Counted from the stretch's first letter, positions 1 to 43,150 are shown. The stretch: DNA of 43,150 nucleotides from a virus (IMGVR_UViG_3300032770_000042:1-43150); one strand, 5' to 3'. Translations and numbers: made by a program. The notes: generated by a model not told the origin, from the sequence alone.

Positions 1-108
1 TCATAGGGTTCGGCTGGCTCATAGGGTTCGGCTGGCTCATAGGGTTCGGCTGGCTCATAGGGTTCGGCTGGCTCATAGGGTTCGGCTGGCTCATAGGGTT
101 CGGCTGCT
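1..108. repeat. 18-bp tandem repeat, left contig end (six units)
   Basis: Six head-to-tail copies of TCATAGGGTTCGGCTGGC start at 1, 19, 37, 55, 73 and 91; the last is cut short. Read on the minus strand each unit encodes Met-Ser-Gln-Pro-Asn-Pro, so this is the 5' end of the replication initiator that continues at 43105. The contig begins inside the array, so six is a minimum. The right-end copy is bounded by unique sequence and has only five units. Confidence 0.97.
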
Positions 109-139
109 ACGCCATTTCGCCGGCTTGATTAGCTGCCAT
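107..139 (-). CDS. possible 10-residue leader peptide upstream of the replication initiator
   Basis: Reading MAANQAGEMA then TAG, this mini-ORF lies in the same frame as the initiator and stops 12 bases before its first ATG. The codons after the amber stop already read Gln-Pro-Asn-Pro, as in the repeat unit, so suppression of the stop would fuse the leader to the repeat array. The same sequence recurs at 43118-43150. No clear ribosome-binding site is visible, so expression is uncertain. Confidence 0.3.
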   Translation of the reverse strand: MAANQAGEMA

Positions 140-152
140 TCTTTTGCTAATC
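127..152. promoter_or_regulatory. inverted repeat upstream of the replication initiator
   Basis: GATTAGC (127-133) and GCTAATC (146-152) form a perfect 7-bp inverted repeat with a 12-base centre, about 35-60 bases upstream of the first ATG of the initiator. It could be an operator or a leader hairpin. No convincing -35/-10 pair is visible. Confidence 0.35.
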
Positions 153-198
153 TGACCGCTAGCAGGATGTTCCGAGTTCATGGGCATCTGTTTTTCAA

Positions 199-224
199 GC
201 CCGGCGATCGCGCCGGGCCTTTTT
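199..224 (+). terminator. GC-rich hairpin followed by a T-run
   Basis: A stem closed by GCCCGGC and GCCGGGC (199-218) is followed by CTTTTT, the form of an intrinsic terminator for plus-strand transcription. It overlaps the stop codon (223-225) of the minus-strand ATPase gene. In the minus direction the hairpin is followed by TTGAAAAA, so it would end that operon poorly. It may protect the early operon from antisense transcription. Confidence 0.5.
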
Positions 225-1620
225 ATACCTGCCCCAACTTCACCATCTCCCCTTCCGTCTCAATCAAACCGTTCCGGCGCAGCCAGCTCATGTATGCCCG
301 AAACGTGCTGCTTTTGTAGGAAACCCCAGCGAGCGTTCCGAGTTGAGCTTTGCTCAACGTGGGGCGCTCCAAGAGAGTCTCCAGGAGCCGACGGCAGCCG
401 GCCTGGCCCGCCTTGCGTAGCCACGGCTCGTAAGCGGCGCGGTCCACGCCGTTTGGCCTGGTCGTGCCAAGGTGCTCAAACAAACCCTTCAGCGCGTCAT
501 ATTGTGGCCGCAGAGCGTCGCGGACGGCTGCCAAGCGTCGTTCCATATCCGTCCTCGCTGCGCGTTCCTGGGCCAACTGCGTGCGGAGCGACTCAACCTG
601 TTCGAGCGCCTGCGAATAAGGAACCTCTAACTCAGTTTTATACGCTGCCCTGGGCTCAGCGATATCTGGAAGCCTGGTCCCTGTATTGGCCGACGGTTTA
701 GCGACCGGCACCGTCGTTTTGCTCAACTGCCGCCGCAGCTTATCCACGAATTCGCCCACGTCGGCCAACGCCGCGGCCTTAGGCGCCACGCCAACCGTCC
801 TGGTCGCCCCCGGATGGAAAGTCAGCCGCTGCCGAATCCTCACCTGCTCAAACGCATCGAGCCACTGTGGGCTCCAAAACCAGCCCGTGCCATTCGCCAG
901 GCCCGCGAGCTCGGCCAGAAACTTCTCCAGCCCGCGAGCCGTCGCTTTGGCCTCAATCCATTCCTCGAGCGCATTCCGGTCGTGGGGACCCGTCGTGCGC
1001 ATCACCAGCAGGTTTTCGCATTGGCTCAGGACGTCTTTATCCACCGTCGCCGGCCGCTGGGAAATCAAAGTGCAGCCATAGCCGCGATTGCGCCCGAGCC
1101 GCACCAGGCGCTCGAGCGCTTCCTTGCATTGCGCCGTCAGCATTACCTTCGTCCGTTGCGGCGCAAACTCCGGAGCCTCCTCGAGGAAAATATGCCGCGG
1201 CTGCTCGGGAGTGAACTGCATCAGCGCCAGGCAGAACTCCGTCAGGAACTGGCGCCAGGTGTGTTTGCTCTCCATCGAGAGGTCCACGACGGCGAAAACG
1301 TTCTCACTCACCAGCGCCTCCGCAATCTTCCCGCCGGCGCGCTTCTCCAACGGCAGATCTCCGTGCTCGCCCCCAATCACCACCACTGGAAACCCGCTCG
1401 GCCGGCCGTCCCGGTCCGCGCGCAACCCCCACCACACGCCGACGGGATCGAAACAAATCCACGGCAGCGATCCCTTGCACATTTCCTCGGCCATCACCGA
1501 CGCCGTGCAGCTCTTCCCTGAGCCTCTAATGCCAAGGATGGCAAACGTCTGAGTCACAGCGTCGAACGGCAGACCGAACTGTTTACCCGACGTAGTCAGG
1601 CCTAAGTTGAGTTGGCTCAT
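223..1620 (-). CDS. HerA/FtsK-type ATPase with C-terminal winged helix
   Basis: A 465-residue P-loop ATPase. The Walker A motif GIRGSGKS is at residues 30-37, the Walker B-like stretch HIFLEEAPEF at 143-152 and an ISQRP motif near 186-190, as in HerA/DUF87-type DNA pumps. Residues about 330-370 look coiled-coil and the last 65 resemble a winged helix. The start overlaps the stop of the upstream gene (ATGA), so the two are translationally coupled. The next gene on the circle is the O-like initiator, so a role as replicative helicase or DNA translocase is the simplest reading. HerA ATPases also act in anti-phage systems, so exclusion of other phages is an alternative. The family is clear; the role is inferred. 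Confidence 0.8.
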   Translation of the reverse strand: MSQLNLGLTTSGKQFGLPFDAVTQTFAILGIRGSGKSCTASVMAEEMCKGSLPWICFDPVGVWWGLRADRDGRPSGFPVVVIGGEHGDLPLEKRAGGKIAEALVSENVFAVVDLSMESKHTWRQFLTEFCLALMQFTPEQPRHIFLEEAPEFAPQRTKVMLTAQCKEALERLVRLGRNRGYGCTLISQRPATVDKDVLSQCENLLVMRTTGPHDRNALEEWIEAKATARGLEKFLAELAGLANGTGWFWSPQWLDAFEQVRIRQRLTFHPGATRTVGVAPKAAALADVGEFVDKLRRQLSKTTVPVAKPSANTGTRLPDIAEPRAAYKTELEVPYSQALEQVESLRTQLAQERAARTDMERRLAAVRDALRPQYDALKGLFEHLGTTRPNGVDRAAYEPWLRKAGQAGCRRLLETLLERPTLSKAQLGTLAGVSYKSSTFRAYMSWLRRNGLIETEGEMVKLGQV

Positions 1621-1946
1621 TCTATCAACGATTGTTCTCGGGCTTTGGCGATTAGCCGCCGGCTGGCCTCATGCAGCGAGGCCTTGTCTTCCAGCCGAAA
1701 GAACTCGATGCCGTCCGCAATCCTTCGCAGACGCTCCGGCACTTCGACGCCCTCGGGCACGAGCAAAAAAATGGGCTTATCCATCATCACCGCCAGCGAA
1801 AACTGGATCAAGCTGTCGAGGCCCTTTTTATACTTCTCGGAGAAAAGGGTCATCACGATCGCCGACTCGCGCATTCCCTCGGCCGTGTGTTCCACGAACC
1901 GCTCGAGCTCCGGTCGCATCGGATCCAATTCGAACAAATGGCTCAC
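1617..1946 (-). CDS. small Rossmann-like protein (TIR/deoxyribosyltransferase-like)
   Basis: A 109-residue protein starting at GTG, whose GTGA overlaps the stop of the upstream gene; its own stop overlaps the start of the ATPase. A hydrophobic strand (SAIVMTLFSEKY), a helix and a second strand (MMDKPIFLLVPEG) followed by VPERL resemble nucleoside 2-deoxyribosyltransferase, TIR or SLOG domains. The usual catalytic Glu is not obvious: the position reads IQFSLA. The tight coupling suggests it works with the ATPase, perhaps as a nucleotide sensor. No function can be assigned. Confidence 0.6.
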   Translation of the reverse strand: MSHLFELDPMRPELERFVEHTAEGMRESAIVMTLFSEKYKKGLDSLIQFSLAVMMDKPIFLLVPEGVEVPERLRRIADGIEFFRLEDKASLHEASRRLIAKAREQSLIE

Positions 1947-3103
1947 TTCTTCCCCTTTCCGTTTTCGGCGCGTTCGAGCAGCTTCTTGAGGCACTCAAGA
2001 TGATCCGCCGCTTTGTCGGCGTGGTACAACAACTCCTTATCGGCGGCCGAGTGCCACGCTTGGTCTATTGCCTTGCGCGCAAACCGCAAATCGACGATTG
2101 CGTCCACCACCTTGAACCGCGCATCCACCATCTGGTCCGAGCTGTCCTGCCTCTTGCCATTGCGCACGTGCGCCGCCACTGCCACCGGATTGGCCTCAGC
2201 CGGCTTTTGCTCTGATGGCCTGGTCCGCGTCAGAAACGGCAACTCCGGTTGCGACGCTGACGAAGCGCGATCCCGAGTCGCCTGCGCCATTTTGAGGTGC
2301 AGAGTCCCACACCATCCGATTAGCTTGCGCGCGAAAGCCAATTGTTTGGGCACGACAACATGGCGGTTCAAAAGGCTCGTGGCTGCCTCCCTCAAATCCG
2401 CGAGGGCTGCCATCACCGCCTCGGGCTTGCCCGAGAAATTGGAGACTGCGGTCAGCGGCTTGCCCACAGCCTGCACTGACGACTTGTATGCGGCCGCTTG
2501 AATCCAGTGACTGGCATCAATCTGCAAAACCCGCACCGCTGCCCATCCCTCCGGACATTTGAACTCGTATTTCTTCGCCTGGCCGTCCTGGTACACGCCG
2601 TTCTCGTTCGGCTTCGGCCACTGCCGTTCTTTCACCGCCTCCGCCACGTGCTTGGCTACAGGCTTCCCGCCATGCGCGCGACGCACCGCATCATCCCAAA
2701 CAGCCTGGCGCTCCTCTTTTGGTAACGGGACCAACGCCCGCACCTGGCTCTCTGTCGCCGGCAAGACCTTGGGCTTTGACGGCCCCGCCTCCAAATCCAA
2801 CATCACGCCCTCAGCCGAGATAAGCTGGCGCGCGCGTCGGGCGCTCTTCCCCCAACGCTGGCGCACATAATCCTCAAACGTCAGGAACTCCATTCGGAAC
2901 AGGCCGCCCTCCCGGATCCTCAAAAGCAGCCGGGCAATCTCCCTCCAATGCGTCGCAATCCGGTCGAGCCGGTCCTGGATATCCGCCTCGAGCGCTGCAA
3001 ACTCTTTGCTCTCGGTTTTGCTCAGCGGCCGCGGCGCCGTCGGCACCAACCCGGCCACGACTCCAGGACCTTTGCTTCTGGGGAAAAGAGCCGTCGCATT
3101 CAT
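1943..3103 (-). CDS. ParB/KorB-like DNA-binding protein
   Basis: A 386-residue protein. Residues about 50-95 (IARLLLRIREGGLF to RRARQLI) match the helical pattern seen in many plasmid and phage replication or partition regulators, where a tyrosine/tryptophan-rich helix precedes a DNA-reading helix. The rest is basic and helical; a central hydrophobic segment around WAAVRVLQIDASHW may be a small beta domain. It is coupled by ATGA/GTGA overlaps to both neighbours. Its place before the ATPase and initiator suggests a role in replication or plasmid-like maintenance. The exact family is uncertain. Confidence 0.6.
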   Translation of the reverse strand: MNATALFPRSKGPGVVAGLVPTAPRPLSKTESKEFAALEADIQDRLDRIATHWREIARLLLRIREGGLFRMEFLTFEDYVRQRWGKSARRARQLISAEGVMLDLEAGPSKPKVLPATESQVRALVPLPKEERQAVWDDAVRRAHGGKPVAKHVAEAVKERQWPKPNENGVYQDGQAKKYEFKCPEGWAAVRVLQIDASHWIQAAAYKSSVQAVGKPLTAVSNFSGKPEAVMAALADLREAATSLLNRHVVVPKQLAFARKLIGWCGTLHLKMAQATRDRASSASQPELPFLTRTRPSEQKPAEANPVAVAAHVRNGKRQDSSDQMVDARFKVVDAIVDLRFARKAIDQAWHSAADKELLYHADKAADHLECLKKLLERAENGKGKK

Positions 3104-3561
3104 GATTTTGTCGGTGGATGTTGGATTTCTGCGACCAGTCGCAGAAACTCTCGCAAGTGGGGGTCCGCGAGGACCGCCAGCCAGGCCGCCAGCTCCAGCG
3201 CCTCCCCCAGGCGAAAAACAAACTGCCCCATCTCCGGATTCATATTCAGCACCACAACTGTGTCTTGATGGCGCACCACTTCAAACACGTTGCCCCGGTC
3301 CTTTGGGAAGCCTGGCGGAGCCCCGGCATACGTGCGGAACTCCTCGAACATCTTCTGCCCCTCAAACTTCTGGGCAATCTCCCCTAGCATCATCTGCCAG
3401 CCGGGGCACTCGACTGACAACCGAGCCAACGCCAGCAGGACCGCCTGCCGCTCCGATTCATCCAGCGTGACCGTGATTGCAGGAAAGGGATTGCGCCCGG
3501 CAAGCATCGCCTCCGCTTGCTCGGCTGAGAGCGTGCCGCCGTCGTGCCGTTCCTTGTTCAC
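3100..3561 (-). CDS. hypothetical early protein
   Basis: A 153-residue protein starting at GTG, chosen because its GTGA overlaps the previous stop; an ATG 24 bases upstream is the alternative. Helices around QAVLLALARL and a conserved-looking stretch with AGAPPGFPKDRGNVFEVV are visible. No family was recognised. It lies between small DNA-metabolism genes in the early operon. Confidence 0.75.
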   Translation of the reverse strand: MNKERHDGGTLSAEQAEAMLAGRNPFPAITVTLDESERQAVLLALARLSVECPGWQMMLGEIAQKFEGQKMFEEFRTYAGAPPGFPKDRGNVFEVVRHQDTVVVLNMNPEMGQFVFRLGEALELAAWLAVLADPHLREFLRLVAEIQHPPTKS

Positions 3562-3857
3562 GCCCTCACCTCCACGATAAACCATTGTGAAGGCTCGTTC
3601 CGGTCCGGAGTGAACCGCACCTGTTTGCCCAAAGGCAGCGTGTCCAGCCGCGGCCAGATCGCCCGCGCGAAATCCAAGAGCTGTTGATGGTCGCGCGCCT
3701 GCTCGATGATGGCCTCTGCTTGCGCCAGCAACGCCGGCGTCGCGTTCGACGATACTGAATCTAGTTTCATCGCCAGTATTGAGCGTTTGTATGCCTCGAC
3801 CTCAGCCGAAATTTCCGAGCGAACCTGGTGCGCGTTCTTATCCTCGCGAGCGCTCAT
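3558..3857 (-). CDS. hypothetical early protein
   Basis: A 99-residue, mostly helical, charged protein with a probable coiled coil over the first 60 residues. It has no cysteine clusters or membrane segments. It overlaps both neighbours by four bases. No function is recognised. Confidence 0.72.
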   Translation of the reverse strand: MSAREDKNAHQVRSEISAEVEAYKRSILAMKLDSVSSNATPALLAQAEAIIEQARDHQQLLDFARAIWPRLDTLPLGKQVRFTPDRNEPSQWFIVEVRA

Positions 3858-4078
3858 ATTTTGCAGTTAATTTTAGCAACACCCGTATCTACCATGATCC
3901 CCGCCGCGCGCGCCCGCTTGATATGCTCGGCGATCAGTTTACGGTTTGGCCGACGGGCCCGCAGCAATACCCCAAGCTCGTAGCCTAAACGGAAAACTTT
4001 CATCGTCCGATCCAGCTCCGGCCGTTGCTCAAGCTTCCTGAGAATACTGCGTCGGACTTCATGCTCTTCGCGCGTCAT
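3854..4078 (-). CDS. small helical hypothetical protein
   Basis: A 74-residue basic protein beginning MTREEHEVRR. The start was chosen at the ATGA overlap with the upstream stop; a longer reading would run back through the upstream gene. It has the appearance of a small DNA- or protein-binding helical bundle, but no family is recognised. Confidence 0.7.
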   Translation of the reverse strand: MTREEHEVRRSILRKLEQRPELDRTMKVFRLGYELGVLLRARRPNRKLIAEHIKRARAAGIMVDTGVAKINCKI

Positions 4079-4419
4079 GCCGCTCTCCCTTCCGTTGTTC
4101 TCCCGGCCAAAACGAACCCGGCCTTGCCAATCGGCGCTGCCGTCGGTGCCGACGGCCGTGGCTGGCTCACGTAGCCGGCTCTGCCAAGCGGCCCCGGCGC
4201 CGGTCCTGGCCGGCGCGCAGCGCGAAGGCATCCGTCCAGGAAATCATTGATGTCTCGCTGCGTGTATCTGACCAGCCATCCGCCCACCTTGTAGGAACGC
4301 AGCCGCTTTTTCGACGTCCACTCCCCCACCGTCCGCCTCGATACCCCGAGCTTCTGCGCGACATCCCTCGCCGTCAGGCAAGGATCATCGAGGCCGGGTG
4401 TTTGGGGCGCCGGGTTCAT
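4075..4419 (-). CDS. excisionase-like helix-turn-helix protein
   Basis: A 114-residue protein with an N-terminal MerR-type HTH (residues 15-60): LTARDVAQKLGVSRRTVGEW, then a wing containing GGWLVRYTQRDI, as in excisionases and phage helix-turn-helix 17 proteins. The C-terminal half is Pro/Ala/Gly-rich. It would bind DNA near attP or act as an early regulator. It lies far from the integrase and on the opposite strand, so it would be made with the lytic genes, which suits a directionality factor. Confidence 0.68.
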   Translation of the reverse strand: MNPAPQTPGLDDPCLTARDVAQKLGVSRRTVGEWTSKKRLRSYKVGGWLVRYTQRDINDFLDGCLRAARRPGPAPGPLGRAGYVSQPRPSAPTAAPIGKAGFVLAGRTTEGRAA

Positions 4420-4422
4420 CCG

Positions 4423-4620
4423 TCACTCCGCGAAAGATTCCTGCTCCGGTGCTCGCCGGCGCCGCTCGATGCGCACCCTCAATATCCCGGCCAGCTTCAG
4501 CGCTTTCCCGACCTCCTGGCAGAGCGGGCACGGCGGCTTCGTTCCCGTGCCGAAAGTCAGGCTCTTGAGTTTCTCGATGAAGGCCTCCGCCTCGGCTTTG
4601 GCTTTTTCTTTGTCGCTCAT
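4423..4620 (-). CDS. small CxxC protein
   Basis: A 65-residue highly charged protein with one CPLC motif at residues 31-34 and a basic C-terminal helix (RVRIERRRR). Its ATG overlaps the upstream stop as TGATG. It could bind a metal as a dimer. No family is recognised. Confidence 0.65.
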   Translation of the reverse strand: MSDKEKAKAEAEAFIEKLKSLTFGTGTKPPCPLCQEVGKALKLAGILRVRIERRRRAPEQESFAE

Positions 4621-4895
4621 CAGTTGCCGGTTTGTTGTTGGGCCAATTCAAGCTGCGCGGCTAGGTCTCGCAAAAGCTTGGGTAGCTTCCCTTCGATTTC
4701 GGGGAATTCTCCAGTCACGACTTCGGCCAATCCATTCTTTTGGAAAAGCAAAATCACCGCTCCCTTGCCGTTGAACTTTCGGGCGATGACCTCGCACAGG
4801 ACATCCAGATCGTTGTGGACGATCTTTGCCTGCTGCTCCGGAGTCTTAGCTTGCTGCAACGCTAGTCCGAAGAATGCATTGGACCCAGGCTTCAT
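4620..4895 (-). CDS. hypothetical early protein
   Basis: A 91-residue protein with a predicted alpha/beta pattern (GKGAVILLFQKNGLAEVV in the middle) and Gln-rich ends. It is coupled to both neighbours by overlapping start and stop codons. No function is recognised. Confidence 0.72.
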   Translation of the reverse strand: MKPGSNAFFGLALQQAKTPEQQAKIVHNDLDVLCEVIARKFNGKGAVILLFQKNGLAEVVTGEFPEIEGKLPKLLRDLAAQLELAQQQTGN

Positions 4896-5170
4896 ATCGT
4901 CTTCCCCTTGCTTGGGAGCCGGCGGACCACTGCGAACAGATGCTGCCTGACCAGCTCATTCACGTTGCGCAGCGTCTCGGCTGAAACCCTGCTGAACTTA
5001 TGCGTCCGCGTCTGCTTTGCCTGCTCGAGCAGAAACGTCTTCACGGCCGCCCGGTTCAAAAAGCACGTCTCGTTCAGCGACCGCGGCCGCCGGCCAGCCG
5101 ATAGGATTATTTGGTCCACTGCCTTTTGCGCGGCCCGGGCGTTGGAAATAAAGCGTTCGAGTTCCTCCAT
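4892..5170 (-). CDS. small basic protein, possible histone-fold DNA-binding protein
   Basis: A 92-residue basic protein. The C-terminal half has the order K-x-F helix, then HKFSRVS, then an amphipathic helix ending SKGKTI. This resembles the RVS - long helix - RKTI pattern of archaeal histones and DUF1931-like bacterial histone folds, although the middle helix is about five residues shorter than in HMfB. If correct, it would wrap or bridge phage DNA. The start ATG directly follows the previous stop. The fold assignment is by eye and tentative. Confidence 0.55.
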   Translation of the reverse strand: MEELERFISNARAAQKAVDQIILSAGRRPRSLNETCFLNRAAVKTFLLEQAKQTRTHKFSRVSAETLRNVNELVRQHLFAVVRRLPSKGKTI

Positions 5171-5422
5171 TCAGTCCTCCTTACTGTGCCGTTCGATTAA
5201 CCGGTGCGCGGCCGCCTGGCCGGCTGCCATCCGGTGCATAATCCCCATGGCCAACTGAATATTCTCCTCCGTCGCCGGCAGATCGACCATCTTCAAAATC
5301 TCGGGAATGTCGAAATGCGGGTGCCCGCTCGCATCCTCCCAAATCCGCGGCTCATCAATCCACCGCGCGAACTCGTTTCGCCGCGGGTCTTTTGGATTGT
5401 ACCCCTGGGTAATCGCACTCAT
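5171..5422 (-). CDS. hypothetical early protein
   Basis: An 83-residue protein with an aromatic N-terminal half (NEFARWIDEPRIWEDASGHPHFDIPEI) and a helical C-terminal half. It is coupled upstream by ATGA. No family is recognised. Confidence 0.7.
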   Translation of the reverse strand: MSAITQGYNPKDPRRNEFARWIDEPRIWEDASGHPHFDIPEILKMVDLPATEENIQLAMGIMHRMAAGQAAAHRLIERHSKED

Positions 5423-5664
5423 TCGCCGCCTCCTTTCAAACGCAATTGGAAGCCCGCCTTTTTTGCCTCCTGCTCCAGCTTGGCCAGGTTCTCAGCAAAC
5501 GCCCCCGGGCAGTCAGGAGCCCGATGATCCAGAACCCAGCACAACGCGTCGCAGGCCGCAGACAATGCGCGTCTCCCATCATGCCCCAGGACGATTGGAA
5601 CCTCCCGATTGATCACCGCGACCAGCACGTCGTGTGCCCGCGCAATTTCGATCTCGCTCCTCAC
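5419..5664 (-). CDS. hypothetical early protein
   Basis: An 81-residue protein starting at GTG within a GTGA overlap. It contains a helix with two cysteines (AACDALCWVLDH) and ends in a basic tail. No family is recognised. Confidence 0.7.
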   Translation of the reverse strand: MRSEIEIARAHDVLVAVINREVPIVLGHDGRRALSAACDALCWVLDHRAPDCPGAFAENLAKLEQEAKKAGFQLRLKGGGE

Positions 5665-5909
5665 AGCTTGAGCCTTCTCCTCTTGACCTCGCGCAGCAGC
5701 GCAGCCAGCACCGGCCGCCGCGCGCTAAGTTCCCAATCACTCAACGCCAGGGCCGCCTGGTCGCAAACAGAGCAGAGATCGGGCTCGCCCGGCGCCCATT
5801 GGCAGCCCCCTGGGCAGGCGTCTGTTTCTGTGCACCCACACACCCGGCACCTGGTGAGGCCATTTTTGTCCCTCCGGACCTTCGTTGCCTTAGTTGCCTT
5901 CTGTTTCAC
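5661..5909 (-). CDS. zinc-finger-like small protein
   Basis: An 82-residue protein starting at GTG within a GTGA overlap. Six cysteines are spaced CRVCGCTETDACPGGC and then CSVC, a pattern that recurs in small phage and plasmid proteins and suggests a bound zinc ion. The basic C-terminal end (REVKRRRLKL) suggests contact with nucleic acid. The precise role is unknown. Confidence 0.72.
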   Translation of the reverse strand: MKQKATKATKVRRDKNGLTRCRVCGCTETDACPGGCQWAPGEPDLCSVCDQAALALSDWELSARRPVLAALLREVKRRRLKL

Positions 5910-6196
5910 ATTGCCTCCCTTCCCGGCAAGCCCGGCCAGGGCACCAGCACCAGCGGCCCATTGCGTTTCGGCTGCAAGGCCCAAAGAAAGTGCCCGCAGT
6001 TCGTCCGGAGGATGCCGTAATGCCGCAAGTGGGCGCCGTGCTTTTTCCCGCACCAGCCGCACTCGCAGGAAATATAACCCGCGCCAACATCGGCTGGCGC
6101 GGGCAGGGGCCGGGTGTTTGCCATAGTCAACAGGCGCGTTGTTTGCACGCGTTTGTTTTCAGATGCCCCGTCCCCAAATAGATCGGTTTCGCTCAT
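5906..6196 (-). CDS. small Cys/His-rich protein
   Basis: A 96-residue protein with CECGWCGKKHGAHLRHYG followed by CGHF, a likely zinc-binding module, and a Pro/Trp-rich tail. It overlaps both neighbours by four bases. No family is recognised. Confidence 0.7.
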   Translation of the reverse strand: MSETDLFGDGASENKRVQTTRLLTMANTRPLPAPADVGAGYISCECGWCGKKHGAHLRHYGILRTNCGHFLWALQPKRNGPLVLVPWPGLPGREAM

Positions 6197-6405
6197 TCGC
6201 TTTTGAGGGCCGCGAAAAACGCCTCAATGTTCCTCGCCGTCTCAAGCGACTGCTCGAGAGTCCCCCCGACCGTACCCAGAATGGGAACAAGCCGCCCACG
6301 AAACCAAACCACCTCATGATCCGCGCGCGCTGGAGACGGCCGCACAATCTCGTCTGGCAGCTCGATGGCTCGGTCGCGCTCTTGTGGAGTTTGCTCGCGC
6401 TTCAT
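6193..6405 (-). CDS. hypothetical early protein
   Basis: A 70-residue protein with a short beta-like centre (EVVWFRGRLVPILGTVGG) and a C-terminal helix. It is coupled to both neighbours by ATGA. No function is recognised. Confidence 0.68.
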   Translation of the reverse strand: MKREQTPQERDRAIELPDEIVRPSPARADHEVVWFRGRLVPILGTVGGTLEQSLETARNIEAFFAALKSE

Positions 6406-6617
6406 GCCGTCTTCCCCTCCGTGGCCAAAGCATACTTTTCGATCAACTCCACGGCCGCCGGCCGGAGGACCGCAAAATTCTCGAAGTCTGCCCGCAAGAG
6501 AGCGCGGGCGAACTCCGTCAAAAAATCGCCGTGCTCAAACCCCGGCTCTTTCAGTGCAATGCGACGATAGATTGCCTGAACCTGCTCATCCGTTAGGGGC
6601 GCCTGAGGAACATTCAT
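6402..6617 (-). CDS. hypothetical early protein
   Basis: A 71-residue helical, acidic protein beginning MNVPQAPLTDEQ. The start was chosen at the ATGA overlap with the HNH nuclease stop. No family is recognised. Confidence 0.7.
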   Translation of the reverse strand: MNVPQAPLTDEQVQAIYRRIALKEPGFEHGDFLTEFARALLRADFENFAVLRPAAVELIEKYALATEGKTA

Positions 6618-7441
6618 GCCGCCGCCCTCCGTTGCTGGCGCATCGGTTTCCCGTCGCACCGCAAACCTCGGGCCTTATAGGCACGAGCTTTCAGGCGCAT
6701 CTGGTCCCGGTAGTGCCGCTTCCAGAATTCCCGCCGCTGATCGGGCGTCCACCGTGACCGGCTCTGGTACCGGCGCCGGTAATGCAGCAGGGTCATGTCC
6801 TGGATCGGCATACAGACCAGGTTGCCCTGGCCAAAATTGCTATTGTCGCCGTCCTTGAATCCGACCCGCCAACCCGAAGGGACTTTCCTGCCTGTGCGCG
6901 CTTCGTAGATGACGTGATGCAGGAGTTCCGCGCGATTTCCCGTCGTTGGTCGGTAATAGCCGCCCTTCCCGGGAGTCCAGATCCGGCCGGCGAACAAAAT
7001 GCGGGCATGGAAATTCCGCGCATTGAGCTCCAGCCCGTGCGAGCGAAAAATGTCATACATCGCCTGTCTGGTCCGCCCATAGAGTTTGCCCACCCGCGCC
7101 AGGCTCCCAAGCCGACGATAATCTGCGTGCATTTTCTCGATCACGTGCGCGGGCAGGCCTCGGCGGCCGTAACGGCCTTTCGGCGCGCACCGCGCCAGCG
7201 CAAAAGCCACTTCGCCCGGGGCAATCTCCAGCATCGCCGGCCGCCACCGGGCCAACGCCGCCTCTCCGCTTTTCTGCATGGCCGCGCGCACCTGGTCAGG
7301 AGATTGAAACCCGGTTCTGCACAAGATCGGCCGAACGTCGGTTTCCGCCGGGCGGTCCGCGGCGAGCATTGAGGCCGGCATTGCGCCTGGCTTGTCACTT
7401 AGCGCCCGCCAAGCAGTATTTCCTTTTAACGGCGAGATCAC
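6614..7441 (-). CDS. HNH endonuclease
   Basis: A 275-residue protein starting at GTG in a GTGA overlap. The HNH core lies around residues 170-210: LLHHVIYEARTG, then a Trp and FKDGDNSNF, then NLVCM, matching the homing-type HNH_3 arrangement (His-His, Asn, Asn). An HTH-like stretch (LARVGKLYGRTRQAMYDIFRSHG) precedes it and could give DNA specificity. The C-terminus is Arg-rich. It would cut or nick double-stranded DNA. Unlike many homing nucleases, it sits in frame with the operon through overlaps on both sides, so it may be a working early gene rather than a free-standing invader. Confidence 0.82.
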   Translation of the reverse strand: MISPLKGNTAWRALSDKPGAMPASMLAADRPAETDVRPILCRTGFQSPDQVRAAMQKSGEAALARWRPAMLEIAPGEVAFALARCAPKGRYGRRGLPAHVIEKMHADYRRLGSLARVGKLYGRTRQAMYDIFRSHGLELNARNFHARILFAGRIWTPGKGGYYRPTTGNRAELLHHVIYEARTGRKVPSGWRVGFKDGDNSNFGQGNLVCMPIQDMTLLHYRRRYQSRSRWTPDQRREFWKRHYRDQMRLKARAYKARGLRCDGKPMRQQRRAAA

Positions 7442-7611
7442 GCCGCCTCCCTTGCATTAGATTCCAGCGGGTTGCCGTGCCCGACCGGCATTCGAGGGCC
7501 GCTGACCCGGGTGGTCGTCCCGGTCCAGACGATTGCTATTGGTGACCGAGCCATATTGCTGTTGCCCCCTACCGATTCAGCGCTAGCCGCTGCCCCGCCA
7601 GAAATCTTCAT
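7438..7611 (-). CDS. small hypothetical protein
   Basis: A 57-residue Gly/Ser/Ala-rich protein starting at the ATGA overlap with the upstream gene. It has no membrane segment or motif. It is supported mainly by the overlapping stop-start pattern on both sides. Confidence 0.55.
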   Translation of the reverse strand: MKISGGAAASAESVGGNSNMARSPIAIVWTGTTTRVSGPRMPVGHGNPLESNAREAA

Positions 7612-8162
7612 GCCGCCTCCATGTGCGTAGCCAGGTCCTTCGGGTACCGGCTGGTCTGCCACTTAGCCATGACCTCGTCCACGCGCTTGCCGACTGCGGC
7701 CGCGTGTTTTGCCTCATTCCAACCGTAACCATGCCAGACAGCGTCCAGGTCAGTGAGCACGTCGCGCGTCTTCGCCGCCGCGCCCGCTTCCTTGTAACGG
7801 TCTAGATCCTCTTTCTTTCCAAACAACAGCGAGCCGATCACGTCCACCCACGTCGGCACCTGCTGTCGGAGGAGGCGGTTTGGAGTGCGGGTCGTGATCA
7901 TCATCCCAAGAACCGAATCGGGCGCGAACACGGTCCAAAGCACCGGATAGCCAAGCCGCCGGTCCTTGCGCTCCGCCGCCGCCAGCTCCCGACGGGAACA
8001 CAAATCGTCGGCTTTTCCGCGCAGCTCTTGAAACCTCTGCGCTAAAACCATCAACTCGGTGTCGTCCGCGCCGGCCTGGTGAAGCCTATACCAATCGTTC
8101 GTAAGTCTGCCCACCATGCGCCGCAGCGACGGCAGCGAGACCCTCTTGCTCGTTTTGTTCAT
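7608..8162 (-). CDS. hypothetical early protein
   Basis: A 184-residue basic protein with helical ends and a central hydrophobic stretch (VLWTVFAPDSVLGMMITT). It is the first large gene after the regulator at the head of the early operon. No family is recognised. Confidence 0.72.
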   Translation of the reverse strand: MNKTSKRVSLPSLRRMVGRLTNDWYRLHQAGADDTELMVLAQRFQELRGKADDLCSRRELAAAERKDRRLGYPVLWTVFAPDSVLGMMITTRTPNRLLRQQVPTWVDVIGSLLFGKKEDLDRYKEAGAAAKTRDVLTDLDAVWHGYGWNEAKHAAAVGKRVDEVMAKWQTSRYPKDLATHMEAA

Positions 8163-8177
8163 GGGCGAAGGAGCGGC

Positions 8178-8375
8178 TCAGGCCGCCTTGGAGTACTGCT
8201 TTTCCAGCTTGGGGAGTGCTTCCTCGAGACATTCTTCAAGAATGCTCGTCTTTGTTCGTTTGGAGGCCGCGACTACCTGGTGGAAGCGCACGGCCAGCGG
8301 CTCGTCTAGCCGAACGGCCAAACGGTTGTCCACCTCGGCGGTTTCTTTTTTCTGCTGCATCAATCTCTGCTTCAT
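8178..8375 (-). CDS. ribbon-helix-helix regulator (early operon head)
   Basis: A 65-residue protein. A ribbon strand (VDNRLAVRLDEPLAVRF) and two helices (HQVVAASKRTKTSI, EECLEEALPKLEKQY) match the Arc/CopG fold. It heads the early minus-strand operon and diverges from a second ribbon-helix-helix gene across a 78-base operator region. The pair probably forms the lysis-lysogeny switch in place of CI/Cro. A downstream Met (residue 6) is a possible alternative start. Confidence 0.75.
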   Translation of the reverse strand: MKQRLMQQKKETAEVDNRLAVRLDEPLAVRFHQVVAASKRTKTSILEECLEEALPKLEKQYSKAA

Positions 8376-8453
8376 GTCGTGAAACTAGTTTAACACGTCA
8401 AACACGTCAACAATTATCTTGCACTTTTTTTGACCTGTCATAAAGTGGGGTCT
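8376..8453. promoter_or_regulatory. divergent promoter/operator between two ribbon-helix-helix genes
   Basis: An AT-rich gap in a GC-rich genome. It holds tandem copies AACACGTCA-AACACGTCA (8393-8410), typical of ribbon-helix-helix operators. On the minus strand TTGACG precedes TTAAACTAG. On the plus strand TTGCAC is followed after 16 bases by TAAAGT. Both look like promoter elements overlapping the repeats. Confidence 0.6.
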
Positions 8454-8702
8454 GTGAAAGGCAAAACCATCGCATTCCGGCCGTCCCCCGAAATTCGCAA
8501 ACGCCTTGAAACCCTCGCGGCCGCCACAGGGCACAGCCTCACGTTCCACATTCAGAAAGCCGTCGAGGCGCACCTTCCGGTGCTTGAGGATCGCTACGCG
8601 CGGGAGATCAGAGAGATGGAGGCTCGCCAAACAAAATATCCCTCCCGGTCCGGCGCGGACTCTTTCGCGGAGGATCGCCCCAAGAAGCCGAAAGCCGCAT
8701 AA
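8454..8702 (+). CDS. ribbon-helix-helix regulator (lysogeny operon head)
   Basis: An 82-residue protein if started at GTG 8454; an in-frame GTG at 8445 and TTG at 8430 are alternatives. The strand KGKTIAFRPSPEI and the helices KRLETLAAATGHSLTFHIQKAVEAHLPVLEDRY match the Arc/CopG fold. The tail is charged and Lys/Pro-rich. It is followed by a zinc-ribbon membrane protein and the integrase, so it likely controls the lysogenic state. Confidence 0.72.
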   Translation: MKGKTIAFRPSPEIRKRLETLAAATGHSLTFHIQKAVEAHLPVLEDRYAREIREMEARQTKYPSRSGADSFAEDRPKKPKAA

Positions 8703-8732
8703 TCAACCTGACCGACTACCTCCCGGGCTTCC

Positions 8733-9152
8733 ATGAACAGTGAACAAACTGCCAAATGCGTTTGTAATGTCTGCTCTGGCCACATCGAATTCGACGCCTC
8801 CCAGGCTGGCCAGAAGATCCTCTGCCCCCACTGCGGCATGGAGACCCTCCTTTATGCGCCGCGCGCCAAACCGGAGCCGACACCGCCGCCCATAACTCGA
8901 CCGGCCTTTCCTCCCGGCTCTCTGTACTGTCCGAACTGCGGAACGCTCGCCCCTCCGCGCAGCCATACCAAGGGCAGCTTCGCAATTGAATTGGTCCTGT
9001 GGCTCTTCTTCTGCCTGCCCGGGCTCATCTATAGCATTTGGCGCCTGACCACCCGGGGCAGAGTCTGCCGGACCTGCGGCAACCCAAATCTAATCCCTCC
9101 TCAATCGCCTAGAGCGCAGGCAATGATCGCTTCAGGCCACGCCTCAATGTAA
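8733..9152 (+). CDS. zinc-ribbon membrane protein
   Basis: A 139-residue protein with three cysteine pairs (CNVC, CPHC, CPNC), one transmembrane segment around residues 88-105 (ELVLWLFFCLPGLIYSIW), and a final CRTCGNPNLIP motif. This layout is common in small bacterial envelope proteins. It lies between the regulator and the integrase, in the segment expected to be expressed in a lysogen, so a superinfection-exclusion role is possible. That role is inference. Confidence 0.72.
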   Translation: MNSEQTAKCVCNVCSGHIEFDASQAGQKILCPHCGMETLLYAPRAKPEPTPPPITRPAFPPGSLYCPNCGTLAPPRSHTKGSFAIELVLWLFFCLPGLIYSIWRLTTRGRVCRTCGNPNLIPPQSPRAQAMIASGHASM

Positions 9153-9171
9153 GCCCACATCAAACAACTCC

Positions 9172-10563
9172 ATGAACCCCATCATTCCTCCTCTGATGGG
9201 AGACCGCCCCGCCGCCGGGCCCGCGCTCGGCCACGTCTCTCAGCCCGCCAAACGAAAAAAACCCCACGTCGAGCGCATCGGGAATGTCTCCGTTCCCATT
9301 TACGCCACGCGCTGGCGCGACAAACGCCGGCGCCGCGTCTATAAAAAATTCGCGATCATCTGGACCGACGGCGTCGGCCGGCACCGCGAACAGCATTCCT
9401 CCTGGGACGTCGCGGTCCGGCGCGCCCGCGAAGTGGCAAACGCCCTGGTCAATGGCGAGATCTCCATGGAGCAGCTTACCCAGGAGGACCGCGCCGCCCA
9501 TCTCTACTGGCAGCAGCTCGCCGCCCGGGCCGGTCGCTCCGTGACCGATATCTTGAGCGACGCCGTCAGGGCCTACGAAGTGCCCGGCGGTGCGCCTACC
9601 CTCGAGGAGGCGCAGCGCTATTGGGCCGACCATCATCCCGCCGGCGCCACTCCCAAGACCTGTCCGGAAATCCTGGTCGAAATGCTCGCCAAACGAAAAA
9701 AGACCGGCTCTTCCAAAAACACCCTCGACGACTGGAGAAGCCGCCTCGGCCGCTTCACCGAAGATTTCCCGGTACCGATCCTTTCCCTCACCGCCAAGGA
9801 CCTCGACAACTGGCTCGATAAACTCGATTGCTCCCGGAGGACCCGAAATAATTACCGCGGCAACCTGGTTGATTTCTACCGGTTCGCCCGCCAGGCCGGC
9901 TATTGTCCCAAGACGTGGACCCCACTCGATGACGTTGAACGCGCCAAAGAAGAACCCATTCACATCGAGGTGTTCACTCCGGCCGACTTCGTGCGCATCA
10001 TCACCAGGCGCGAATCCCTCGAGCTCAAGATGGCCGCCCGCGGCCGGCGCTACAAAAGCCTGGTTCCTTACCTGGCCATTGGCGCATTTGCCGGCTGCCG
10101 GCACGAGGAGATGTGTGCCCCCGGCCGGCCGGTCCTCGACTGGCGCCAGGTTGACCTGGTCCGGAAGCGAATCCAGGTCCTCCAGGAAGTCGCCCGCAAG
10201 ATCGGCCGCGACCGGATCGTGCCAATGAGCGACAACCTGGTCGCCTGGCTAACGCCCTATGCCCGGAAGTCCGGACCCATCTGCGAGCTCGCCAATGCCA
10301 ACAACGCCTTTCAGCGCGCCGCCAAGGACGCCAAGCTCAAATGGAAGCGTAACGGCCTCCGCCGCTCGTTCATCTCCTACCGGCTCGCCCTGGTCAAAGA
10401 CATGGCCCAAGTCGCCCTCGAGGCCGGGACCTCCGAAGAGCGCATCCTGAAAAACTACAAAGCGACCCGCGACGAGGAGGAAGGCCACGCCTGGTTCAAC
10501 ATCCAACCCACTCGCGCCGACGTCCTCCCCCTCTTCGCCTGGGCCAAGCGCGGCGGGAACTGA
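9172..10563 (+). CDS. tyrosine recombinase / integrase
   Basis: A 463-residue integrase. The basic N-terminal region would bind arm sites, the core-binding domain lies around residues 180-270 and the catalytic domain after 290. Visible active-site elements are AGCRHEEM (first Arg), the strand DRIVPMSDNL, NGLRRSF (second Arg) and GTSEERILKNYK with the nucleophilic Tyr. The His of the usual HxxR box is Asn here, and the GH box reads GT. The likely attP lies directly downstream. It would insert the circular genome into a host tRNA gene. Confidence 0.9.
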   Translation: MNPIIPPLMGDRPAAGPALGHVSQPAKRKKPHVERIGNVSVPIYATRWRDKRRRRVYKKFAIIWTDGVGRHREQHSSWDVAVRRAREVANALVNGEISMEQLTQEDRAAHLYWQQLAARAGRSVTDILSDAVRAYEVPGGAPTLEEAQRYWADHHPAGATPKTCPEILVEMLAKRKKTGSSKNTLDDWRSRLGRFTEDFPVPILSLTAKDLDNWLDKLDCSRRTRNNYRGNLVDFYRFARQAGYCPKTWTPLDDVERAKEEPIHIEVFTPADFVRIITRRESLELKMAARGRRYKSLVPYLAIGAFAGCRHEEMCAPGRPVLDWRQVDLVRKRIQVLQEVARKIGRDRIVPMSDNLVAWLTPYARKSGPICELANANNAFQRAAKDAKLKWKRNGLRRSFISYRLALVKDMAQVALEAGTSEERILKNYKATRDEEEGHAWFNIQPTRADVLPLFAWAKRGGN

Positions 10564-10568
10564 CCCAA

Positions 10569-10588
10569 AGCGGACCAATTGTTCCGCT
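10569..10588. promoter_or_regulatory. 20-bp palindrome, copy 1 (one mismatch)
   Basis: AGCGGACCAATTGTTCCGCT begins six bases after the integrase stop. It matches the perfect palindrome at 10945-10964 except for one base, and the two share the preceding CCAA. It may be a protein-binding site bracketing attP. Confidence 0.6.
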
Positions 10589-10696
10589 TCCCCCGTGGGC
10601 CGGAAGGCCGCGATCCCTGGGATTGTTGCAAAATTACAAATTTATTTTTGCAATTCTGCAATGGGCTACGGGTCGAAAACCCGCCGCCCACGGCCG

Positions 10697-10715
10697 TTGG
10701 GGAATATTGGGGAAA
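10697..10715. promoter_or_regulatory. paired arm-type repeats, left of attP core
   Basis: Two copies of TTGGGGAA (10697-10704 and 10708-10715 region) lie in tandem about 110 bases left of the tRNA-like core. A similar pair lies to the right at 10895-10914. Tandem direct repeats on both sides of a core are typical integrase arm-binding sites. Confidence 0.6.
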
Positions 10716-10822
10716 CCAAACCTGTCACACCCTGCCAATTCCTGCCAAACTTGCCGTTAGATAAGCTGTGCCCAGGACCGCGACTTCCACGTGGAACGAC
10801 GGCCTTTCGGCCACGTTTTGGA

Positions 10823-10867
10823 GTGGCGGGAGCGGCGGGTTCGAGCCCCGCCGCTCCCGCCACTTTT
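10823..10867 (+). other. attP core candidate: tRNA T-arm/acceptor minihelix
   Basis: A perfect 17-bp stem (10823-10839 with 10847-10863) encloses a 7-base loop TTCGAGC, which is a tRNA T-loop. Read as a tRNA 3' end it gives T-stem GCGGG/CCCGC, acceptor strand CGCTCCC, discriminator G and CCA. Many integrases use such 3' ends as the crossover site. No D-arm or anticodon arm is visible upstream, so this is not a full tRNA. The 5' strand pairs fully with the acceptor side, and the stem is followed by TTTTA, so it may also terminate integrase transcription. Confidence 0.65.
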
Positions 10868-10894
10868 ATTGGCGTTTTCGATGCCTATTTCCCG

Positions 10895-10914
10895 TTGGGG
10901 AAGGACTGGGGAAA
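10895..10914. promoter_or_regulatory. paired arm-type repeats, right of attP core
   Basis: TTGGGGAA (10895-10902) and CTGGGGAAA (10906-10914) mirror the pair at 10697-10715 on the other side of the tRNA-like core. Confidence 0.58.
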
Positions 10915-10944
10915 CAGCGGCAGACTAATTGGTAACACCCCCAA

Positions 10945-10964
10945 AGCGGAACAATTGTTCCGCT
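10945..10964. promoter_or_regulatory. perfect 20-bp palindrome, copy 2
   Basis: AGCGGAACAATTGTTCCGCT is its own reverse complement. Its central 12 bases recur at 32548-32559 and 32875-32886. The gap 10564-11076 otherwise holds only the attP elements and a terminator. Confidence 0.7.
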
Positions 10965-11016
10965 CCTACCTGCCTTGGCTCCTGGAAGCCCGCCCCAGCG
11001 CCCGGATACCCTCCCC

Positions 11017-11058
11017 AAAAGCCAAACGCCCCGCTGACGCCAATTGGCGCGCGGGGCG
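11017..11058 (-). terminator. late-operon terminator
   Basis: The outer stem CGCCCCGC (11027-11034) pairs with GCGGGGCG (11051-11058) around a smaller palindrome. On the minus strand it is followed by a T-rich stretch (TTTGGCTTTT). It lies directly after the last late gene (stop at 11077) and faces the integrase transcript. Confidence 0.65.
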
Positions 11059-11076
11059 ATGGCCTGGAGCTAATCC

Positions 11077-11358
11077 TCAGCTCTTGGCTGGGGCCGCCTG
11101 GATAGCCGGGGCCGAGCTGCCGGCGACGGCCGCATTCAGAATAGCCACTTGGGCTTCCACTGCGTCCGCGGCGGCTTGGATCTGCGGATTGTTGGCCGCA
11201 TTACTCAGCGCCGTGCCGGCTGCGCTCACCGCGGCCGTCAGGTCGGTCACTGCCTGATTCAAATTTTGGAGTGCTGTCATAAGTCTTTTTTCGATTTGTC
11301 GTTCGTTACACCCACCGCTCCCAGTCAACCACGTCCAGATTTGTCGCCACCCGTTCAT
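11077..11358 (-). CDS. small coiled-coil late protein
   Basis: A 93-residue protein if begun at MNGWRQIWTW; a start at MTALQNLNQ (residue 27 of this reading) is also possible. The body is Ala/Gln/Asn-rich and helical, like a short coiled coil, with an amphipathic aromatic N-terminus. It is the last gene before the operon terminator and part of the lysis region. The function is unknown. Confidence 0.62.
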   Translation of the reverse strand: MNGWRQIWTWLTGSGGCNERQIEKRLMTALQNLNQAVTDLTAAVSAAGTALSNAANNPQIQAAADAVEAQVAILNAAVAGSSAPAIQAAPAKS

Positions 11359-11360
11359 GG

Positions 11361-11576
11361 CTACTCGCACCCCACCAACGTCGGCCGCGTGATGGCTACC
11401 ACGTTGGTCCCGCGCTGGCCGGCGTCATTGCCGCTCTGCGCCCGGAACGCATCCGCCCGCGCCGCGTCCCGGAAAACGATTTGTTCCCCCGGCTGCAGCG
11501 CAAACTGCGCCGGCCGATACCCCGTGCAACCGCCCGCCGCGGCCGCCACCATCAGCAAACAAAAGATCCGACCCAT
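11361..11576 (-). CDS. small lipoprotein, possible o-spanin (Rz1-like)
   Basis: A 71-residue protein whose N-terminus MGRIFCLLMVAAAAGGC is a signal peptide with a lipobox ending in Cys17. The start lies inside the preceding hydrolase gene (25-base overlap). A short outer-membrane lipoprotein directly after the endolysin fits an Rz1-type spanin, although the Pro-richness common in Rz1 is weak and no partner i-spanin is evident. Confidence 0.58.
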   Translation of the reverse strand: MGRIFCLLMVAAAAGGCTGYRPAQFALQPGEQIVFRDAARADAFRAQSGNDAGQRGTNVVAITRPTLVGCE

Positions 11577-12034
11577 TTCAGCAAAGGACTGAGGTTGATA
11601 TGTTCCGGCGCCACCTTCCAAGGCTGCGTCCGCTCCAGGAGCACCCGCTCGGGCCCCATCGCCGCGCAAATAATGAAAACCGCCTCTGAGCAAAACAACT
11701 TGTGCTCCTTCGCGCCGGCGTCATAGCCCAACCGGAGCACGAACCCCTCGATCGCGCCGAAATCGTAAGCCTCCCCCTTCAGCCCGCGCGCGGTCGCCAG
11801 GGCCACCGCCTCCTCCGCCGGCGTCAGCGGCGCCTTGTACTCCAGCAGATCCACCACCGTCCCCTTCTGGTGGTTCTCCCCCAGGCTGCGCGCGCAGACG
11901 AAGCCCTGGTTTTCCGCCTCCCAAAGCTCGCCCACGTCCGGGAACCACGCCGCCGCGTGCGAATAAACCGACCGCGTCTCCCACTCGATCAGCTCGCTGA
12001 CCGCCGCAATCCCGCGATAAAGTCCAATCTGCAC
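11552..12034 (-). CDS. NlpC/P60-like peptidoglycan hydrolase (endolysin candidate)
   Basis: A 160-residue protein starting at GTG, one base after the stop of the upstream lipoprotein. A His in VYSHAAAW (about residue 25) and a Cys in LFCSEAV (about residue 115) fit the catalytic pair of permuted NlpC/P60 papain-fold enzymes of the YiiX type. It follows two holin-like genes, so cell-wall cleavage at lysis is likely. In NlpC/P60 proteins the targets are peptide or amide bonds in the wall or lipid esters; the substrate here is not known. Confidence 0.65.
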   Translation of the reverse strand: MQIGLYRGIAAVSELIEWETRSVYSHAAAWFPDVGELWEAENQGFVCARSLGENHQKGTVVDLLEYKAPLTPAEEAVALATARGLKGEAYDFGAIEGFVLRLGYDAGAKEHKLFCSEAVFIICAAMGPERVLLERTQPWKVAPEHINLSPLLKWVGSFVC

Positions 12035-12035
12035 G

Positions 12036-12389
12036 CTAAGGCGCCTTCGCCGCCGCCCCAGCGATGGTCCCCGCCGCCGCCGCGCCATTCGCGAAAGCCT
12101 GGTTGAGCTGCGCGCCCACCTCATGCAGCAGCGCCGCCTCGCCCGAAAACGCATTCGACACCACCAGCGGGTCGTTCACCGACGTCACCAACCCGATCGA
12201 CAGCCGCGCCGTCCCGTTCGTGCCCACCTCCACGACGATATTCGTCATCGAAGTATTCTTGGGATTGCTCCACTCAAACGACTGCCCCGCCACCTTGGCC
12301 TTGAACTTCGTGGTCGGCACCGGCGACAACACCGTGCACCCAGCCAGGACCACCAACAACAATGCCAAAAGAATGCCAAACCTTTTCAT
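12036..12389 (-). CDS. lipoprotein in lysis cassette
   Basis: A 117-residue protein. MKRFGILLALLLVVLAGC is a clear lipoprotein signal with Cys18 at the lipobox. The mature part is Thr/Asn-rich and probably beta-stranded, with an Ala-rich tail. It lies between the holin-like genes and the hydrolase. It could be a spanin-like or exclusion lipoprotein. The role is not known. Confidence 0.65.
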   Translation of the reverse strand: MKRFGILLALLLVVLAGCTVLSPVPTTKFKAKVAGQSFEWSNPKNTSMTNIVVEVGTNGTARLSIGLVTSVNDPLVVSNAFSGEAALLHEVGAQLNQAFANGAAAAGTIAGAAAKAP

Positions 12390-12400
12390 CGAGACCTTTC

Positions 12401-12613
12401 CTATTTGCCGGTCGGCGCCGATGCGCCGCCGTTATCCGGCAGATCGTCCACCGAATGCGTTTTGAGGTAACTGCCCAAATTCGTCAGCAATGCCGTGCAG
12501 AGGACCGCGACGAAGCTCTTCCAATTCATCGAGCCCGCCAGGCCGGACCCGGCCGTCAGCAGCCCGAAGAACACCGCGATCACCAGCCCGATCTTCCATT
12601 TGCGCCAAGCCAT
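12401..12613 (-). CDS. holin-like membrane protein
   Basis: A 70-residue protein with two hydrophobic segments (IGLVIAVFFGLLTAGSGLA and SFVAVLCTALLTNLGSYL), a short loop and a polar C-terminal tail. Size, topology and position before the hydrolase fit a class II holin. Confidence 0.62.
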   Translation of the reverse strand: MAWRKWKIGLVIAVFFGLLTAGSGLAGSMNWKSFVAVLCTALLTNLGSYLKTHSVDDLPDNGGASAPTGK

Positions 12614-12617
12614 ACCC

Positions 12618-12806
12618 CTATCCCTTCCGCGCGTCCCGTCGCCACCGCCAGGCCGTGTAAGCGATCGACAACAAAATCAATCCCAACTCCGCCAACGACT
12701 TCAAAGTCACCAAATTCACCGTCGCCAAAACAATCCCATTCGGCAGCCACACCTTCAGCGTATCTGCCGCCCGCTCACCGACGAAGCTCTGCGCCCGGCC
12801 CAGCAT
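12618..12806 (-). CDS. second holin-like small membrane protein
   Basis: A 62-residue protein with one long or two short hydrophobic segments (GIVLATVNLVTL, LAELGLILLSIAYTAW) and a basic end (RWRRDARKG). It sits directly before the first holin-like gene. It could be a holin or an antiholin partner. Confidence 0.58.
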   Translation of the reverse strand: MLGRAQSFVGERAADTLKVWLPNGIVLATVNLVTLKSLAELGLILLSIAYTAWRWRRDARKG

Positions 12807-12840
12807 CCATTGCTAGATGGGCGTCAACGGATAGCGCGCT

Positions 12841-13629
12841 CTAATGCCCCGCCCGGTAAATCGCGCCTATCTGGCTCGCCGACAGCGCGTAGCCGTAAAC
12901 CCTCACATCATCCACCGCCCCGGCATATTGAGATACCAGCGTGCTCCGATGCAGCAACCCGATGGAAATTTTGTTCGCAGGCGTGGCGTTAGCCGAATAC
13001 AAAATGTTGCTTAGCCAGTATGACGGAGCCGTCGTGGTTGTTCCCGTCATCGTTGATAGAACCCCGTTCGTAAAGAACGTCGGGGCGACCCCATTTTGGA
13101 CGAGCGCGATGTGAACCCAGTTGTTGCTGGCGTAGCCCCCAGGAATGTAAATCGTGTATTGCCACTCCGTGCTGCCATTGTAGCGGCCGACGATGTTCCA
13201 AAACTTGTTCCCGGCTCGCCAATCGTTCTCAATATAGATTTCCGTGGTGGATGCGCTGGTTGACGATGCTGACCACGGGATCGTTTCCCCACCCGTGTCC
13301 CGCTCCTTGCACCACATGCAGACCGTCCCGGTTTTAAGGTTGTAGCAGGCGTTCGATGAACTCGTCGTGTCAAGGTATTGCGTCGAGCCGTTGAAGAACA
13401 TCCCTTGGCCAACCACTCCATTCGTCTGGGTTGGAGCCGCGACTTGGAACGCACCAGTCGCCGTGCCGCTGGCGTCCAGCGCCTTCCCGTTCTGGCAATC
13501 CGCCACGTCCAATGTCCAGCACCCCACCAACCCTTGCGGAACCACGGCCACCTGCGTCTTGTTCCAAAGCCCAATTTGCGCCGAAGCCGACGCGCCCGAC
13601 AAAAGGATGCAGAATAGCAAGGTTCTCAT
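12841..13629 (-). CDS. exported LamG/concanavalin-like lectin domain protein
   Basis: A 262-residue protein with an N-terminal signal peptide (MRTLLFCILLSGASASAQ). The remainder fits a LamG/concanavalin A-like jelly roll: GLVGCWTLD, a FFNGSTQYL strand, a WVHIALVQNG strand and a final DDVRVYGYALSASQIGAIY, the usual end of such domains. It overlaps the fibre gene by ATGA. Glycan binding during adsorption is likely. A signal peptide is unusual on a virion protein. Confidence 0.75.
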   Translation of the reverse strand: MRTLLFCILLSGASASAQIGLWNKTQVAVVPQGLVGCWTLDVADCQNGKALDASGTATGAFQVAAPTQTNGVVGQGMFFNGSTQYLDTTSSSNACYNLKTGTVCMWCKERDTGGETIPWSASSTSASTTEIYIENDWRAGNKFWNIVGRYNGSTEWQYTIYIPGGYASNNWVHIALVQNGVAPTFFTNGVLSTMTGTTTTAPSYWLSNILYSANATPANKISIGLLHRSTLVSQYAGAVDDVRVYGYALSASQIGAIYRAGH

Positions 13630-16600
13630 TTGAAATTCGGGGCCAGCACGATAGCCACGTTGGTTCCCGTGTAGTCCGCCATCATCGAGTAAAGGTCCGC
13701 CGCGCCCACATTGGTTGTCGCCGTGAAAGATACGCCGCCCGGCAACGTGAATCGCTGCCCAAGCGTGTTGGTCCCAAGATTCACCGTGAACTGCCCAGGA
13801 CTCGCCATAAGCGTCTTCAGGACAAAATCTGAATCAAGCACGGTGTTGATGTTTGATGGAATCAGCCAAACGTTCGTCGTGATCAGCAGCTTGAACCGTG
13901 TGCCCGTCGAAAAATCCACCAGCACATTCGTAAACCCCGTAAACGCCAGCGTAGCCACCCCTTGATACACCCCGTTCGTGCTGTTCACCGGCCCCTGCAA
14001 ATTCACCGTCCCCTGCGTCGAGTTGTTCGTGACGGCGCCGGCGCTGCTCGCTGCCAGCGTTACCACCCCATTATTCGTAGTCGCCCCGCTCTGGATGATG
14101 CCCTGAATCGCGCTTGCGATTGGCTGGCCAGACGCATTTGTGACTCCCGGCCCCATGTAGTTCGTGCCAAGTTGCGCGACCGGCAGTGGCAGAGATTGCA
14201 AGGGCACAGTCCCGCTCGTCAGTTGCGAGGCGTTGAGGTTAGTTATCCCGAACCCATTCCCATAGAAATTCGTAGCCCACAACCCATCCAGCGGCCCGTT
14301 GCCGCCCTGAAACCGCACCTTGTCTCCAGCCGCATCCCCAATAACCACATCATCCGCACCATCGGTGGCCTCTCGAATGTTGAGGTTGCCAAACATTGAC
14401 ACTCCCGGCATCGCAGCGAACTCCAGCATCGGGCGCACCAGAGCCAACCCTCCAGCAGGGTTAATCGGCTCAATGAGTGGGGTGGAAATACTGTTGCTCA
14501 CGAAAAGCGAAGTCGCCGTCAGCGGATCGGGGAGCGCCCCCGCCCCCGCCGAACCAGCCTCCGTCAGCCCCAGCCAATTCCACAACGTTTGGCTGTATGC
14601 GGTGTACCCCGCCTCGGTCATGTGGCCCCCGTCGCCCGAAAACCAGCCCCGTGTATTGGGCCAGTTCGTCAGGCTGAACATCCCCATCCCATCGAAATAG
14701 CAGCTATTCGGATTGTTGGTGCGGCAAAGCCAAGCCTCCCGCAGCGGGGTGTCAACCGTGTCATTCAGCACTTCGGACGCCAGCACCAAATCCGAACTCG
14801 GGGTGTTGGTGCGAATCAGCCTCACGATTGATTCGTAATTCGTCGTGTAGCTCGCCGGGAATCCCGGGTTGCTCCCATACGGCATGAAGAGCAGCGTCAG
14901 GCTCGGGTTCCAGGACGCAAAAATCGGCGCGTAAGCCGACATAGGTGCCGCGCAAAACTGAGGGGCACCGCTCGACTGGGCCGCAAACACAAAGATTCGC
15001 GCCCCCCCTACCACCGTCGAATTATTCCAGGCCACCCCTACCCAATTGTTGGTGCCCGCGGCCGTGTTCGTCACCATGATCGTCATCGTCCCGGGAATGA
15101 CCCCGCCCGAATTCGTCCACGCATAGGCCGCCCCATTCGTCCCCGAGGCGTTGAACCCGGTCAGCGCCGTCACTTTTCCCCAGGCGCCCCCGGCATTCGT
15201 CCAAATCTCGAACGCCCCACCCACCGGCGTCTTCACATAGTCCACTTCGTAATTGTCGCTCGGATAGGGATATGAAGTTGCCTCCTTCACCCAGGCCGTA
15301 TTGTTTGTGATGGACCAATGCGGGGCCATCCAGATGCTGTCCATGCCGGTAGATGGGTTGTTGCCAGCCACACCAGCGCCTACGCCGCCACCGTTAGAGA
15401 CGGACGTATAACTCACTGGCGTGAGACTCGCCGCGCGCTGGCCGCCATTGGCGGCAACTGGCTCCGATAAAACCCCGGCAATCCCAAACGCGCCGAGCAA
15501 GTTCGAGTAAACCGTGATCGACAAGTCATCGAACAAATTCCCATCCCCAAGCCAGAGCACTGTGAACGGCTGATTGTTTCGGATGTGCCAAAACGTGTTG
15601 CTGGTCCCGCCCCGGTTCCAACTGGCGAAGCTATCGAAGTTCCCCTTGAGCCAACCTATGTAGCTCACATCGTCCAAATTAGTGAACGCATTGACGTTGC
15701 TCACGGCCAGCTTCCCCGAAAGCGTTCCGTTCACGTTCCCCGTCACATTGCCGACCACATTGCCCGTCACATTGCCCTTGAGCGGCCCATTGAACGTCCC
15801 GCTGAAGCTCATCGGCGCATTCGTGCCGAGGTAGTTTGTCCCGCCGGCATAGACCGCCAGCGCGCCCCCAGGCATCGAGCCGAACGCGGACAGCCCATTG
15901 GTCGGAATGCCGGAGTTGACACCGTAGCCGTCATCAACGCTGCCAATAAAAGGACTCGGCGTCCAAGCGACCACGGCCCCAATTCCAGAGCCCAGTCCGT
16001 TTTCCTCGTCTATCGTCAGAAGGAATTGCGAGTTCGTGATCCATGCTATGCCAGTGAACTCCGAATCATAGTAAACACCCACCCCGGATGACGCGTTGGT
16101 ATAGCTCCCGCTCGCGGCGTTCCAATAATTCGTTCCATTCACCATGCCCGCATTGAAGACCGGCCCCAGAATGTAACTGCCGTTATTGTCGTTCGTGATG
16201 GTCGTCCAGTTCGCCCCAAAGCCACTCAGCACCAAAACATTGCTGTTGGCGACAGAAACCAGCACCGCGCCCCCGCCCGTCGCCGAGATCGTCCGCAGCA
16301 ATCCGTTGGTGACAATGGAAATATTCGTCCCCGCCGCCACATCCGGCGCATTCGTCGCCTGGCCCCCTCCGCTCCCAGTCGTATCAATGAACACCACCGC
16401 CCCATTCGTCCGGAACGTCGTGTTCGTTCCCGCCACCAGCCCCGCCTTCGCCCAATACCTCGCATCCGACACCGCCTCCGGATACGCGATCGCAAACCCC
16501 GGCGCATTCGTCGGCGCGCCTAAGTAGGGATTCGCCAGCACCAACCCATTCGTCACCGGGAACGAATAATAATTCGTCGTCGAAGTGAAACTCCCCGACA

Positions 16601-16856
16601 GCACCGTCATGAAATCCTGCCCCACCAGGTTGCTCACGATAAAGCTCCCCGTCGGCCCCGTGTTCAGCGAAATCCGATCCCGCGACACCTGGTTGCTGCC
16701 CGAATTAAACGGCGCGTCCAGCGGGTAGATCACAAACGGCCGCAAAATCGCCGGCCGCCCCAGCGAATCCACCGGCGAAAACTGCACCGCGAGTTGCCCC
16801 CGCGCGTTAAGAGAAAGAGAAAGAGCGGCCAGCGCCGCCGCCAAAAGCTTCTTCAT
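13626..16856 (-). CDS. large tail fibre with SGNH-hydrolase-like domain and signal peptide
   Basis: A 1,076-residue Thr/Asn/Gly-rich protein. It begins with a signal-like MKKLLAAALAALSLSLNARGQ; the start is ATG 16856. Beta-structured fibre sequence is followed by short repeats (GNVTGNVVG, about 361-377). An SGNH-like domain follows: GDGN near 437-440, YGSN near 660 and DGGHMTEAGY near 742-751. The block-I Ser is Gly here, so hydrolase activity is doubtful unless another residue serves. The C-terminal 250 residues look like a fibre tip. Receptor or glycan binding is likely. Confidence 0.78.
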   Translation of the reverse strand: MKKLLAAALAALSLSLNARGQLAVQFSPVDSLGRPAILRPFVIYPLDAPFNSGSNQVSRDRISLNTGPTGSFIVSNLVGQDFMTVLSGSFTSTTNYYSFPVTNGLVLANPYLGAPTNAPGFAIAYPEAVSDARYWAKAGLVAGTNTTFRTNGAVVFIDTTGSGGGQATNAPDVAAGTNISIVTNGLLRTISATGGGAVLVSVANSNVLVLSGFGANWTTITNDNNGSYILGPVFNAGMVNGTNYWNAASGSYTNASSGVGVYYDSEFTGIAWITNSQFLLTIDEENGLGSGIGAVVAWTPSPFIGSVDDGYGVNSGIPTNGLSAFGSMPGGALAVYAGGTNYLGTNAPMSFSGTFNGPLKGNVTGNVVGNVTGNVNGTLSGKLAVSNVNAFTNLDDVSYIGWLKGNFDSFASWNRGGTSNTFWHIRNNQPFTVLWLGDGNLFDDLSITVYSNLLGAFGIAGVLSEPVAANGGQRAASLTPVSYTSVSNGGGVGAGVAGNNPSTGMDSIWMAPHWSITNNTAWVKEATSYPYPSDNYEVDYVKTPVGGAFEIWTNAGGAWGKVTALTGFNASGTNGAAYAWTNSGGVIPGTMTIMVTNTAAGTNNWVGVAWNNSTVVGGARIFVFAAQSSGAPQFCAAPMSAYAPIFASWNPSLTLLFMPYGSNPGFPASYTTNYESIVRLIRTNTPSSDLVLASEVLNDTVDTPLREAWLCRTNNPNSCYFDGMGMFSLTNWPNTRGWFSGDGGHMTEAGYTAYSQTLWNWLGLTEAGSAGAGALPDPLTATSLFVSNSISTPLIEPINPAGGLALVRPMLEFAAMPGVSMFGNLNIREATDGADDVVIGDAAGDKVRFQGGNGPLDGLWATNFYGNGFGITNLNASQLTSGTVPLQSLPLPVAQLGTNYMGPGVTNASGQPIASAIQGIIQSGATTNNGVVTLAASSAGAVTNNSTQGTVNLQGPVNSTNGVYQGVATLAFTGFTNVLVDFSTGTRFKLLITTNVWLIPSNINTVLDSDFVLKTLMASPGQFTVNLGTNTLGQRFTLPGGVSFTATTNVGAADLYSMMADYTGTNVAIVLAPNFK

Positions 16857-16998
16857 CACCAACCGCCCCCCGGTCAACGCCTTCCCTTGTTCAAAGTTCG
16901 ACGTTCAACGGTTCAACAGTTCAACGGTTCAGCGCTCTGCCCCTCCGTTCCCTCCGTTCCCTCCTGTAAAAATTAGAAGTCCGACAGCCCCGCTCGCC

Positions 16999-17346
16999 TC
17001 AGCTTCCCGCCGGCGGATTCGCCGGCCCTGCAGGCGCGGCCGGCGCGACCGGAGCCGGCGCTCTGGGTGCCGGCCGCGGCACAGGCGGTGGCGGCAGCAC
17101 CTTCGCTGGCTTCGGCAGCGAGGCGTAAAGCGCGCGCTGCTGCTCAATCGGCAGCGCCCGCACCGCAACTCCAATCTGTGCATATAACTGCTTCGCCTCT
17201 TCCGCCTTGCGCCGGTCGAGCATGGCATCCAGGACTGCCGGCGACATGTTGGCCAGCATCTCTTGATGTTCGCTGCGCACGCTGATTGTCATCTGCACTC
17301 TCGAGGGCGCCGGCACGGCCGGCGCTGCTGTTGGTGTGTTATCCAT
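16999..17346 (-). CDS. Pro/Ala-rich small tail-region protein
   Basis: A 115-residue protein with a helical centre (MSPAVLDAMLDRRKAEEAKQ) and a C-terminal 40-residue Pro/Ala-rich tail. It lies between two large tail genes. It may be a linker or fibre chaperone. No family is recognised. Confidence 0.62.
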   Translation of the reverse strand: MDNTPTAAPAVPAPSRVQMTISVRSEHQEMLANMSPAVLDAMLDRRKAEEAKQLYAQIGVAVRALPIEQQRALYASLPKPAKVLPPPPVPRPAPRAPAPVAPAAPAGPANPPAGS

Positions 17347-17359
17347 AATCTATGTGTTC

Positions 17360-18613
17360 CTAAGGCCGATGCCCCCCAAATCCTCCAGCCGTAGCTAAGT
17401 AGGTGCCTGAACCAAATCCTCCCCCGGCAACCCACTCGTCAAAAGTCCCGTAATCCGCCACCAGGTAGATGCTCGTCTCGCTCGTCCAACCGTAGGCCCC
17501 CGCGATCGACAAGCTTTGTGTGATCTCCAGGCTGTGCCCGAGCGGGATGTCGATCACTTCTCCCGGGTACGAATCCGCCTCGCGTAAATTGGTCACCCCA
17601 TAGACCGTCCCAAATGTTGGCGGGCTCCCAAAGTAACCGGTAGCCGCGACCAACTCATAGATGAAGTAGTGCCACGACCCATTAAATCGAATTTTCCCCA
17701 ACTGCAAATTGAGGTCTCCATACGCGGCACCACCGTTCGTAATCGGAGCCGAGGCCGCCGCCCCGCCGACGTATTGCACAAAAGGCGGCGCTAGCCCATC
17801 CGCCCCCTGCACGTTGCCATAGGTTGAGATCGGCCTTTTGGCGTGCAACGCCCCATCCCACATGATCCCTCCCCAACCGGCGACATAGGCCGCCAACGCG
17901 CCCGGCGCCGTGTCAAAAAGTTGTGCCCCGCCGTAACTGCTGGTCGGAATAAAAGTGTCGCTCCCATCCAAAACAAACGCCCCCTCGCAGGTGTATAACT
18001 CGAAGCTCGCCGGCGTCACTCCCGTCGTCCCTCCCGGCACCTCGTCCCAGGCCGCATCCCAATCCACCAGCGCTTCCGCTCCGGACATCGTCGAAAGCAC
18101 ATCCCCATCAAACACCGGCCCGCTAAAGATCACCTGCAGAAATAAGTCGCCGGCATGGTGCACCCCGTCGTCGCCGTGATAGTAATAGTTCAAGGTCACC
18201 GACCCCGCCCCGCCGTCGTAAATAAAATCATCCGGCGCTCCCCACGCACCTGGATTATAACCGCCGAATACCGTTCCCCCGTTGCTGTCCGTGTAGCTCG
18301 GAATCCACGTGCCGGAGGCGTTGGTCGAAGTCGAGGTCGTCGTGGTGCCATCCGGATTATAGAAAGTAACCTCCAGCCCCGTCCAAGCCGTCAGCCAAAA
18401 CCATTGCGAATCATTGACCAAACCGCTCGGCAAATAAGCCACCGGTATCCCGTAAAGCGGCTTCGGCGACCGCACCGTCACGAACCGATAATCCACTCCG
18501 CTCCCGCCCCAAAGCAACATCGAGTCCGGGAACGGCGGCCGATACGCTGAATCCAACACCGCGCTCGGGTCCGGCCCCGACCACCCGCAATCGTATAACG
18601 TCCCCTCGCTCAC
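17360..18613 (-). CDS. tail or baseplate structural protein
   Basis: A 417-residue protein rich in Gly, Tyr, Trp and Asp, with no signal peptide. It was started at GTG 18613 because GTGA overlaps the previous stop; a TTG 21 bases upstream is the alternative. It is beta-rich throughout with no recognised enzyme motif. Its place after the tape measure and before the fibre suggests a tail-tip component. Confidence 0.7.
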   Translation of the reverse strand: MSEGTLYDCGWSGPDPSAVLDSAYRPPFPDSMLLWGGSGVDYRFVTVRSPKPLYGIPVAYLPSGLVNDSQWFWLTAWTGLEVTFYNPDGTTTTSTSTNASGTWIPSYTDSNGGTVFGGYNPGAWGAPDDFIYDGGAGSVTLNYYYHGDDGVHHAGDLFLQVIFSGPVFDGDVLSTMSGAEALVDWDAAWDEVPGGTTGVTPASFELYTCEGAFVLDGSDTFIPTSSYGGAQLFDTAPGALAAYVAGWGGIMWDGALHAKRPISTYGNVQGADGLAPPFVQYVGGAAASAPITNGGAAYGDLNLQLGKIRFNGSWHYFIYELVAATGYFGSPPTFGTVYGVTNLREADSYPGEVIDIPLGHSLEITQSLSIAGAYGWTSETSIYLVADYGTFDEWVAGGGFGSGTYLATAGGFGGHRP

Positions 18614-19164
18614 TCCACCGGGTCCTTGATCCAATACCGCGTCGAGGCCTCGATCCAGCTCACGTCCGCCTCGTCATCCCCCGCCGGGATCGCATTCGCC
18701 AACCGGCTCACCTTCAGCGATTGCCCCACGTAATACCGCGGCACCGCGATTTGATTGCGCACGTTGCCCAGCGGGTCCGTGCTCGTCCGGTGCGAATCGT
18801 CGTCGTAGTCATACGTCGCCGTTTGCCCGTCCCAATCCGTCTCCATGCCCATTCCGGAGGTCGGGTCCTGCCAAAACTCGAACTCCTTCGCCACGTCCAC
18901 GATATCCCCGTCGAAATCGCTCCCGCCCCACAACTGCGCCTTGAAAAAATTATCGTGCCCAATCTCCGTAATCACCGCCGCCGCGGTGGTCCCCCCGGCT
19001 CCCCCGCCCCCCTTCTGCTCAATCTCCAGGATGACCCCCCCCGTCGTTTCCTTCACCCGGTACCCGCGCCCCGGCAGAATCCGCAACCCCTTCGCCCACT
19101 GCCGGAACTTCTCCAGCCAGCGCCCCCCCGGCGACTGCGACAAAATCGGCGGCGGCTCAATCAT
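18610..19164 (-). CDS. tail-tip hypothetical protein
   Basis: A 184-residue acidic protein. The N-terminal 50 residues are basic, then comes a Gly-rich linker and an Asp/Tyr-rich domain (FDGDIVDVAKEFEFW, YDYDDDSH). It probably belongs to the distal tail. No family is recognised. Confidence 0.68.
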   Translation of the reverse strand: MIEPPPILSQSPGGRWLEKFRQWAKGLRILPGRGYRVKETTGGVILEIEQKGGGGAGGTTAAAVITEIGHDNFFKAQLWGGSDFDGDIVDVAKEFEFWQDPTSGMGMETDWDGQTATYDYDDDSHRTSTDPLGNVRNQIAVPRYYVGQSLKVSRLANAIPAGDDEADVSWIEASTRYWIKDPVE

Positions 19165-19173
19165 ACAGCGCTA

Positions 19174-19301
19174 GCGGTGCCGGCAATAGTGGTGCCGGCA
19201 TTCCTGCCGGCATGTTCACCGCCACAAACGTCCGCACCCCTCCGCGCTCTCGGTGTTCAAAGTTCAAAGTTCGACGGTTCAAGGTTCAAGGTTCAACGTT
19301 C
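19174..19301. repeat. intergenic repeats: CCGGC palindrome (C) and TTCAA tandem (A)
   Basis: Family C (GTGCCGGCATTCCTGCCGGC, palindromic) occupies 19174-19213. Family A (GTTCAAAGTTCAA, period 7-8) occupies 19254-19301. They fill the gap between two tail genes. Confidence 0.9.
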
Positions 19302-19312
19302 CCCTTGCTCCC

Positions 19313-20113
19313 TCACGGCAAAATCGCCGCCCCGTACAACCCCACCGGCCACCACCCATACTGCCACTCCTGCACGATCTGCCACTTCAGCAGCGCGCAC
19401 TCCTGGATCGTCGGCAGCTCCTTGTACCACCCGTACGTCAGCAACGGATCCGTGGACGAGTCCGACCCCAAATACGCCGGCAAATTGAAAATCAATCCCG
19501 ACGGCAAATTCTCATCCACCGCGATATACCCCGTGCTCACCAACCGCCGCGCGTTAATCAGCGTGTACCCGATCGTGAACGCCAGGCTCGTGATAATCGT
19601 CCTCCGGAGGACCGGCGCCCCCATCAGATACCCCCGCATCCCCGACATCCAAAGGTTGAACACATAAAACGCATTCGCATCGTTCCCGTCCCCCGTCGTG
19701 AAATCACTCTGCACATACGGCGGGTCCGACACCTGCTTCGGGTTGTCCCAGGCCTGGCGCAACTTCACCCGCTGCTTCTGCGAAATGCTCGCGATAATCC
19801 CGCCGTTATCCTGCGCATCGAGGAGGTCTTTTTCGTGCTTATTGGAAAAGAGTTCCCACCGCTCGACATAATCCGTCGCCGGATTGACCGTCCCATCCGC
19901 GTTCCAGGGAAACTGCACCTCGAGCCGCGACTTCCCGAAATGTTCCGTGACCTCGTACGCCAGCCCCGTTTGCGCCGCAAACGTCGCCGCCAGGTTCTTG
20001 ATCGAAGTCTTGTCCCCCTCGAACACCCACGACTCGTGGTTCCCCGACTCATTCCGTCCCCACGTGGACGGCTGCTGCCACGTCCCCAACGAACCTGTAA
20101 TCGGCCCCGCCAT
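19313..20113 (-). CDS. tail protein downstream of tape measure (distal-tail candidate)
   Basis: A 266-residue protein beginning MAGPITGSLG. A longer reading would start inside a CCGGC repeat and is rejected. Hydrophobic helices near the end (RRTIITSLAFTIGYTLI) and aromatic clusters (EWQYGWWPVGLYG) are visible. It takes the position of a distal-tail or baseplate hub gene. The family is unrecognised. Confidence 0.7.
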   Translation of the reverse strand: MAGPITGSLGTWQQPSTWGRNESGNHESWVFEGDKTSIKNLAATFAAQTGLAYEVTEHFGKSRLEVQFPWNADGTVNPATDYVERWELFSNKHEKDLLDAQDNGGIIASISQKQRVKLRQAWDNPKQVSDPPYVQSDFTTGDGNDANAFYVFNLWMSGMRGYLMGAPVLRRTIITSLAFTIGYTLINARRLVSTGYIAVDENLPSGLIFNLPAYLGSDSSTDPLLTYGWYKELPTIQECALLKWQIVQEWQYGWWPVGLYGAAILP

Positions 20114-20119
20114 ATTACG

Positions 20120-20199
20120 TAGTGGTGCCGCCCGTAGTGGTGCCGGCATTCCTGCCGGCATTCCCGGCTTCGGATTTCAGATTTCGGCTTTCGGGCTTC
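20120..20199. repeat. intergenic repeats C and E
   Basis: Family C palindromes (20120-20163) are followed by family E (CTTCGGATTTCAGATTTCGG type, 20166-20199), which reaches the stop codon of the tape measure gene. Confidence 0.88.
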
Positions 20200-21520
20200 A
20201 CGAGTGGGGATACGCCACATTATGCGCCGCGATCGCCAGCGCCAGCCTTCCCCCCGGCGTCATCATCAACGCCACCATCCGCGCCGTATTCATCGCCGTC
20301 TGCTGCAACAACTGCACCTTGCGCGCCTCGATGCGCCCGCTCACCCCCATGCCCCCCAGAAAATTCCCCACCTTCGTCATCGAATCCGAAATCCCAAACT
20401 GCAACGCCCCCTTCTTCGCCAGCGGCTGCAACGTCGCCTGGTGAAAATCGGGCAGCTTCGGGTGTTCCAAATCCTTGGCCGCATCCGCCAGCTTTTGCAG
20501 CACCGCCTGAAATTCCTTCTCTTTATCCTCCCAGGGCTTCTTCGCCTCAGCCATCGCCGTGCCCGCTCGCCCGAGGCGCTTTTCGTACTCGTCCATGAAA
20601 GCCTTCTCCTCCTGATCCGGTACGTGCGCGTCCGCGCGGAAAATGCCCCGATGACGCGTCTCGCCCGGCGTCGTCATCCCCAGGCCCTCGGCGAGCTCCG
20701 CTTGCCCCTTCAACCGCCGGTACCGGCCCTCGTCCAGAATCGCCGGCTGCACGCCCCCGGCATCGCCCACCAGCGACCCGGCGCCGGCCGCCCCTGACGC
20801 AATCGTCCCGCCCCACTTGAGCACGTGCTCATAAATCCACTCCGCCAACCTCACCAACGCCGGCCCGAGCTGCGCCGCGATAATCTGCGTGACCAGTCCA
20901 AGCTGGTCTCCAAGCTGCTTTAGTTTCAAAAGTGTCTCCGTGTCCGTGAGCGCTCCCAACTTCTTCATCTTGTCAGTCAGCTCCTCGAAATCCGTCTTCA
21001 GCACCGCCATCTCCGGCCCGAACCCCTTGCCCATGATTTCCTTGAACGCGATCCCCAACTCCTCCGGGTTCCCATTCTTCACCGCGGTGGCCAGCGGCCC
21101 CATAAAAAGCTGCGCGCTCGACTGCGACCGCAGCGCCTGCGGCGAAACCCCCAGTGCATTAAACGCCCGCCGCGCCTTGTCCCCCTCCTCGCCCGGCATC
21201 AGCGCCTTCTCGCGCGCGATATCCACCTTCTCGAAAGCCGACGCCAGTTTCTCCATCTCGACCCCGCTCTCCTTAGCCGCCTGGCGTAAGACCTGGAGCT
21301 GCTCCGGAGCGATCGCCAGCCGCTTGCTCGTATCCACCAACTCCGACGCGCTCTCGACCGTTCTCGAGATAGCCTGCTCCACCGTCGCCACCCCCACCGC
21401 CCCAATGACAAACCCCTTCAGCCCCTCCGCCAGCCCATGCACGGTCCCCTCCGCCTTCCGCATCCCGGCCTCAAACCCCGACCCATCCAGGCCCAACTCC
21501 GCCATCAGTTTCAGTCCCAT
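20198..21520 (-). CDS. tail tape measure protein (short)
   Basis: A 440-residue protein. A hydrophobic stretch near residues 34-50 (LKGFVIGAVGVATVEQA) is followed by long alpha-helical, Ala/Lys/Glu-rich sequence (ASELVDTSKRLAIAPEQLQ), typical of tape measures. It overlaps the upstream chaperone-like gene by 10 bases. At about 0.15 nm per residue it predicts a tail of about 65 nm, short for a siphovirus. Confidence 0.8.
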   Translation of the reverse strand: MGLKLMAELGLDGSGFEAGMRKAEGTVHGLAEGLKGFVIGAVGVATVEQAISRTVESASELVDTSKRLAIAPEQLQVLRQAAKESGVEMEKLASAFEKVDIAREKALMPGEEGDKARRAFNALGVSPQALRSQSSAQLFMGPLATAVKNGNPEELGIAFKEIMGKGFGPEMAVLKTDFEELTDKMKKLGALTDTETLLKLKQLGDQLGLVTQIIAAQLGPALVRLAEWIYEHVLKWGGTIASGAAGAGSLVGDAGGVQPAILDEGRYRRLKGQAELAEGLGMTTPGETRHRGIFRADAHVPDQEEKAFMDEYEKRLGRAGTAMAEAKKPWEDKEKEFQAVLQKLADAAKDLEHPKLPDFHQATLQPLAKKGALQFGISDSMTKVGNFLGGMGVSGRIEARKVQLLQQTAMNTARMVALMMTPGGRLALAIAAHNVAYPHS

Positions 21521-22413
21521 GCGCCCTCCTTGTTGGAAACCTTGTCGGCCGGAGCGCCGGATTCATCCGGCTTTGTATGTTCCCTCAGCCAGGCCTCCGC
21601 CTGCTCGCCCCCCGCCACCACCCGCACCCCCAGTGGTGCCGGCGCTAGTGGTGCCGGCATTCCTGCCGGCATTTTCTGACTTTGGCCTTTGGCCTTTGGA
21701 CTTTGGACTTCTTCATTCTGCAGTGCCTCTGCGAGCGAAGTCGGCACCGTCACGCCCGCCAGCGCCCTCGCATTCGCCTCCGCCATTTCCGTCTCCCCCG
21801 GCGCGATCAGTCGAATCAGCCCCTGCGACTCCGACCACTTGAAATAATCCGCGATCGCCTTGCTCAGCGGCGCCTCCTCGATTTCCTCCCGCGACCACCC
21901 GAGTTCACTCCGGAGCGTCACCTCCACCGAATGACTCCAATGCGCCCCCGACGCCATCCCATCACTGTTCTCCTCCCAGTAAGGAGGAATCGTCGCCGCC
22001 TCCTTCAGATAAAACCGAAACAACCCAAACTTCGCGAACAAGCTAAAATGCCGGTCCGCCTTAATCTCTTTGCGAATCCTTTTCCCCCACCGCTGAAACT
22101 CCCTCTGCAGCGCCGACCTCGGGCGGAGCGCGGCCTTTCCAGGCCGCAGCCCCCTCAGTGCCTCCCTGCCTCTGTGGTAAATCCCTTTCCGCCCCGTATC
22201 CTCGAGCAACCCCAGAAACTCCTGGCACCGCATCGAGCAAATGAAAATCCCCAGCAGCAAATCCGACACCTCCGCGTGCGTCTCCTCCTCCGACACAAAC
22301 GCCACCCCAAACCGCTTGAGCAGCCGGTATCTTCCCAACGAGAGAGAAAGAAGCTGAACCCCGAAAATCCGGAACGGCTCTGGAATGGCCGCTTTGAAGA
22401 CCGCGGCGTCCAT
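21511..22413 (-). CDS. tail assembly chaperone-like protein with repeat-derived insertions
   Basis: A 300-residue protein between the tail tube and tape measure genes, the usual place of tail assembly chaperones. The N-terminal 80 residues are helical (FRIFGVQLLSLSLGRY). Two segments come from repeat families read in frame: about 22124-22180 (YHRGREALRGLRPG) and 21631-21711 (QSPKAKGQSQ then MPAGMPAP). The extreme C-terminal region also contains a CCGG hairpin-type repeat (PDESGAPAD). No slippery frameshift site was found. Confidence 0.68.
   Translation of the reverse strand: MDAAVFKAAIPEPFRIFGVQLLSLSLGRYRLLKRFGVAFVSEEETHAEVSDLLLGIFICSMRCQEFLGLLEDTGRKGIYHRGREALRGLRPGKAALRPRSALQREFQRWGKRIRKEIKADRHFSLFAKFGLFRFYLKEAATIPPYWEENSDGMASGAHWSHSVEVTLRSELGWSREEIEEAPLSKAIADYFKWSESQGLIRLIAPGETEMAEANARALAGVTVPTSLAEALQNEEVQSPKAKGQSQKMPAGMPAPLAPAPLGVRVVAGGEQAEAWLREHTKPDESGAPADKVSNKEGAWD
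21631..21711. repeat. in-frame repeats C and D inside the tail chaperone gene
   Basis: Family C palindromes (21631-21673) and a family D array of GACTTTGG-like units (21676-21711) are translated without a stop as part of the protein. Confidence 0.88.
22124..22180. repeat. in-frame repeats H and B inside the tail chaperone gene
   Basis: A GCGGCCT...AGGCCGC hairpin unit (like the one at 32794-32816) adjoins a GCCTCCCTGCCTCTGTGG unit (family B). Both are read through in frame. Confidence 0.85.
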
Positions 22414-22420
22414 AAGTCGC

Positions 22421-22846
22421 CTACGAACCCGCCACCGCCGTGATGCCCGCGCGCTTCTCGAGCGGCACACTCAGCCGCTTATGCGACGTGTTGCTCCCCT
22501 TGATACTCGCCCCCGACTGTACCTCCCACGTGGTCGCCACCAGGTCCGGGTCCGATGCGCACGCCGAAATCACGATAATCGTCCCCGGCGTCAGCCCCGC
22601 CAGCGACGTATTCGTAATCGCATTCGCCAGCCCCGTGCCCGTGATGGCAAACTCGAGAGTGGCCTTCGCGTGCTGGTCGTACCAGCTCCGATTCACGATA
22701 TCCCCCACGTTGCTCCGGACCTCATCCTTGTCCGCGTCCACCGAATGGTCCGCGCTTTGCAGCAGCAGCCCGCTCAGCCCCGTGATAGCGATCCCGTTCG
22801 ACCCCGTGTACCCGAAATTAACCGCTGTCCCGTTAATCGTTGCCAT
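22421..22846 (-). CDS. major tail tube protein
   Basis: A 141-residue beta-rich protein beginning MATINGTAVNFGY. The composition (Thr/Gly/Ala-rich) and a pattern with NRSWYDQHAKATLEFAITG and SVPLEKRAGIT fit small tail tube proteins. It is preceded by GAGG about nine bases before the ATG. Position between the head-completion genes and the chaperone supports the call. Confidence 0.75.
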   Translation of the reverse strand: MATINGTAVNFGYTGSNGIAITGLSGLLLQSADHSVDADKDEVRSNVGDIVNRSWYDQHAKATLEFAITGTGLANAITNTSLAGLTPGTIIVISACASDPDLVATTWEVQSGASIKGSNTSHKRLSVPLEKRAGITAVAGS

Positions 22847-22863
22847 CTCGGTGACCTCTTAAA

Positions 22864-22893
22864 AAGCCTCGGTGCCTCCGTGCCTCTGTGGTT
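22864..22893. repeat. family B repeat (GCCTCCGTGCCTCTGTGG)
   Basis: This 8-bp-period unit fills the gap between the tail tube gene and the upstream small gene. Confidence 0.85.
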
Positions 22894-22901
22894 CGCCGTC
22901 C

Positions 22902-23150
22902 TTAGACGTGCACCTTCGCCGGCACGATCGTGAGTTGAATCGTCCGCGCGCCCGAATGCGCTGCCGCCTCGACTGTGACCCGCGCCCCGTTCAGTTCCTT
23001 GGGCAATTGCTCCAGCTCGGCCGTCACTAGGTCCCCAACCGCTTTGGCCTGGGCCGCGTCAGTTTGGGGTGGAAGCTTTCCGCCGAGGACCTCGGCCACG
23101 TGCTTGAGAATCCCGTCGCGTGTCCCGTGGGCATTGATCTGCAGACTCAT
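22902..23150 (-). CDS. small hypothetical head-tail region protein
   Basis: An 82-residue alpha/beta protein (AELEQLPKELNGARVTVEAA, then TIQLTIVPAKVHV). It is bordered by repeats on both sides. No family is recognised. Confidence 0.68.
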   Translation of the reverse strand: MSLQINAHGTRDGILKHVAEVLGGKLPPQTDAAQAKAVGDLVTAELEQLPKELNGARVTVEAAAHSGARTIQLTIVPAKVHV

Positions 23151-23179
23151 GCCAACGCCCTGCCGTCAACGCTCCCCCT

Positions 23180-23228
23180 GTTCAAAGTTCAGGGTTCAAC
23201 GGTTCGACGGTTCAACGGTTCAAGGTTC
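23180..23228. repeat. family A repeat (TTCAA tandem)
   Basis: GTTCAAAGTTCAGGGTTCAA continues as GGTTCGACGG units with a period of 7-8 bases, in the same orientation as all other family A copies. Confidence 0.9.
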
Positions 23229-23237
23229 GTCTTCCCC

Positions 23238-23687
23238 TCAAGTCGCCAGCACGCTCGCGCAGCAATACACCCGGATCGGCAGCTCATCCGCCCACACCCC
23301 GGCCTCATCCTGCGTCCGCCGCGGCGACGACGTAATGCACCCGTTCGGAAACACCGTCAGCAGCCGTCCCTGGGCATTCAGCGCCCCGGGCAAATCACTC
23401 ACCAAAAACGCTCCAAACACCGCGTCCACCAGCGCCACATCCGCCGGCGTCGGGTCCGTCCCATCCGCTTCCGTGGCGGCTGTCCCCTTCACCGAGATGA
23501 CCAGGTTCACCCAGAAATTCCCCGTCCCCTTCGGGTCCTCCTCCTCCGACCCGCCCTCCGCCGCGCAAATCACGCATGGCAAACTCTTCGTCGCCGCCGA
23601 CCGCCCGGCATACACCAGTGCCGGGTCCGCCGCCGGCCCGGCCAGGGCGACCGCCGCCAGCTCCAATTCATTCAGCAAAACCGCCAT
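23238..23687 (-). CDS. tail terminator / tail completion protein (gpU-like position)
   Basis: A 149-residue protein with strands FWVNLVISVKG and ELPIRVYCCASV around helical parts, as in tail terminators. It is followed in the operon by the tail tube gene. The assignment rests mainly on order and fold pattern. Confidence 0.6.
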   Translation of the reverse strand: MAVLLNELELAAVALAGPAADPALVYAGRSAATKSLPCVICAAEGGSEEEDPKGTGNFWVNLVISVKGTAATEADGTDPTPADVALVDAVFGAFLVSDLPGALNAQGRLLTVFPNGCITSSPRRTQDEAGVWADELPIRVYCCASVLAT

Positions 23688-23695
23688 GTCTTTCT

Positions 23696-23733
23696 TTCAC
23701 GCAACACGCAACACGCAACACGCAACACGCCTC
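23696..23733. repeat. heptamer repeat CACGCAA (family M)
   Basis: About five tandem copies of CACGCAA lie between two late genes. Confidence 0.92.
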
Positions 23734-24136
23734 ACTGGTAAAAATCCGCCGTCTGCACATTATTCGTCGTATCCGTCTCGATGCGCATCCACACCGTCGA
23801 ACTCCCCGACGGCATGATGAATAATGCATTCGTCGCGTTCGTCACCGAAAACTGGAACGACGCCAGCGTCACGAAATTCGAGCTATCGATCGAAATCTGG
23901 ACCTTCTTCGTGCACGCGTTCGTGCTCGTCAGCCCTCCATTCACAAACGTGAACTTCCCCGCCGGCCAGGCCACCACTCCCACCGCCCCCGTCGGGCTAT
24001 AAGCGTTCGTGTTATTCACCGTCACCAGCCCCGAAAAAATCAGCGCCGACCCCGCCTTCGCCAGGTACCCCGCCAGAAAAAGCACGCCCGCCGCCACGCT
24101 CAGTGCCGCCGCCACTACCAAATCGCGTCTGCTCAT
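23732..24136 (-). CDS. small membrane-anchored or exported late protein
   Basis: A 134-residue protein. MSRRDLVVAAALSVAAGVLF is a signal peptide or anchor; the rest is Thr/Asn-rich and beta-stranded (VQISIDSSNFVTLASFQFSV), ending TADFYQ. It lies among head-tail joining genes, an odd place for an exported protein. The function is unknown. Confidence 0.65.
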   Translation of the reverse strand: MSRRDLVVAAALSVAAGVLFLAGYLAKAGSALIFSGLVTVNNTNAYSPTGAVGVVAWPAGKFTFVNGGLTSTNACTKKVQISIDSSNFVTLASFQFSVTNATNALFIMPSGSSTVWMRIETDTTNNVQTADFYQ

Positions 24137-24142
24137 AATAAA

Positions 24143-24166
24143 ATTGGAAATCGGAAATTGGAAATG
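24143..24166. repeat. family E repeat
   Basis: AAATTGGAAATCGGAAATTGG lies between the exported protein and the next upstream gene. Confidence 0.85.
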
Positions 24167-24175
24167 TCCCTGGAG

Positions 24176-24805
24176 CTAGCGGGTTTTCACCCCCGCCTTC
24201 ACCGCCGTCTGTTTCATCTTCCGTTCGATATACGCCAGCATACTCTGCTTCTCGAACGCGATTGCTCGCCCCAGGGCCGCCACGCCCCGTTTCAGCGCCC
24301 CGCCCTTGTCCCAGCGCGACTGCGCCGTGTTGGCGATGATCGCCTTCGCTACCCAGCCCGGTCGCGCCGGCGTCGCCCAACCCTTATCGGCGCCCCGCGC
24401 TTTCACCGTCCGGTCCGCGCGCGGCGCCCCGCGCTTTTCCGCCAGCGGCTCGAGCCGCTTGATGGCCGGCAGCCAGCCCGCCCGCAAAAACGCCCGCGAC
24501 CGCAACCGCGCCGCCAACACCACCCGCACCGCCTTCTTCATCGCCGGGCCCCAGAGCCCTGGCTTCCCGGCCTGGCCCCGGCGCCAATTGATAATTCGCC
24601 ACAACCCGTAACCGCCCGTCTCCGCCAACAACGCCCGGATGCGTTCCGGCGGCGTCTTCGGCGTCTCCAGGACCGCCCGCCGCGCCACGTAAAACGCTTT
24701 CGTGTTCACGATCACCTCGGGGTCCCGTTTCGAAAACTCCCGGTAACGCCGCAATGTCCGCGCGAACCCCGCATCCCGCACCTTGAATGTGACCTGGCCT
24801 GGCAT
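24176..24805 (-). CDS. head-tail connector / minor tail protein (gpZ- or gp10-like)
   Basis: A 209-residue very basic protein. The N-terminus VTFKVRDAGFARTLRRYREF and the Lys/Arg-rich helical body resemble HK97 gp10 / lambda Z-type tail-completion proteins. It is located between the FII-like and tail terminator genes. Fold confirmation would need a profile search. Confidence 0.6.
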   Translation of the reverse strand: MPGQVTFKVRDAGFARTLRRYREFSKRDPEVIVNTKAFYVARRAVLETPKTPPERIRALLAETGGYGLWRIINWRRGQAGKPGLWGPAMKKAVRVVLAARLRSRAFLRAGWLPAIKRLEPLAEKRGAPRADRTVKARGADKGWATPARPGWVAKAIIANTAQSRWDKGGALKRGVAALGRAIAFEKQSMLAYIERKMKQTAVKAGVKTR

Positions 24806-24814
24806 TGGCGCCCT

Positions 24815-24861
24815 TTTGAAATCTCAAATCTCAAATCGCAAATCTGAAATCCAAAATTCAG
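24815..24861. repeat. family E repeat reaching a stop codon
   Basis: AAATCTCAAATCTCAAATCG units run up to the stop codon (24858-24860) of the upstream head-completion gene. Confidence 0.88.
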
Positions 24862-25172
24862 ATCCCCTGGTCCGCGTCCACCCCCACAATCTTCACCCAG
24901 GCCCCGTCCGCGCTCGGCTCCAGGTGCGCCACCCGGTACGTGTGGCCCCGATACGTGAACGACTGCCGCAACCCCGGCCCCGGCTCCGGCAGTACAGACG
25001 TCCGCACATTCAGCGCAATCGTCCATTCGGGCGCGAACCCGCCCTCCCCCAGCACCTTCAGCTCGTCATTCTTCCCCGGGCTGCACGGATAATTCTTCCC
25101 GGCCCAGCAAAACGTCGGCCCCCCCAGCGCCCGCTCCATGGTTTTCAGCCCCCGCTCCGCCTCTTTTGCCAC
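24858..25172 (-). CDS. head-tail attachment protein (lambda FII-like)
   Basis: A 104-residue protein if begun at GTG 25172; a TTG three codons upstream lies in a repeat, and an ATG at 25139 is also possible. An N-terminal helix is followed by a beta-barrel-like pattern (FCWAGKNYPC, LNVRTSVLPEPGPGL, SFTYRGHTYRVAHL), as in FII-type neck proteins. The position after the capsid genes fits. Confidence 0.65.
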   Translation of the reverse strand: MAKEAERGLKTMERALGGPTFCWAGKNYPCSPGKNDELKVLGEGGFAPEWTIALNVRTSVLPEPGPGLRQSFTYRGHTYRVAHLEPSADGAWVKIVGVDADQGI

Positions 25173-25174
25173 CA

Positions 25175-25244
25175 GGTTCAAAGTTCAACGGTTCAACGGT
25201 TCAGGGTTCAAGGTTCCGCGCTTCAACCCTTCAACGCTTCAACG
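25175..25244. repeat. family A repeat supplying a stop codon
   Basis: TTCAAAGTTCAACGGTTCAA units continue as CTTCAACCC/CTTCAACG. The stop codon of the upstream exported protein (25239-25241) is formed by a unit read on the minus strand (TTGAAG). Confidence 0.85.
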
Positions 25245-25952
25245 CGGCCCTATGGCCATCCACTGGAACCACCCATTCGTCACCGCGCTCCCAATGACCG
25301 CGTTCGTCGCCGACACACTCAACAGCGCCGCCTTCGAATTCGTGCTCGTATTGAACAGGACCGCCGGCGGCGACGCGAAACTCGGGGCAAACGCCAGCGT
25401 CGCCGTGGTCGCAATATTGGTGCTATAGGTCACCGTCCCCCAGCCCGCGGACAACGTAATCGCCGGCGCCAGGTTCGTAGCGGCCGTCAAGGTCAGCGCC
25501 GTGCTCGAGCTGAACGCCGCCGTCAGCCCGGCCACCGGATAATTCGTGAGAGCCACCAACAGGTTGGTCGCCGAGGTCGCCGTCGAATTCGTCGCCGGAA
25601 TCTGCGTCGCCGCGTTCACGATATTCGTGGACCACGTCCATGTCATCAGCGCGATCCCATCCAGGAGGATGGTCTGCCCGTTGGTCGGCGTCGCCGTCAC
25701 CGTCACCGTCGCCGTGATCGAGAAATCATTCGACACACTCCCCCCCTGCAGCGCCGACAACAGCCCAAGCTGTTTATTCGACAACGTCCACCGCGCGTAC
25801 TCATCCTGGAGGATCGAGGTCGTATCCAGCGACACCGTCGCCCCATTCCGAAACCGCTCCGTCACCCCCGACTTATCCTGCCCGCGCGCCAAACCCGTCA
25901 GCATCACTCCCAGCATTCCCATCACTCCCACCACTCCCAAAAAACGTTTCAT
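25239..25952 (-). CDS. exported Thr/Asn/Ala-rich late protein
   Basis: A 237-residue protein. MKRFLGVVGVMGMLGVMLTGLARGQ is a signal peptide with a cleavage-like ARGQ, preceded by AAGGA for ribosome binding. The mature part is Thr/Ser/Asn-rich and beta-like. It lies two genes after the major capsid. It may be a decoration or envelope protein. No family is recognised. Confidence 0.7.
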   Translation of the reverse strand: MKRFLGVVGVMGMLGVMLTGLARGQDKSGVTERFRNGATVSLDTTSILQDEYARWTLSNKQLGLLSALQGGSVSNDFSITATVTVTATPTNGQTILLDGIALMTWTWSTNIVNAATQIPATNSTATSATNLLVALTNYPVAGLTAAFSSSTALTLTAATNLAPAITLSAGWGTVTYSTNIATTATLAFAPSFASPPAVLFNTSTNSKAALLSVSATNAVIGSAVTNGWFQWMAIGPR

Positions 25953-25967
25953 GCCGTTCCTTTTTCT

Positions 25968-26036
25968 CTTCAAAGTTCGAAGTTCAATGGTTCAAGGTTC
26001 AAGGTTCGTCTTCCTTGCGCCCTTGCGCTATCTCCC
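25968..26036. repeat. repeats A and I
   Basis: Family A (25968-26007) is followed by family I (CTTGCGCCCTTGCGC). The family I unit supplies the TAG stop (26028-26030) of the upstream gene. Confidence 0.82.
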
Positions 26037-26453
26037 CCCCAGGTAAGTCACCGTCACATTCACATTTGTCGTCGCCCCCGCCACCCGGGCCCGGAACCAG
26101 CTCCACTTCCCCGTGAGCGTCACCTCCGCGAAATTGGCATTCGTGAAACTGTTCGTGCTCCACTCCACCCAGTTCACGTTATCCAGGCTCCGCCCCAGAT
26201 ACACCGTGTTCGTCGGGCCCACGCTGTTGTTCGTCAGCCCATTCACCACCCAAAACGTGTGATACGTGCTCTTCTCGAGAAACACGCCCGTCCCCGTCAC
26301 ATTCGTGCTCGCCTGCAGCACCGTCGCATTCACCGTCCCCGCCTCCTGGGCCAGGGGGAAATCCGTCCCCTGTGCCCGATGCAGCAACGCCACCGCCGTC
26401 AGCACCGCCAACCCCAGCAGCAGCCCCCAAGTCCGATTCTTCACGTCGTTCAT
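26028..26453 (-). CDS. exported or membrane-anchored late protein
   Basis: A 141-residue protein beginning MNDVKNRTWGLLLGLAVLTAVALL, a signal or anchor. The mature part has Trp-rich beta strands (RSLDNVNWVEWSTNSF, GKWSWFRARVAG), resembling the C-terminal strands of host-type extracellular proteins. It lies next to the capsid decoration candidate. The function is unknown. Confidence 0.68.
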   Translation of the reverse strand: MNDVKNRTWGLLLGLAVLTAVALLHRAQGTDFPLAQEAGTVNATVLQASTNVTGTGVFLEKSTYHTFWVVNGLTNNSVGPTNTVYLGRSLDNVNWVEWSTNSFTNANFAEVTLTGKWSWFRARVAGATTNVNVTVTYLGGR

Positions 26454-26477
26454 AAAATCAGTCCGTCTGGTCCCTTC

Positions 26478-26516
26478 CCCCATCCGTGTCCATCCGTGTT
26501 CATCCGCGGTTAAAAC
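26478..26516. repeat. family K repeat (CATCCGTGTC)
   Basis: Three units of a 10-bp period (CATCCGTGTC, CATCCGTGTT, CATCCGCGG) end in TTAAAA. Confidence 0.9.
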
Positions 26517-26577
26517 GAAAGAGGCCGGCCAGCGTTGGGCCGGCCGGCCTCGGGAGGTGAACAGGAAGGCAAATTCG

Positions 26578-26982
26578 TTAAACCAAAATCGACGCCGTCG
26601 CGCTCACCGCCGAGCAATCGTCCGCGGTCGCAATCGCGTGAAACGCGATATACCGCTTCGTCCCCGGCGGCAGCTTGTACCGCTTCACCAGTGCCACACT
26701 GCCCGTCACGGCCACCCCGGGCACATCCACCTCGATCAACGGCGTGGTCACCGCCAGGGCGCCCGAGGTATCCCCGTGATAAAGCTGGATTTGGAGGTTG
26801 TTCACCGTCGTATGGCCCGCAATCGCCGGCACCGAAATCTCGATCTCGATTTCCTCCGGGTTAAACGGCCCGCTGCCGATGTCCAACACCCCCGACGTGT
26901 TGTTCGTTGCATTCGGTAGCGCCCAGGTCACCGAGAGCTGGTTGTCCCGCAACAGCCGGGAATTCATCACTTGTGTCGCCAT
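26578..26982 (-). CDS. capsid-associated / decoration protein candidate
   Basis: A 134-residue beta-rich protein (EEIEIEISVPAI, LQIQLYHGDTSGAL, KRYIAFHAIATADD) directly after the major capsid gene, where decoration proteins are often coded. It has no signal peptide, unlike its neighbours. Confidence 0.6.
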   Translation of the reverse strand: MATQVMNSRLLRDNQLSVTWALPNATNNTSGVLDIGSGPFNPEEIEIEISVPAIAGHTTVNNLQIQLYHGDTSGALAVTTPLIEVDVPGVAVTGSVALVKRYKLPPGTKRYIAFHAIATADDCSAVSATASILV

Positions 26983-26997
26983 AAAATTTGTTCCGTT

Positions 26998-27062
26998 ATC
27001 GGAGCGCCGGCTTCAGCCGGCTTTGACTTTGTTTCTCTGCTCTCTCTGTGCCTCGGTGGTTA
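26998..27062. repeat. repeats G and B between capsid and decoration genes
   Basis: GGAGCGCCGGCTTCAGCCGG (hairpin, family G, 26998-27024) is followed by a family B unit that reaches the capsid gene's TAA (27060-27062). Confidence 0.88.
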
Positions 27063-28046
27063 ATACGCAGTGCCGGCCGCCGTCGCCGTTTCCGTCGAGG
27101 AAATCGAATCCGTCACGTGCAACGGAATCCCATTGCTTTCCGTCGGCAATGCCGCGAACCGCAGCGCGTCGGCCGCCGTAATCGCGCTCCCGCCCGTGCT
27201 CGAATACACCGGCGTCCGCGAAAGCTGCAGGTTGAGCCTCTGGGCCCTGGTGCAGAACAAATGCGTCGGAACGACGCCCACCGGGAACAGCGCCAGGGCC
27301 TGCGCCACCAGCGCATCCGTCAGCCCGGTGTTGTTGGCCGTCCCATACGCCACCAGGTTCTTGATCCGGCAAGCCGACTTCGTGTAGTTGAACGACAGCC
27401 CGACAAACCCCGACAAATTGTTCACGAACGCGCGGTATTGCGAATTCGTCGAGACGATGTACTGCGGCATCCACTGCTTGAGCTGCAGCCCCTGGTTCTT
27501 GCCGTAGATGAACTCGCAGCAATCCGGCTGATTCACCACCAGCCAGGCCGACGTGGTCGTCGCCCCCAGGGCGCCCGTCGCATTGGCCATCACTTCCATC
27601 GTCGCCGGGTCATACAGATAGGTCAGGCCCGGGAAACCGAAATCCGTTTTCGAGGGGTTGCCGTAATAGACCTGGTTGCCCAGGGCGATGAGCTTCTGCT
27701 TGGCGATGCCCACCGCCTCATTGGCCAGCACCCAGTCCGCGCCGAACTCGGACGCATCGAGGACCATCTCGTCCACGCGCATCTGGCCATCGAGGAAGAA
27801 GCATTGATTGACCCGCTGGTCCCAGCGCGAGGCCGCCACGGCGCTGCCCGTATTGGCCGCGCGGAACCCAGGCGCCGACGGCAAGGCGGTCCGCACCAGG
27901 CCTTTATAGGTGGTGCCCTTGATCGGCCGGCCGCCGATCACCTCGGCCTCCGGTGCGAACGTCCGCACTTCCTCGATCACCCCCACCGCCTGGTCCGTCC
28001 CGTTCTGCTTGCTGATATCCAGCAACGTTAAAAATGTGTCAGCCAT
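27060..28046 (-). CDS. major capsid protein
   Basis: A 328-residue protein. The start TFLTLLDISKQNGTDQAVGVIEEV and the segment TTYKGLVRTALPSAPGFRAAN match a family of HK97-fold capsid proteins found in environmental siphoviruses. It lies after the protease and scaffold-like genes, as expected for head morphogenesis. No cleavage site for a delta domain is obvious. Confidence 0.85.
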   Translation of the reverse strand: MADTFLTLLDISKQNGTDQAVGVIEEVRTFAPEAEVIGGRPIKGTTYKGLVRTALPSAPGFRAANTGSAVAASRWDQRVNQCFFLDGQMRVDEMVLDASEFGADWVLANEAVGIAKQKLIALGNQVYYGNPSKTDFGFPGLTYLYDPATMEVMANATGALGATTTSAWLVVNQPDCCEFIYGKNQGLQLKQWMPQYIVSTNSQYRAFVNNLSGFVGLSFNYTKSACRIKNLVAYGTANNTGLTDALVAQALALFPVGVVPTHLFCTRAQRLNLQLSRTPVYSSTGGSAITAADALRFAALPTESNGIPLHVTDSISSTETATAAGTAY

Positions 28047-28055
28047 AAAATCTTT

Positions 28056-28116
28056 TGGGGAGCGCCGGCTTCAGCCGGCTTCGTGAGAATTCGCTGCTTG
28101 GCGCCTTTGCGTTAGT
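28056..28116. repeat. repeats G and I
   Basis: A family G hairpin (28056-28080) is followed by a family I unit (GGCGCCTTTGCGTTAG) that supplies the TAA stop of the upstream coiled-coil gene. Confidence 0.82.
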
Positions 28117-28573
28117 TCTTCGGAACGTAGCCGGCCGCCTCCAGGTCCTTCGAAGCCGCCGCCCGGATCCGCGCCATGCCCTTGAGTCCGGTGCTCGGCG
28201 CCTTGGCCGTGGCCGGCACGGCCGTGGCCGGGGGCGCACCCGCCGCCGCGGCGATCTCCGCCGCCTTGCGCGCCGCGATGGCGCCCACGCTCGCCTTCGT
28301 CTCGGCGAGTTCCTGGGTGAGCTTGGACACCTGCCCCTCGAGGGCAGTCTTCTCGCCCGTCAGCGAGGAAATCGAGGCCTTGGCCGTGACTAGGTCCGCT
28401 TTGACCTGGGCCAGCTCGGCCACCACGCGGGAATGTTCCTTTTCCAACTCGGAGGCATTCTCCGCGCTAGCGGAGCCCGCCTGGGCGAGCTGGGACTTGA
28501 GAGATTCGTTTTCCTGGGTGAGCCGATCAATCTCGGCATTTGCCTTGCCAATGTTCCAAATCTTAAGCGCCAT
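28112..28573 (-). CDS. coiled-coil protein, scaffold candidate
   Basis: A 153-residue protein. Residues 10-95 are a long heptad coiled coil (KANAEIDRLTQENESLKSQL), followed by an Ala/Pro linker and a small basic end (GMARIRAAASKDLEAAGYVPKN). It lies between protease and capsid, where scaffolds such as lambda Nu3 are found. Confidence 0.65.
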   Translation of the reverse strand: MALKIWNIGKANAEIDRLTQENESLKSQLAQAGSASAENASELEKEHSRVVAELAQVKADLVTAKASISSLTGEKTALEGQVSKLTQELAETKASVGAIAARKAAEIAAAAGAPPATAVPATAKAPSTGLKGMARIRAAASKDLEAAGYVPKN

Positions 28574-28604
28574 TCACCCCTTGCCCCGCCGTCAACGCCA
28601 CCCC

Positions 28605-28648
28605 TGTTCAAAGTTCAAAGTTCAAGGTTCAACAGTTCAACAGTTCGG
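28605..28648. repeat. family A repeat
   Basis: GTTCAAAGTTCAAAGTTCAAGG and further units fill the gap before the exported gene. Confidence 0.9.
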
Positions 28649-28657
28649 CTCCCTGTC

Positions 28658-28939
28658 TCACATCCCCCCATTGGTGACGCTCGCCCGATAAAACCCCCGC
28701 GCCCCGTTCCGGCCCAAAACCACATTCGTTCGCGCCAATGGCAGATTCGTCGCCACCGCCCACACCTGCAGGTTCGAGCTCGAGTACACGACCAGGTGCC
28801 ACCGATTCGTCTGCGTCCAATTCCCCGTCGGCTGCCAGCCCAACTCAATCCATGGCGCCGGCGTCCCCTTTTGCCCTTGCGTCAGCCACATCGCCGCCGC
28901 CGCCCCCGCCGCCATTGCGCCCGTCACCAATCGCTTCAC
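28658..28939 (-). CDS. small exported late protein
   Basis: A 93-residue protein starting at GTG. MKRLVTGAMAAGAAAAMWLTQGQ is a signal peptide or anchor. The rest is Trp/Asn-rich (HLVVYSSSNLQVWAVATN) and ends GFYRASVTNG, as in host-type extracellular proteins. It lies between protease and scaffold candidates. The function is unknown. Confidence 0.62.
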   Translation of the reverse strand: MKRLVTGAMAAGAAAAMWLTQGQKGTPAPWIELGWQPTGNWTQTNRWHLVVYSSSNLQVWAVATNLPLARTNVVLGRNGARGFYRASVTNGGM

Positions 28940-28969
28940 ACCCGGGCCCGCGCGTCACCGCTCCCCTCC

Positions 28970-29063
28970 CCGTTCAAAGTTCAAAGTTCAAGGGTTCAAT
29001 AGTTCAACCGTTCGTCTTTTCCCTTGCGCCAGCCCTAGTGGTGCCGGCATTCCTGCCGGCATA
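28970..29063. repeat. repeats A, I and C
   Basis: Family A (28970-29012), a short family I remnant, and a family C palindrome (29035-29062) fill the gap before the protease gene. Confidence 0.88.
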
Positions 29064-29084
29064 GGCCGCGCCCTTAGCGTGAGG

Positions 29085-29915
29085 CTAATCCTGCCGCCAA
29101 TCCTCGATCACCTCATCCAGCCCCTCCACCAACCCGTCGCACAGCCCGATATCCATCGCGTGGCGGCCGTCGAAAATCTGCCCCTGCATAAACTCCTCGG
29201 CCACTTCCCGCCGGTAATTCACCGCCTCTTTGAACTGCCCATAAATCTGGTCCACGTCCGCCTGGACCAGGGCCTTCTCCTCCGGCGTGAGCCGTTTCCA
29301 GTACGCTCCCATCGTCTTATACTTGCCGGCCGAGACCTCCTGGATATTGACCCCGTCATTTTCCATCTGCCGGCTGATGTCGAGGTAAGCGCACCACACC
29401 CCAATCGAGCCCACGCTCGAGGACCCGGTCGCGTAGAAATGCTGGCACTGCGTCGCCAGCCACAGCGCTCCCGAGCAGCACTCCGAATCCGTCACCGCAA
29501 TCGTTTTCTTGCTCACTACCGACCCAATCCGGCCGGCCAGCTCGGGAATCCCGGTCACCGCTCCGCCCGGGCTTCGGAAATCGAAAACCAACCGCTCCAC
29601 CGATCGGTCCCGCAACGCCATGTCCATCATCTTATGGACCGCATCCAAGCCGCACCCGCAACTCGATGCCGGGATATCGCTCGCGTGCGGCACCAGTGTG
29701 CCGTGAACCGGAATGACCGCCGTCGCTTCATACACGACGTACTCCCCGTCCTCGAGCTCGTCAGGGTCTTCCTCATCCTCGTCGTCGCTCCGGACCCCGG
29801 GCCCGGCGCCGGCCATCCGGCTCTCGAGCACGCGCACCATCGCCGCGTGTTGCGCCCGCGTCACCAGCAACGGCTCATAAAACAGCTTGGCGATAACATG
29901 TGGATAACTCTTCAT
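29085..29915 (-). CDS. S49-family capsid maturation protease (lambda gpC-like)
   Basis: A 276-residue protein with the ClpP/SppA fold: FDFRSPGGAVTG, then DSECCSGALWLATQC with the probable nucleophilic Ser, SSVGSIGV, and GKYKTMGAYW with the probable catalytic Lys. The N-terminal 70 residues include an acidic stretch (DDEDEEDPDELEDGE). It would process head proteins. It is coupled to the portal by ATGA. Confidence 0.88.
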   Translation of the reverse strand: MKSYPHVIAKLFYEPLLVTRAQHAAMVRVLESRMAGAGPGVRSDDEDEEDPDELEDGEYVVYEATAVIPVHGTLVPHASDIPASSCGCGLDAVHKMMDMALRDRSVERLVFDFRSPGGAVTGIPELAGRIGSVVSKKTIAVTDSECCSGALWLATQCQHFYATGSSSVGSIGVWCAYLDISRQMENDGVNIQEVSAGKYKTMGAYWKRLTPEEKALVQADVDQIYGQFKEAVNYRREVAEEFMQGQIFDGRHAMDIGLCDGLVEGLDEVIEDWRQD

Positions 29916-31750
29916 AAGCGCCTCACCCCTTTAGTCCCTTTCGTCCCTTTAGTCCCTTCCCGACCGGAGCTTGGTGTTTGGTCTTTGGTGTTTGTTTCCT
30001 GCGGTTCCTCCCCCACCTCCTCCTGCTCCTTGTAAGTGAAGGTCGCCGTCCCAATCTTCCCGAGCTCGAGCAACGCCTCCTGAATCGAAATCCCAAACTC
30101 ATCCGCCAACTTCTTGGCCCGCGTCAGCTTGTCCCGCACCTCAATTTCCCGCTGGTCCCGCTTCAGCCGCCAATCCCCGTTCCGTTTCTTCTCGATGTCC
30201 TCGAGCGTGGACCAGCCCGACTCGAACTCCATCAAATCCGTCTGCGCTTCGTAACGCCGGTCGGCCGTGATATCCGGCGGCCCTTGATAGTGAAGCTTGT
30301 ACCACTCCGCATCGAACGGCAGTTCCCCGGTCGCCATCGCGCCCCTAGCCAGGCCGTAACAATCCACGCGTCGCATCGCCTTGCGCGGCACCCGCCGGCG
30401 CTTGCGCAACACCCGGTTCACCTTATCCACGATCACCCGCAGCGGCGCCCCGCCCACGTGCTGCGGGTCCAGCGAAAAGAACATGTCCCACTCACTGCCG
30501 CGGAACGCATCCCGAATCGTCGTTTCGAAAAACGTGTGCGAATTCTCCCCCGGCCGGTTCCAATCAAACGGCGTGAGCTTGCACCCCTGCCTCGCTTTGA
30601 AAATGGAGTAGGTCCCGCCCTCCGCCTTGACCCTATCCGACTGCAGCCGCTGTTGCGGCACCACGTTCCCCTGGGAATCTTTGACCGGCAGCCCGTCGCT
30701 CCCGAGGACCAGCTCCGAATACTGCGCCGGCGACACAAGCTGTTTAGCCGCATCCAGGTCCCCCGTTTCGTTCTCCTCGATGATAGTTCGGCTGGAGAAT
30801 AACTTTTGCGCAACCAACTCAAACCGCTTCCGCTCCGCCGCATCCTCCCAGTCGAAAACGCTCGATGCCAGCAGCGAGATCCCGCGCAACTGCCCCGGAA
30901 AAACCGGCAAAAACGACAGAAACATCGACCTCGCCGAAATGTCCCTGTAAGTGGACGAGACCACCGGATCGTCATACACCCGGTAAGCAATCGCCCGCGC
31001 CTGGTCATCCACGATGACCCCATCAATGATCGGCGCCTCCCACTCCACCGCCGCCGCCACCCTCCACGGCACCGCCGCATCAATCAACTTGTCATCAATG
31101 AACAGCGAGCTAGTCCCACCTTGTGTCCCTTGTGTCCCTTCCGTCCCTTGCGGGCTTTGGACTTTGGACTTTGGACTTTGGCCCCCGCCCCCGTTCGGCA
31201 CATACCGCACCTTGCACGCCCCTCCCGTCTGGTACCTACTCCCAATCCTATGACTAGGAATAATCTGTATCCTAGGATTCCCCTGCCCATCCTCGGTGAG
31301 CAACGTCCCCATCTCCCCATCCACTAACCAGGAGATGATTAGTAGTTCCCTATAAGTCTCCGCATCATACGGCGGCCCAGCCAGGTCCAGCACCTGGTGC
31401 CATTCCTCGAGCCACGCGCAAGCCAGGTCACCCCACTCCTTATTTTTCCCGCCGAACCGTGGCGTAAACGTATCCACCGCCAGAGTTGCCTGCTCCAGCA
31501 CCATCCCCATCAACGCCGGATACTTCCAGAAAATGACGCGCGCCATCGAAAGCAGCAGCCTCCGTCCCTGGACCGAAATTGTCCGGTGAATATCATAGTC
31601 AACCAGGGTGGTTTGCTGCCTATCCGGCGACGGCGTCGCCGCCTCAATCAGCGTATTATTGAAGCCGTAAGTGACCCCGCCATTAATCGTCTTAAACGGC
31701 AACTCCGCCCGTTCCAGCGCCAAATCCACCGACGACTTAATCGCGCTCAT
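29912..31750 (-). CDS. portal protein (lambda gpB-like) with repeat-derived insertion
   Basis: A 612-residue portal of the Phage_portal_2 type, forming the ring through which DNA enters the head. IIPSHRIGS and later DGVIVDDQARAIAYRVYDD are family-typical. Between them, residues about 191-212 (QSPKSKVQSPQGTEGTQG) are translated from repeat arrays D and F (31115-31180, 66 bases, exactly 22 codons). The last 35 residues (TKDQTPSSGREGTKGTKGTK) also derive from repeats, yet the ATGA coupling with the protease is kept. It was started at MSAIKSS. Confidence 0.88.
   Translation of the reverse strand: MSAIKSSVDLALERAELPFKTINGGVTYGFNNTLIEAATPSPDRQQTTLVDYDIHRTISVQGRRLLLSMARVIFWKYPALMGMVLEQATLAVDTFTPRFGGKNKEWGDLACAWLEEWHQVLDLAGPPYDAETYRELLIISWLVDGEMGTLLTEDGQGNPRIQIIPSHRIGSRYQTGGACKVRYVPNGGGGQSPKSKVQSPQGTEGTQGTQGGTSSLFIDDKLIDAAVPWRVAAAVEWEAPIIDGVIVDDQARAIAYRVYDDPVVSSTYRDISARSMFLSFLPVFPGQLRGISLLASSVFDWEDAAERKRFELVAQKLFSSRTIIEENETGDLDAAKQLVSPAQYSELVLGSDGLPVKDSQGNVVPQQRLQSDRVKAEGGTYSIFKARQGCKLTPFDWNRPGENSHTFFETTIRDAFRGSEWDMFFSLDPQHVGGAPLRVIVDKVNRVLRKRRRVPRKAMRRVDCYGLARGAMATGELPFDAEWYKLHYQGPPDITADRRYEAQTDLMEFESGWSTLEDIEKKRNGDWRLKRDQREIEVRDKLTRAKKLADEFGISIQEALLELGKIGTATFTYKEQEEVGEEPQETNTKDQTPSSGREGTKGTKGTKGVRRL
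29926..29996. repeat. repeats F and D forming the portal C-terminus
   Basis: GTCCCTTTCGTCCCTTTAGT (family F) and a TTTGGTCTTTGGTGTTTG array (family D variant) are read in frame as the end of the portal. Confidence 0.85.
31115..31180. repeat. repeats F and D inside the portal gene
   Basis: GTCCCTTGTGTCCCTTCCGT units and GGACTTTGGACTTTGG units make an in-frame 66-base insert. Confidence 0.9.
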
Positions 31751-31911
31751 AAAACCACAGAGACACCGAGACACAGAGAGGAGAGGACCTCCGAAAACCT
31801 CTCAAATCTGAAATCTGAAATCTGAAATTCCCTCCGTGCCTCCGTGCCTGCGTGGTAAAAATTCATGTCTGGTCTTTGCACCTTTGCGCCCTTCGCGCCC
31901 TTCGCGTGAGC
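31751..31911. repeat. repeats B, E and I between portal and connector genes
   Basis: A reversed family B unit (AACCACAGAGACACCGAG), family E (AAATCTGAAATCTGAAATC), a forward family B unit and family I (CTTTGCGCCCTTCGCGCCC) fill the whole gap. No promoter or gene is seen. Confidence 0.85.
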
Positions 31912-32202
31912 TCAGTCCTGTCCATTCGGATCACACGCCGCCCGGATCTGCGAATTAAACACCATCCGGAAACTCGACGACCTGGTCACCTGCGCCGGCG
32001 GATAATCCTGTGGCGCAATCCGGGAAAGCGCCTGCAAGAGCATTTCGATTCGGCTCGTCAACGAATTCTCGGTCTCACTCCACACCCCCACATCCGCCGA
32101 AGCCATGCGCACGGTGGCTTTCCCCGCCGCCAGGTCCTCCTGGGCCGCCCGCAGCTCCGTCTCGAGGTCTTCCCGGTCCCACCCAATAAACAAATTCAGC
32201 AT
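31912..32202 (-). CDS. gpW-like head-tail connector candidate
   Basis: A 96-residue protein. A helix LETELRAAQEDLAAGKATVRM and a second helix SRIEMLLQALSRI resemble gpW-type head-joining proteins. It lies just before the portal in transcription order, as W lies before B in lambda. It would seal DNA in the filled head. Confidence 0.62.
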   Translation of the reverse strand: MLNLFIGWDREDLETELRAAQEDLAAGKATVRMASADVGVWSETENSLTSRIEMLLQALSRIAPQDYPPAQVTRSSSFRMVFNSQIRAACDPNGQD

Positions 32203-32547
32203 TTCACTGCTAGCCCCCGGTCAATGGGGCCCGCCTTCAAAGTTCAAAGTTCAACGGTTCAGGGTTCAACGGTTCAGGGTTTAGGGCTCCCCTCTTCCCC
32301 GTTTTAACGTTTTAACGCCTCCCCAGTTGACTATTCTCCCCAGGCAACCGCAGTACCTCCCCCAAGGGCGCCGGCCGAAGGGTCGCGCGCCCTTTTTGTT
32401 GCCTGGATTCACCACCGAGGCACAGAGACACAGAGACGGGAACGGGGAAAAGGCAAGCCGCCAAGCGTCACTCTTTTCGGCCCCAAACAGTGACGCTTGC
32501 TGGTCCTCTCTGTGCCTCCGTGCCTCTATGGTTCCCTTCCCAAAAGT

Positions 32548-32559
32548 GAACAATTGTTC
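32548..32559. promoter_or_regulatory. GAACAATTGTTC palindrome, copy 3
   Basis: The 12-base palindrome is flanked by further GTGAAC half-sites at about 32567 and 32588, suggesting a cluster of operator sites. Confidence 0.6.
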
Positions 32560-32664
32560 CCCTTTAGTGAACATTTCGCGATTTTCGTGAACTTCGGGCC
32601 TCTTCCCCGGAAATCAGCCCTCTGCCGTTCGATTACAGACGTCTTTACCACTTGCCCCTTGCTA

Positions 32665-32784
32665 GACGGTGGGGGTAAAACCGTCCTTGGCACCGCAACG
32701 CGCCCTGGCCCACCAGGCACCTGGGAGCTCCGGCGGCGCCCGCCGGGGTTAGTGGCGGCGCGGTGAAACACCCGCGCCGCTTTT
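32665..32784 (+). ncRNA. candidate structured RNA ending in an intrinsic terminator
   Basis: Four hairpins follow each other. GACGGT/ACCGTC is at 32665-32685 and CCTGG/CCAGG at 32704-32717. CCGGCGG/CCGCCGG is at 32730-32746, and a perfect 9-bp stem GCGGCGCGG/CCGCGCCGC lies at 32755-32780, followed by TTTT. No ORF uses this stretch. It may be a small plus-strand RNA or a leader. It could also be only a terminator array. Confidence 0.4.
32755..32784 (+). terminator. intrinsic terminator
   Basis: A perfect 9-bp GC stem with an 8-base loop is followed by TTTT on the plus strand. No annotated plus-strand gene ends here, which is why an unrecognised transcript is suspected. Confidence 0.6.
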
Positions 32785-32838
32785 CCGTGCCCGGAGCGCG
32801 GCCTGTCAGGCCGCAGCCTTACAGACGCCTTCTCCGAT

Positions 32839-32886
32839 CAGACTCCGACCAGACTCCCATCAGACTCCCGGCCGGAACAATTGTTC
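32839..32886. promoter_or_regulatory. 11-bp tandem repeat next to GAACAATTGTTC palindrome, copy 4
   Basis: Three units of CAGACTCC(G/C)xx with an 11-base period (32839-32871) adjoin GGAACAATTGTTCC (32874-32887), about 100 bases before the plus-strand gene pair. One-turn spacing suggests a protein binding on one face of the DNA. Confidence 0.5.
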
Positions 32887-32985
32887 CCCTTTGCGCCCTT
32901 AGCCTCCTCGGCGTGAGCCCCCTCGGGCAAAATAACCCCCCACATTTTCCTTGTTGGACAAGACGCAGCGCCGAAACTGTGCCTT

Positions 32986-33228
32986 ATGGACATTTGGCCG
33001 GGAGATTGGGCCGCGGGAACCCCCGTCGAAATCACCCATACGCCTTACGCCGGCGAGCTCGGGCTCGTAGTGAACTGGAAGGCCGAGTGGGGGATCCCTC
33101 GCCGGGGCCTGGTCCCGGTGTGGATGCCCTCCTATCGCTACACGTTCTTCTGGTGGATGCCGCCCTTTGGACTGAAGGCATTGGACCGCTTCCACCCAAG
33201 CTTTGACTACCTGAAATCCCACGCATGA
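32986..33228 (+). CDS. aromatic-rich moron protein
   Basis: An 80-residue protein rich in Trp, Tyr, Phe and Pro (GLVPVWMPSYRYTFFWWMPP). It runs against the late operon and is joined by ATGA to the Tat-signal gene, so the two are made together. It was probably acquired as a unit (a moron). The function is unknown. Confidence 0.62.
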   Translation: MDIWPGDWAAGTPVEITHTPYAGELGLVVNWKAEWGIPRRGLVPVWMPSYRYTFFWWMPPFGLKALDRFHPSFDYLKSHA

Positions 33229-33680
33229 AGCTTTCCCGCCGCCGCCTCCTCCAACTCATCCCCTTCGCCCCGCTCGCCGCCAAGGCCCTCGCCGGCATAA
33301 AACTCCCGGCCCCGCAACCATCTGGGACAGATCCGAAACCCATTTGTCGCCCAATCGGCCCCGGCCCACGCTGGATCTGGACCACCATTGAACCCCAAGT
33401 GGAAGTCGTTAGGGACCACAACGGCATCGAGGTCGCCTGGATCTGGTCCAGCGAGCTGCTCCGCGGCGAATGCTTCGCCCACAACCCCATCCAGTTCGGC
33501 GAGACAGTCTCTCACAACCTCCGTTCCTATCAGGTTCTACAGAGCATAAACACTCTGGTCACCAACAAGGACTTTCCCCACGGCCACATTTATTGCGTCA
33601 GACTGTTGGCCAAGCGATGGTTCAGCGCTCGGGAAGATGGTCCTTTCAAACTCTCGGATTTCTCGAAAAGCTCTGTCTGA
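33225..33680 (+). CDS. Tat-signal exported moron protein
   Basis: A 151-residue protein beginning MKLSRRRLLQLIPFAPLAAK, a twin-arginine signal. The mature part (WIWTTIEPQVEVVRD, then YQVLQSINTLVTNKDFPHG) matches no family I know. Tat export implies a protein folded before transport to the periplasm. Expression from its own promoter could alter the host cell surface in a lysogen. Its last 91 bases overlap the end of an opposite-strand gene. Confidence 0.68.
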   Translation: MKLSRRRLLQLIPFAPLAAKALAGIKLPAPQPSGTDPKPICRPIGPGPRWIWTTIEPQVEVVRDHNGIEVAWIWSSELLRGECFAHNPIQFGETVSHNLRSYQVLQSINTLVTNKDFPHGHIYCVRLLAKRWFSAREDGPFKLSDFSKSSV

Positions 33681-33871
33681 ACCAACCTCTTCGGCACCCC
33701 GAGAATAAACCACCCTCGCCGGTCCTTGCTCGGGCCCCAGGCCGTGATATGCCACCCCTCCTCCTGGAGCCGCCGCGCCGTCTCGCTGAACTCGCTATCC
33801 GGCACCGTCCAACCCCTTGCCCGCAGCCCCGTCCTCGGCCTCGGCCTCTCCACCTGCCCGCCACAAATCAT
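33590..33871 (-). CDS. small late protein overlapping the moron antisense
   Basis: A 93-residue protein with a convincing core (WTVPDSEFSETARRLQEEGW then GWFILGVPKR). Its C-terminal 30 codons are antisense to the Tat protein gene. The N-terminal 20 residues are low-complexity, and the true start may be downstream. Confidence 0.55.
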   Translation of the reverse strand: MICGGQVERPRPRTGLRARGWTVPDSEFSETARRLQEEGWHITAWGPSKDRRGWFILGVPKRLVQTELFEKSESLKGPSSRALNHRLANSLTQ

Positions 33872-33887
33872 AAATCCGAAATCCTAA

Positions 33888-33962
33888 TTGGTGTTTGGTA
33901 TTTGGTGTTTTTCCCCGTTCAACGTTCAACGGTTCAACAGTTCAAGGTTCAACAGTTCGTCT
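33888..33962. repeat. repeats D (variant) and A
   Basis: TTGGTGTTTGGTATTTGGTG is followed by GTTCAACGTTCAACGGTTCA units, filling the gap. Confidence 0.88.
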
Positions 33963-33973
33963 TCTCCCCCCAC

Positions 33974-34573
33974 TCACAGCTTCTCCCAAAACTCCACCAC
34001 CGGCCGTAACCGCTCCTTCCAAACCCTTTTCCTCTCCGCCTCCCAGAAATCCCCCGGCCGGCTCACCAACCAATGCACCAGGTCATCCAGCGCCTTGACC
34101 ACGAACTTCACCACCGGCCCATCGCTCTCGAGCGCATTCCGTTCCCCCTGCGCCACCCGGATCTGACGCCGCAACTCCGCCACCGGCAACCGGTCCGACT
34201 CCGCCTTGGCCAGCCACTTCGCTTGTTCCGCTGGCTTCAACCCGGCCACCTCCGCATGCACCGACCACTCCAGACTGTCACGACGTCGGGACAAAGCCAC
34301 CGCCTGGCTCACCCACGCCGCGTTTCGCAACGTCTGATAGTTAATATGGTTCGCCGCCGCGAACTCCTTCAACTGCCCATACTTCCGGAGCCCGAACGCC
34401 GCCCAATCCCCCAGCCACCACTTCATCAGCGCCTCCGCGCGGCACAACTTGCTCCCGACCGCGACCCACGCCTCGTACCCCATCGCCTCCGGCAGCTCGA
34501 GCGCGATCGGGGTTAGCCGCGCCTCCGGAGGGACCAACTCCGCCAGGCCCTGTTCGATTTGGGGCGGCTTCAT
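33974..34573 (-). CDS. LmbU-like DNA-binding regulator
   Basis: A 199-residue protein. The pattern WWLGDWAAFGLRKYGQLKEF, INYQTLRNAAWVSQAV, RRRDSLEWSVHAEVAGL and LPVAELRRQIR matches the LmbU-type regulator domain seen in actinobacterial and phage proteins. It is coupled by ATGA to the HEAT protein. It likely regulates genes within the late region. Confidence 0.65.
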   Translation of the reverse strand: MKPPQIEQGLAELVPPEARLTPIALELPEAMGYEAWVAVGSKLCRAEALMKWWLGDWAAFGLRKYGQLKEFAAANHINYQTLRNAAWVSQAVALSRRRDSLEWSVHAEVAGLKPAEQAKWLAKAESDRLPVAELRRQIRVAQGERNALESDGPVVKFVVKALDDLVHWLVSRPGDFWEAERKRVWKERLRPVVEFWEKL

Positions 34574-34992
34574 AACATCTCCACCAGCGCGTGCAGTGCC
34601 GAACCCCGGACCTCCGGCGCCGAGTCGTGGCACAACGTCGCCAGAGTCTCAATCGCGCGCTCGCACTTCCAAGCCGCCAGCGACAGCGCCGCCTCATGCC
34701 GGACCAGGATGGACTGGTCCCTGCAGGCCCGGATCAGCGCCTCGAGCGAGCGAGACCGCGTTTCGTTCGGACACCGCTCCTTCCAATCCCCCAGGATAAA
34801 GGCCGCCTCGTGGCGCACTACATCGCTGGGGTCCTGCTGCAGCACTCGGATCACTTCCTCCTCAGCGAAGAAGTCGCCTTTGGCCGCCAGGTTCTGGAGG
34901 ACCTTCATCCGCTCCGGTGCCGGAAGGAGCGTGGTTTTCAGTTCCACCGGCCCGCACCCGCAAATATTTTCCGTAGTCATAATAGTTGCCAT
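34570..34992 (-). CDS. HEAT-repeat protein
   Basis: A 140-residue protein with at least three HEAT-like repeats: DPSDVVRHEAAFILGDW, DQSILVRHEAALSLAAW and DSAPEVRGSALHAL, with an N-terminal Cys pair. These repeats make a curved protein-binding surface. Such proteins are rare in phages, and a partner cannot be named. The ATG at 34992 is preceded by GGAGG from a family B repeat, eight bases away. Confidence 0.75.
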   Translation of the reverse strand: MATIMTTENICGCGPVELKTTLLPAPERMKVLQNLAAKGDFFAEEEVIRVLQQDPSDVVRHEAAFILGDWKERCPNETRSRSLEALIRACRDQSILVRHEAALSLAAWKCERAIETLATLCHDSAPEVRGSALHALVEML

Positions 34993-34994
34993 TC

Positions 34995-35402
34995 TCAATG
35001 CCTCCGTGCCTCCGTGGTTTTTTGGATCTGCGCCAAGCTCACCAACGGTGCCCTACCCGCCCGGGCCCGCCTGGCCTTAATCCCCTCGAACCGCCACCGC
35101 GCCATAATCCTCAATCCGCGCGACGTCCGGAGCGCCACCAACTTTCTCAACTCGCGACCTGCCTGCCGCGACCGCCGCTCCGCCTTATGCCAATGGCTCT
35201 TCCTCCCGGAATGCGCATCAATCAGTCCCCGCCCGCACCGGCATCGCGGCCCGACCTCCCTTTCCCGGGGACCACGCGCGCCCTCGCGCGTCGCGGCCGG
35301 CGCCCCCGCCGGCTGCATCCCCTTCCGCAACCGTTGCAACCGCTCGAGAAACAACGCCGCCGGCGACAACGCCCTCTGAAACAAAGTTCCTAGCTTACTC
35401 AT
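34995..35402 (-). CDS. basic hypothetical protein with repeat-derived C-terminus
   Basis: A 135-residue very basic protein (RCRCGRGLIDAHSGRKSHWHKAERR could bind a metal). The last residues (KTTEARRH) and the stop are read from a family B repeat. No family is recognised. Confidence 0.6.
   Translation of the reverse strand: MSKLGTLFQRALSPAALFLERLQRLRKGMQPAGAPAATREGARGPREREVGPRCRCGRGLIDAHSGRKSHWHKAERRSRQAGRELRKLVALRTSRGLRIMARWRFEGIKARRARAGRAPLVSLAQIQKTTEARRH
35000..35023. repeat. family B repeat acting as coding end and ribosome-binding site
   Basis: GCCTCCGTGCCTCCGTGG: on the minus strand it ends one gene and provides GGAGG before the HEAT gene. Confidence 0.8.
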
Positions 35403-35434
35403 TGGTATATTACTTATGATTTGCGTAACTCTCC

Positions 35435-35755
35435 TTAGCGCCCTTTGCCCCCTTTGCGTGAGGCAAGCAGTTTTCGCCGTTGCCCCGCCCGAACCCTCCT
35501 CATCCACTGCACCGCCTTCTTCAGGTAGCACGGCCGTCCCGCCGGGCCGCGTCCTTTACGAAAAGGCCCATGACCGCAGCGCCCGCTCCAATGCCCATGC
35601 CCGCCCCCGCCATCGGCCAGGTCATACACCGGCAACACCCGCAGCGCGGCCGCCAGGCGCGCGAACGTCCCCTCCACGCCCCCCGGCAAAATCTCCCCGC
35701 GCACCATTCGGTGACTGCGGTCATACTGCCACCCATGCTTCCGAAAAATCCTCAT
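35435..35755 (-). CDS. basic hypothetical protein
   Basis: A 106-residue protein beginning MRIFRKHGWQYDRSHRMVRG, started at the ATGA overlap with the acetyltransferase gene. The end is Lys/Arg-rich. A second frame over 35521-35622 encodes a 34-residue peptide with one membrane helix (MAGAGMGIGAGAAVMGLFV), so this stretch may hold two overlapping genes. Confidence 0.5.
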   Translation of the reverse strand: MRIFRKHGWQYDRSHRMVRGEILPGGVEGTFARLAAALRVLPVYDLADGGGGHGHWSGRCGHGPFRKGRGPAGRPCYLKKAVQWMRRVRAGQRRKLLASRKGGKGR

Positions 35756-36216
35756 CTCCGGAGCCCCTTCCGTCCCTTCCGTCCCTTTAGTCCCTTCCCC
35801 CTTTGCGCCCTGGCTTTGGACTTTGGACTCTGGACCTTGGACTCGGTGCGGCCGCCCACCTCCAGCTCCCAATCCAGCGACCTCGGATTCTTCCGAAACC
35901 CCATCTTCACCAACCACGGCCGGCTGAACCGCGTCCCCGCGGCCGTGATGATTTTCCGCGTCTTCGGAAACCCCTCGAGCAACTTATGATGCAGCCAGGT
36001 CCGGACCCCGCATCGCCGCGCGCTCTCGCGCACGAAACTGTATTGAATCTCAATCGTCGAATTCCCCGCGTGACAAAACCACACGATCCCAATGGGCGCC
36101 GCCGTCGATTCATGCCGCGCCTCGATTGTCCGCGTCCCCGGGCACGTGGACTCCCCCCAGGCATAACTCAGCCCCCGCCGCGCCTTCAGCTCCGTTCGAA
36201 ACCAATTCTCAGTCAT
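35752..36216 (-). CDS. GNAT-family N-acetyltransferase
   Basis: A 154-residue protein. GIVWFCHAGNSTIEIQYSFV is followed by the acetyl-CoA motif RRCGVRTWLHHKLL and by AAGTRFSRPWLVKMGFR, the GNAT fold. The C-terminal 30 residues (SKVQSPKSKARAQ then KGLKGRKGRKG) come from D and F repeats. The start is the ATGA overlap with the upstream regulator. The substrate is unknown. Confidence 0.72.
   Translation of the reverse strand: MTENWFRTELKARRGLSYAWGESTCPGTRTIEARHESTAAPIGIVWFCHAGNSTIEIQYSFVRESARRCGVRTWLHHKLLEGFPKTRKIITAAGTRFSRPWLVKMGFRKNPRSLDWELEVGGRTESKVQSPKSKARAQRGKGLKGRKGRKGLRR
35757..35852. repeat. repeats F and D forming the acetyltransferase C-terminus
   Basis: GTCCCTTCCGTCCCTTTAGT (F) and CTTTGGACTTTGGACTCTGG (D) are translated in frame. 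Confidence 0.88.
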
Positions 36217-36854
36217 TGTGTAGTAGTGCCGGCATTCCTGCCGGCATTCTCGGGTGCCTTCCTGCCGGCATTCTCGGCCGCATTCCTGCCGGCATTTTGG
36301 GACTTTGGACTTTGGACTTTGGACTCCAGGCTTTCGACTCTCCTGGGCCTCCGATTCGACAGCCTGCTCTTCGCCCCCGTCTCCTTCTTCCTCATGTACG
36401 GCGACGGCGGCAGCCCCAGGTAAGCGCAAATCAGTTCACACCGTTGCGACACGCAGGCCTTCGTAACCCCCCACTGCCGCCCAAACTCCGTCATCGAAAC
36501 CCCGTCCGCATACCCGTCCCCCGTCGCGATCAGATAGCACCCGAGCGTGAACTTGGAATTCCGCGCATTATGCACCATCAAAATGAGCCGCCGATAAAAC
36601 TCGATCCTCGACAGTGACGACCGACGCGCCGTCTCTGTCCCCCCTTCCGCATTCCGCATTCCGCACTCCGCATTTCCTGCCGGCCGTCCCTGCTCGTCCA
36701 CCGCCCCGCTCGCCTCGACGTGCCCGCAGCAATCAGGGCAGATCGCATTCACCGTTTGGCCGCACCGCGGACAGAACCCCTCGAGCAGATGCTCCGCCGG
36801 ATGGTCGCTGGTCGCCGCCTGTGGCAGCTCCGCTGGATCGCCGCGCGTAATCAT
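36213..36854 (-). CDS. zinc-ribbon and HTH regulator with repeat-derived segments
   Basis: A 213-residue protein. CPRCGQTVNAICPDCCGH (about residues 28-45) is a zinc ribbon; SMTEFGRQWGVTKACVSQRC (about 117-138) is a helix-turn-helix. Repeat-derived stretches are NAECGMRNAEGG (family L, about 60-71) and the last 38 residues (ESKVQSPKS, NAGRNAAENAGRK; families D and C). It likely controls transcription of late genes. Ribosome binding (GAAGAGGGG) lies in a family F array. Confidence 0.7.
   Translation of the reverse strand: MITRGDPAELPQAATSDHPAEHLLEGFCPRCGQTVNAICPDCCGHVEASGAVDEQGRPAGNAECGMRNAEGGTETARRSSLSRIEFYRRLILMVHNARNSKFTLGCYLIATGDGYADGVSMTEFGRQWGVTKACVSQRCELICAYLGLPPSPYMRKKETGAKSRLSNRRPRRVESLESKVQSPKSQNAGRNAAENAGRKAPENAGRNAGTTTQ
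36224..36333. repeat. repeats C (three palindromes) and D at the regulator C-terminus
   Basis: Three GCATTCCTGCCGGCATT units are followed by GGACTTTGGACTTTGG units, all translated, ending at an ATGA stop-start. Confidence 0.9.
36645..36675. repeat. family L repeat (CATTCCG heptamers) in the regulator gene
   Basis: Four CATTCCG-like heptamers are read as NAECGMRNAEG within the protein. Confidence 0.88.
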
Positions 36855-36855
36855 C

Positions 36856-36936
36856 GCCCCTCTTCCCTTCGGTCCCTATGGTCCCTTGTGTCCCTGCCGT
36901 CCCTTCGGCCTTCGGATTTCAGATTTCGGATTTCCA
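36856..36936. repeat. repeats F and E
   Basis: GTCCCTATGGTCCCTTGTGT units and TTCGGATTTCAGATTTCGG fill the gap between two late genes. Confidence 0.88.
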
Positions 36937-37494
36937 TCAATCCCCCGTTGGCGTTCCCTCATTGATAAACCCCGAGGGCCGATTCCCCTGCGCCCGCCTC
37001 ATCTCCCACATCCCCATCAAAGCCCGCAGCACCCGCCGCTCGAGCGCCAGGGCCGCCAGCTCCCCCAAAGCCACCCTCAACCGCCGCACCGTCTCCTCCG
37101 CCGTCAGTAGTGGTGCCGGCATTCCTGCCGGCATTCTCGGACGCATTCCTGCCGGCATTTCCGGCCCCTGGCCTTTGGCCCTTGAACTTTGAACGCCCCG
37201 TTCCTCCGTGGTTGAAACCTCGGCCGCCGCGCAATACCCCTCCGGCGGCAACTCCGGCTCATACCTCGATTCCTCGGCGGCCGGCTGCGCGGATTTCAAA
37301 TCTCCAATTTCCAATTTCGGATCTTCCTCCGTGCCTCCGTGCCTCTGTGGTTTCTCCCCCTTGTCCATTTTTGCCGCCTCAGACGAGCTCTCGGAAATGG
37401 ACATTCCCCCCGCCGGCGCCGCCCTCCTGGAGGCCAGCGCCATCCGCACCTCCTCCGCCGACCCAAACCCCGCCGCTGACAGCACCGGTTCCAT
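36937..37494 (-). CDS. hypothetical late protein, one third repeat-derived
   Basis: A 185-residue protein whose ATG overlaps the previous stop (TGATG). The unique parts are helical (ETVRRLRVALGELAALALER). Two internal blocks come from repeats: KPQRHGGTEEDPKLEIGD (families B and E, 37292-37353) and QSSRAKGQGPEMPAGM with MPAGMPAP (families A, D and C, 37107-37195). No family is recognised. Confidence 0.6.
   Translation of the reverse strand: MEPVLSAAGFGSAEEVRMALASRRAAPAGGMSISESSSEAAKMDKGEKPQRHGGTEEDPKLEIGDLKSAQPAAEESRYEPELPPEGYCAAAEVSTTEERGVQSSRAKGQGPEMPAGMRPRMPAGMPAPLLTAEETVRRLRVALGELAALALERRVLRALMGMWEMRRAQGNRPSGFINEGTPTGD
37107..37195. repeat. in-frame repeats C, D and A
   Basis: CCGGC palindromes, CTTTGGCC units and one TTGAACTTTGAAC unit are translated within the 185-residue protein. 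Confidence 0.86.
37292..37353. repeat. in-frame repeats E and B
   Basis: TTTCAAATCTCCAATTTCC and CCTCCGTGCCTCCGTGCC are translated within the same protein. Confidence 0.86.
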
Positions 37495-37586
37495 CAATCC
37501 AGGTCCGAAGGATTCGCCAGCCACCAACCCAGCGCCAGGCCCGCGCCGAAAAACCCGCCCGCAATCAAAACGACAGCCAACATCAT
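37494..37586 (-). CDS. 30-residue membrane peptide
   Basis: MMLAVVLIAGGFFGAGLALG then a short WW-containing polar end: one membrane helix. Its stop overlaps the next ATG (TGATG), which supports translation. Similar tiny membrane peptides occur in phage late operons. The function is unknown. Confidence 0.5.
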   Translation of the reverse strand: MMLAVVLIAGGFFGAGLALGWWLANPSDLD

Positions 37587-37642
37587 GTTCAAAGATGCGG
37601 GGGACGAGCTACCCTGGGTAACTCGCCCCCCGCCTGGTTGAA

Positions 37643-37921
37643 TCAGCCCTGCCCGGCATCGCCGGCCGTTGGCTGCTCGTCGGCGACCGGCGCCGCCGCC
37701 GGTACCGCCTCGAACCCATCCTCCGCATGGACCAGGTCGCCCACAGTGACGCAATGCGTCTCGCAGCCTCCCACCCGAGGGACCGCCAGGGCTGCGTTGC
37801 ATGACTCCAAACCCGGCTGCAGGTTGAACAGAGTCCCGGCAACGATTTTCCTGCTGCCCTTCCAGCTCTCACCAATCGCGGGATCCCCTTCGAGGGCTGC
37901 CCGACCGTTTCTATAGTGCAT
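37643..37921 (-). CDS. small beta-rich phage protein
   Basis: A 92-residue protein starting MHYRNGRAALEGDPAIG and containing VAGTLFNLQPG and CNAALAVP. This resembles a widespread phage family of KOW-like small barrels that begin M-x-Y-x-N-G-x-E/A. The C-terminal 25 residues are Ala/Pro-rich. It directly follows the large terminase. Ribosome binding (GAAAGGAAA) lies in a family J repeat. Confidence 0.62.
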   Translation of the reverse strand: MHYRNGRAALEGDPAIGESWKGSRKIVAGTLFNLQPGLESCNAALAVPRVGGCETHCVTVGDLVHAEDGFEAVPAAAPVADEQPTAGDAGQG

Positions 37922-37924
37922 GGT

Positions 37925-38010
37925 CTTTTTTTCCTTTCGTGTTTTTCGTGTCTTTCGTGGTCTCCCCCTTCAAAGTTCAAAGTTCAACAGTTCAAGGTTC
38001 AAGGTTCGTC
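37925..38010. repeat. repeats J and A
   Basis: TTTCGTGTTTTTCGTGTC units (period 9-10) and CTTCAAAGTTCAAAGTTCAA units fill the gap after the large terminase. Confidence 0.9.
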
Positions 38011-38017
38011 TTCCCAT

Positions 38018-40117
38018 TCACGTCGCGACTTCCGCCTTCTCCCTCGAGCTCAGCCTCTCCATCGCCGGGTCCGGCACCAGGTCAGCCAGGATGGCCCCCA
38101 GCACCTGCTGATTAGCCAGGTCCCGCGCGTGATCATTCTTGGACTCCTTCCAAAACACCTTGGTTTGTCCCGTGCGCGCATTGAACTCCGTCTTGCGCAC
38201 CCGGGCCGCCATCTGGAGCGCGTATTCCTTTTCCATGTCGGCGTCATCCGTATTCAGCGGTTCCTCCCAATGCCCGTGGTCAATGAGCTCCTGCACCTTC
38301 TGGTTGAGCTGCGGCTTCGAGAAAATGATTAGCGGACAATACTTCCGGCCAGACGACCCCGAGCCCGGGTCACCCCACGTCATCGGCGCGTAAGCCTTTT
38401 GCACCGTCCGCCGCGGCTGCCCCGCCGGCGTCTTTAATCGGTGGGTGAACGAATCCTCATTGCTGCCGCGCACGGCAATCCACCCGTACTTCAAGCAAGC
38501 CGCATAAACCCCATGGTCCCCCTTGGGCAGAAAGGCCGAATCACAAAACGCCCGGTTCGCCGGCACCTTGTATTTCTCCCGGAGCACCTCGAGGGCGGCG
38601 AACCCGTACGCCTTGCCGAACCCGAGCCGTCTGGTTTTACCGACGCCCCAGGCCCGCACCGACCACCAATACAAATCCTCCTCCTGCCGGTCCGCCGAAA
38701 AGAACCTGGCTTTTTCCTCCGGCCAATCCGACTCGATGACGTACTCCGTCCGCTTGAAATGCAGCCCCCCCTTAAGCAGCGACTCCTCATCCTTAAACAT
38801 CGCCCGCCGCTTCTGGTAGAACTGGAGCTTCGGCTTGAGGTCCCCTCTCCTCTCGGCATTGCAAGCGTCGAGCCACAACTCGACCAGCTCGTCCCACGGA
38901 AAATCAATCACCGCCTCCCAATGAAACGAATCAATCTTCCCCTCCCACTCAGAAGGGTGACGAGTGACGAGTGACGAGTGACGCGGGGCGCCTTCTCCTG
39001 GGGCCGGGATACTGTTCAAATGATCAGTATCCAGCCCACCACTAGCCATTTGGATAGTAGCCCCCTCCGTTTCAGCATTCTGCCTTCTGCCTTCTTCCTT
39101 CCCCCTCAGTGCCTCCGCGCCTCCGTGGTTCCCTCCCCCTCCCCCACTCCGCATTCCGCCTTCCGCATTCTGCATTCGCCGCCACTGCCCCGTCCGATTC
39201 CACTCCCCCTTCGTCCGCGCCCCCTCGAGCATCGGATACTTGCAATGCGGGCATTCAAACCGGATCGTCGGCAAACACTTTGGGATGTCCCAGTCCCCGC
39301 TCGGCAACCGGTAATGATTCCACGTGATGCCCCAAAAACTCCCGTCCACCCGCTGCCCGGAGAAAATCGGGTCGAAGTACCTCCGACACTCCGGATTCAA
39401 ACACTGCACCTCCCACTCATGCAACAGCCCGCGATGATAATGCCGGAACCAATCCGACTCCTCCATCTCGACCCCATCCTTAGGCCCTCCCTGTGAAATG
39501 CAGAGCACCTTGCTCGTCTGCATCTTCAGGTAATCCCCGATGCGCCCCATCGCCTCCCCCATCTTGCCCTGGTCCCACATCCACACCTCCTCGAGCCGCA
39601 AGTACCGGATGCCTTTGGCCTGCAAGTTCCCCAGCGACGGCCCGCGCACATACCACGTGTGCCCGTGGTTAAACAGAATCTCGTCATCCCGCTGCTTGTG
39701 TCGGTTCGCCGGGAAGAGCGCCGCGACCGGCGGACACTTTTCAAAAATCCGTTTGATGCGTTCCTCCGCGTGGTCGCTCGCGACCTTCTCCGTCTGGAAC
39801 ACATCCATGTAGGGCCCCGGATCATTCGCCAGCGTCCAGGGACAGAACACATCCCCAATCAGCGACCCGCCGCCCCGGACCGGCTTGAGCACATTCACCC
39901 CCCGCTTCCGATCATTCTGGAGCGAATCGAAGATCTGCAGGAAGTGCCGCGAATCCGAGCAATCGAAAAAACCGGTCTTGGTGATGGGCGGCGACAACCA
40001 CACAAACTCGTGGGCCCACTCCGGGATCGGCCGCCGGTCCCTCGGTACAAAAATCGAATGCCACTCCTGTCTCAGATCATTCGGGCTTCGGATTTCGGGC
40101 TTCGGAGTTGCCGTCAT
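38018..40117 (-). CDS. terminase large subunit (lambda GpA-like) with repeat-derived insertion
   Basis: A 699-residue packaging motor and nuclease. ATPase part: an unusual P-loop VLKPVRGGGSLIGD and a Walker B-like YLRLEEVW. A CLNPECRRYF...CPHCK zinc site follows near residues 240-310. Between TGQWRR and KIDSFHWEAV lie about 75 residues translated from repeat arrays (38950-39175; NAEGGMRSGG, HGGAEALRG, SSLVTRHPS). Codons 4-12 also come from a family E unit (PKPEIRSPN). The ATG lies in an ATGA overlap, five bases after AAGGAG. Confidence 0.88.
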   Translation of the reverse strand: MTATPKPEIRSPNDLRQEWHSIFVPRDRRPIPEWAHEFVWLSPPITKTGFFDCSDSRHFLQIFDSLQNDRKRGVNVLKPVRGGGSLIGDVFCPWTLANDPGPYMDVFQTEKVASDHAEERIKRIFEKCPPVAALFPANRHKQRDDEILFNHGHTWYVRGPSLGNLQAKGIRYLRLEEVWMWDQGKMGEAMGRIGDYLKMQTSKVLCISQGGPKDGVEMEESDWFRHYHRGLLHEWEVQCLNPECRRYFDPIFSGQRVDGSFWGITWNHYRLPSGDWDIPKCLPTIRFECPHCKYPMLEGARTKGEWNRTGQWRRMQNAEGGMRSGGGGGNHGGAEALRGKEEGRRQNAETEGATIQMASGGLDTDHLNSIPAPGEGAPRHSSLVTRHPSEWEGKIDSFHWEAVIDFPWDELVELWLDACNAERRGDLKPKLQFYQKRRAMFKDEESLLKGGLHFKRTEYVIESDWPEEKARFFSADRQEEDLYWWSVRAWGVGKTRRLGFGKAYGFAALEVLREKYKVPANRAFCDSAFLPKGDHGVYAACLKYGWIAVRGSNEDSFTHRLKTPAGQPRRTVQKAYAPMTWGDPGSGSSGRKYCPLIIFSKPQLNQKVQELIDHGHWEEPLNTDDADMEKEYALQMAARVRKTEFNARTGQTKVFWKESKNDHARDLANQQVLGAILADLVPDPAMERLSSREKAEVAT
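38950..39178. repeat. repeats N, L, B, L inside the large terminase gene
   Basis: GTGACGA heptamers (38957-38983), CATTCTGCCTTCTGCC (39068-39095), a family B unit (39107-39131) and CATTCCGCCTTCCGC (39150-39178) are all translated. A GATACTG/CAGTATC inverted repeat lies between them. Confidence 0.88.
40079..40105. repeat. family E repeat at the terminase N-terminus
   Basis: CGGGCTTCGGATTTCGGGCT is translated as PKPEIRSPN near the start of the large terminase. Confidence 0.85.
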
Positions 40118-40740
40118 TGCCACTCCTTCTCGAGCTGCTGCAAAAACCCAAGCAACTCATCACACAACCGCTTCCCGTAGATCCGCGCCTGCGGAACATC
40201 CAAGCCGGCCACGGCCGTCGGGTACTCATTCACCAGGCGTTGCTCCAGGATCGCCACCGCCGGCGCCAGCGATCTTCTAAGCGAGGCCTTCACGCTCGCC
40301 TTCGTGACGAGGAGCGCCGCCTTCTCGTCATTGTCGAGTTTGAGCTTACGGATCTCCTCGATCGTCTTCTGGTCCTTGAGCGACGACCCCGGCTTCCGGA
40401 GCGCCGCCTCGACATCCTCGAGCCGATAGAATTTGGTCCTGCCCTCCACCCTGGTCGGCGCCACCCCCATCAGCGCCTTATCCAACGTGCGCCGATCCCG
40501 CCCGGTAAGCTTGGACAGCGCATTCACCGAATAATCCGCCCCCGCCCCGCTCGGCGCCTCGCTCCGCTCGGCGCCGCCACCCTGCGTTCTGGCGGCCTTG
40601 GCCCGCGTCCCCTCGCGCCGGCTGCCCGTCCCGCCGCCCTGGGCGCCCTGGGCGCGCCCGTGCCCCCTCGCGCGCGCAGCAGCCCCTTTGCGCGTGTTGG
40701 CGCCCCGTTGTGGAGGAGACTTACTTTTCGATCCTCTCAT
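40114..40740 (-). CDS. terminase small subunit (Nu1-like)
   Basis: A 208-residue protein, started at ATG 40740; a TTG five codons upstream is weaker. The N-terminal 65 residues are Lys/Arg/Gly-rich and disordered. A winged helix follows (YSVNALSKLTGRDRRTLDKAL, then TKFYRLEDVEAAL), then a helical body ending ELLGFLQQLEKEW, matching Nu1-type DNA-recognition subunits. It is coupled to the large subunit. It would find the packaging site on phage DNA. Confidence 0.82.
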   Translation of the reverse strand: MRGSKSKSPPQRGANTRKGAAARARGHGRAQGAQGGGTGSRREGTRAKAARTQGGGAERSEAPSGAGADYSVNALSKLTGRDRRTLDKALMGVAPTRVEGRTKFYRLEDVEAALRKPGSSLKDQKTIEEIRKLKLDNDEKAALLVTKASVKASLRRSLAPAVAILEQRLVNEYPTAVAGLDVPQARIYGKRLCDELLGFLQQLEKEWQ

Positions 40741-40878
40741 AGCCAACCCCGCCAAAGCCGGGTAACCTGCCGGCCGCCAAACCGAGTAGATTCCTTGTAA
40801 TACCGCCCAGGGCGCATATCAGGGTGAGCGTGGGATGATATTGGGACATGCGCTCGGCATAAACGATGTCAAGCAGGT

Positions 40879-41412
40879 TCAAGCCGCTGCTTTTGCCTCT
40901 TCTAGCTTTGGCTCGATGAAGAAGTTCTCCTCCTGCACGATTTCAATGCCGACACTCTTCAGCACTGCCTCATCCAAGCGACCGGCGTCCGGCTTGCTAT
41001 CCGATAGGATGCGCTGCCGGTCCACCTCTCGCTTGATGCGGATATACTGCTGCAGCGTCTTGCGCTTTTGAAGCGCAGCGATAACAAGTGCATCAGTCCA
41101 GTCCTTGAGCAGCCGGACACAGCGGGGCGCGTTCTTGAAGACCAGCACGACGTGCCGCATGTCCAGTGTTTTGCTCTCACCGAACTCCTGCTTGCGATTG
41201 GCCTTGGCCCAGGCGGACAAGACGGTCTCGTATCGCGCGATGCGCTCGAGCAACTCGTCCATTTTGCGTTTGAGCTTTTGAGCGGCGAAATCCGCCCGGT
41301 TTTTCTTGAACTTTATTGCGTCATGCTGAATGCGGAGCGCGACAATTTGCGCGCCGGCGGCTTCGGCCTGGTCGCGAGTGGTGATTTCGAGAGGAGTCGG
41401 ATCTTCGGCCAT
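40879..41412 (-). CDS. gam: Gam-like host-nuclease inhibitor
   Basis: A 177-residue protein. A long helical coiled-coil (residues 10-75, RMDELLERIARYE type), the middle MRHVVLVFKNAP and the end SVGIEIVQEENFFIEPKL match Mu Gam, which binds DNA ends and blocks host exonucleases. It would protect linear DNA at infection or replication. It lies between the replication initiator and the packaging genes. The 123-base gap to the small terminase shows no clear promoter. Confidence 0.8.
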   Translation of the reverse strand: MAEDPTPLEITTRDQAEAAGAQIVALRIQHDAIKFKKNRADFAAQKLKRKMDELLERIARYETVLSAWAKANRKQEFGESKTLDMRHVVLVFKNAPRCVRLLKDWTDALVIAALQKRKTLQQYIRIKREVDRQRILSDSKPDAGRLDEAVLKSVGIEIVQEENFFIEPKLEEAKAAA

Positions 41413-41521
41413 CCTGGCAGTGTCCCAGCGAATCGGCCGCCATAATAGTCAGCCAATGCGGCTAATCCATTCGGGTGACTGACGCGGATTGGAGCGCGTG
41501 TTATAAGTAGTCACGAAAATA
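41413..41521. promoter_or_regulatory. divergent promoter region between gam and the LuxR gene
   Basis: 109 bases with imperfect inverted repeats (CCAATGCGGCTAATCC and GACGCGGATTGG; AGTCAGCC and GGTGACT), between genes read in opposite directions. A clear -35/-10 pair is not visible. Confidence 0.45.
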
Positions 41522-41812
41522 GTGCACTGTGATCCGGCCCAACTGACTCGCAGGGAGCGCGAAATTGTCGGAGCGCGCGCTCAAGGTCATCCCTACAAGC
41601 AAATCGCCAATGATTTGCAGATCTCAGTCAACACGGTGAAAACGCACCTCGCTCGCGTCTTCATCAAGCTCGACGTGCAGTGCAGTCTCGAGCTCCTTCA
41701 GCGGATGCAACCGTGCGAATGCGATCAATGCCCCTATGCTATCGCTCCAGCCGATGACCATCGGGGAAGCAAGCTGATGACAGCTCTGCAGCGCACCAAA
41801 GGCCGCCGCTAA
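41522..41812 (+). CDS. LuxR-type HTH regulator
   Basis: A 96-residue protein starting at GTG. LTRREREIVGARAQGHPYKQ and IANDLQISVNTVKTHLARVF form a GerE/LuxR HTH with no sensing domain, and the tail has CECDQC. It is on the opposite strand from its neighbours. It could activate the late operon or gam. It resembles stand-alone LuxR HTH proteins used by phages as late activators. Confidence 0.75.
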   Translation: MHCDPAQLTRREREIVGARAQGHPYKQIANDLQISVNTVKTHLARVFIKLDVQCSLELLQRMQPCECDQCPYAIAPADDHRGSKLMTALQRTKGRR

Positions 41813-41830
41813 TCGATTCGCACCATAGAG

Positions 41831-43105
41831 CTAGATAGGCTCTGGACCATTCTTCAGCTCGTCCCAGTGCCTAATGCCGACCTGCTTTTTTACGTCGGTG
41901 GAAAGCCACGCCGGTTTCCAATCGAAGTTGTAACCCGTCCTCTCCAGGTCGCGGCCGCGAGCCAGGCCCTCTTCCAGCGCATCAGGGCAATTGCGCACCA
42001 CGCGCAACCGCCAAAAATCCTCTGAGCGCTTCATTTCATGCTCCCAGTGCGCTTCACTGGGGCTCGCGAAAAACTCGGTCAGCAGCTCAATGAACCGCGC
42101 TTCTTCGTCCCGGGTCACGCGGCGTGTTGGGAAAATCCCAACAGCGCCTCGCGCGCGCGCGCGAACGGTTTCGGTTAAGTCTCCACTGCAAGATCGGTTA
42201 CTTCGTTGCTCTGTTTCGTTTCGTACCCCGGGAAGGGGGGTACGGGGGGAAACCACGCCGGCGCCGACGCCGGGTGTTGGGATTTTCCCAACAGCAACAC
42301 TTTCAGGCCCGTCAACAGCGGGCAGAACCGCTGCTGTTGGGATTTTCCCAACACCGTGGGCCGAGCCAGGTGAGGGCCTGTTGGGATTTTCCCAACACCC
42401 GCGTTGGGGAGAATTTGCTCGCTCTGCGCCCACCGGAGATCGAGTCTCCGGTGGGCCAGTTGCCGTTTTGCCGAGCAAGGGGCCGGCCGCTTGATCTCCC
42501 GCCGGCGTCCGAATTGCGTCGCGAACACAACCGGCCGTCGGGGCCCCGGGAACCGGGCGAGGGGCCGAGCCCTCGCCTTGCGGCATCATTGGTGGTGAGT
42601 TACCACCAAATTCTACAAAAGTCCTGCGGAGAGCTTCGTCCAGGTCCGGCTCCTCCAGCTCCATCCACATTTGCTCGGAGGCGCTGCTCGGCTTCTTTCT
42701 TTGAGCGTCCCAGCGCTCCCAAATAACGTTGATTCCGTACCAGCCGGCCGATCGCCTTTTAGCCTGTCGCGGCGGCGCCATGATAATTTTAAGGCGCTCG
42801 AGCTCGTCGATCGCACGGGAAACATCCGCCTTATCCAGCCTCGTGTCTCCGAACCAATTGTCCAGAATGAAACAACGAAGGTTTGGAATCCATGCCCGTG
42901 TCTGGCCCCGATCGAACGTCCGGCGCCGGATCGTCCGCAGCACGGCCTGCTCTGCCCGGCTTAGCTTGCAGGTGTCGCACTCGTCATAGAACCGCAGTCG
43001 CGCCAATTCGATAACCGCTAAACCCTGGCTCATAGGGTTCGGCTGGCTCATAGGGTTCGGCTGGCTCATAGGGTTCGGCTGGCTCATAGGGTTCGGCTGG
43101 CTCAT
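41831..43105 (-). CDS. O-like replication initiator with internal origin
   Basis: A 424-residue reading from ATG 43105; each upstream 18-bp unit adds MSQPNP, and six units appear at the left contig end. Residues about 30-115 form a winged-helix domain as in Phage_rep_O (KLSRAEQAVLRTI, then DKADVSRAIDELERL). A Pro/Gly-rich linker follows that encodes the iterons (VGKIPT), then a C-terminal domain with WEHEMKRSEDFWRLR. As in lambda, the origin lies inside the gene. It would bind the iterons and recruit the helicase, here perhaps the HerA-like ATPase coded upstream. Confidence 0.8.
   Translation of the reverse strand: MSQPNPMSQPNPMSQPNPMSQPNPMSQGLAVIELARLRFYDECDTCKLSRAEQAVLRTIRRRTFDRGQTRAWIPNLRCFILDNWFGDTRLDKADVSRAIDELERLKIIMAPPRQAKRRSAGWYGINVIWERWDAQRKKPSSASEQMWMELEEPDLDEALRRTFVEFGGNSPPMMPQGEGSAPRPVPGAPTAGCVRDAIRTPAGDQAAGPLLGKTATGPPETRSPVGAERANSPQRGCWENPNRPSPGSAHGVGKIPTAAVLPAVDGPESVAVGKIPTPGVGAGVVSPRTPLPGVRNETEQRSNRSCSGDLTETVRARARGAVGIFPTRRVTRDEEARFIELLTEFFASPSEAHWEHEMKRSEDFWRLRVVRNCPDALEEGLARGRDLERTGYNFDWKPAWLSTDVKKQVGIRHWDELKNGPEPI
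42125..42397. other. replication origin: four 19-bp iterons
   Basis: TGTTGGGATTTTCCCAACA or its complement occurs at 42125-42143 (complement), 42275-42293, 42335-42353 and 42379-42397. Each has 8-bp arms around a 3-base centre. The first three keep the same reading frame of the initiator (VGIFPT/VGKIPT), and the fourth shifts frame (WENPN). A half site GTTGGGGA follows at about 42402. The spacing is irregular (150, 60, 44 bases). Four palindromic iterons in an O gene match the lambda plan. Confidence 0.8.
42428..42456. promoter_or_regulatory. inverted repeat beside the iterons
   Basis: GCCCACCGGAGA pairs perfectly with TCTCCGGTGGGC around TCGAG, about 30 bases past the last iteron. It may help melt or close the origin. 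Confidence 0.55.
42589..42609. promoter_or_regulatory. second inverted repeat in the initiator gene
   Basis: TTGGTGGT and ACCACCAA flank GAGTT, about 190 bases past the last iteron, at the border of the winged-helix domain. Confidence 0.45.
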
Positions 43106-43117
43106 AGGGTTCGGCTG
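43030..43117. repeat. 18-bp tandem repeat, right contig end (five units)
   Basis: Five copies start at 43030, 43048, 43066, 43084 and 43102, preceded by unique coding sequence of the replication initiator. From 43030 to the end the sequence equals positions 19-139, the terminal overlap of a circular molecule. The copy number differs from the left end, which means either true length variation or an assembly artefact. Confidence 0.97.
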
Positions 43118-43150
43118 CTACGCCATTTCGCCGGCTTGATTAGCTGCCAT

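Follow-up and report, generated by a model that had tools for sequence, protein, structure and literature searches.

How did a compact phage come to carry about 60 small repeat blocks and hairpins, which lie mainly at the joints between virion genes and in some cases cleanly within those genes? The stretch of DNA analysed here (the window, 43,150 nucleotides) is an uncultured IMG/VR contig from a soil-type bacterial virus, a temperate phage; its ends share a 126-b overlap, as in a complete genome. A presumed attP lies at 10.82-10.86 kb. Gene calls in the window are approximate.

Distribution and Families of the Repeats

TRF returned 94 rows for the window; merged arrays number 59 within 16.88-40.12 kb and 7 elsewhere, a late excess with a binomial p of 7e-10 by length and 4e-7 with intergenic DNA alone. 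Intergenic arrays number 34 per 3.3 kb in the late part vs. 1 per 2.2 kb in the rest, and repeats with periods of 5-30 bp cover 81 bp/kb of the late half, 6 bp/kb of 0.1-16.9 kb, and 2.7 bp/kb of dinucleotide shuffles. An earlier note on this DNA had described at least 12 short-repeat families that occupy nearly every gap of the late half and are absent from the rest of the phage. The family count and the strong late enrichment hold, but the late arrays are 34 intergenic, 23 genic, and 2 at gene edges, and some gaps have no array. Period 7 is the largest class (about 22 of the 59 late arrays), followed by 8 and 9, and the late arrays have the form of simple sequence repeats, i.e., tandem direct units of 5-11 nt with heptamers commonest.

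At least 14 tandem families with units of 7-9 bp, most commonly heptamers, can be distinguished (GTTCAAn(n), CTTTGGA, CTCYGTG, CCCTTnnGT, CCTTnGCG, GATTTCn, ATTCCGC, AAATTGG, TTTGGTG, TTCGTG, CACGCAA, GTGACGA, TTCTGCC, CATCCGTG, and CCCTCCGTT), besides three classes of REP-like palindromes: GTGG-TGCCGGC (REP1), GGAG-CGCCGGC (REP2), and GGAG-CGCGGCC (REP3). With at most one mismatch, GTTCAAAGTTCAA has 22 matches in the window vs. 0.01 expected. REP1 carries the tetranucleotide tag of REP elements (GTAG or a variant, e.g., GTGG): GTGG, once GTAG, stands ahead of TGCCGGCATTCCTGCCGGCA at 19189, 20137, 21648, 29038, 36223, and 37110. GGAG as the tag of REP2 and REP3 is a reading of the present analysis; the papers cited below name GTAG, GTGG, and GYRG variants. 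The REP hairpins fold strongly (z -4.1, -5.2, and -2.4), as expected of stable 20-40 bp palindromes, and the tandem arrays gave no structure as RNA in the folding test. Comparison of the window with Rfam gave no family match, a tRNA scan found none, and the Y1 (RAYT-type) transposase family, PF01797, has no match in the window; a RAYT transposase for the REPs may be host-encoded. The elements are mapped in Table 1.

Table 1. Repeat elements of the late half of the phage, by position in the window.
Position	Strand	Element	Basis
16889..16931	+	GTTCAA array, start of distal tail-gene segment 16.9-19.3 kb	TRF, unit-order analysis
16941..16964	+	CCCTCCGTT array; family also in G011 as GGAGGGAAC	TRF
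19189..19212	+	REP1, GTGG + TGCCGGCATTCCTGCCGGCA hairpin	folding
19255..19301	+	GTTCAA array	TRF
20137..20160	+	REP1	
20169..20194	+	GATTTC-type array (TTCGGAT)	TRF
21551..21571	+	REP2 (GGAG + CGCCGG hairpin), in window-only C-terminal extension of gene 21511-22413	
21648..21671	+	REP1, same extension	
21678..21710	+	CTTTGGA array, same extension	TRF
22125..22147	+	REP3 (GGAG + CGCGGCC hairpin), overlaps window-only in-frame insert of gene 21511-22413	
22866..22890	+	CTCYGTG array with end CTCTGTGGTT	TRF
23180..23228	+	GTTCAA array	TRF
23698..23730	+	CACGCAA array, 4.7 perfect units	TRF
24141..24165	+	AAATTGG array	TRF
24819..24855	-	GATTTC-family array, reversed (AAATCTC)	TRF
25174..25244	+	GTTCAA array, left border of accessory gene 25239-25916	TRF, sister comparison
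25969..26007	+	GTTCAA array, right border of accessory gene 25239-25916	TRF, sister comparison
26480..26506	+	CATCCGTG array	TRF
27001..27021	+	REP2, joint of capsid gene and next gene	sister comparison, folding
28059..28079	+	REP2	
28606..28646	+	GTTCAA array, left border of accessory gene 28658-28915	TRF, sister comparison
28972..29013	+	GTTCAA array, right border of accessory gene 28658-28915	TRF, sister comparison
29038..29061	+	REP1	
29927..29994	+	CCCTTnnGT + TTTGGTG arrays, portal C-terminus	TRF
31109..31192	+	Clean insert in portal gene, 84 nt/28 codons, CCTTGTGTC + CTTTGGA arrays	alignment
31756..31906	+	Four successive arrays (CACAGAGA, TCTGAAA, CCTCCGTG, CCTTCGCGC), portal-gene start and upstream	TRF
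32236..32286	+	GTTCAA array, left border of accessory segment 32.3-33.9 kb	TRF, sister comparison
32413..32526	.	CTCYGTG arrays, inverted pair (CACAGAGA ... CTCTGTGCCTCCGTG)	TRF
32793..32814	+	REP3	
33917..33958	+	GTTCAA array, right border of accessory segment 32.3-33.9 kb	TRF, sister comparison
35765..35843	+	CCCTTCCGT + CTTTGGA arrays within gene 35752-36216	TRF
36216..36329	+	Window-only C-terminal extension of gene 36213-36854: REP1 copies + CTTTGGA array	
36621..36674	+	TTCCGCA array, overlaps window-only in-frame insert (aa 67-78) of gene 36213-36854	
36864..36934	+	CCCTTnnGT + GATTTC arrays	TRF
37110..37159	+	REP1 copies	
37182..37194	-	Sole inverted GTTCAA copy	
37293..37349	+	ATTTCCA + CCTCCGTG arrays	TRF
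37934..38007	+	CTTTCGTGT array, then GTTCAA array	TRF
38930..39172	+	Terminase large subunit inserts, 24 + 49 codons; GTGACGA, TTCTGCC, CTCYGYG, TTCCGCA arrays	
40080..40106	+	GATTTC-type array, window-only N-terminus of terminase	TRF

Insertion Relative to Sister Phages and Copying in Blocks

Relatives whose capsid protein is 69-82% identical, here called sisters, have none of the window's families apart from one CTTTGG doublet in G006, and their genes meet at narrower joints; the arrays of the window are recent insertions relative to the sisters. The gap between the capsid gene and the next gene, which holds REP2 in the window, is 77 there vs. 8-56 in the sisters, and the gap upstream of the portal gene is 137 vs. 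-4 to 47. The genes outside accessory gene 25239-25916 are adjacent in several sisters (gap 0-1), and the sites at the right borders of accessory gene 28658-28915 and of the 32.3-33.9 kb segment have gaps of 27-34 and 23-42, respectively, in most. The portal insert, which holds several families side by side, is absent from six sister portals; like the two terminase inserts, it entered cleanly at a single point and in frame, the sequence around it being otherwise aligned, and the sisters lack all three. The terminase inserts lie in the linker that follows the Pfam ATPase match (aa 63-314) and precedes the C-terminal part, where the alignment resumes at aa 399. Sister G005 has a largely different family set. 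Gain and loss of families between sister phages, which the earlier note had anticipated, is what the comparison reveals, and the distribution of arrays is patchy.

GTTCAA arrays spread by the copying of whole blocks with their units in order. The order of units along ten of them is conserved (0 of 5000 shuffles), which is not the pattern of independent local slippage, and several end alike in GTTCGTCTTCC; the CTCYGTG family has the common ending GTGGT. A conserved flank, CGTCAACGC, upstream of GTTCAA arrays looked promising, but proved to be at chance level.

Reading frame selection filters the arrays. All three frames are open in 17 of the 23 genic arrays of the window vs. 13 of the 34 intergenic ones (p=0.014), and arrays within ORFs of other contigs are in the stop-free orientation 50:5. 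None of the three coding-strand frames is open in 8 of the 11 TRF rows for GTTCAA, and arrays between tandem genes in other contigs are opposite in 61 cases vs. the same in 36.

Orientation and Genome Strand

Of the 54 elements in the window, 48 point the same way, a uniformity equalled by 1 of 100,000 random assignments, and most are antisense to the late genes; GTTCAA is oriented 10:1 and GATTTC 3:3. Loose clustering of units (at most two mismatches) falsely merges GTTCAAA with GTCCAAA, the reverse complement of CTTTGGA, and window orientations obtained in that way were not used. The uniformity agrees with the earlier note, which had described a single orientation relative to late transcription for most families; that relation is confounded with genome strand in the window because every late gene in it is on the same strand.

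A test of orientation independent of gene strand comes from a single contig, the cousin phage G011, which has early genes in common with the window (its HerA is about 70% identical), an integrase 35% identical, and at least six of the window's families. Its arrays lie throughout the early block as well as the late block, its early genes are on the - strand and its late genes on the + strand, and GC skew is positive in both (0.27 and 0.33); pairs of same-family arrays across both blocks number 192 in the same orientation vs. 0 opposite. Among other viral contigs, those with strong skew have CTTTGG 8:0 and CTCYGTG 6:0 on the C-rich strand, GTTCAA is 15:12 against skew, and the low-skew contigs G014-G017 are of mixed orientation. 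Orientation within a family follows genome strand skew, not local gene direction, and the rule is broken by GATTTC in the window and by GTTCAA elsewhere.

Origin of the Arrays

The reading that best accounts for these observations, and that is probable though well short of certain, is that a repeat vocabulary of host type was inserted as preformed blocks with replication polarity and then filtered by reading frame. The late half would have been colonised by intergenic repeats of bacterial type, i.e., heptamer arrays and GTGG- or GGAG-tagged REPs, through the copying of preformed 25-60 bp blocks from other arrays, in phage or host chromosome, rather than growth in place; the conserved unit order shows the copying, and the blocks may ultimately be of host chromosomal origin. 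Their strand polarity would fit copying onto single-stranded DNA at the replication fork, the palindromes through a RAYT-like HUH single-strand transposase and the tandem blocks through template switching or annealing on the lagging strand. Blocks that break genes would be purged by selection, so that the survivors would be those in gaps, at gene ends, and in stop-free in-frame linkers of virion proteins. Confinement to the late half would reflect module history rather than late transcription, the array-free early block probably being a newer or cleaner module.

The earlier note had proposed instead that spread is tied to late transcription; this, or a role in late expression as terminators, processing sites, or promoters, would suit arrays that are late-only in the window, mostly in one orientation antisense to late genes, and accompanied by strong REP hairpins (z -2.4 to -5.2). 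It is contradicted by the early-block arrays of G011, oriented as in its late block although the genes are opposed, and by phage contig G017, in which the head block has arrays and the tail block has none; the tandem arrays are also unstructured as RNA, lack Rfam matches, and occur within coding sequence too, leaving the proposal quite improbable. That coding-strand GTTCAA arrays are kept between genes as translational insulators, with stops in three frames, draws on their frame closure, their 10:1 orientation, and the 61 vs. 36 bias elsewhere, but upstream genes have their own stop codons, the other families are stop-free, and the bias in other contigs is mild; the chance of this is very small. 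An assembly artefact or host contamination, conceivable for a metagenome contig of an uncultured virus, is scarcely credible given about 59 arrays over 23 kb with conserved ORFs intact on both sides, inserts in frame, the overlapping ends, and the same phenomenon in the independent contigs G011 and G005.

Slippage of the polymerase on heptamers in place, without block copying, an explanation reportedly due to Mrazek et al. in 2007, would account for heptamers as the commonest period. Such units are also over-represented in bacterial genomes (PMC4692102; PMC4679880), but slippage cannot produce palindromes and is disfavoured by the unit order and ends common to distant copies, by the adjoining of several families within one portal insert, and by uniform orientation genome-wide; as the whole explanation it is highly unlikely, while the predominance of heptamers fits some slippage too. 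Selected recombination joints, in which same-family arrays bracket accessory genes for cassette swapping by homologous recombination, are likewise unlikely as the main cause. Each of 25239-25916, 28658-28915, and 32.3-33.9 kb is flanked by two direct GTTCAA arrays where the sister gap is little or none, the family of gene 25239 is located elsewhere in sisters, and every one of the ten direct GTTCAA arrays borders an accessory gene, at 10 of 17 such joints vs. 0 of 7 core-core joints (p=0.019), a comparison of small numbers in which accessory and core were called after the pattern was seen. Other families lie at core-core joints and within genes, and neither excision nor exchange was observed; service as recombination joints is a possible secondary role of GTTCAA arrays. 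A bolder form of insertion as preformed blocks is tentative and rather unlikely: an undescribed single-strand copying process would paste preformed multi-family micro-arrays with fixed polarity into replicating DNA, even into essential virion genes, in one (probably verrucomicrobial) bacterial group and its phages, and orientation would record replication direction.

Host and Wider Occurrence

GTTCAAx3 occurs in more than 118 viral stretches and in none of 299 Pseudomonadota genomes. A verrucomicrobial host is plausible for the phage, as the sole isolate relative of the capsid protein is from Akkermansia phage Chantilly (35%) and GTGG-type REPs are reported in Opitutus terrae (PMC3733652). The exact palindrome GTGGTGCCGGCATTCCTGCCGGCA was found in no viral contig; this 24-mer has one match in 11.3 million genome contigs, apparently within Stenotrophomonas coding sequence and deemed chance, as were the weak matches that array-rich stretches gave in BLAST comparisons with phages and plasmids. 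A literature search on the repeat sequences themselves returned nothing relevant, and no paper was found on heptamer repeats in the genomes of phages, Verrucomicrobia, or Planctomycetes.

Comparison with Known Repeat Systems

The earlier note had related these elements to repeat types known from bacterial genomes, which the heptamer arrays and REPs bear out. Like the bacterial heptanucleotide repeats of Xanthomonas and Nostoc (PMC4692102) and TAACTGA of Beggiatoaceae and cyanobacteria (PMC4679880), the arrays are short tandem heptamers with few copies per set, mainly intergenic, stop-free within ORFs, and patchy across lineages. Those repeats are chromosomal and of one or a few families; the phage has more than a dozen families in 43 kb, with blocks copied in order, genome-strand polarity, and clean inserts in virion genes. 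Phage contig G017 carries TAACTGA itself. REP elements are GTAG-tagged palindromes with RAYT transposases (PMC2817692; PMC3733652); in O. terrae the GTAG-20 elements mostly have GTGG, and intragenic REPs are frequent. The phage palindromes similarly consist of GTGG or GGAG and then a 20-24 bp GC-rich palindrome, in several copies, some within ORFs, but they are in a phage whose window has no RAYT and stand alongside tandem arrays of the same polarity.

Borg tandem repeats (PMC9879509) are likewise pervasive, recent, and extrachromosomal, lie in gaps and ORFs, and create repetitive peptide segments. Their units are perfect and, within ORFs, multiples of 3 nt; those of the window are imperfect, 7-9 nt long, and in dispersed families. 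The Start-Associated Sequences of cluster K mycobacteriophages (PMC3203893) are also short repeats of one genome half in nearly one orientation, but they consist of a single 13-bp motif that lies 3-7 bp ahead of start codons in the non-structural half and is conserved among relatives; the 7-9 bp families of the window are many, absent from sisters, and often intragenic or tens of bases upstream of starts. Halovirus HF2 (PMC8707807) has repeats in viral intergenic regions too; they hold promoters and keep their positions within the genus, neither of which is seen for this phage.

Implications

Heptamer arrays, REPs, and other short intergenic repeats have long raised the question of how they arise and spread; those in chromosomes were inserted long ago, and what the site looked like beforehand can seldom be told. 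In a compact phage there is a natural experiment: the empty sites can be seen in sisters, the frame is set by essential proteins, and polarity can be tested in relatives. Should further phages obey the polarity rule, orientation would be evidence that repeats move onto single-stranded DNA at the fork, array orientation would mark the direction of replication in uncultured phages, and a common repeat vocabulary would link phage to host.

Array placement and insertion

The late part of the window (16.9-40.1 kb) holds 59 merged short tandem-repeat arrays against 7 elsewhere. The difference holds with gap length allowed for (p=4e-7): intergenic DNA has 34 arrays in 3,311 bp of the late part and a single one in the 2,211 bp outside it. 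Repeats cover 81 bp/kb of the late part versus ~3 bp/kb of shuffled sequence. The late-half concentration described in the earlier note is thus upheld; the note missed that 23 of the arrays fall within genes.

Aligned with sister phages (eleven viral loci with capsid proteins 69-82% identical to that of the window), the arrays are insertions. GTTCAA arrays are absent from all eleven loci, and for sixteen window families checked the sole match is one CTTTGG doublet, in G006. Sister G005, whose genes are the same as those of G009, carries a different set of arrays (AACTTTA, CACTCCG, TTTGAAA, AAATCGT); a relaxed pattern groups its CACTCCG arrays with the window ATTCCGC family. Families have therefore been gained or lost between sisters, as the earlier note anticipated. 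Joints are longer in the window: minor gene/portal, 137 bp (-4 to 47 in sisters); capsid/next gene, 77 bp (8 to 56); the second joint past capsid, 94 bp (17 to 70 in sisters with both genes adjacent); and tape measure/next gene, 48 bp (3 in the sister comparison). Within genes, the portal has a single 28-codon insert (GGGGQSPKSKVQSPQGTEGTQGTQGGTS) at one point, its flanks aligning with sisters, and the large terminase carries two inserts, of 24 and 49 codons, each confined to one site with aligned sequence around it; both fall after the ATPase domain match (aa 63-314) and before the conserved C-terminal region (aa 399 onward). Gene 36213-36854 has an added C-terminal tail built of REP1 copies (GTGG-tagged palindromes) and CTTTGGA units, and gene 21511-22413 an added C-terminal extension containing repeats.

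Block copying and reading-frame filter

An alignment is possible for ten GTTCAA arrays, several of which begin GAC-GAAC; on the coding strand their units tend to run CTTGAAC, CGTTGAAC, TTTGAAC TTTGAAC. Unit identity by position is 0.227, compared with 0.111 when units are shuffled inside arrays (0/5000 shuffles), homology ends close to the array edges, and the ending GTGGT is common to the CTCYGTG family. The arrays therefore spread as preformed copied blocks rather than by independent slippage.

The arrays are also subject to selection. Genic arrays are open in all three coding-strand frames more often than gap arrays (17/23 vs 13/34, p=0.014), and GTTCAA arrays inside ORFs of other contigs favor the stop-free orientation 50:5. 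Eight of the 11 GTTCAA rows in the window are closed in all three coding-strand frames, and 0/10 direct GTTCAA arrays are intragenic.

Strand polarity and modules

As the earlier note observed, most families keep one orientation (48/54 elements in the family majority; 1/100,000 random assignments), but its tie to late transcription does not follow, as the late genes all lie on one strand and transcription direction is confounded with genome strand. The two are separated by one contig, G011 (IMGVR_UViG_3300044711_000125, loci L185-L187; 46,315 b), located through two repeat families common with the window. Its early genes resemble those of the window (HerA about 70%, two small genes 54-57%, integrase 35%) and its head module differs (terminase 22%); homology-supported early genes lie on the - strand and late genes on the +. 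Of its 99 short arrays, 13 lie at 4-8 kb in the early block. Same-family pairs agree in orientation 192 to 0, 73/74 arrays follow the family majority across both blocks, and GC skew is positive in both despite opposite transcription. Array polarity therefore tracks genome strand, not gene strand, and a spread mechanism tied to late transcription, as proposed earlier, is contradicted.

On other strong-skew viral contigs the C-rich strand carries CTTTGG 8:0 and CTCYGTG 6:0; GTTCAA obeys no strand rule (15:12), and inverted neighboring GTTCAA pairs are frequent in other contigs (28 within 200 bp). Orientation is mixed in the low-skew contigs G014-G017; G014, G015, and G016 have 40-70 heptamer arrays each, and adjacent arrays are oppositely oriented in G015 and G016, in contrast to the window and G011, where arrays point one way.

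The G011 early block is rich in arrays and the homologous block of the window has none, while G017 (IMGVR_UViG_3300047185_000031) has an array-free tail block (0-15 kb) and many arrays in its head block. Late-only placement is therefore no general rule; patchiness follows modules. G017 carries TAACTGA and ACTGATC heptamer arrays, the former a repeat known from Beggiatoaceae and cyanobacteria.

Accessory genes

Accessory segments at 25.24-25.92, 28.66-28.92, and 32.3-33.9 kb each lie between two direct GTTCAA arrays and are absent at the homologous sister joints. All 10 direct GTTCAA arrays adjoin an accessory gene (joints 10/17 vs 0/7, p=0.019), so these arrays possibly act as joints, a lead only because core/accessory labels were assigned post hoc, with the data already seen. 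The gene family of 25239-25916 varies in place among sisters (in G002, for example, it is found on the opposite flank of gene 26028-26483) and is apparently mobile.

Mechanism and novelty

GTGG+TGCCGGCATTCCTGCCGGCA and GGAG+CGCCGGCTTCAGCCGGC are built like REPs, as a tetranucleotide followed by a hairpin; the window encodes no Y1 transposase. In Opitutus terrae (Verrucomicrobia), the species with most intragenic GTAG REPs, GTGG is found on most GTAG-20 elements (PMC3733652). GTTCAAx3 occurs in 0/299 Pseudomonadota genomes, which at least means that the GTTCAA family is not a general bacterial feature. In the most likely mechanism, blocks from a host-type repeat vocabulary would be pasted onto single-stranded DNA during replication, which would give strand polarity, with frame-breaking copies then lost. 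To the observed insertion, block copying, polarity, and filter this adds a host source, the replication fork, and an enzyme, all three of which we infer.

Heptamer repeats and REPs are already known in bacterial chromosomes. What is new is the combination of a phage saturated by both jointly, block copying, gene-independent polarity, and clean in-frame portal and terminase inserts, which none of the papers searched describes.

Phage and host

Both ends of the IMG/VR record (43,150 b) overlap by 126 b inside an 18-bp tandem array, so the window probably represents a temperate tailed phage assembled as a complete circle; the G002 contig likewise has a 15-bp tandem array at each end. Among sisters, early genes 3100-3561 and 6614-7441 have homologs (55-56%) in array-bearing G005 only.

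Features of the window
Feature	Position	Strand	Remark
18-bp tandem array TCATAGGGTTCGGCTGGC	1-139, 43025-43150		both contig ends
HerA-like ATPase	223-1620		
HNH endonuclease	6614-7441		
Integrase	9172-10563		
Palindrome GGAACAATTGTTCC	10572, 10948, 32547, 32874		four sites at <=1 mismatch
tRNA 3' end-like sequence (GGGTTCGAGCCC with acceptor stem)	10823-10862		likely attP
Tape measure	20198-21520		
Major capsid	27060-28046		
S49 protease	29085-29915		
Portal	29912-31774		
Two overlapping genes	32986-33680	+	within minus-strand late operon
Terminase large	38018-40123		
Terminase small	40114-40755		
Mu Gam-like	40879-41412		

The GGAACAATTGTTCC palindromes (0.13 sites expected at <=2 mismatches) are probably phage repressor operators; two flank the presumed attP beside the integrase, and the other two are found upstream of the paired + strand genes at 33 kb. 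The second gene of that pair begins MKLSRRRLLQL, resembling a Tat signal, and the pair is possibly a moron expressed in lysogeny.

A verrucomicrobial host is plausible, though not proven, because a search of 50,697 isolate-phage records gives Akkermansia phage Chantilly (35%) as the sole relative of the capsid. The tRNA-like putative attP at 10823-10862, although not part of a full tRNA according to ARAGORN, could point to host identity.
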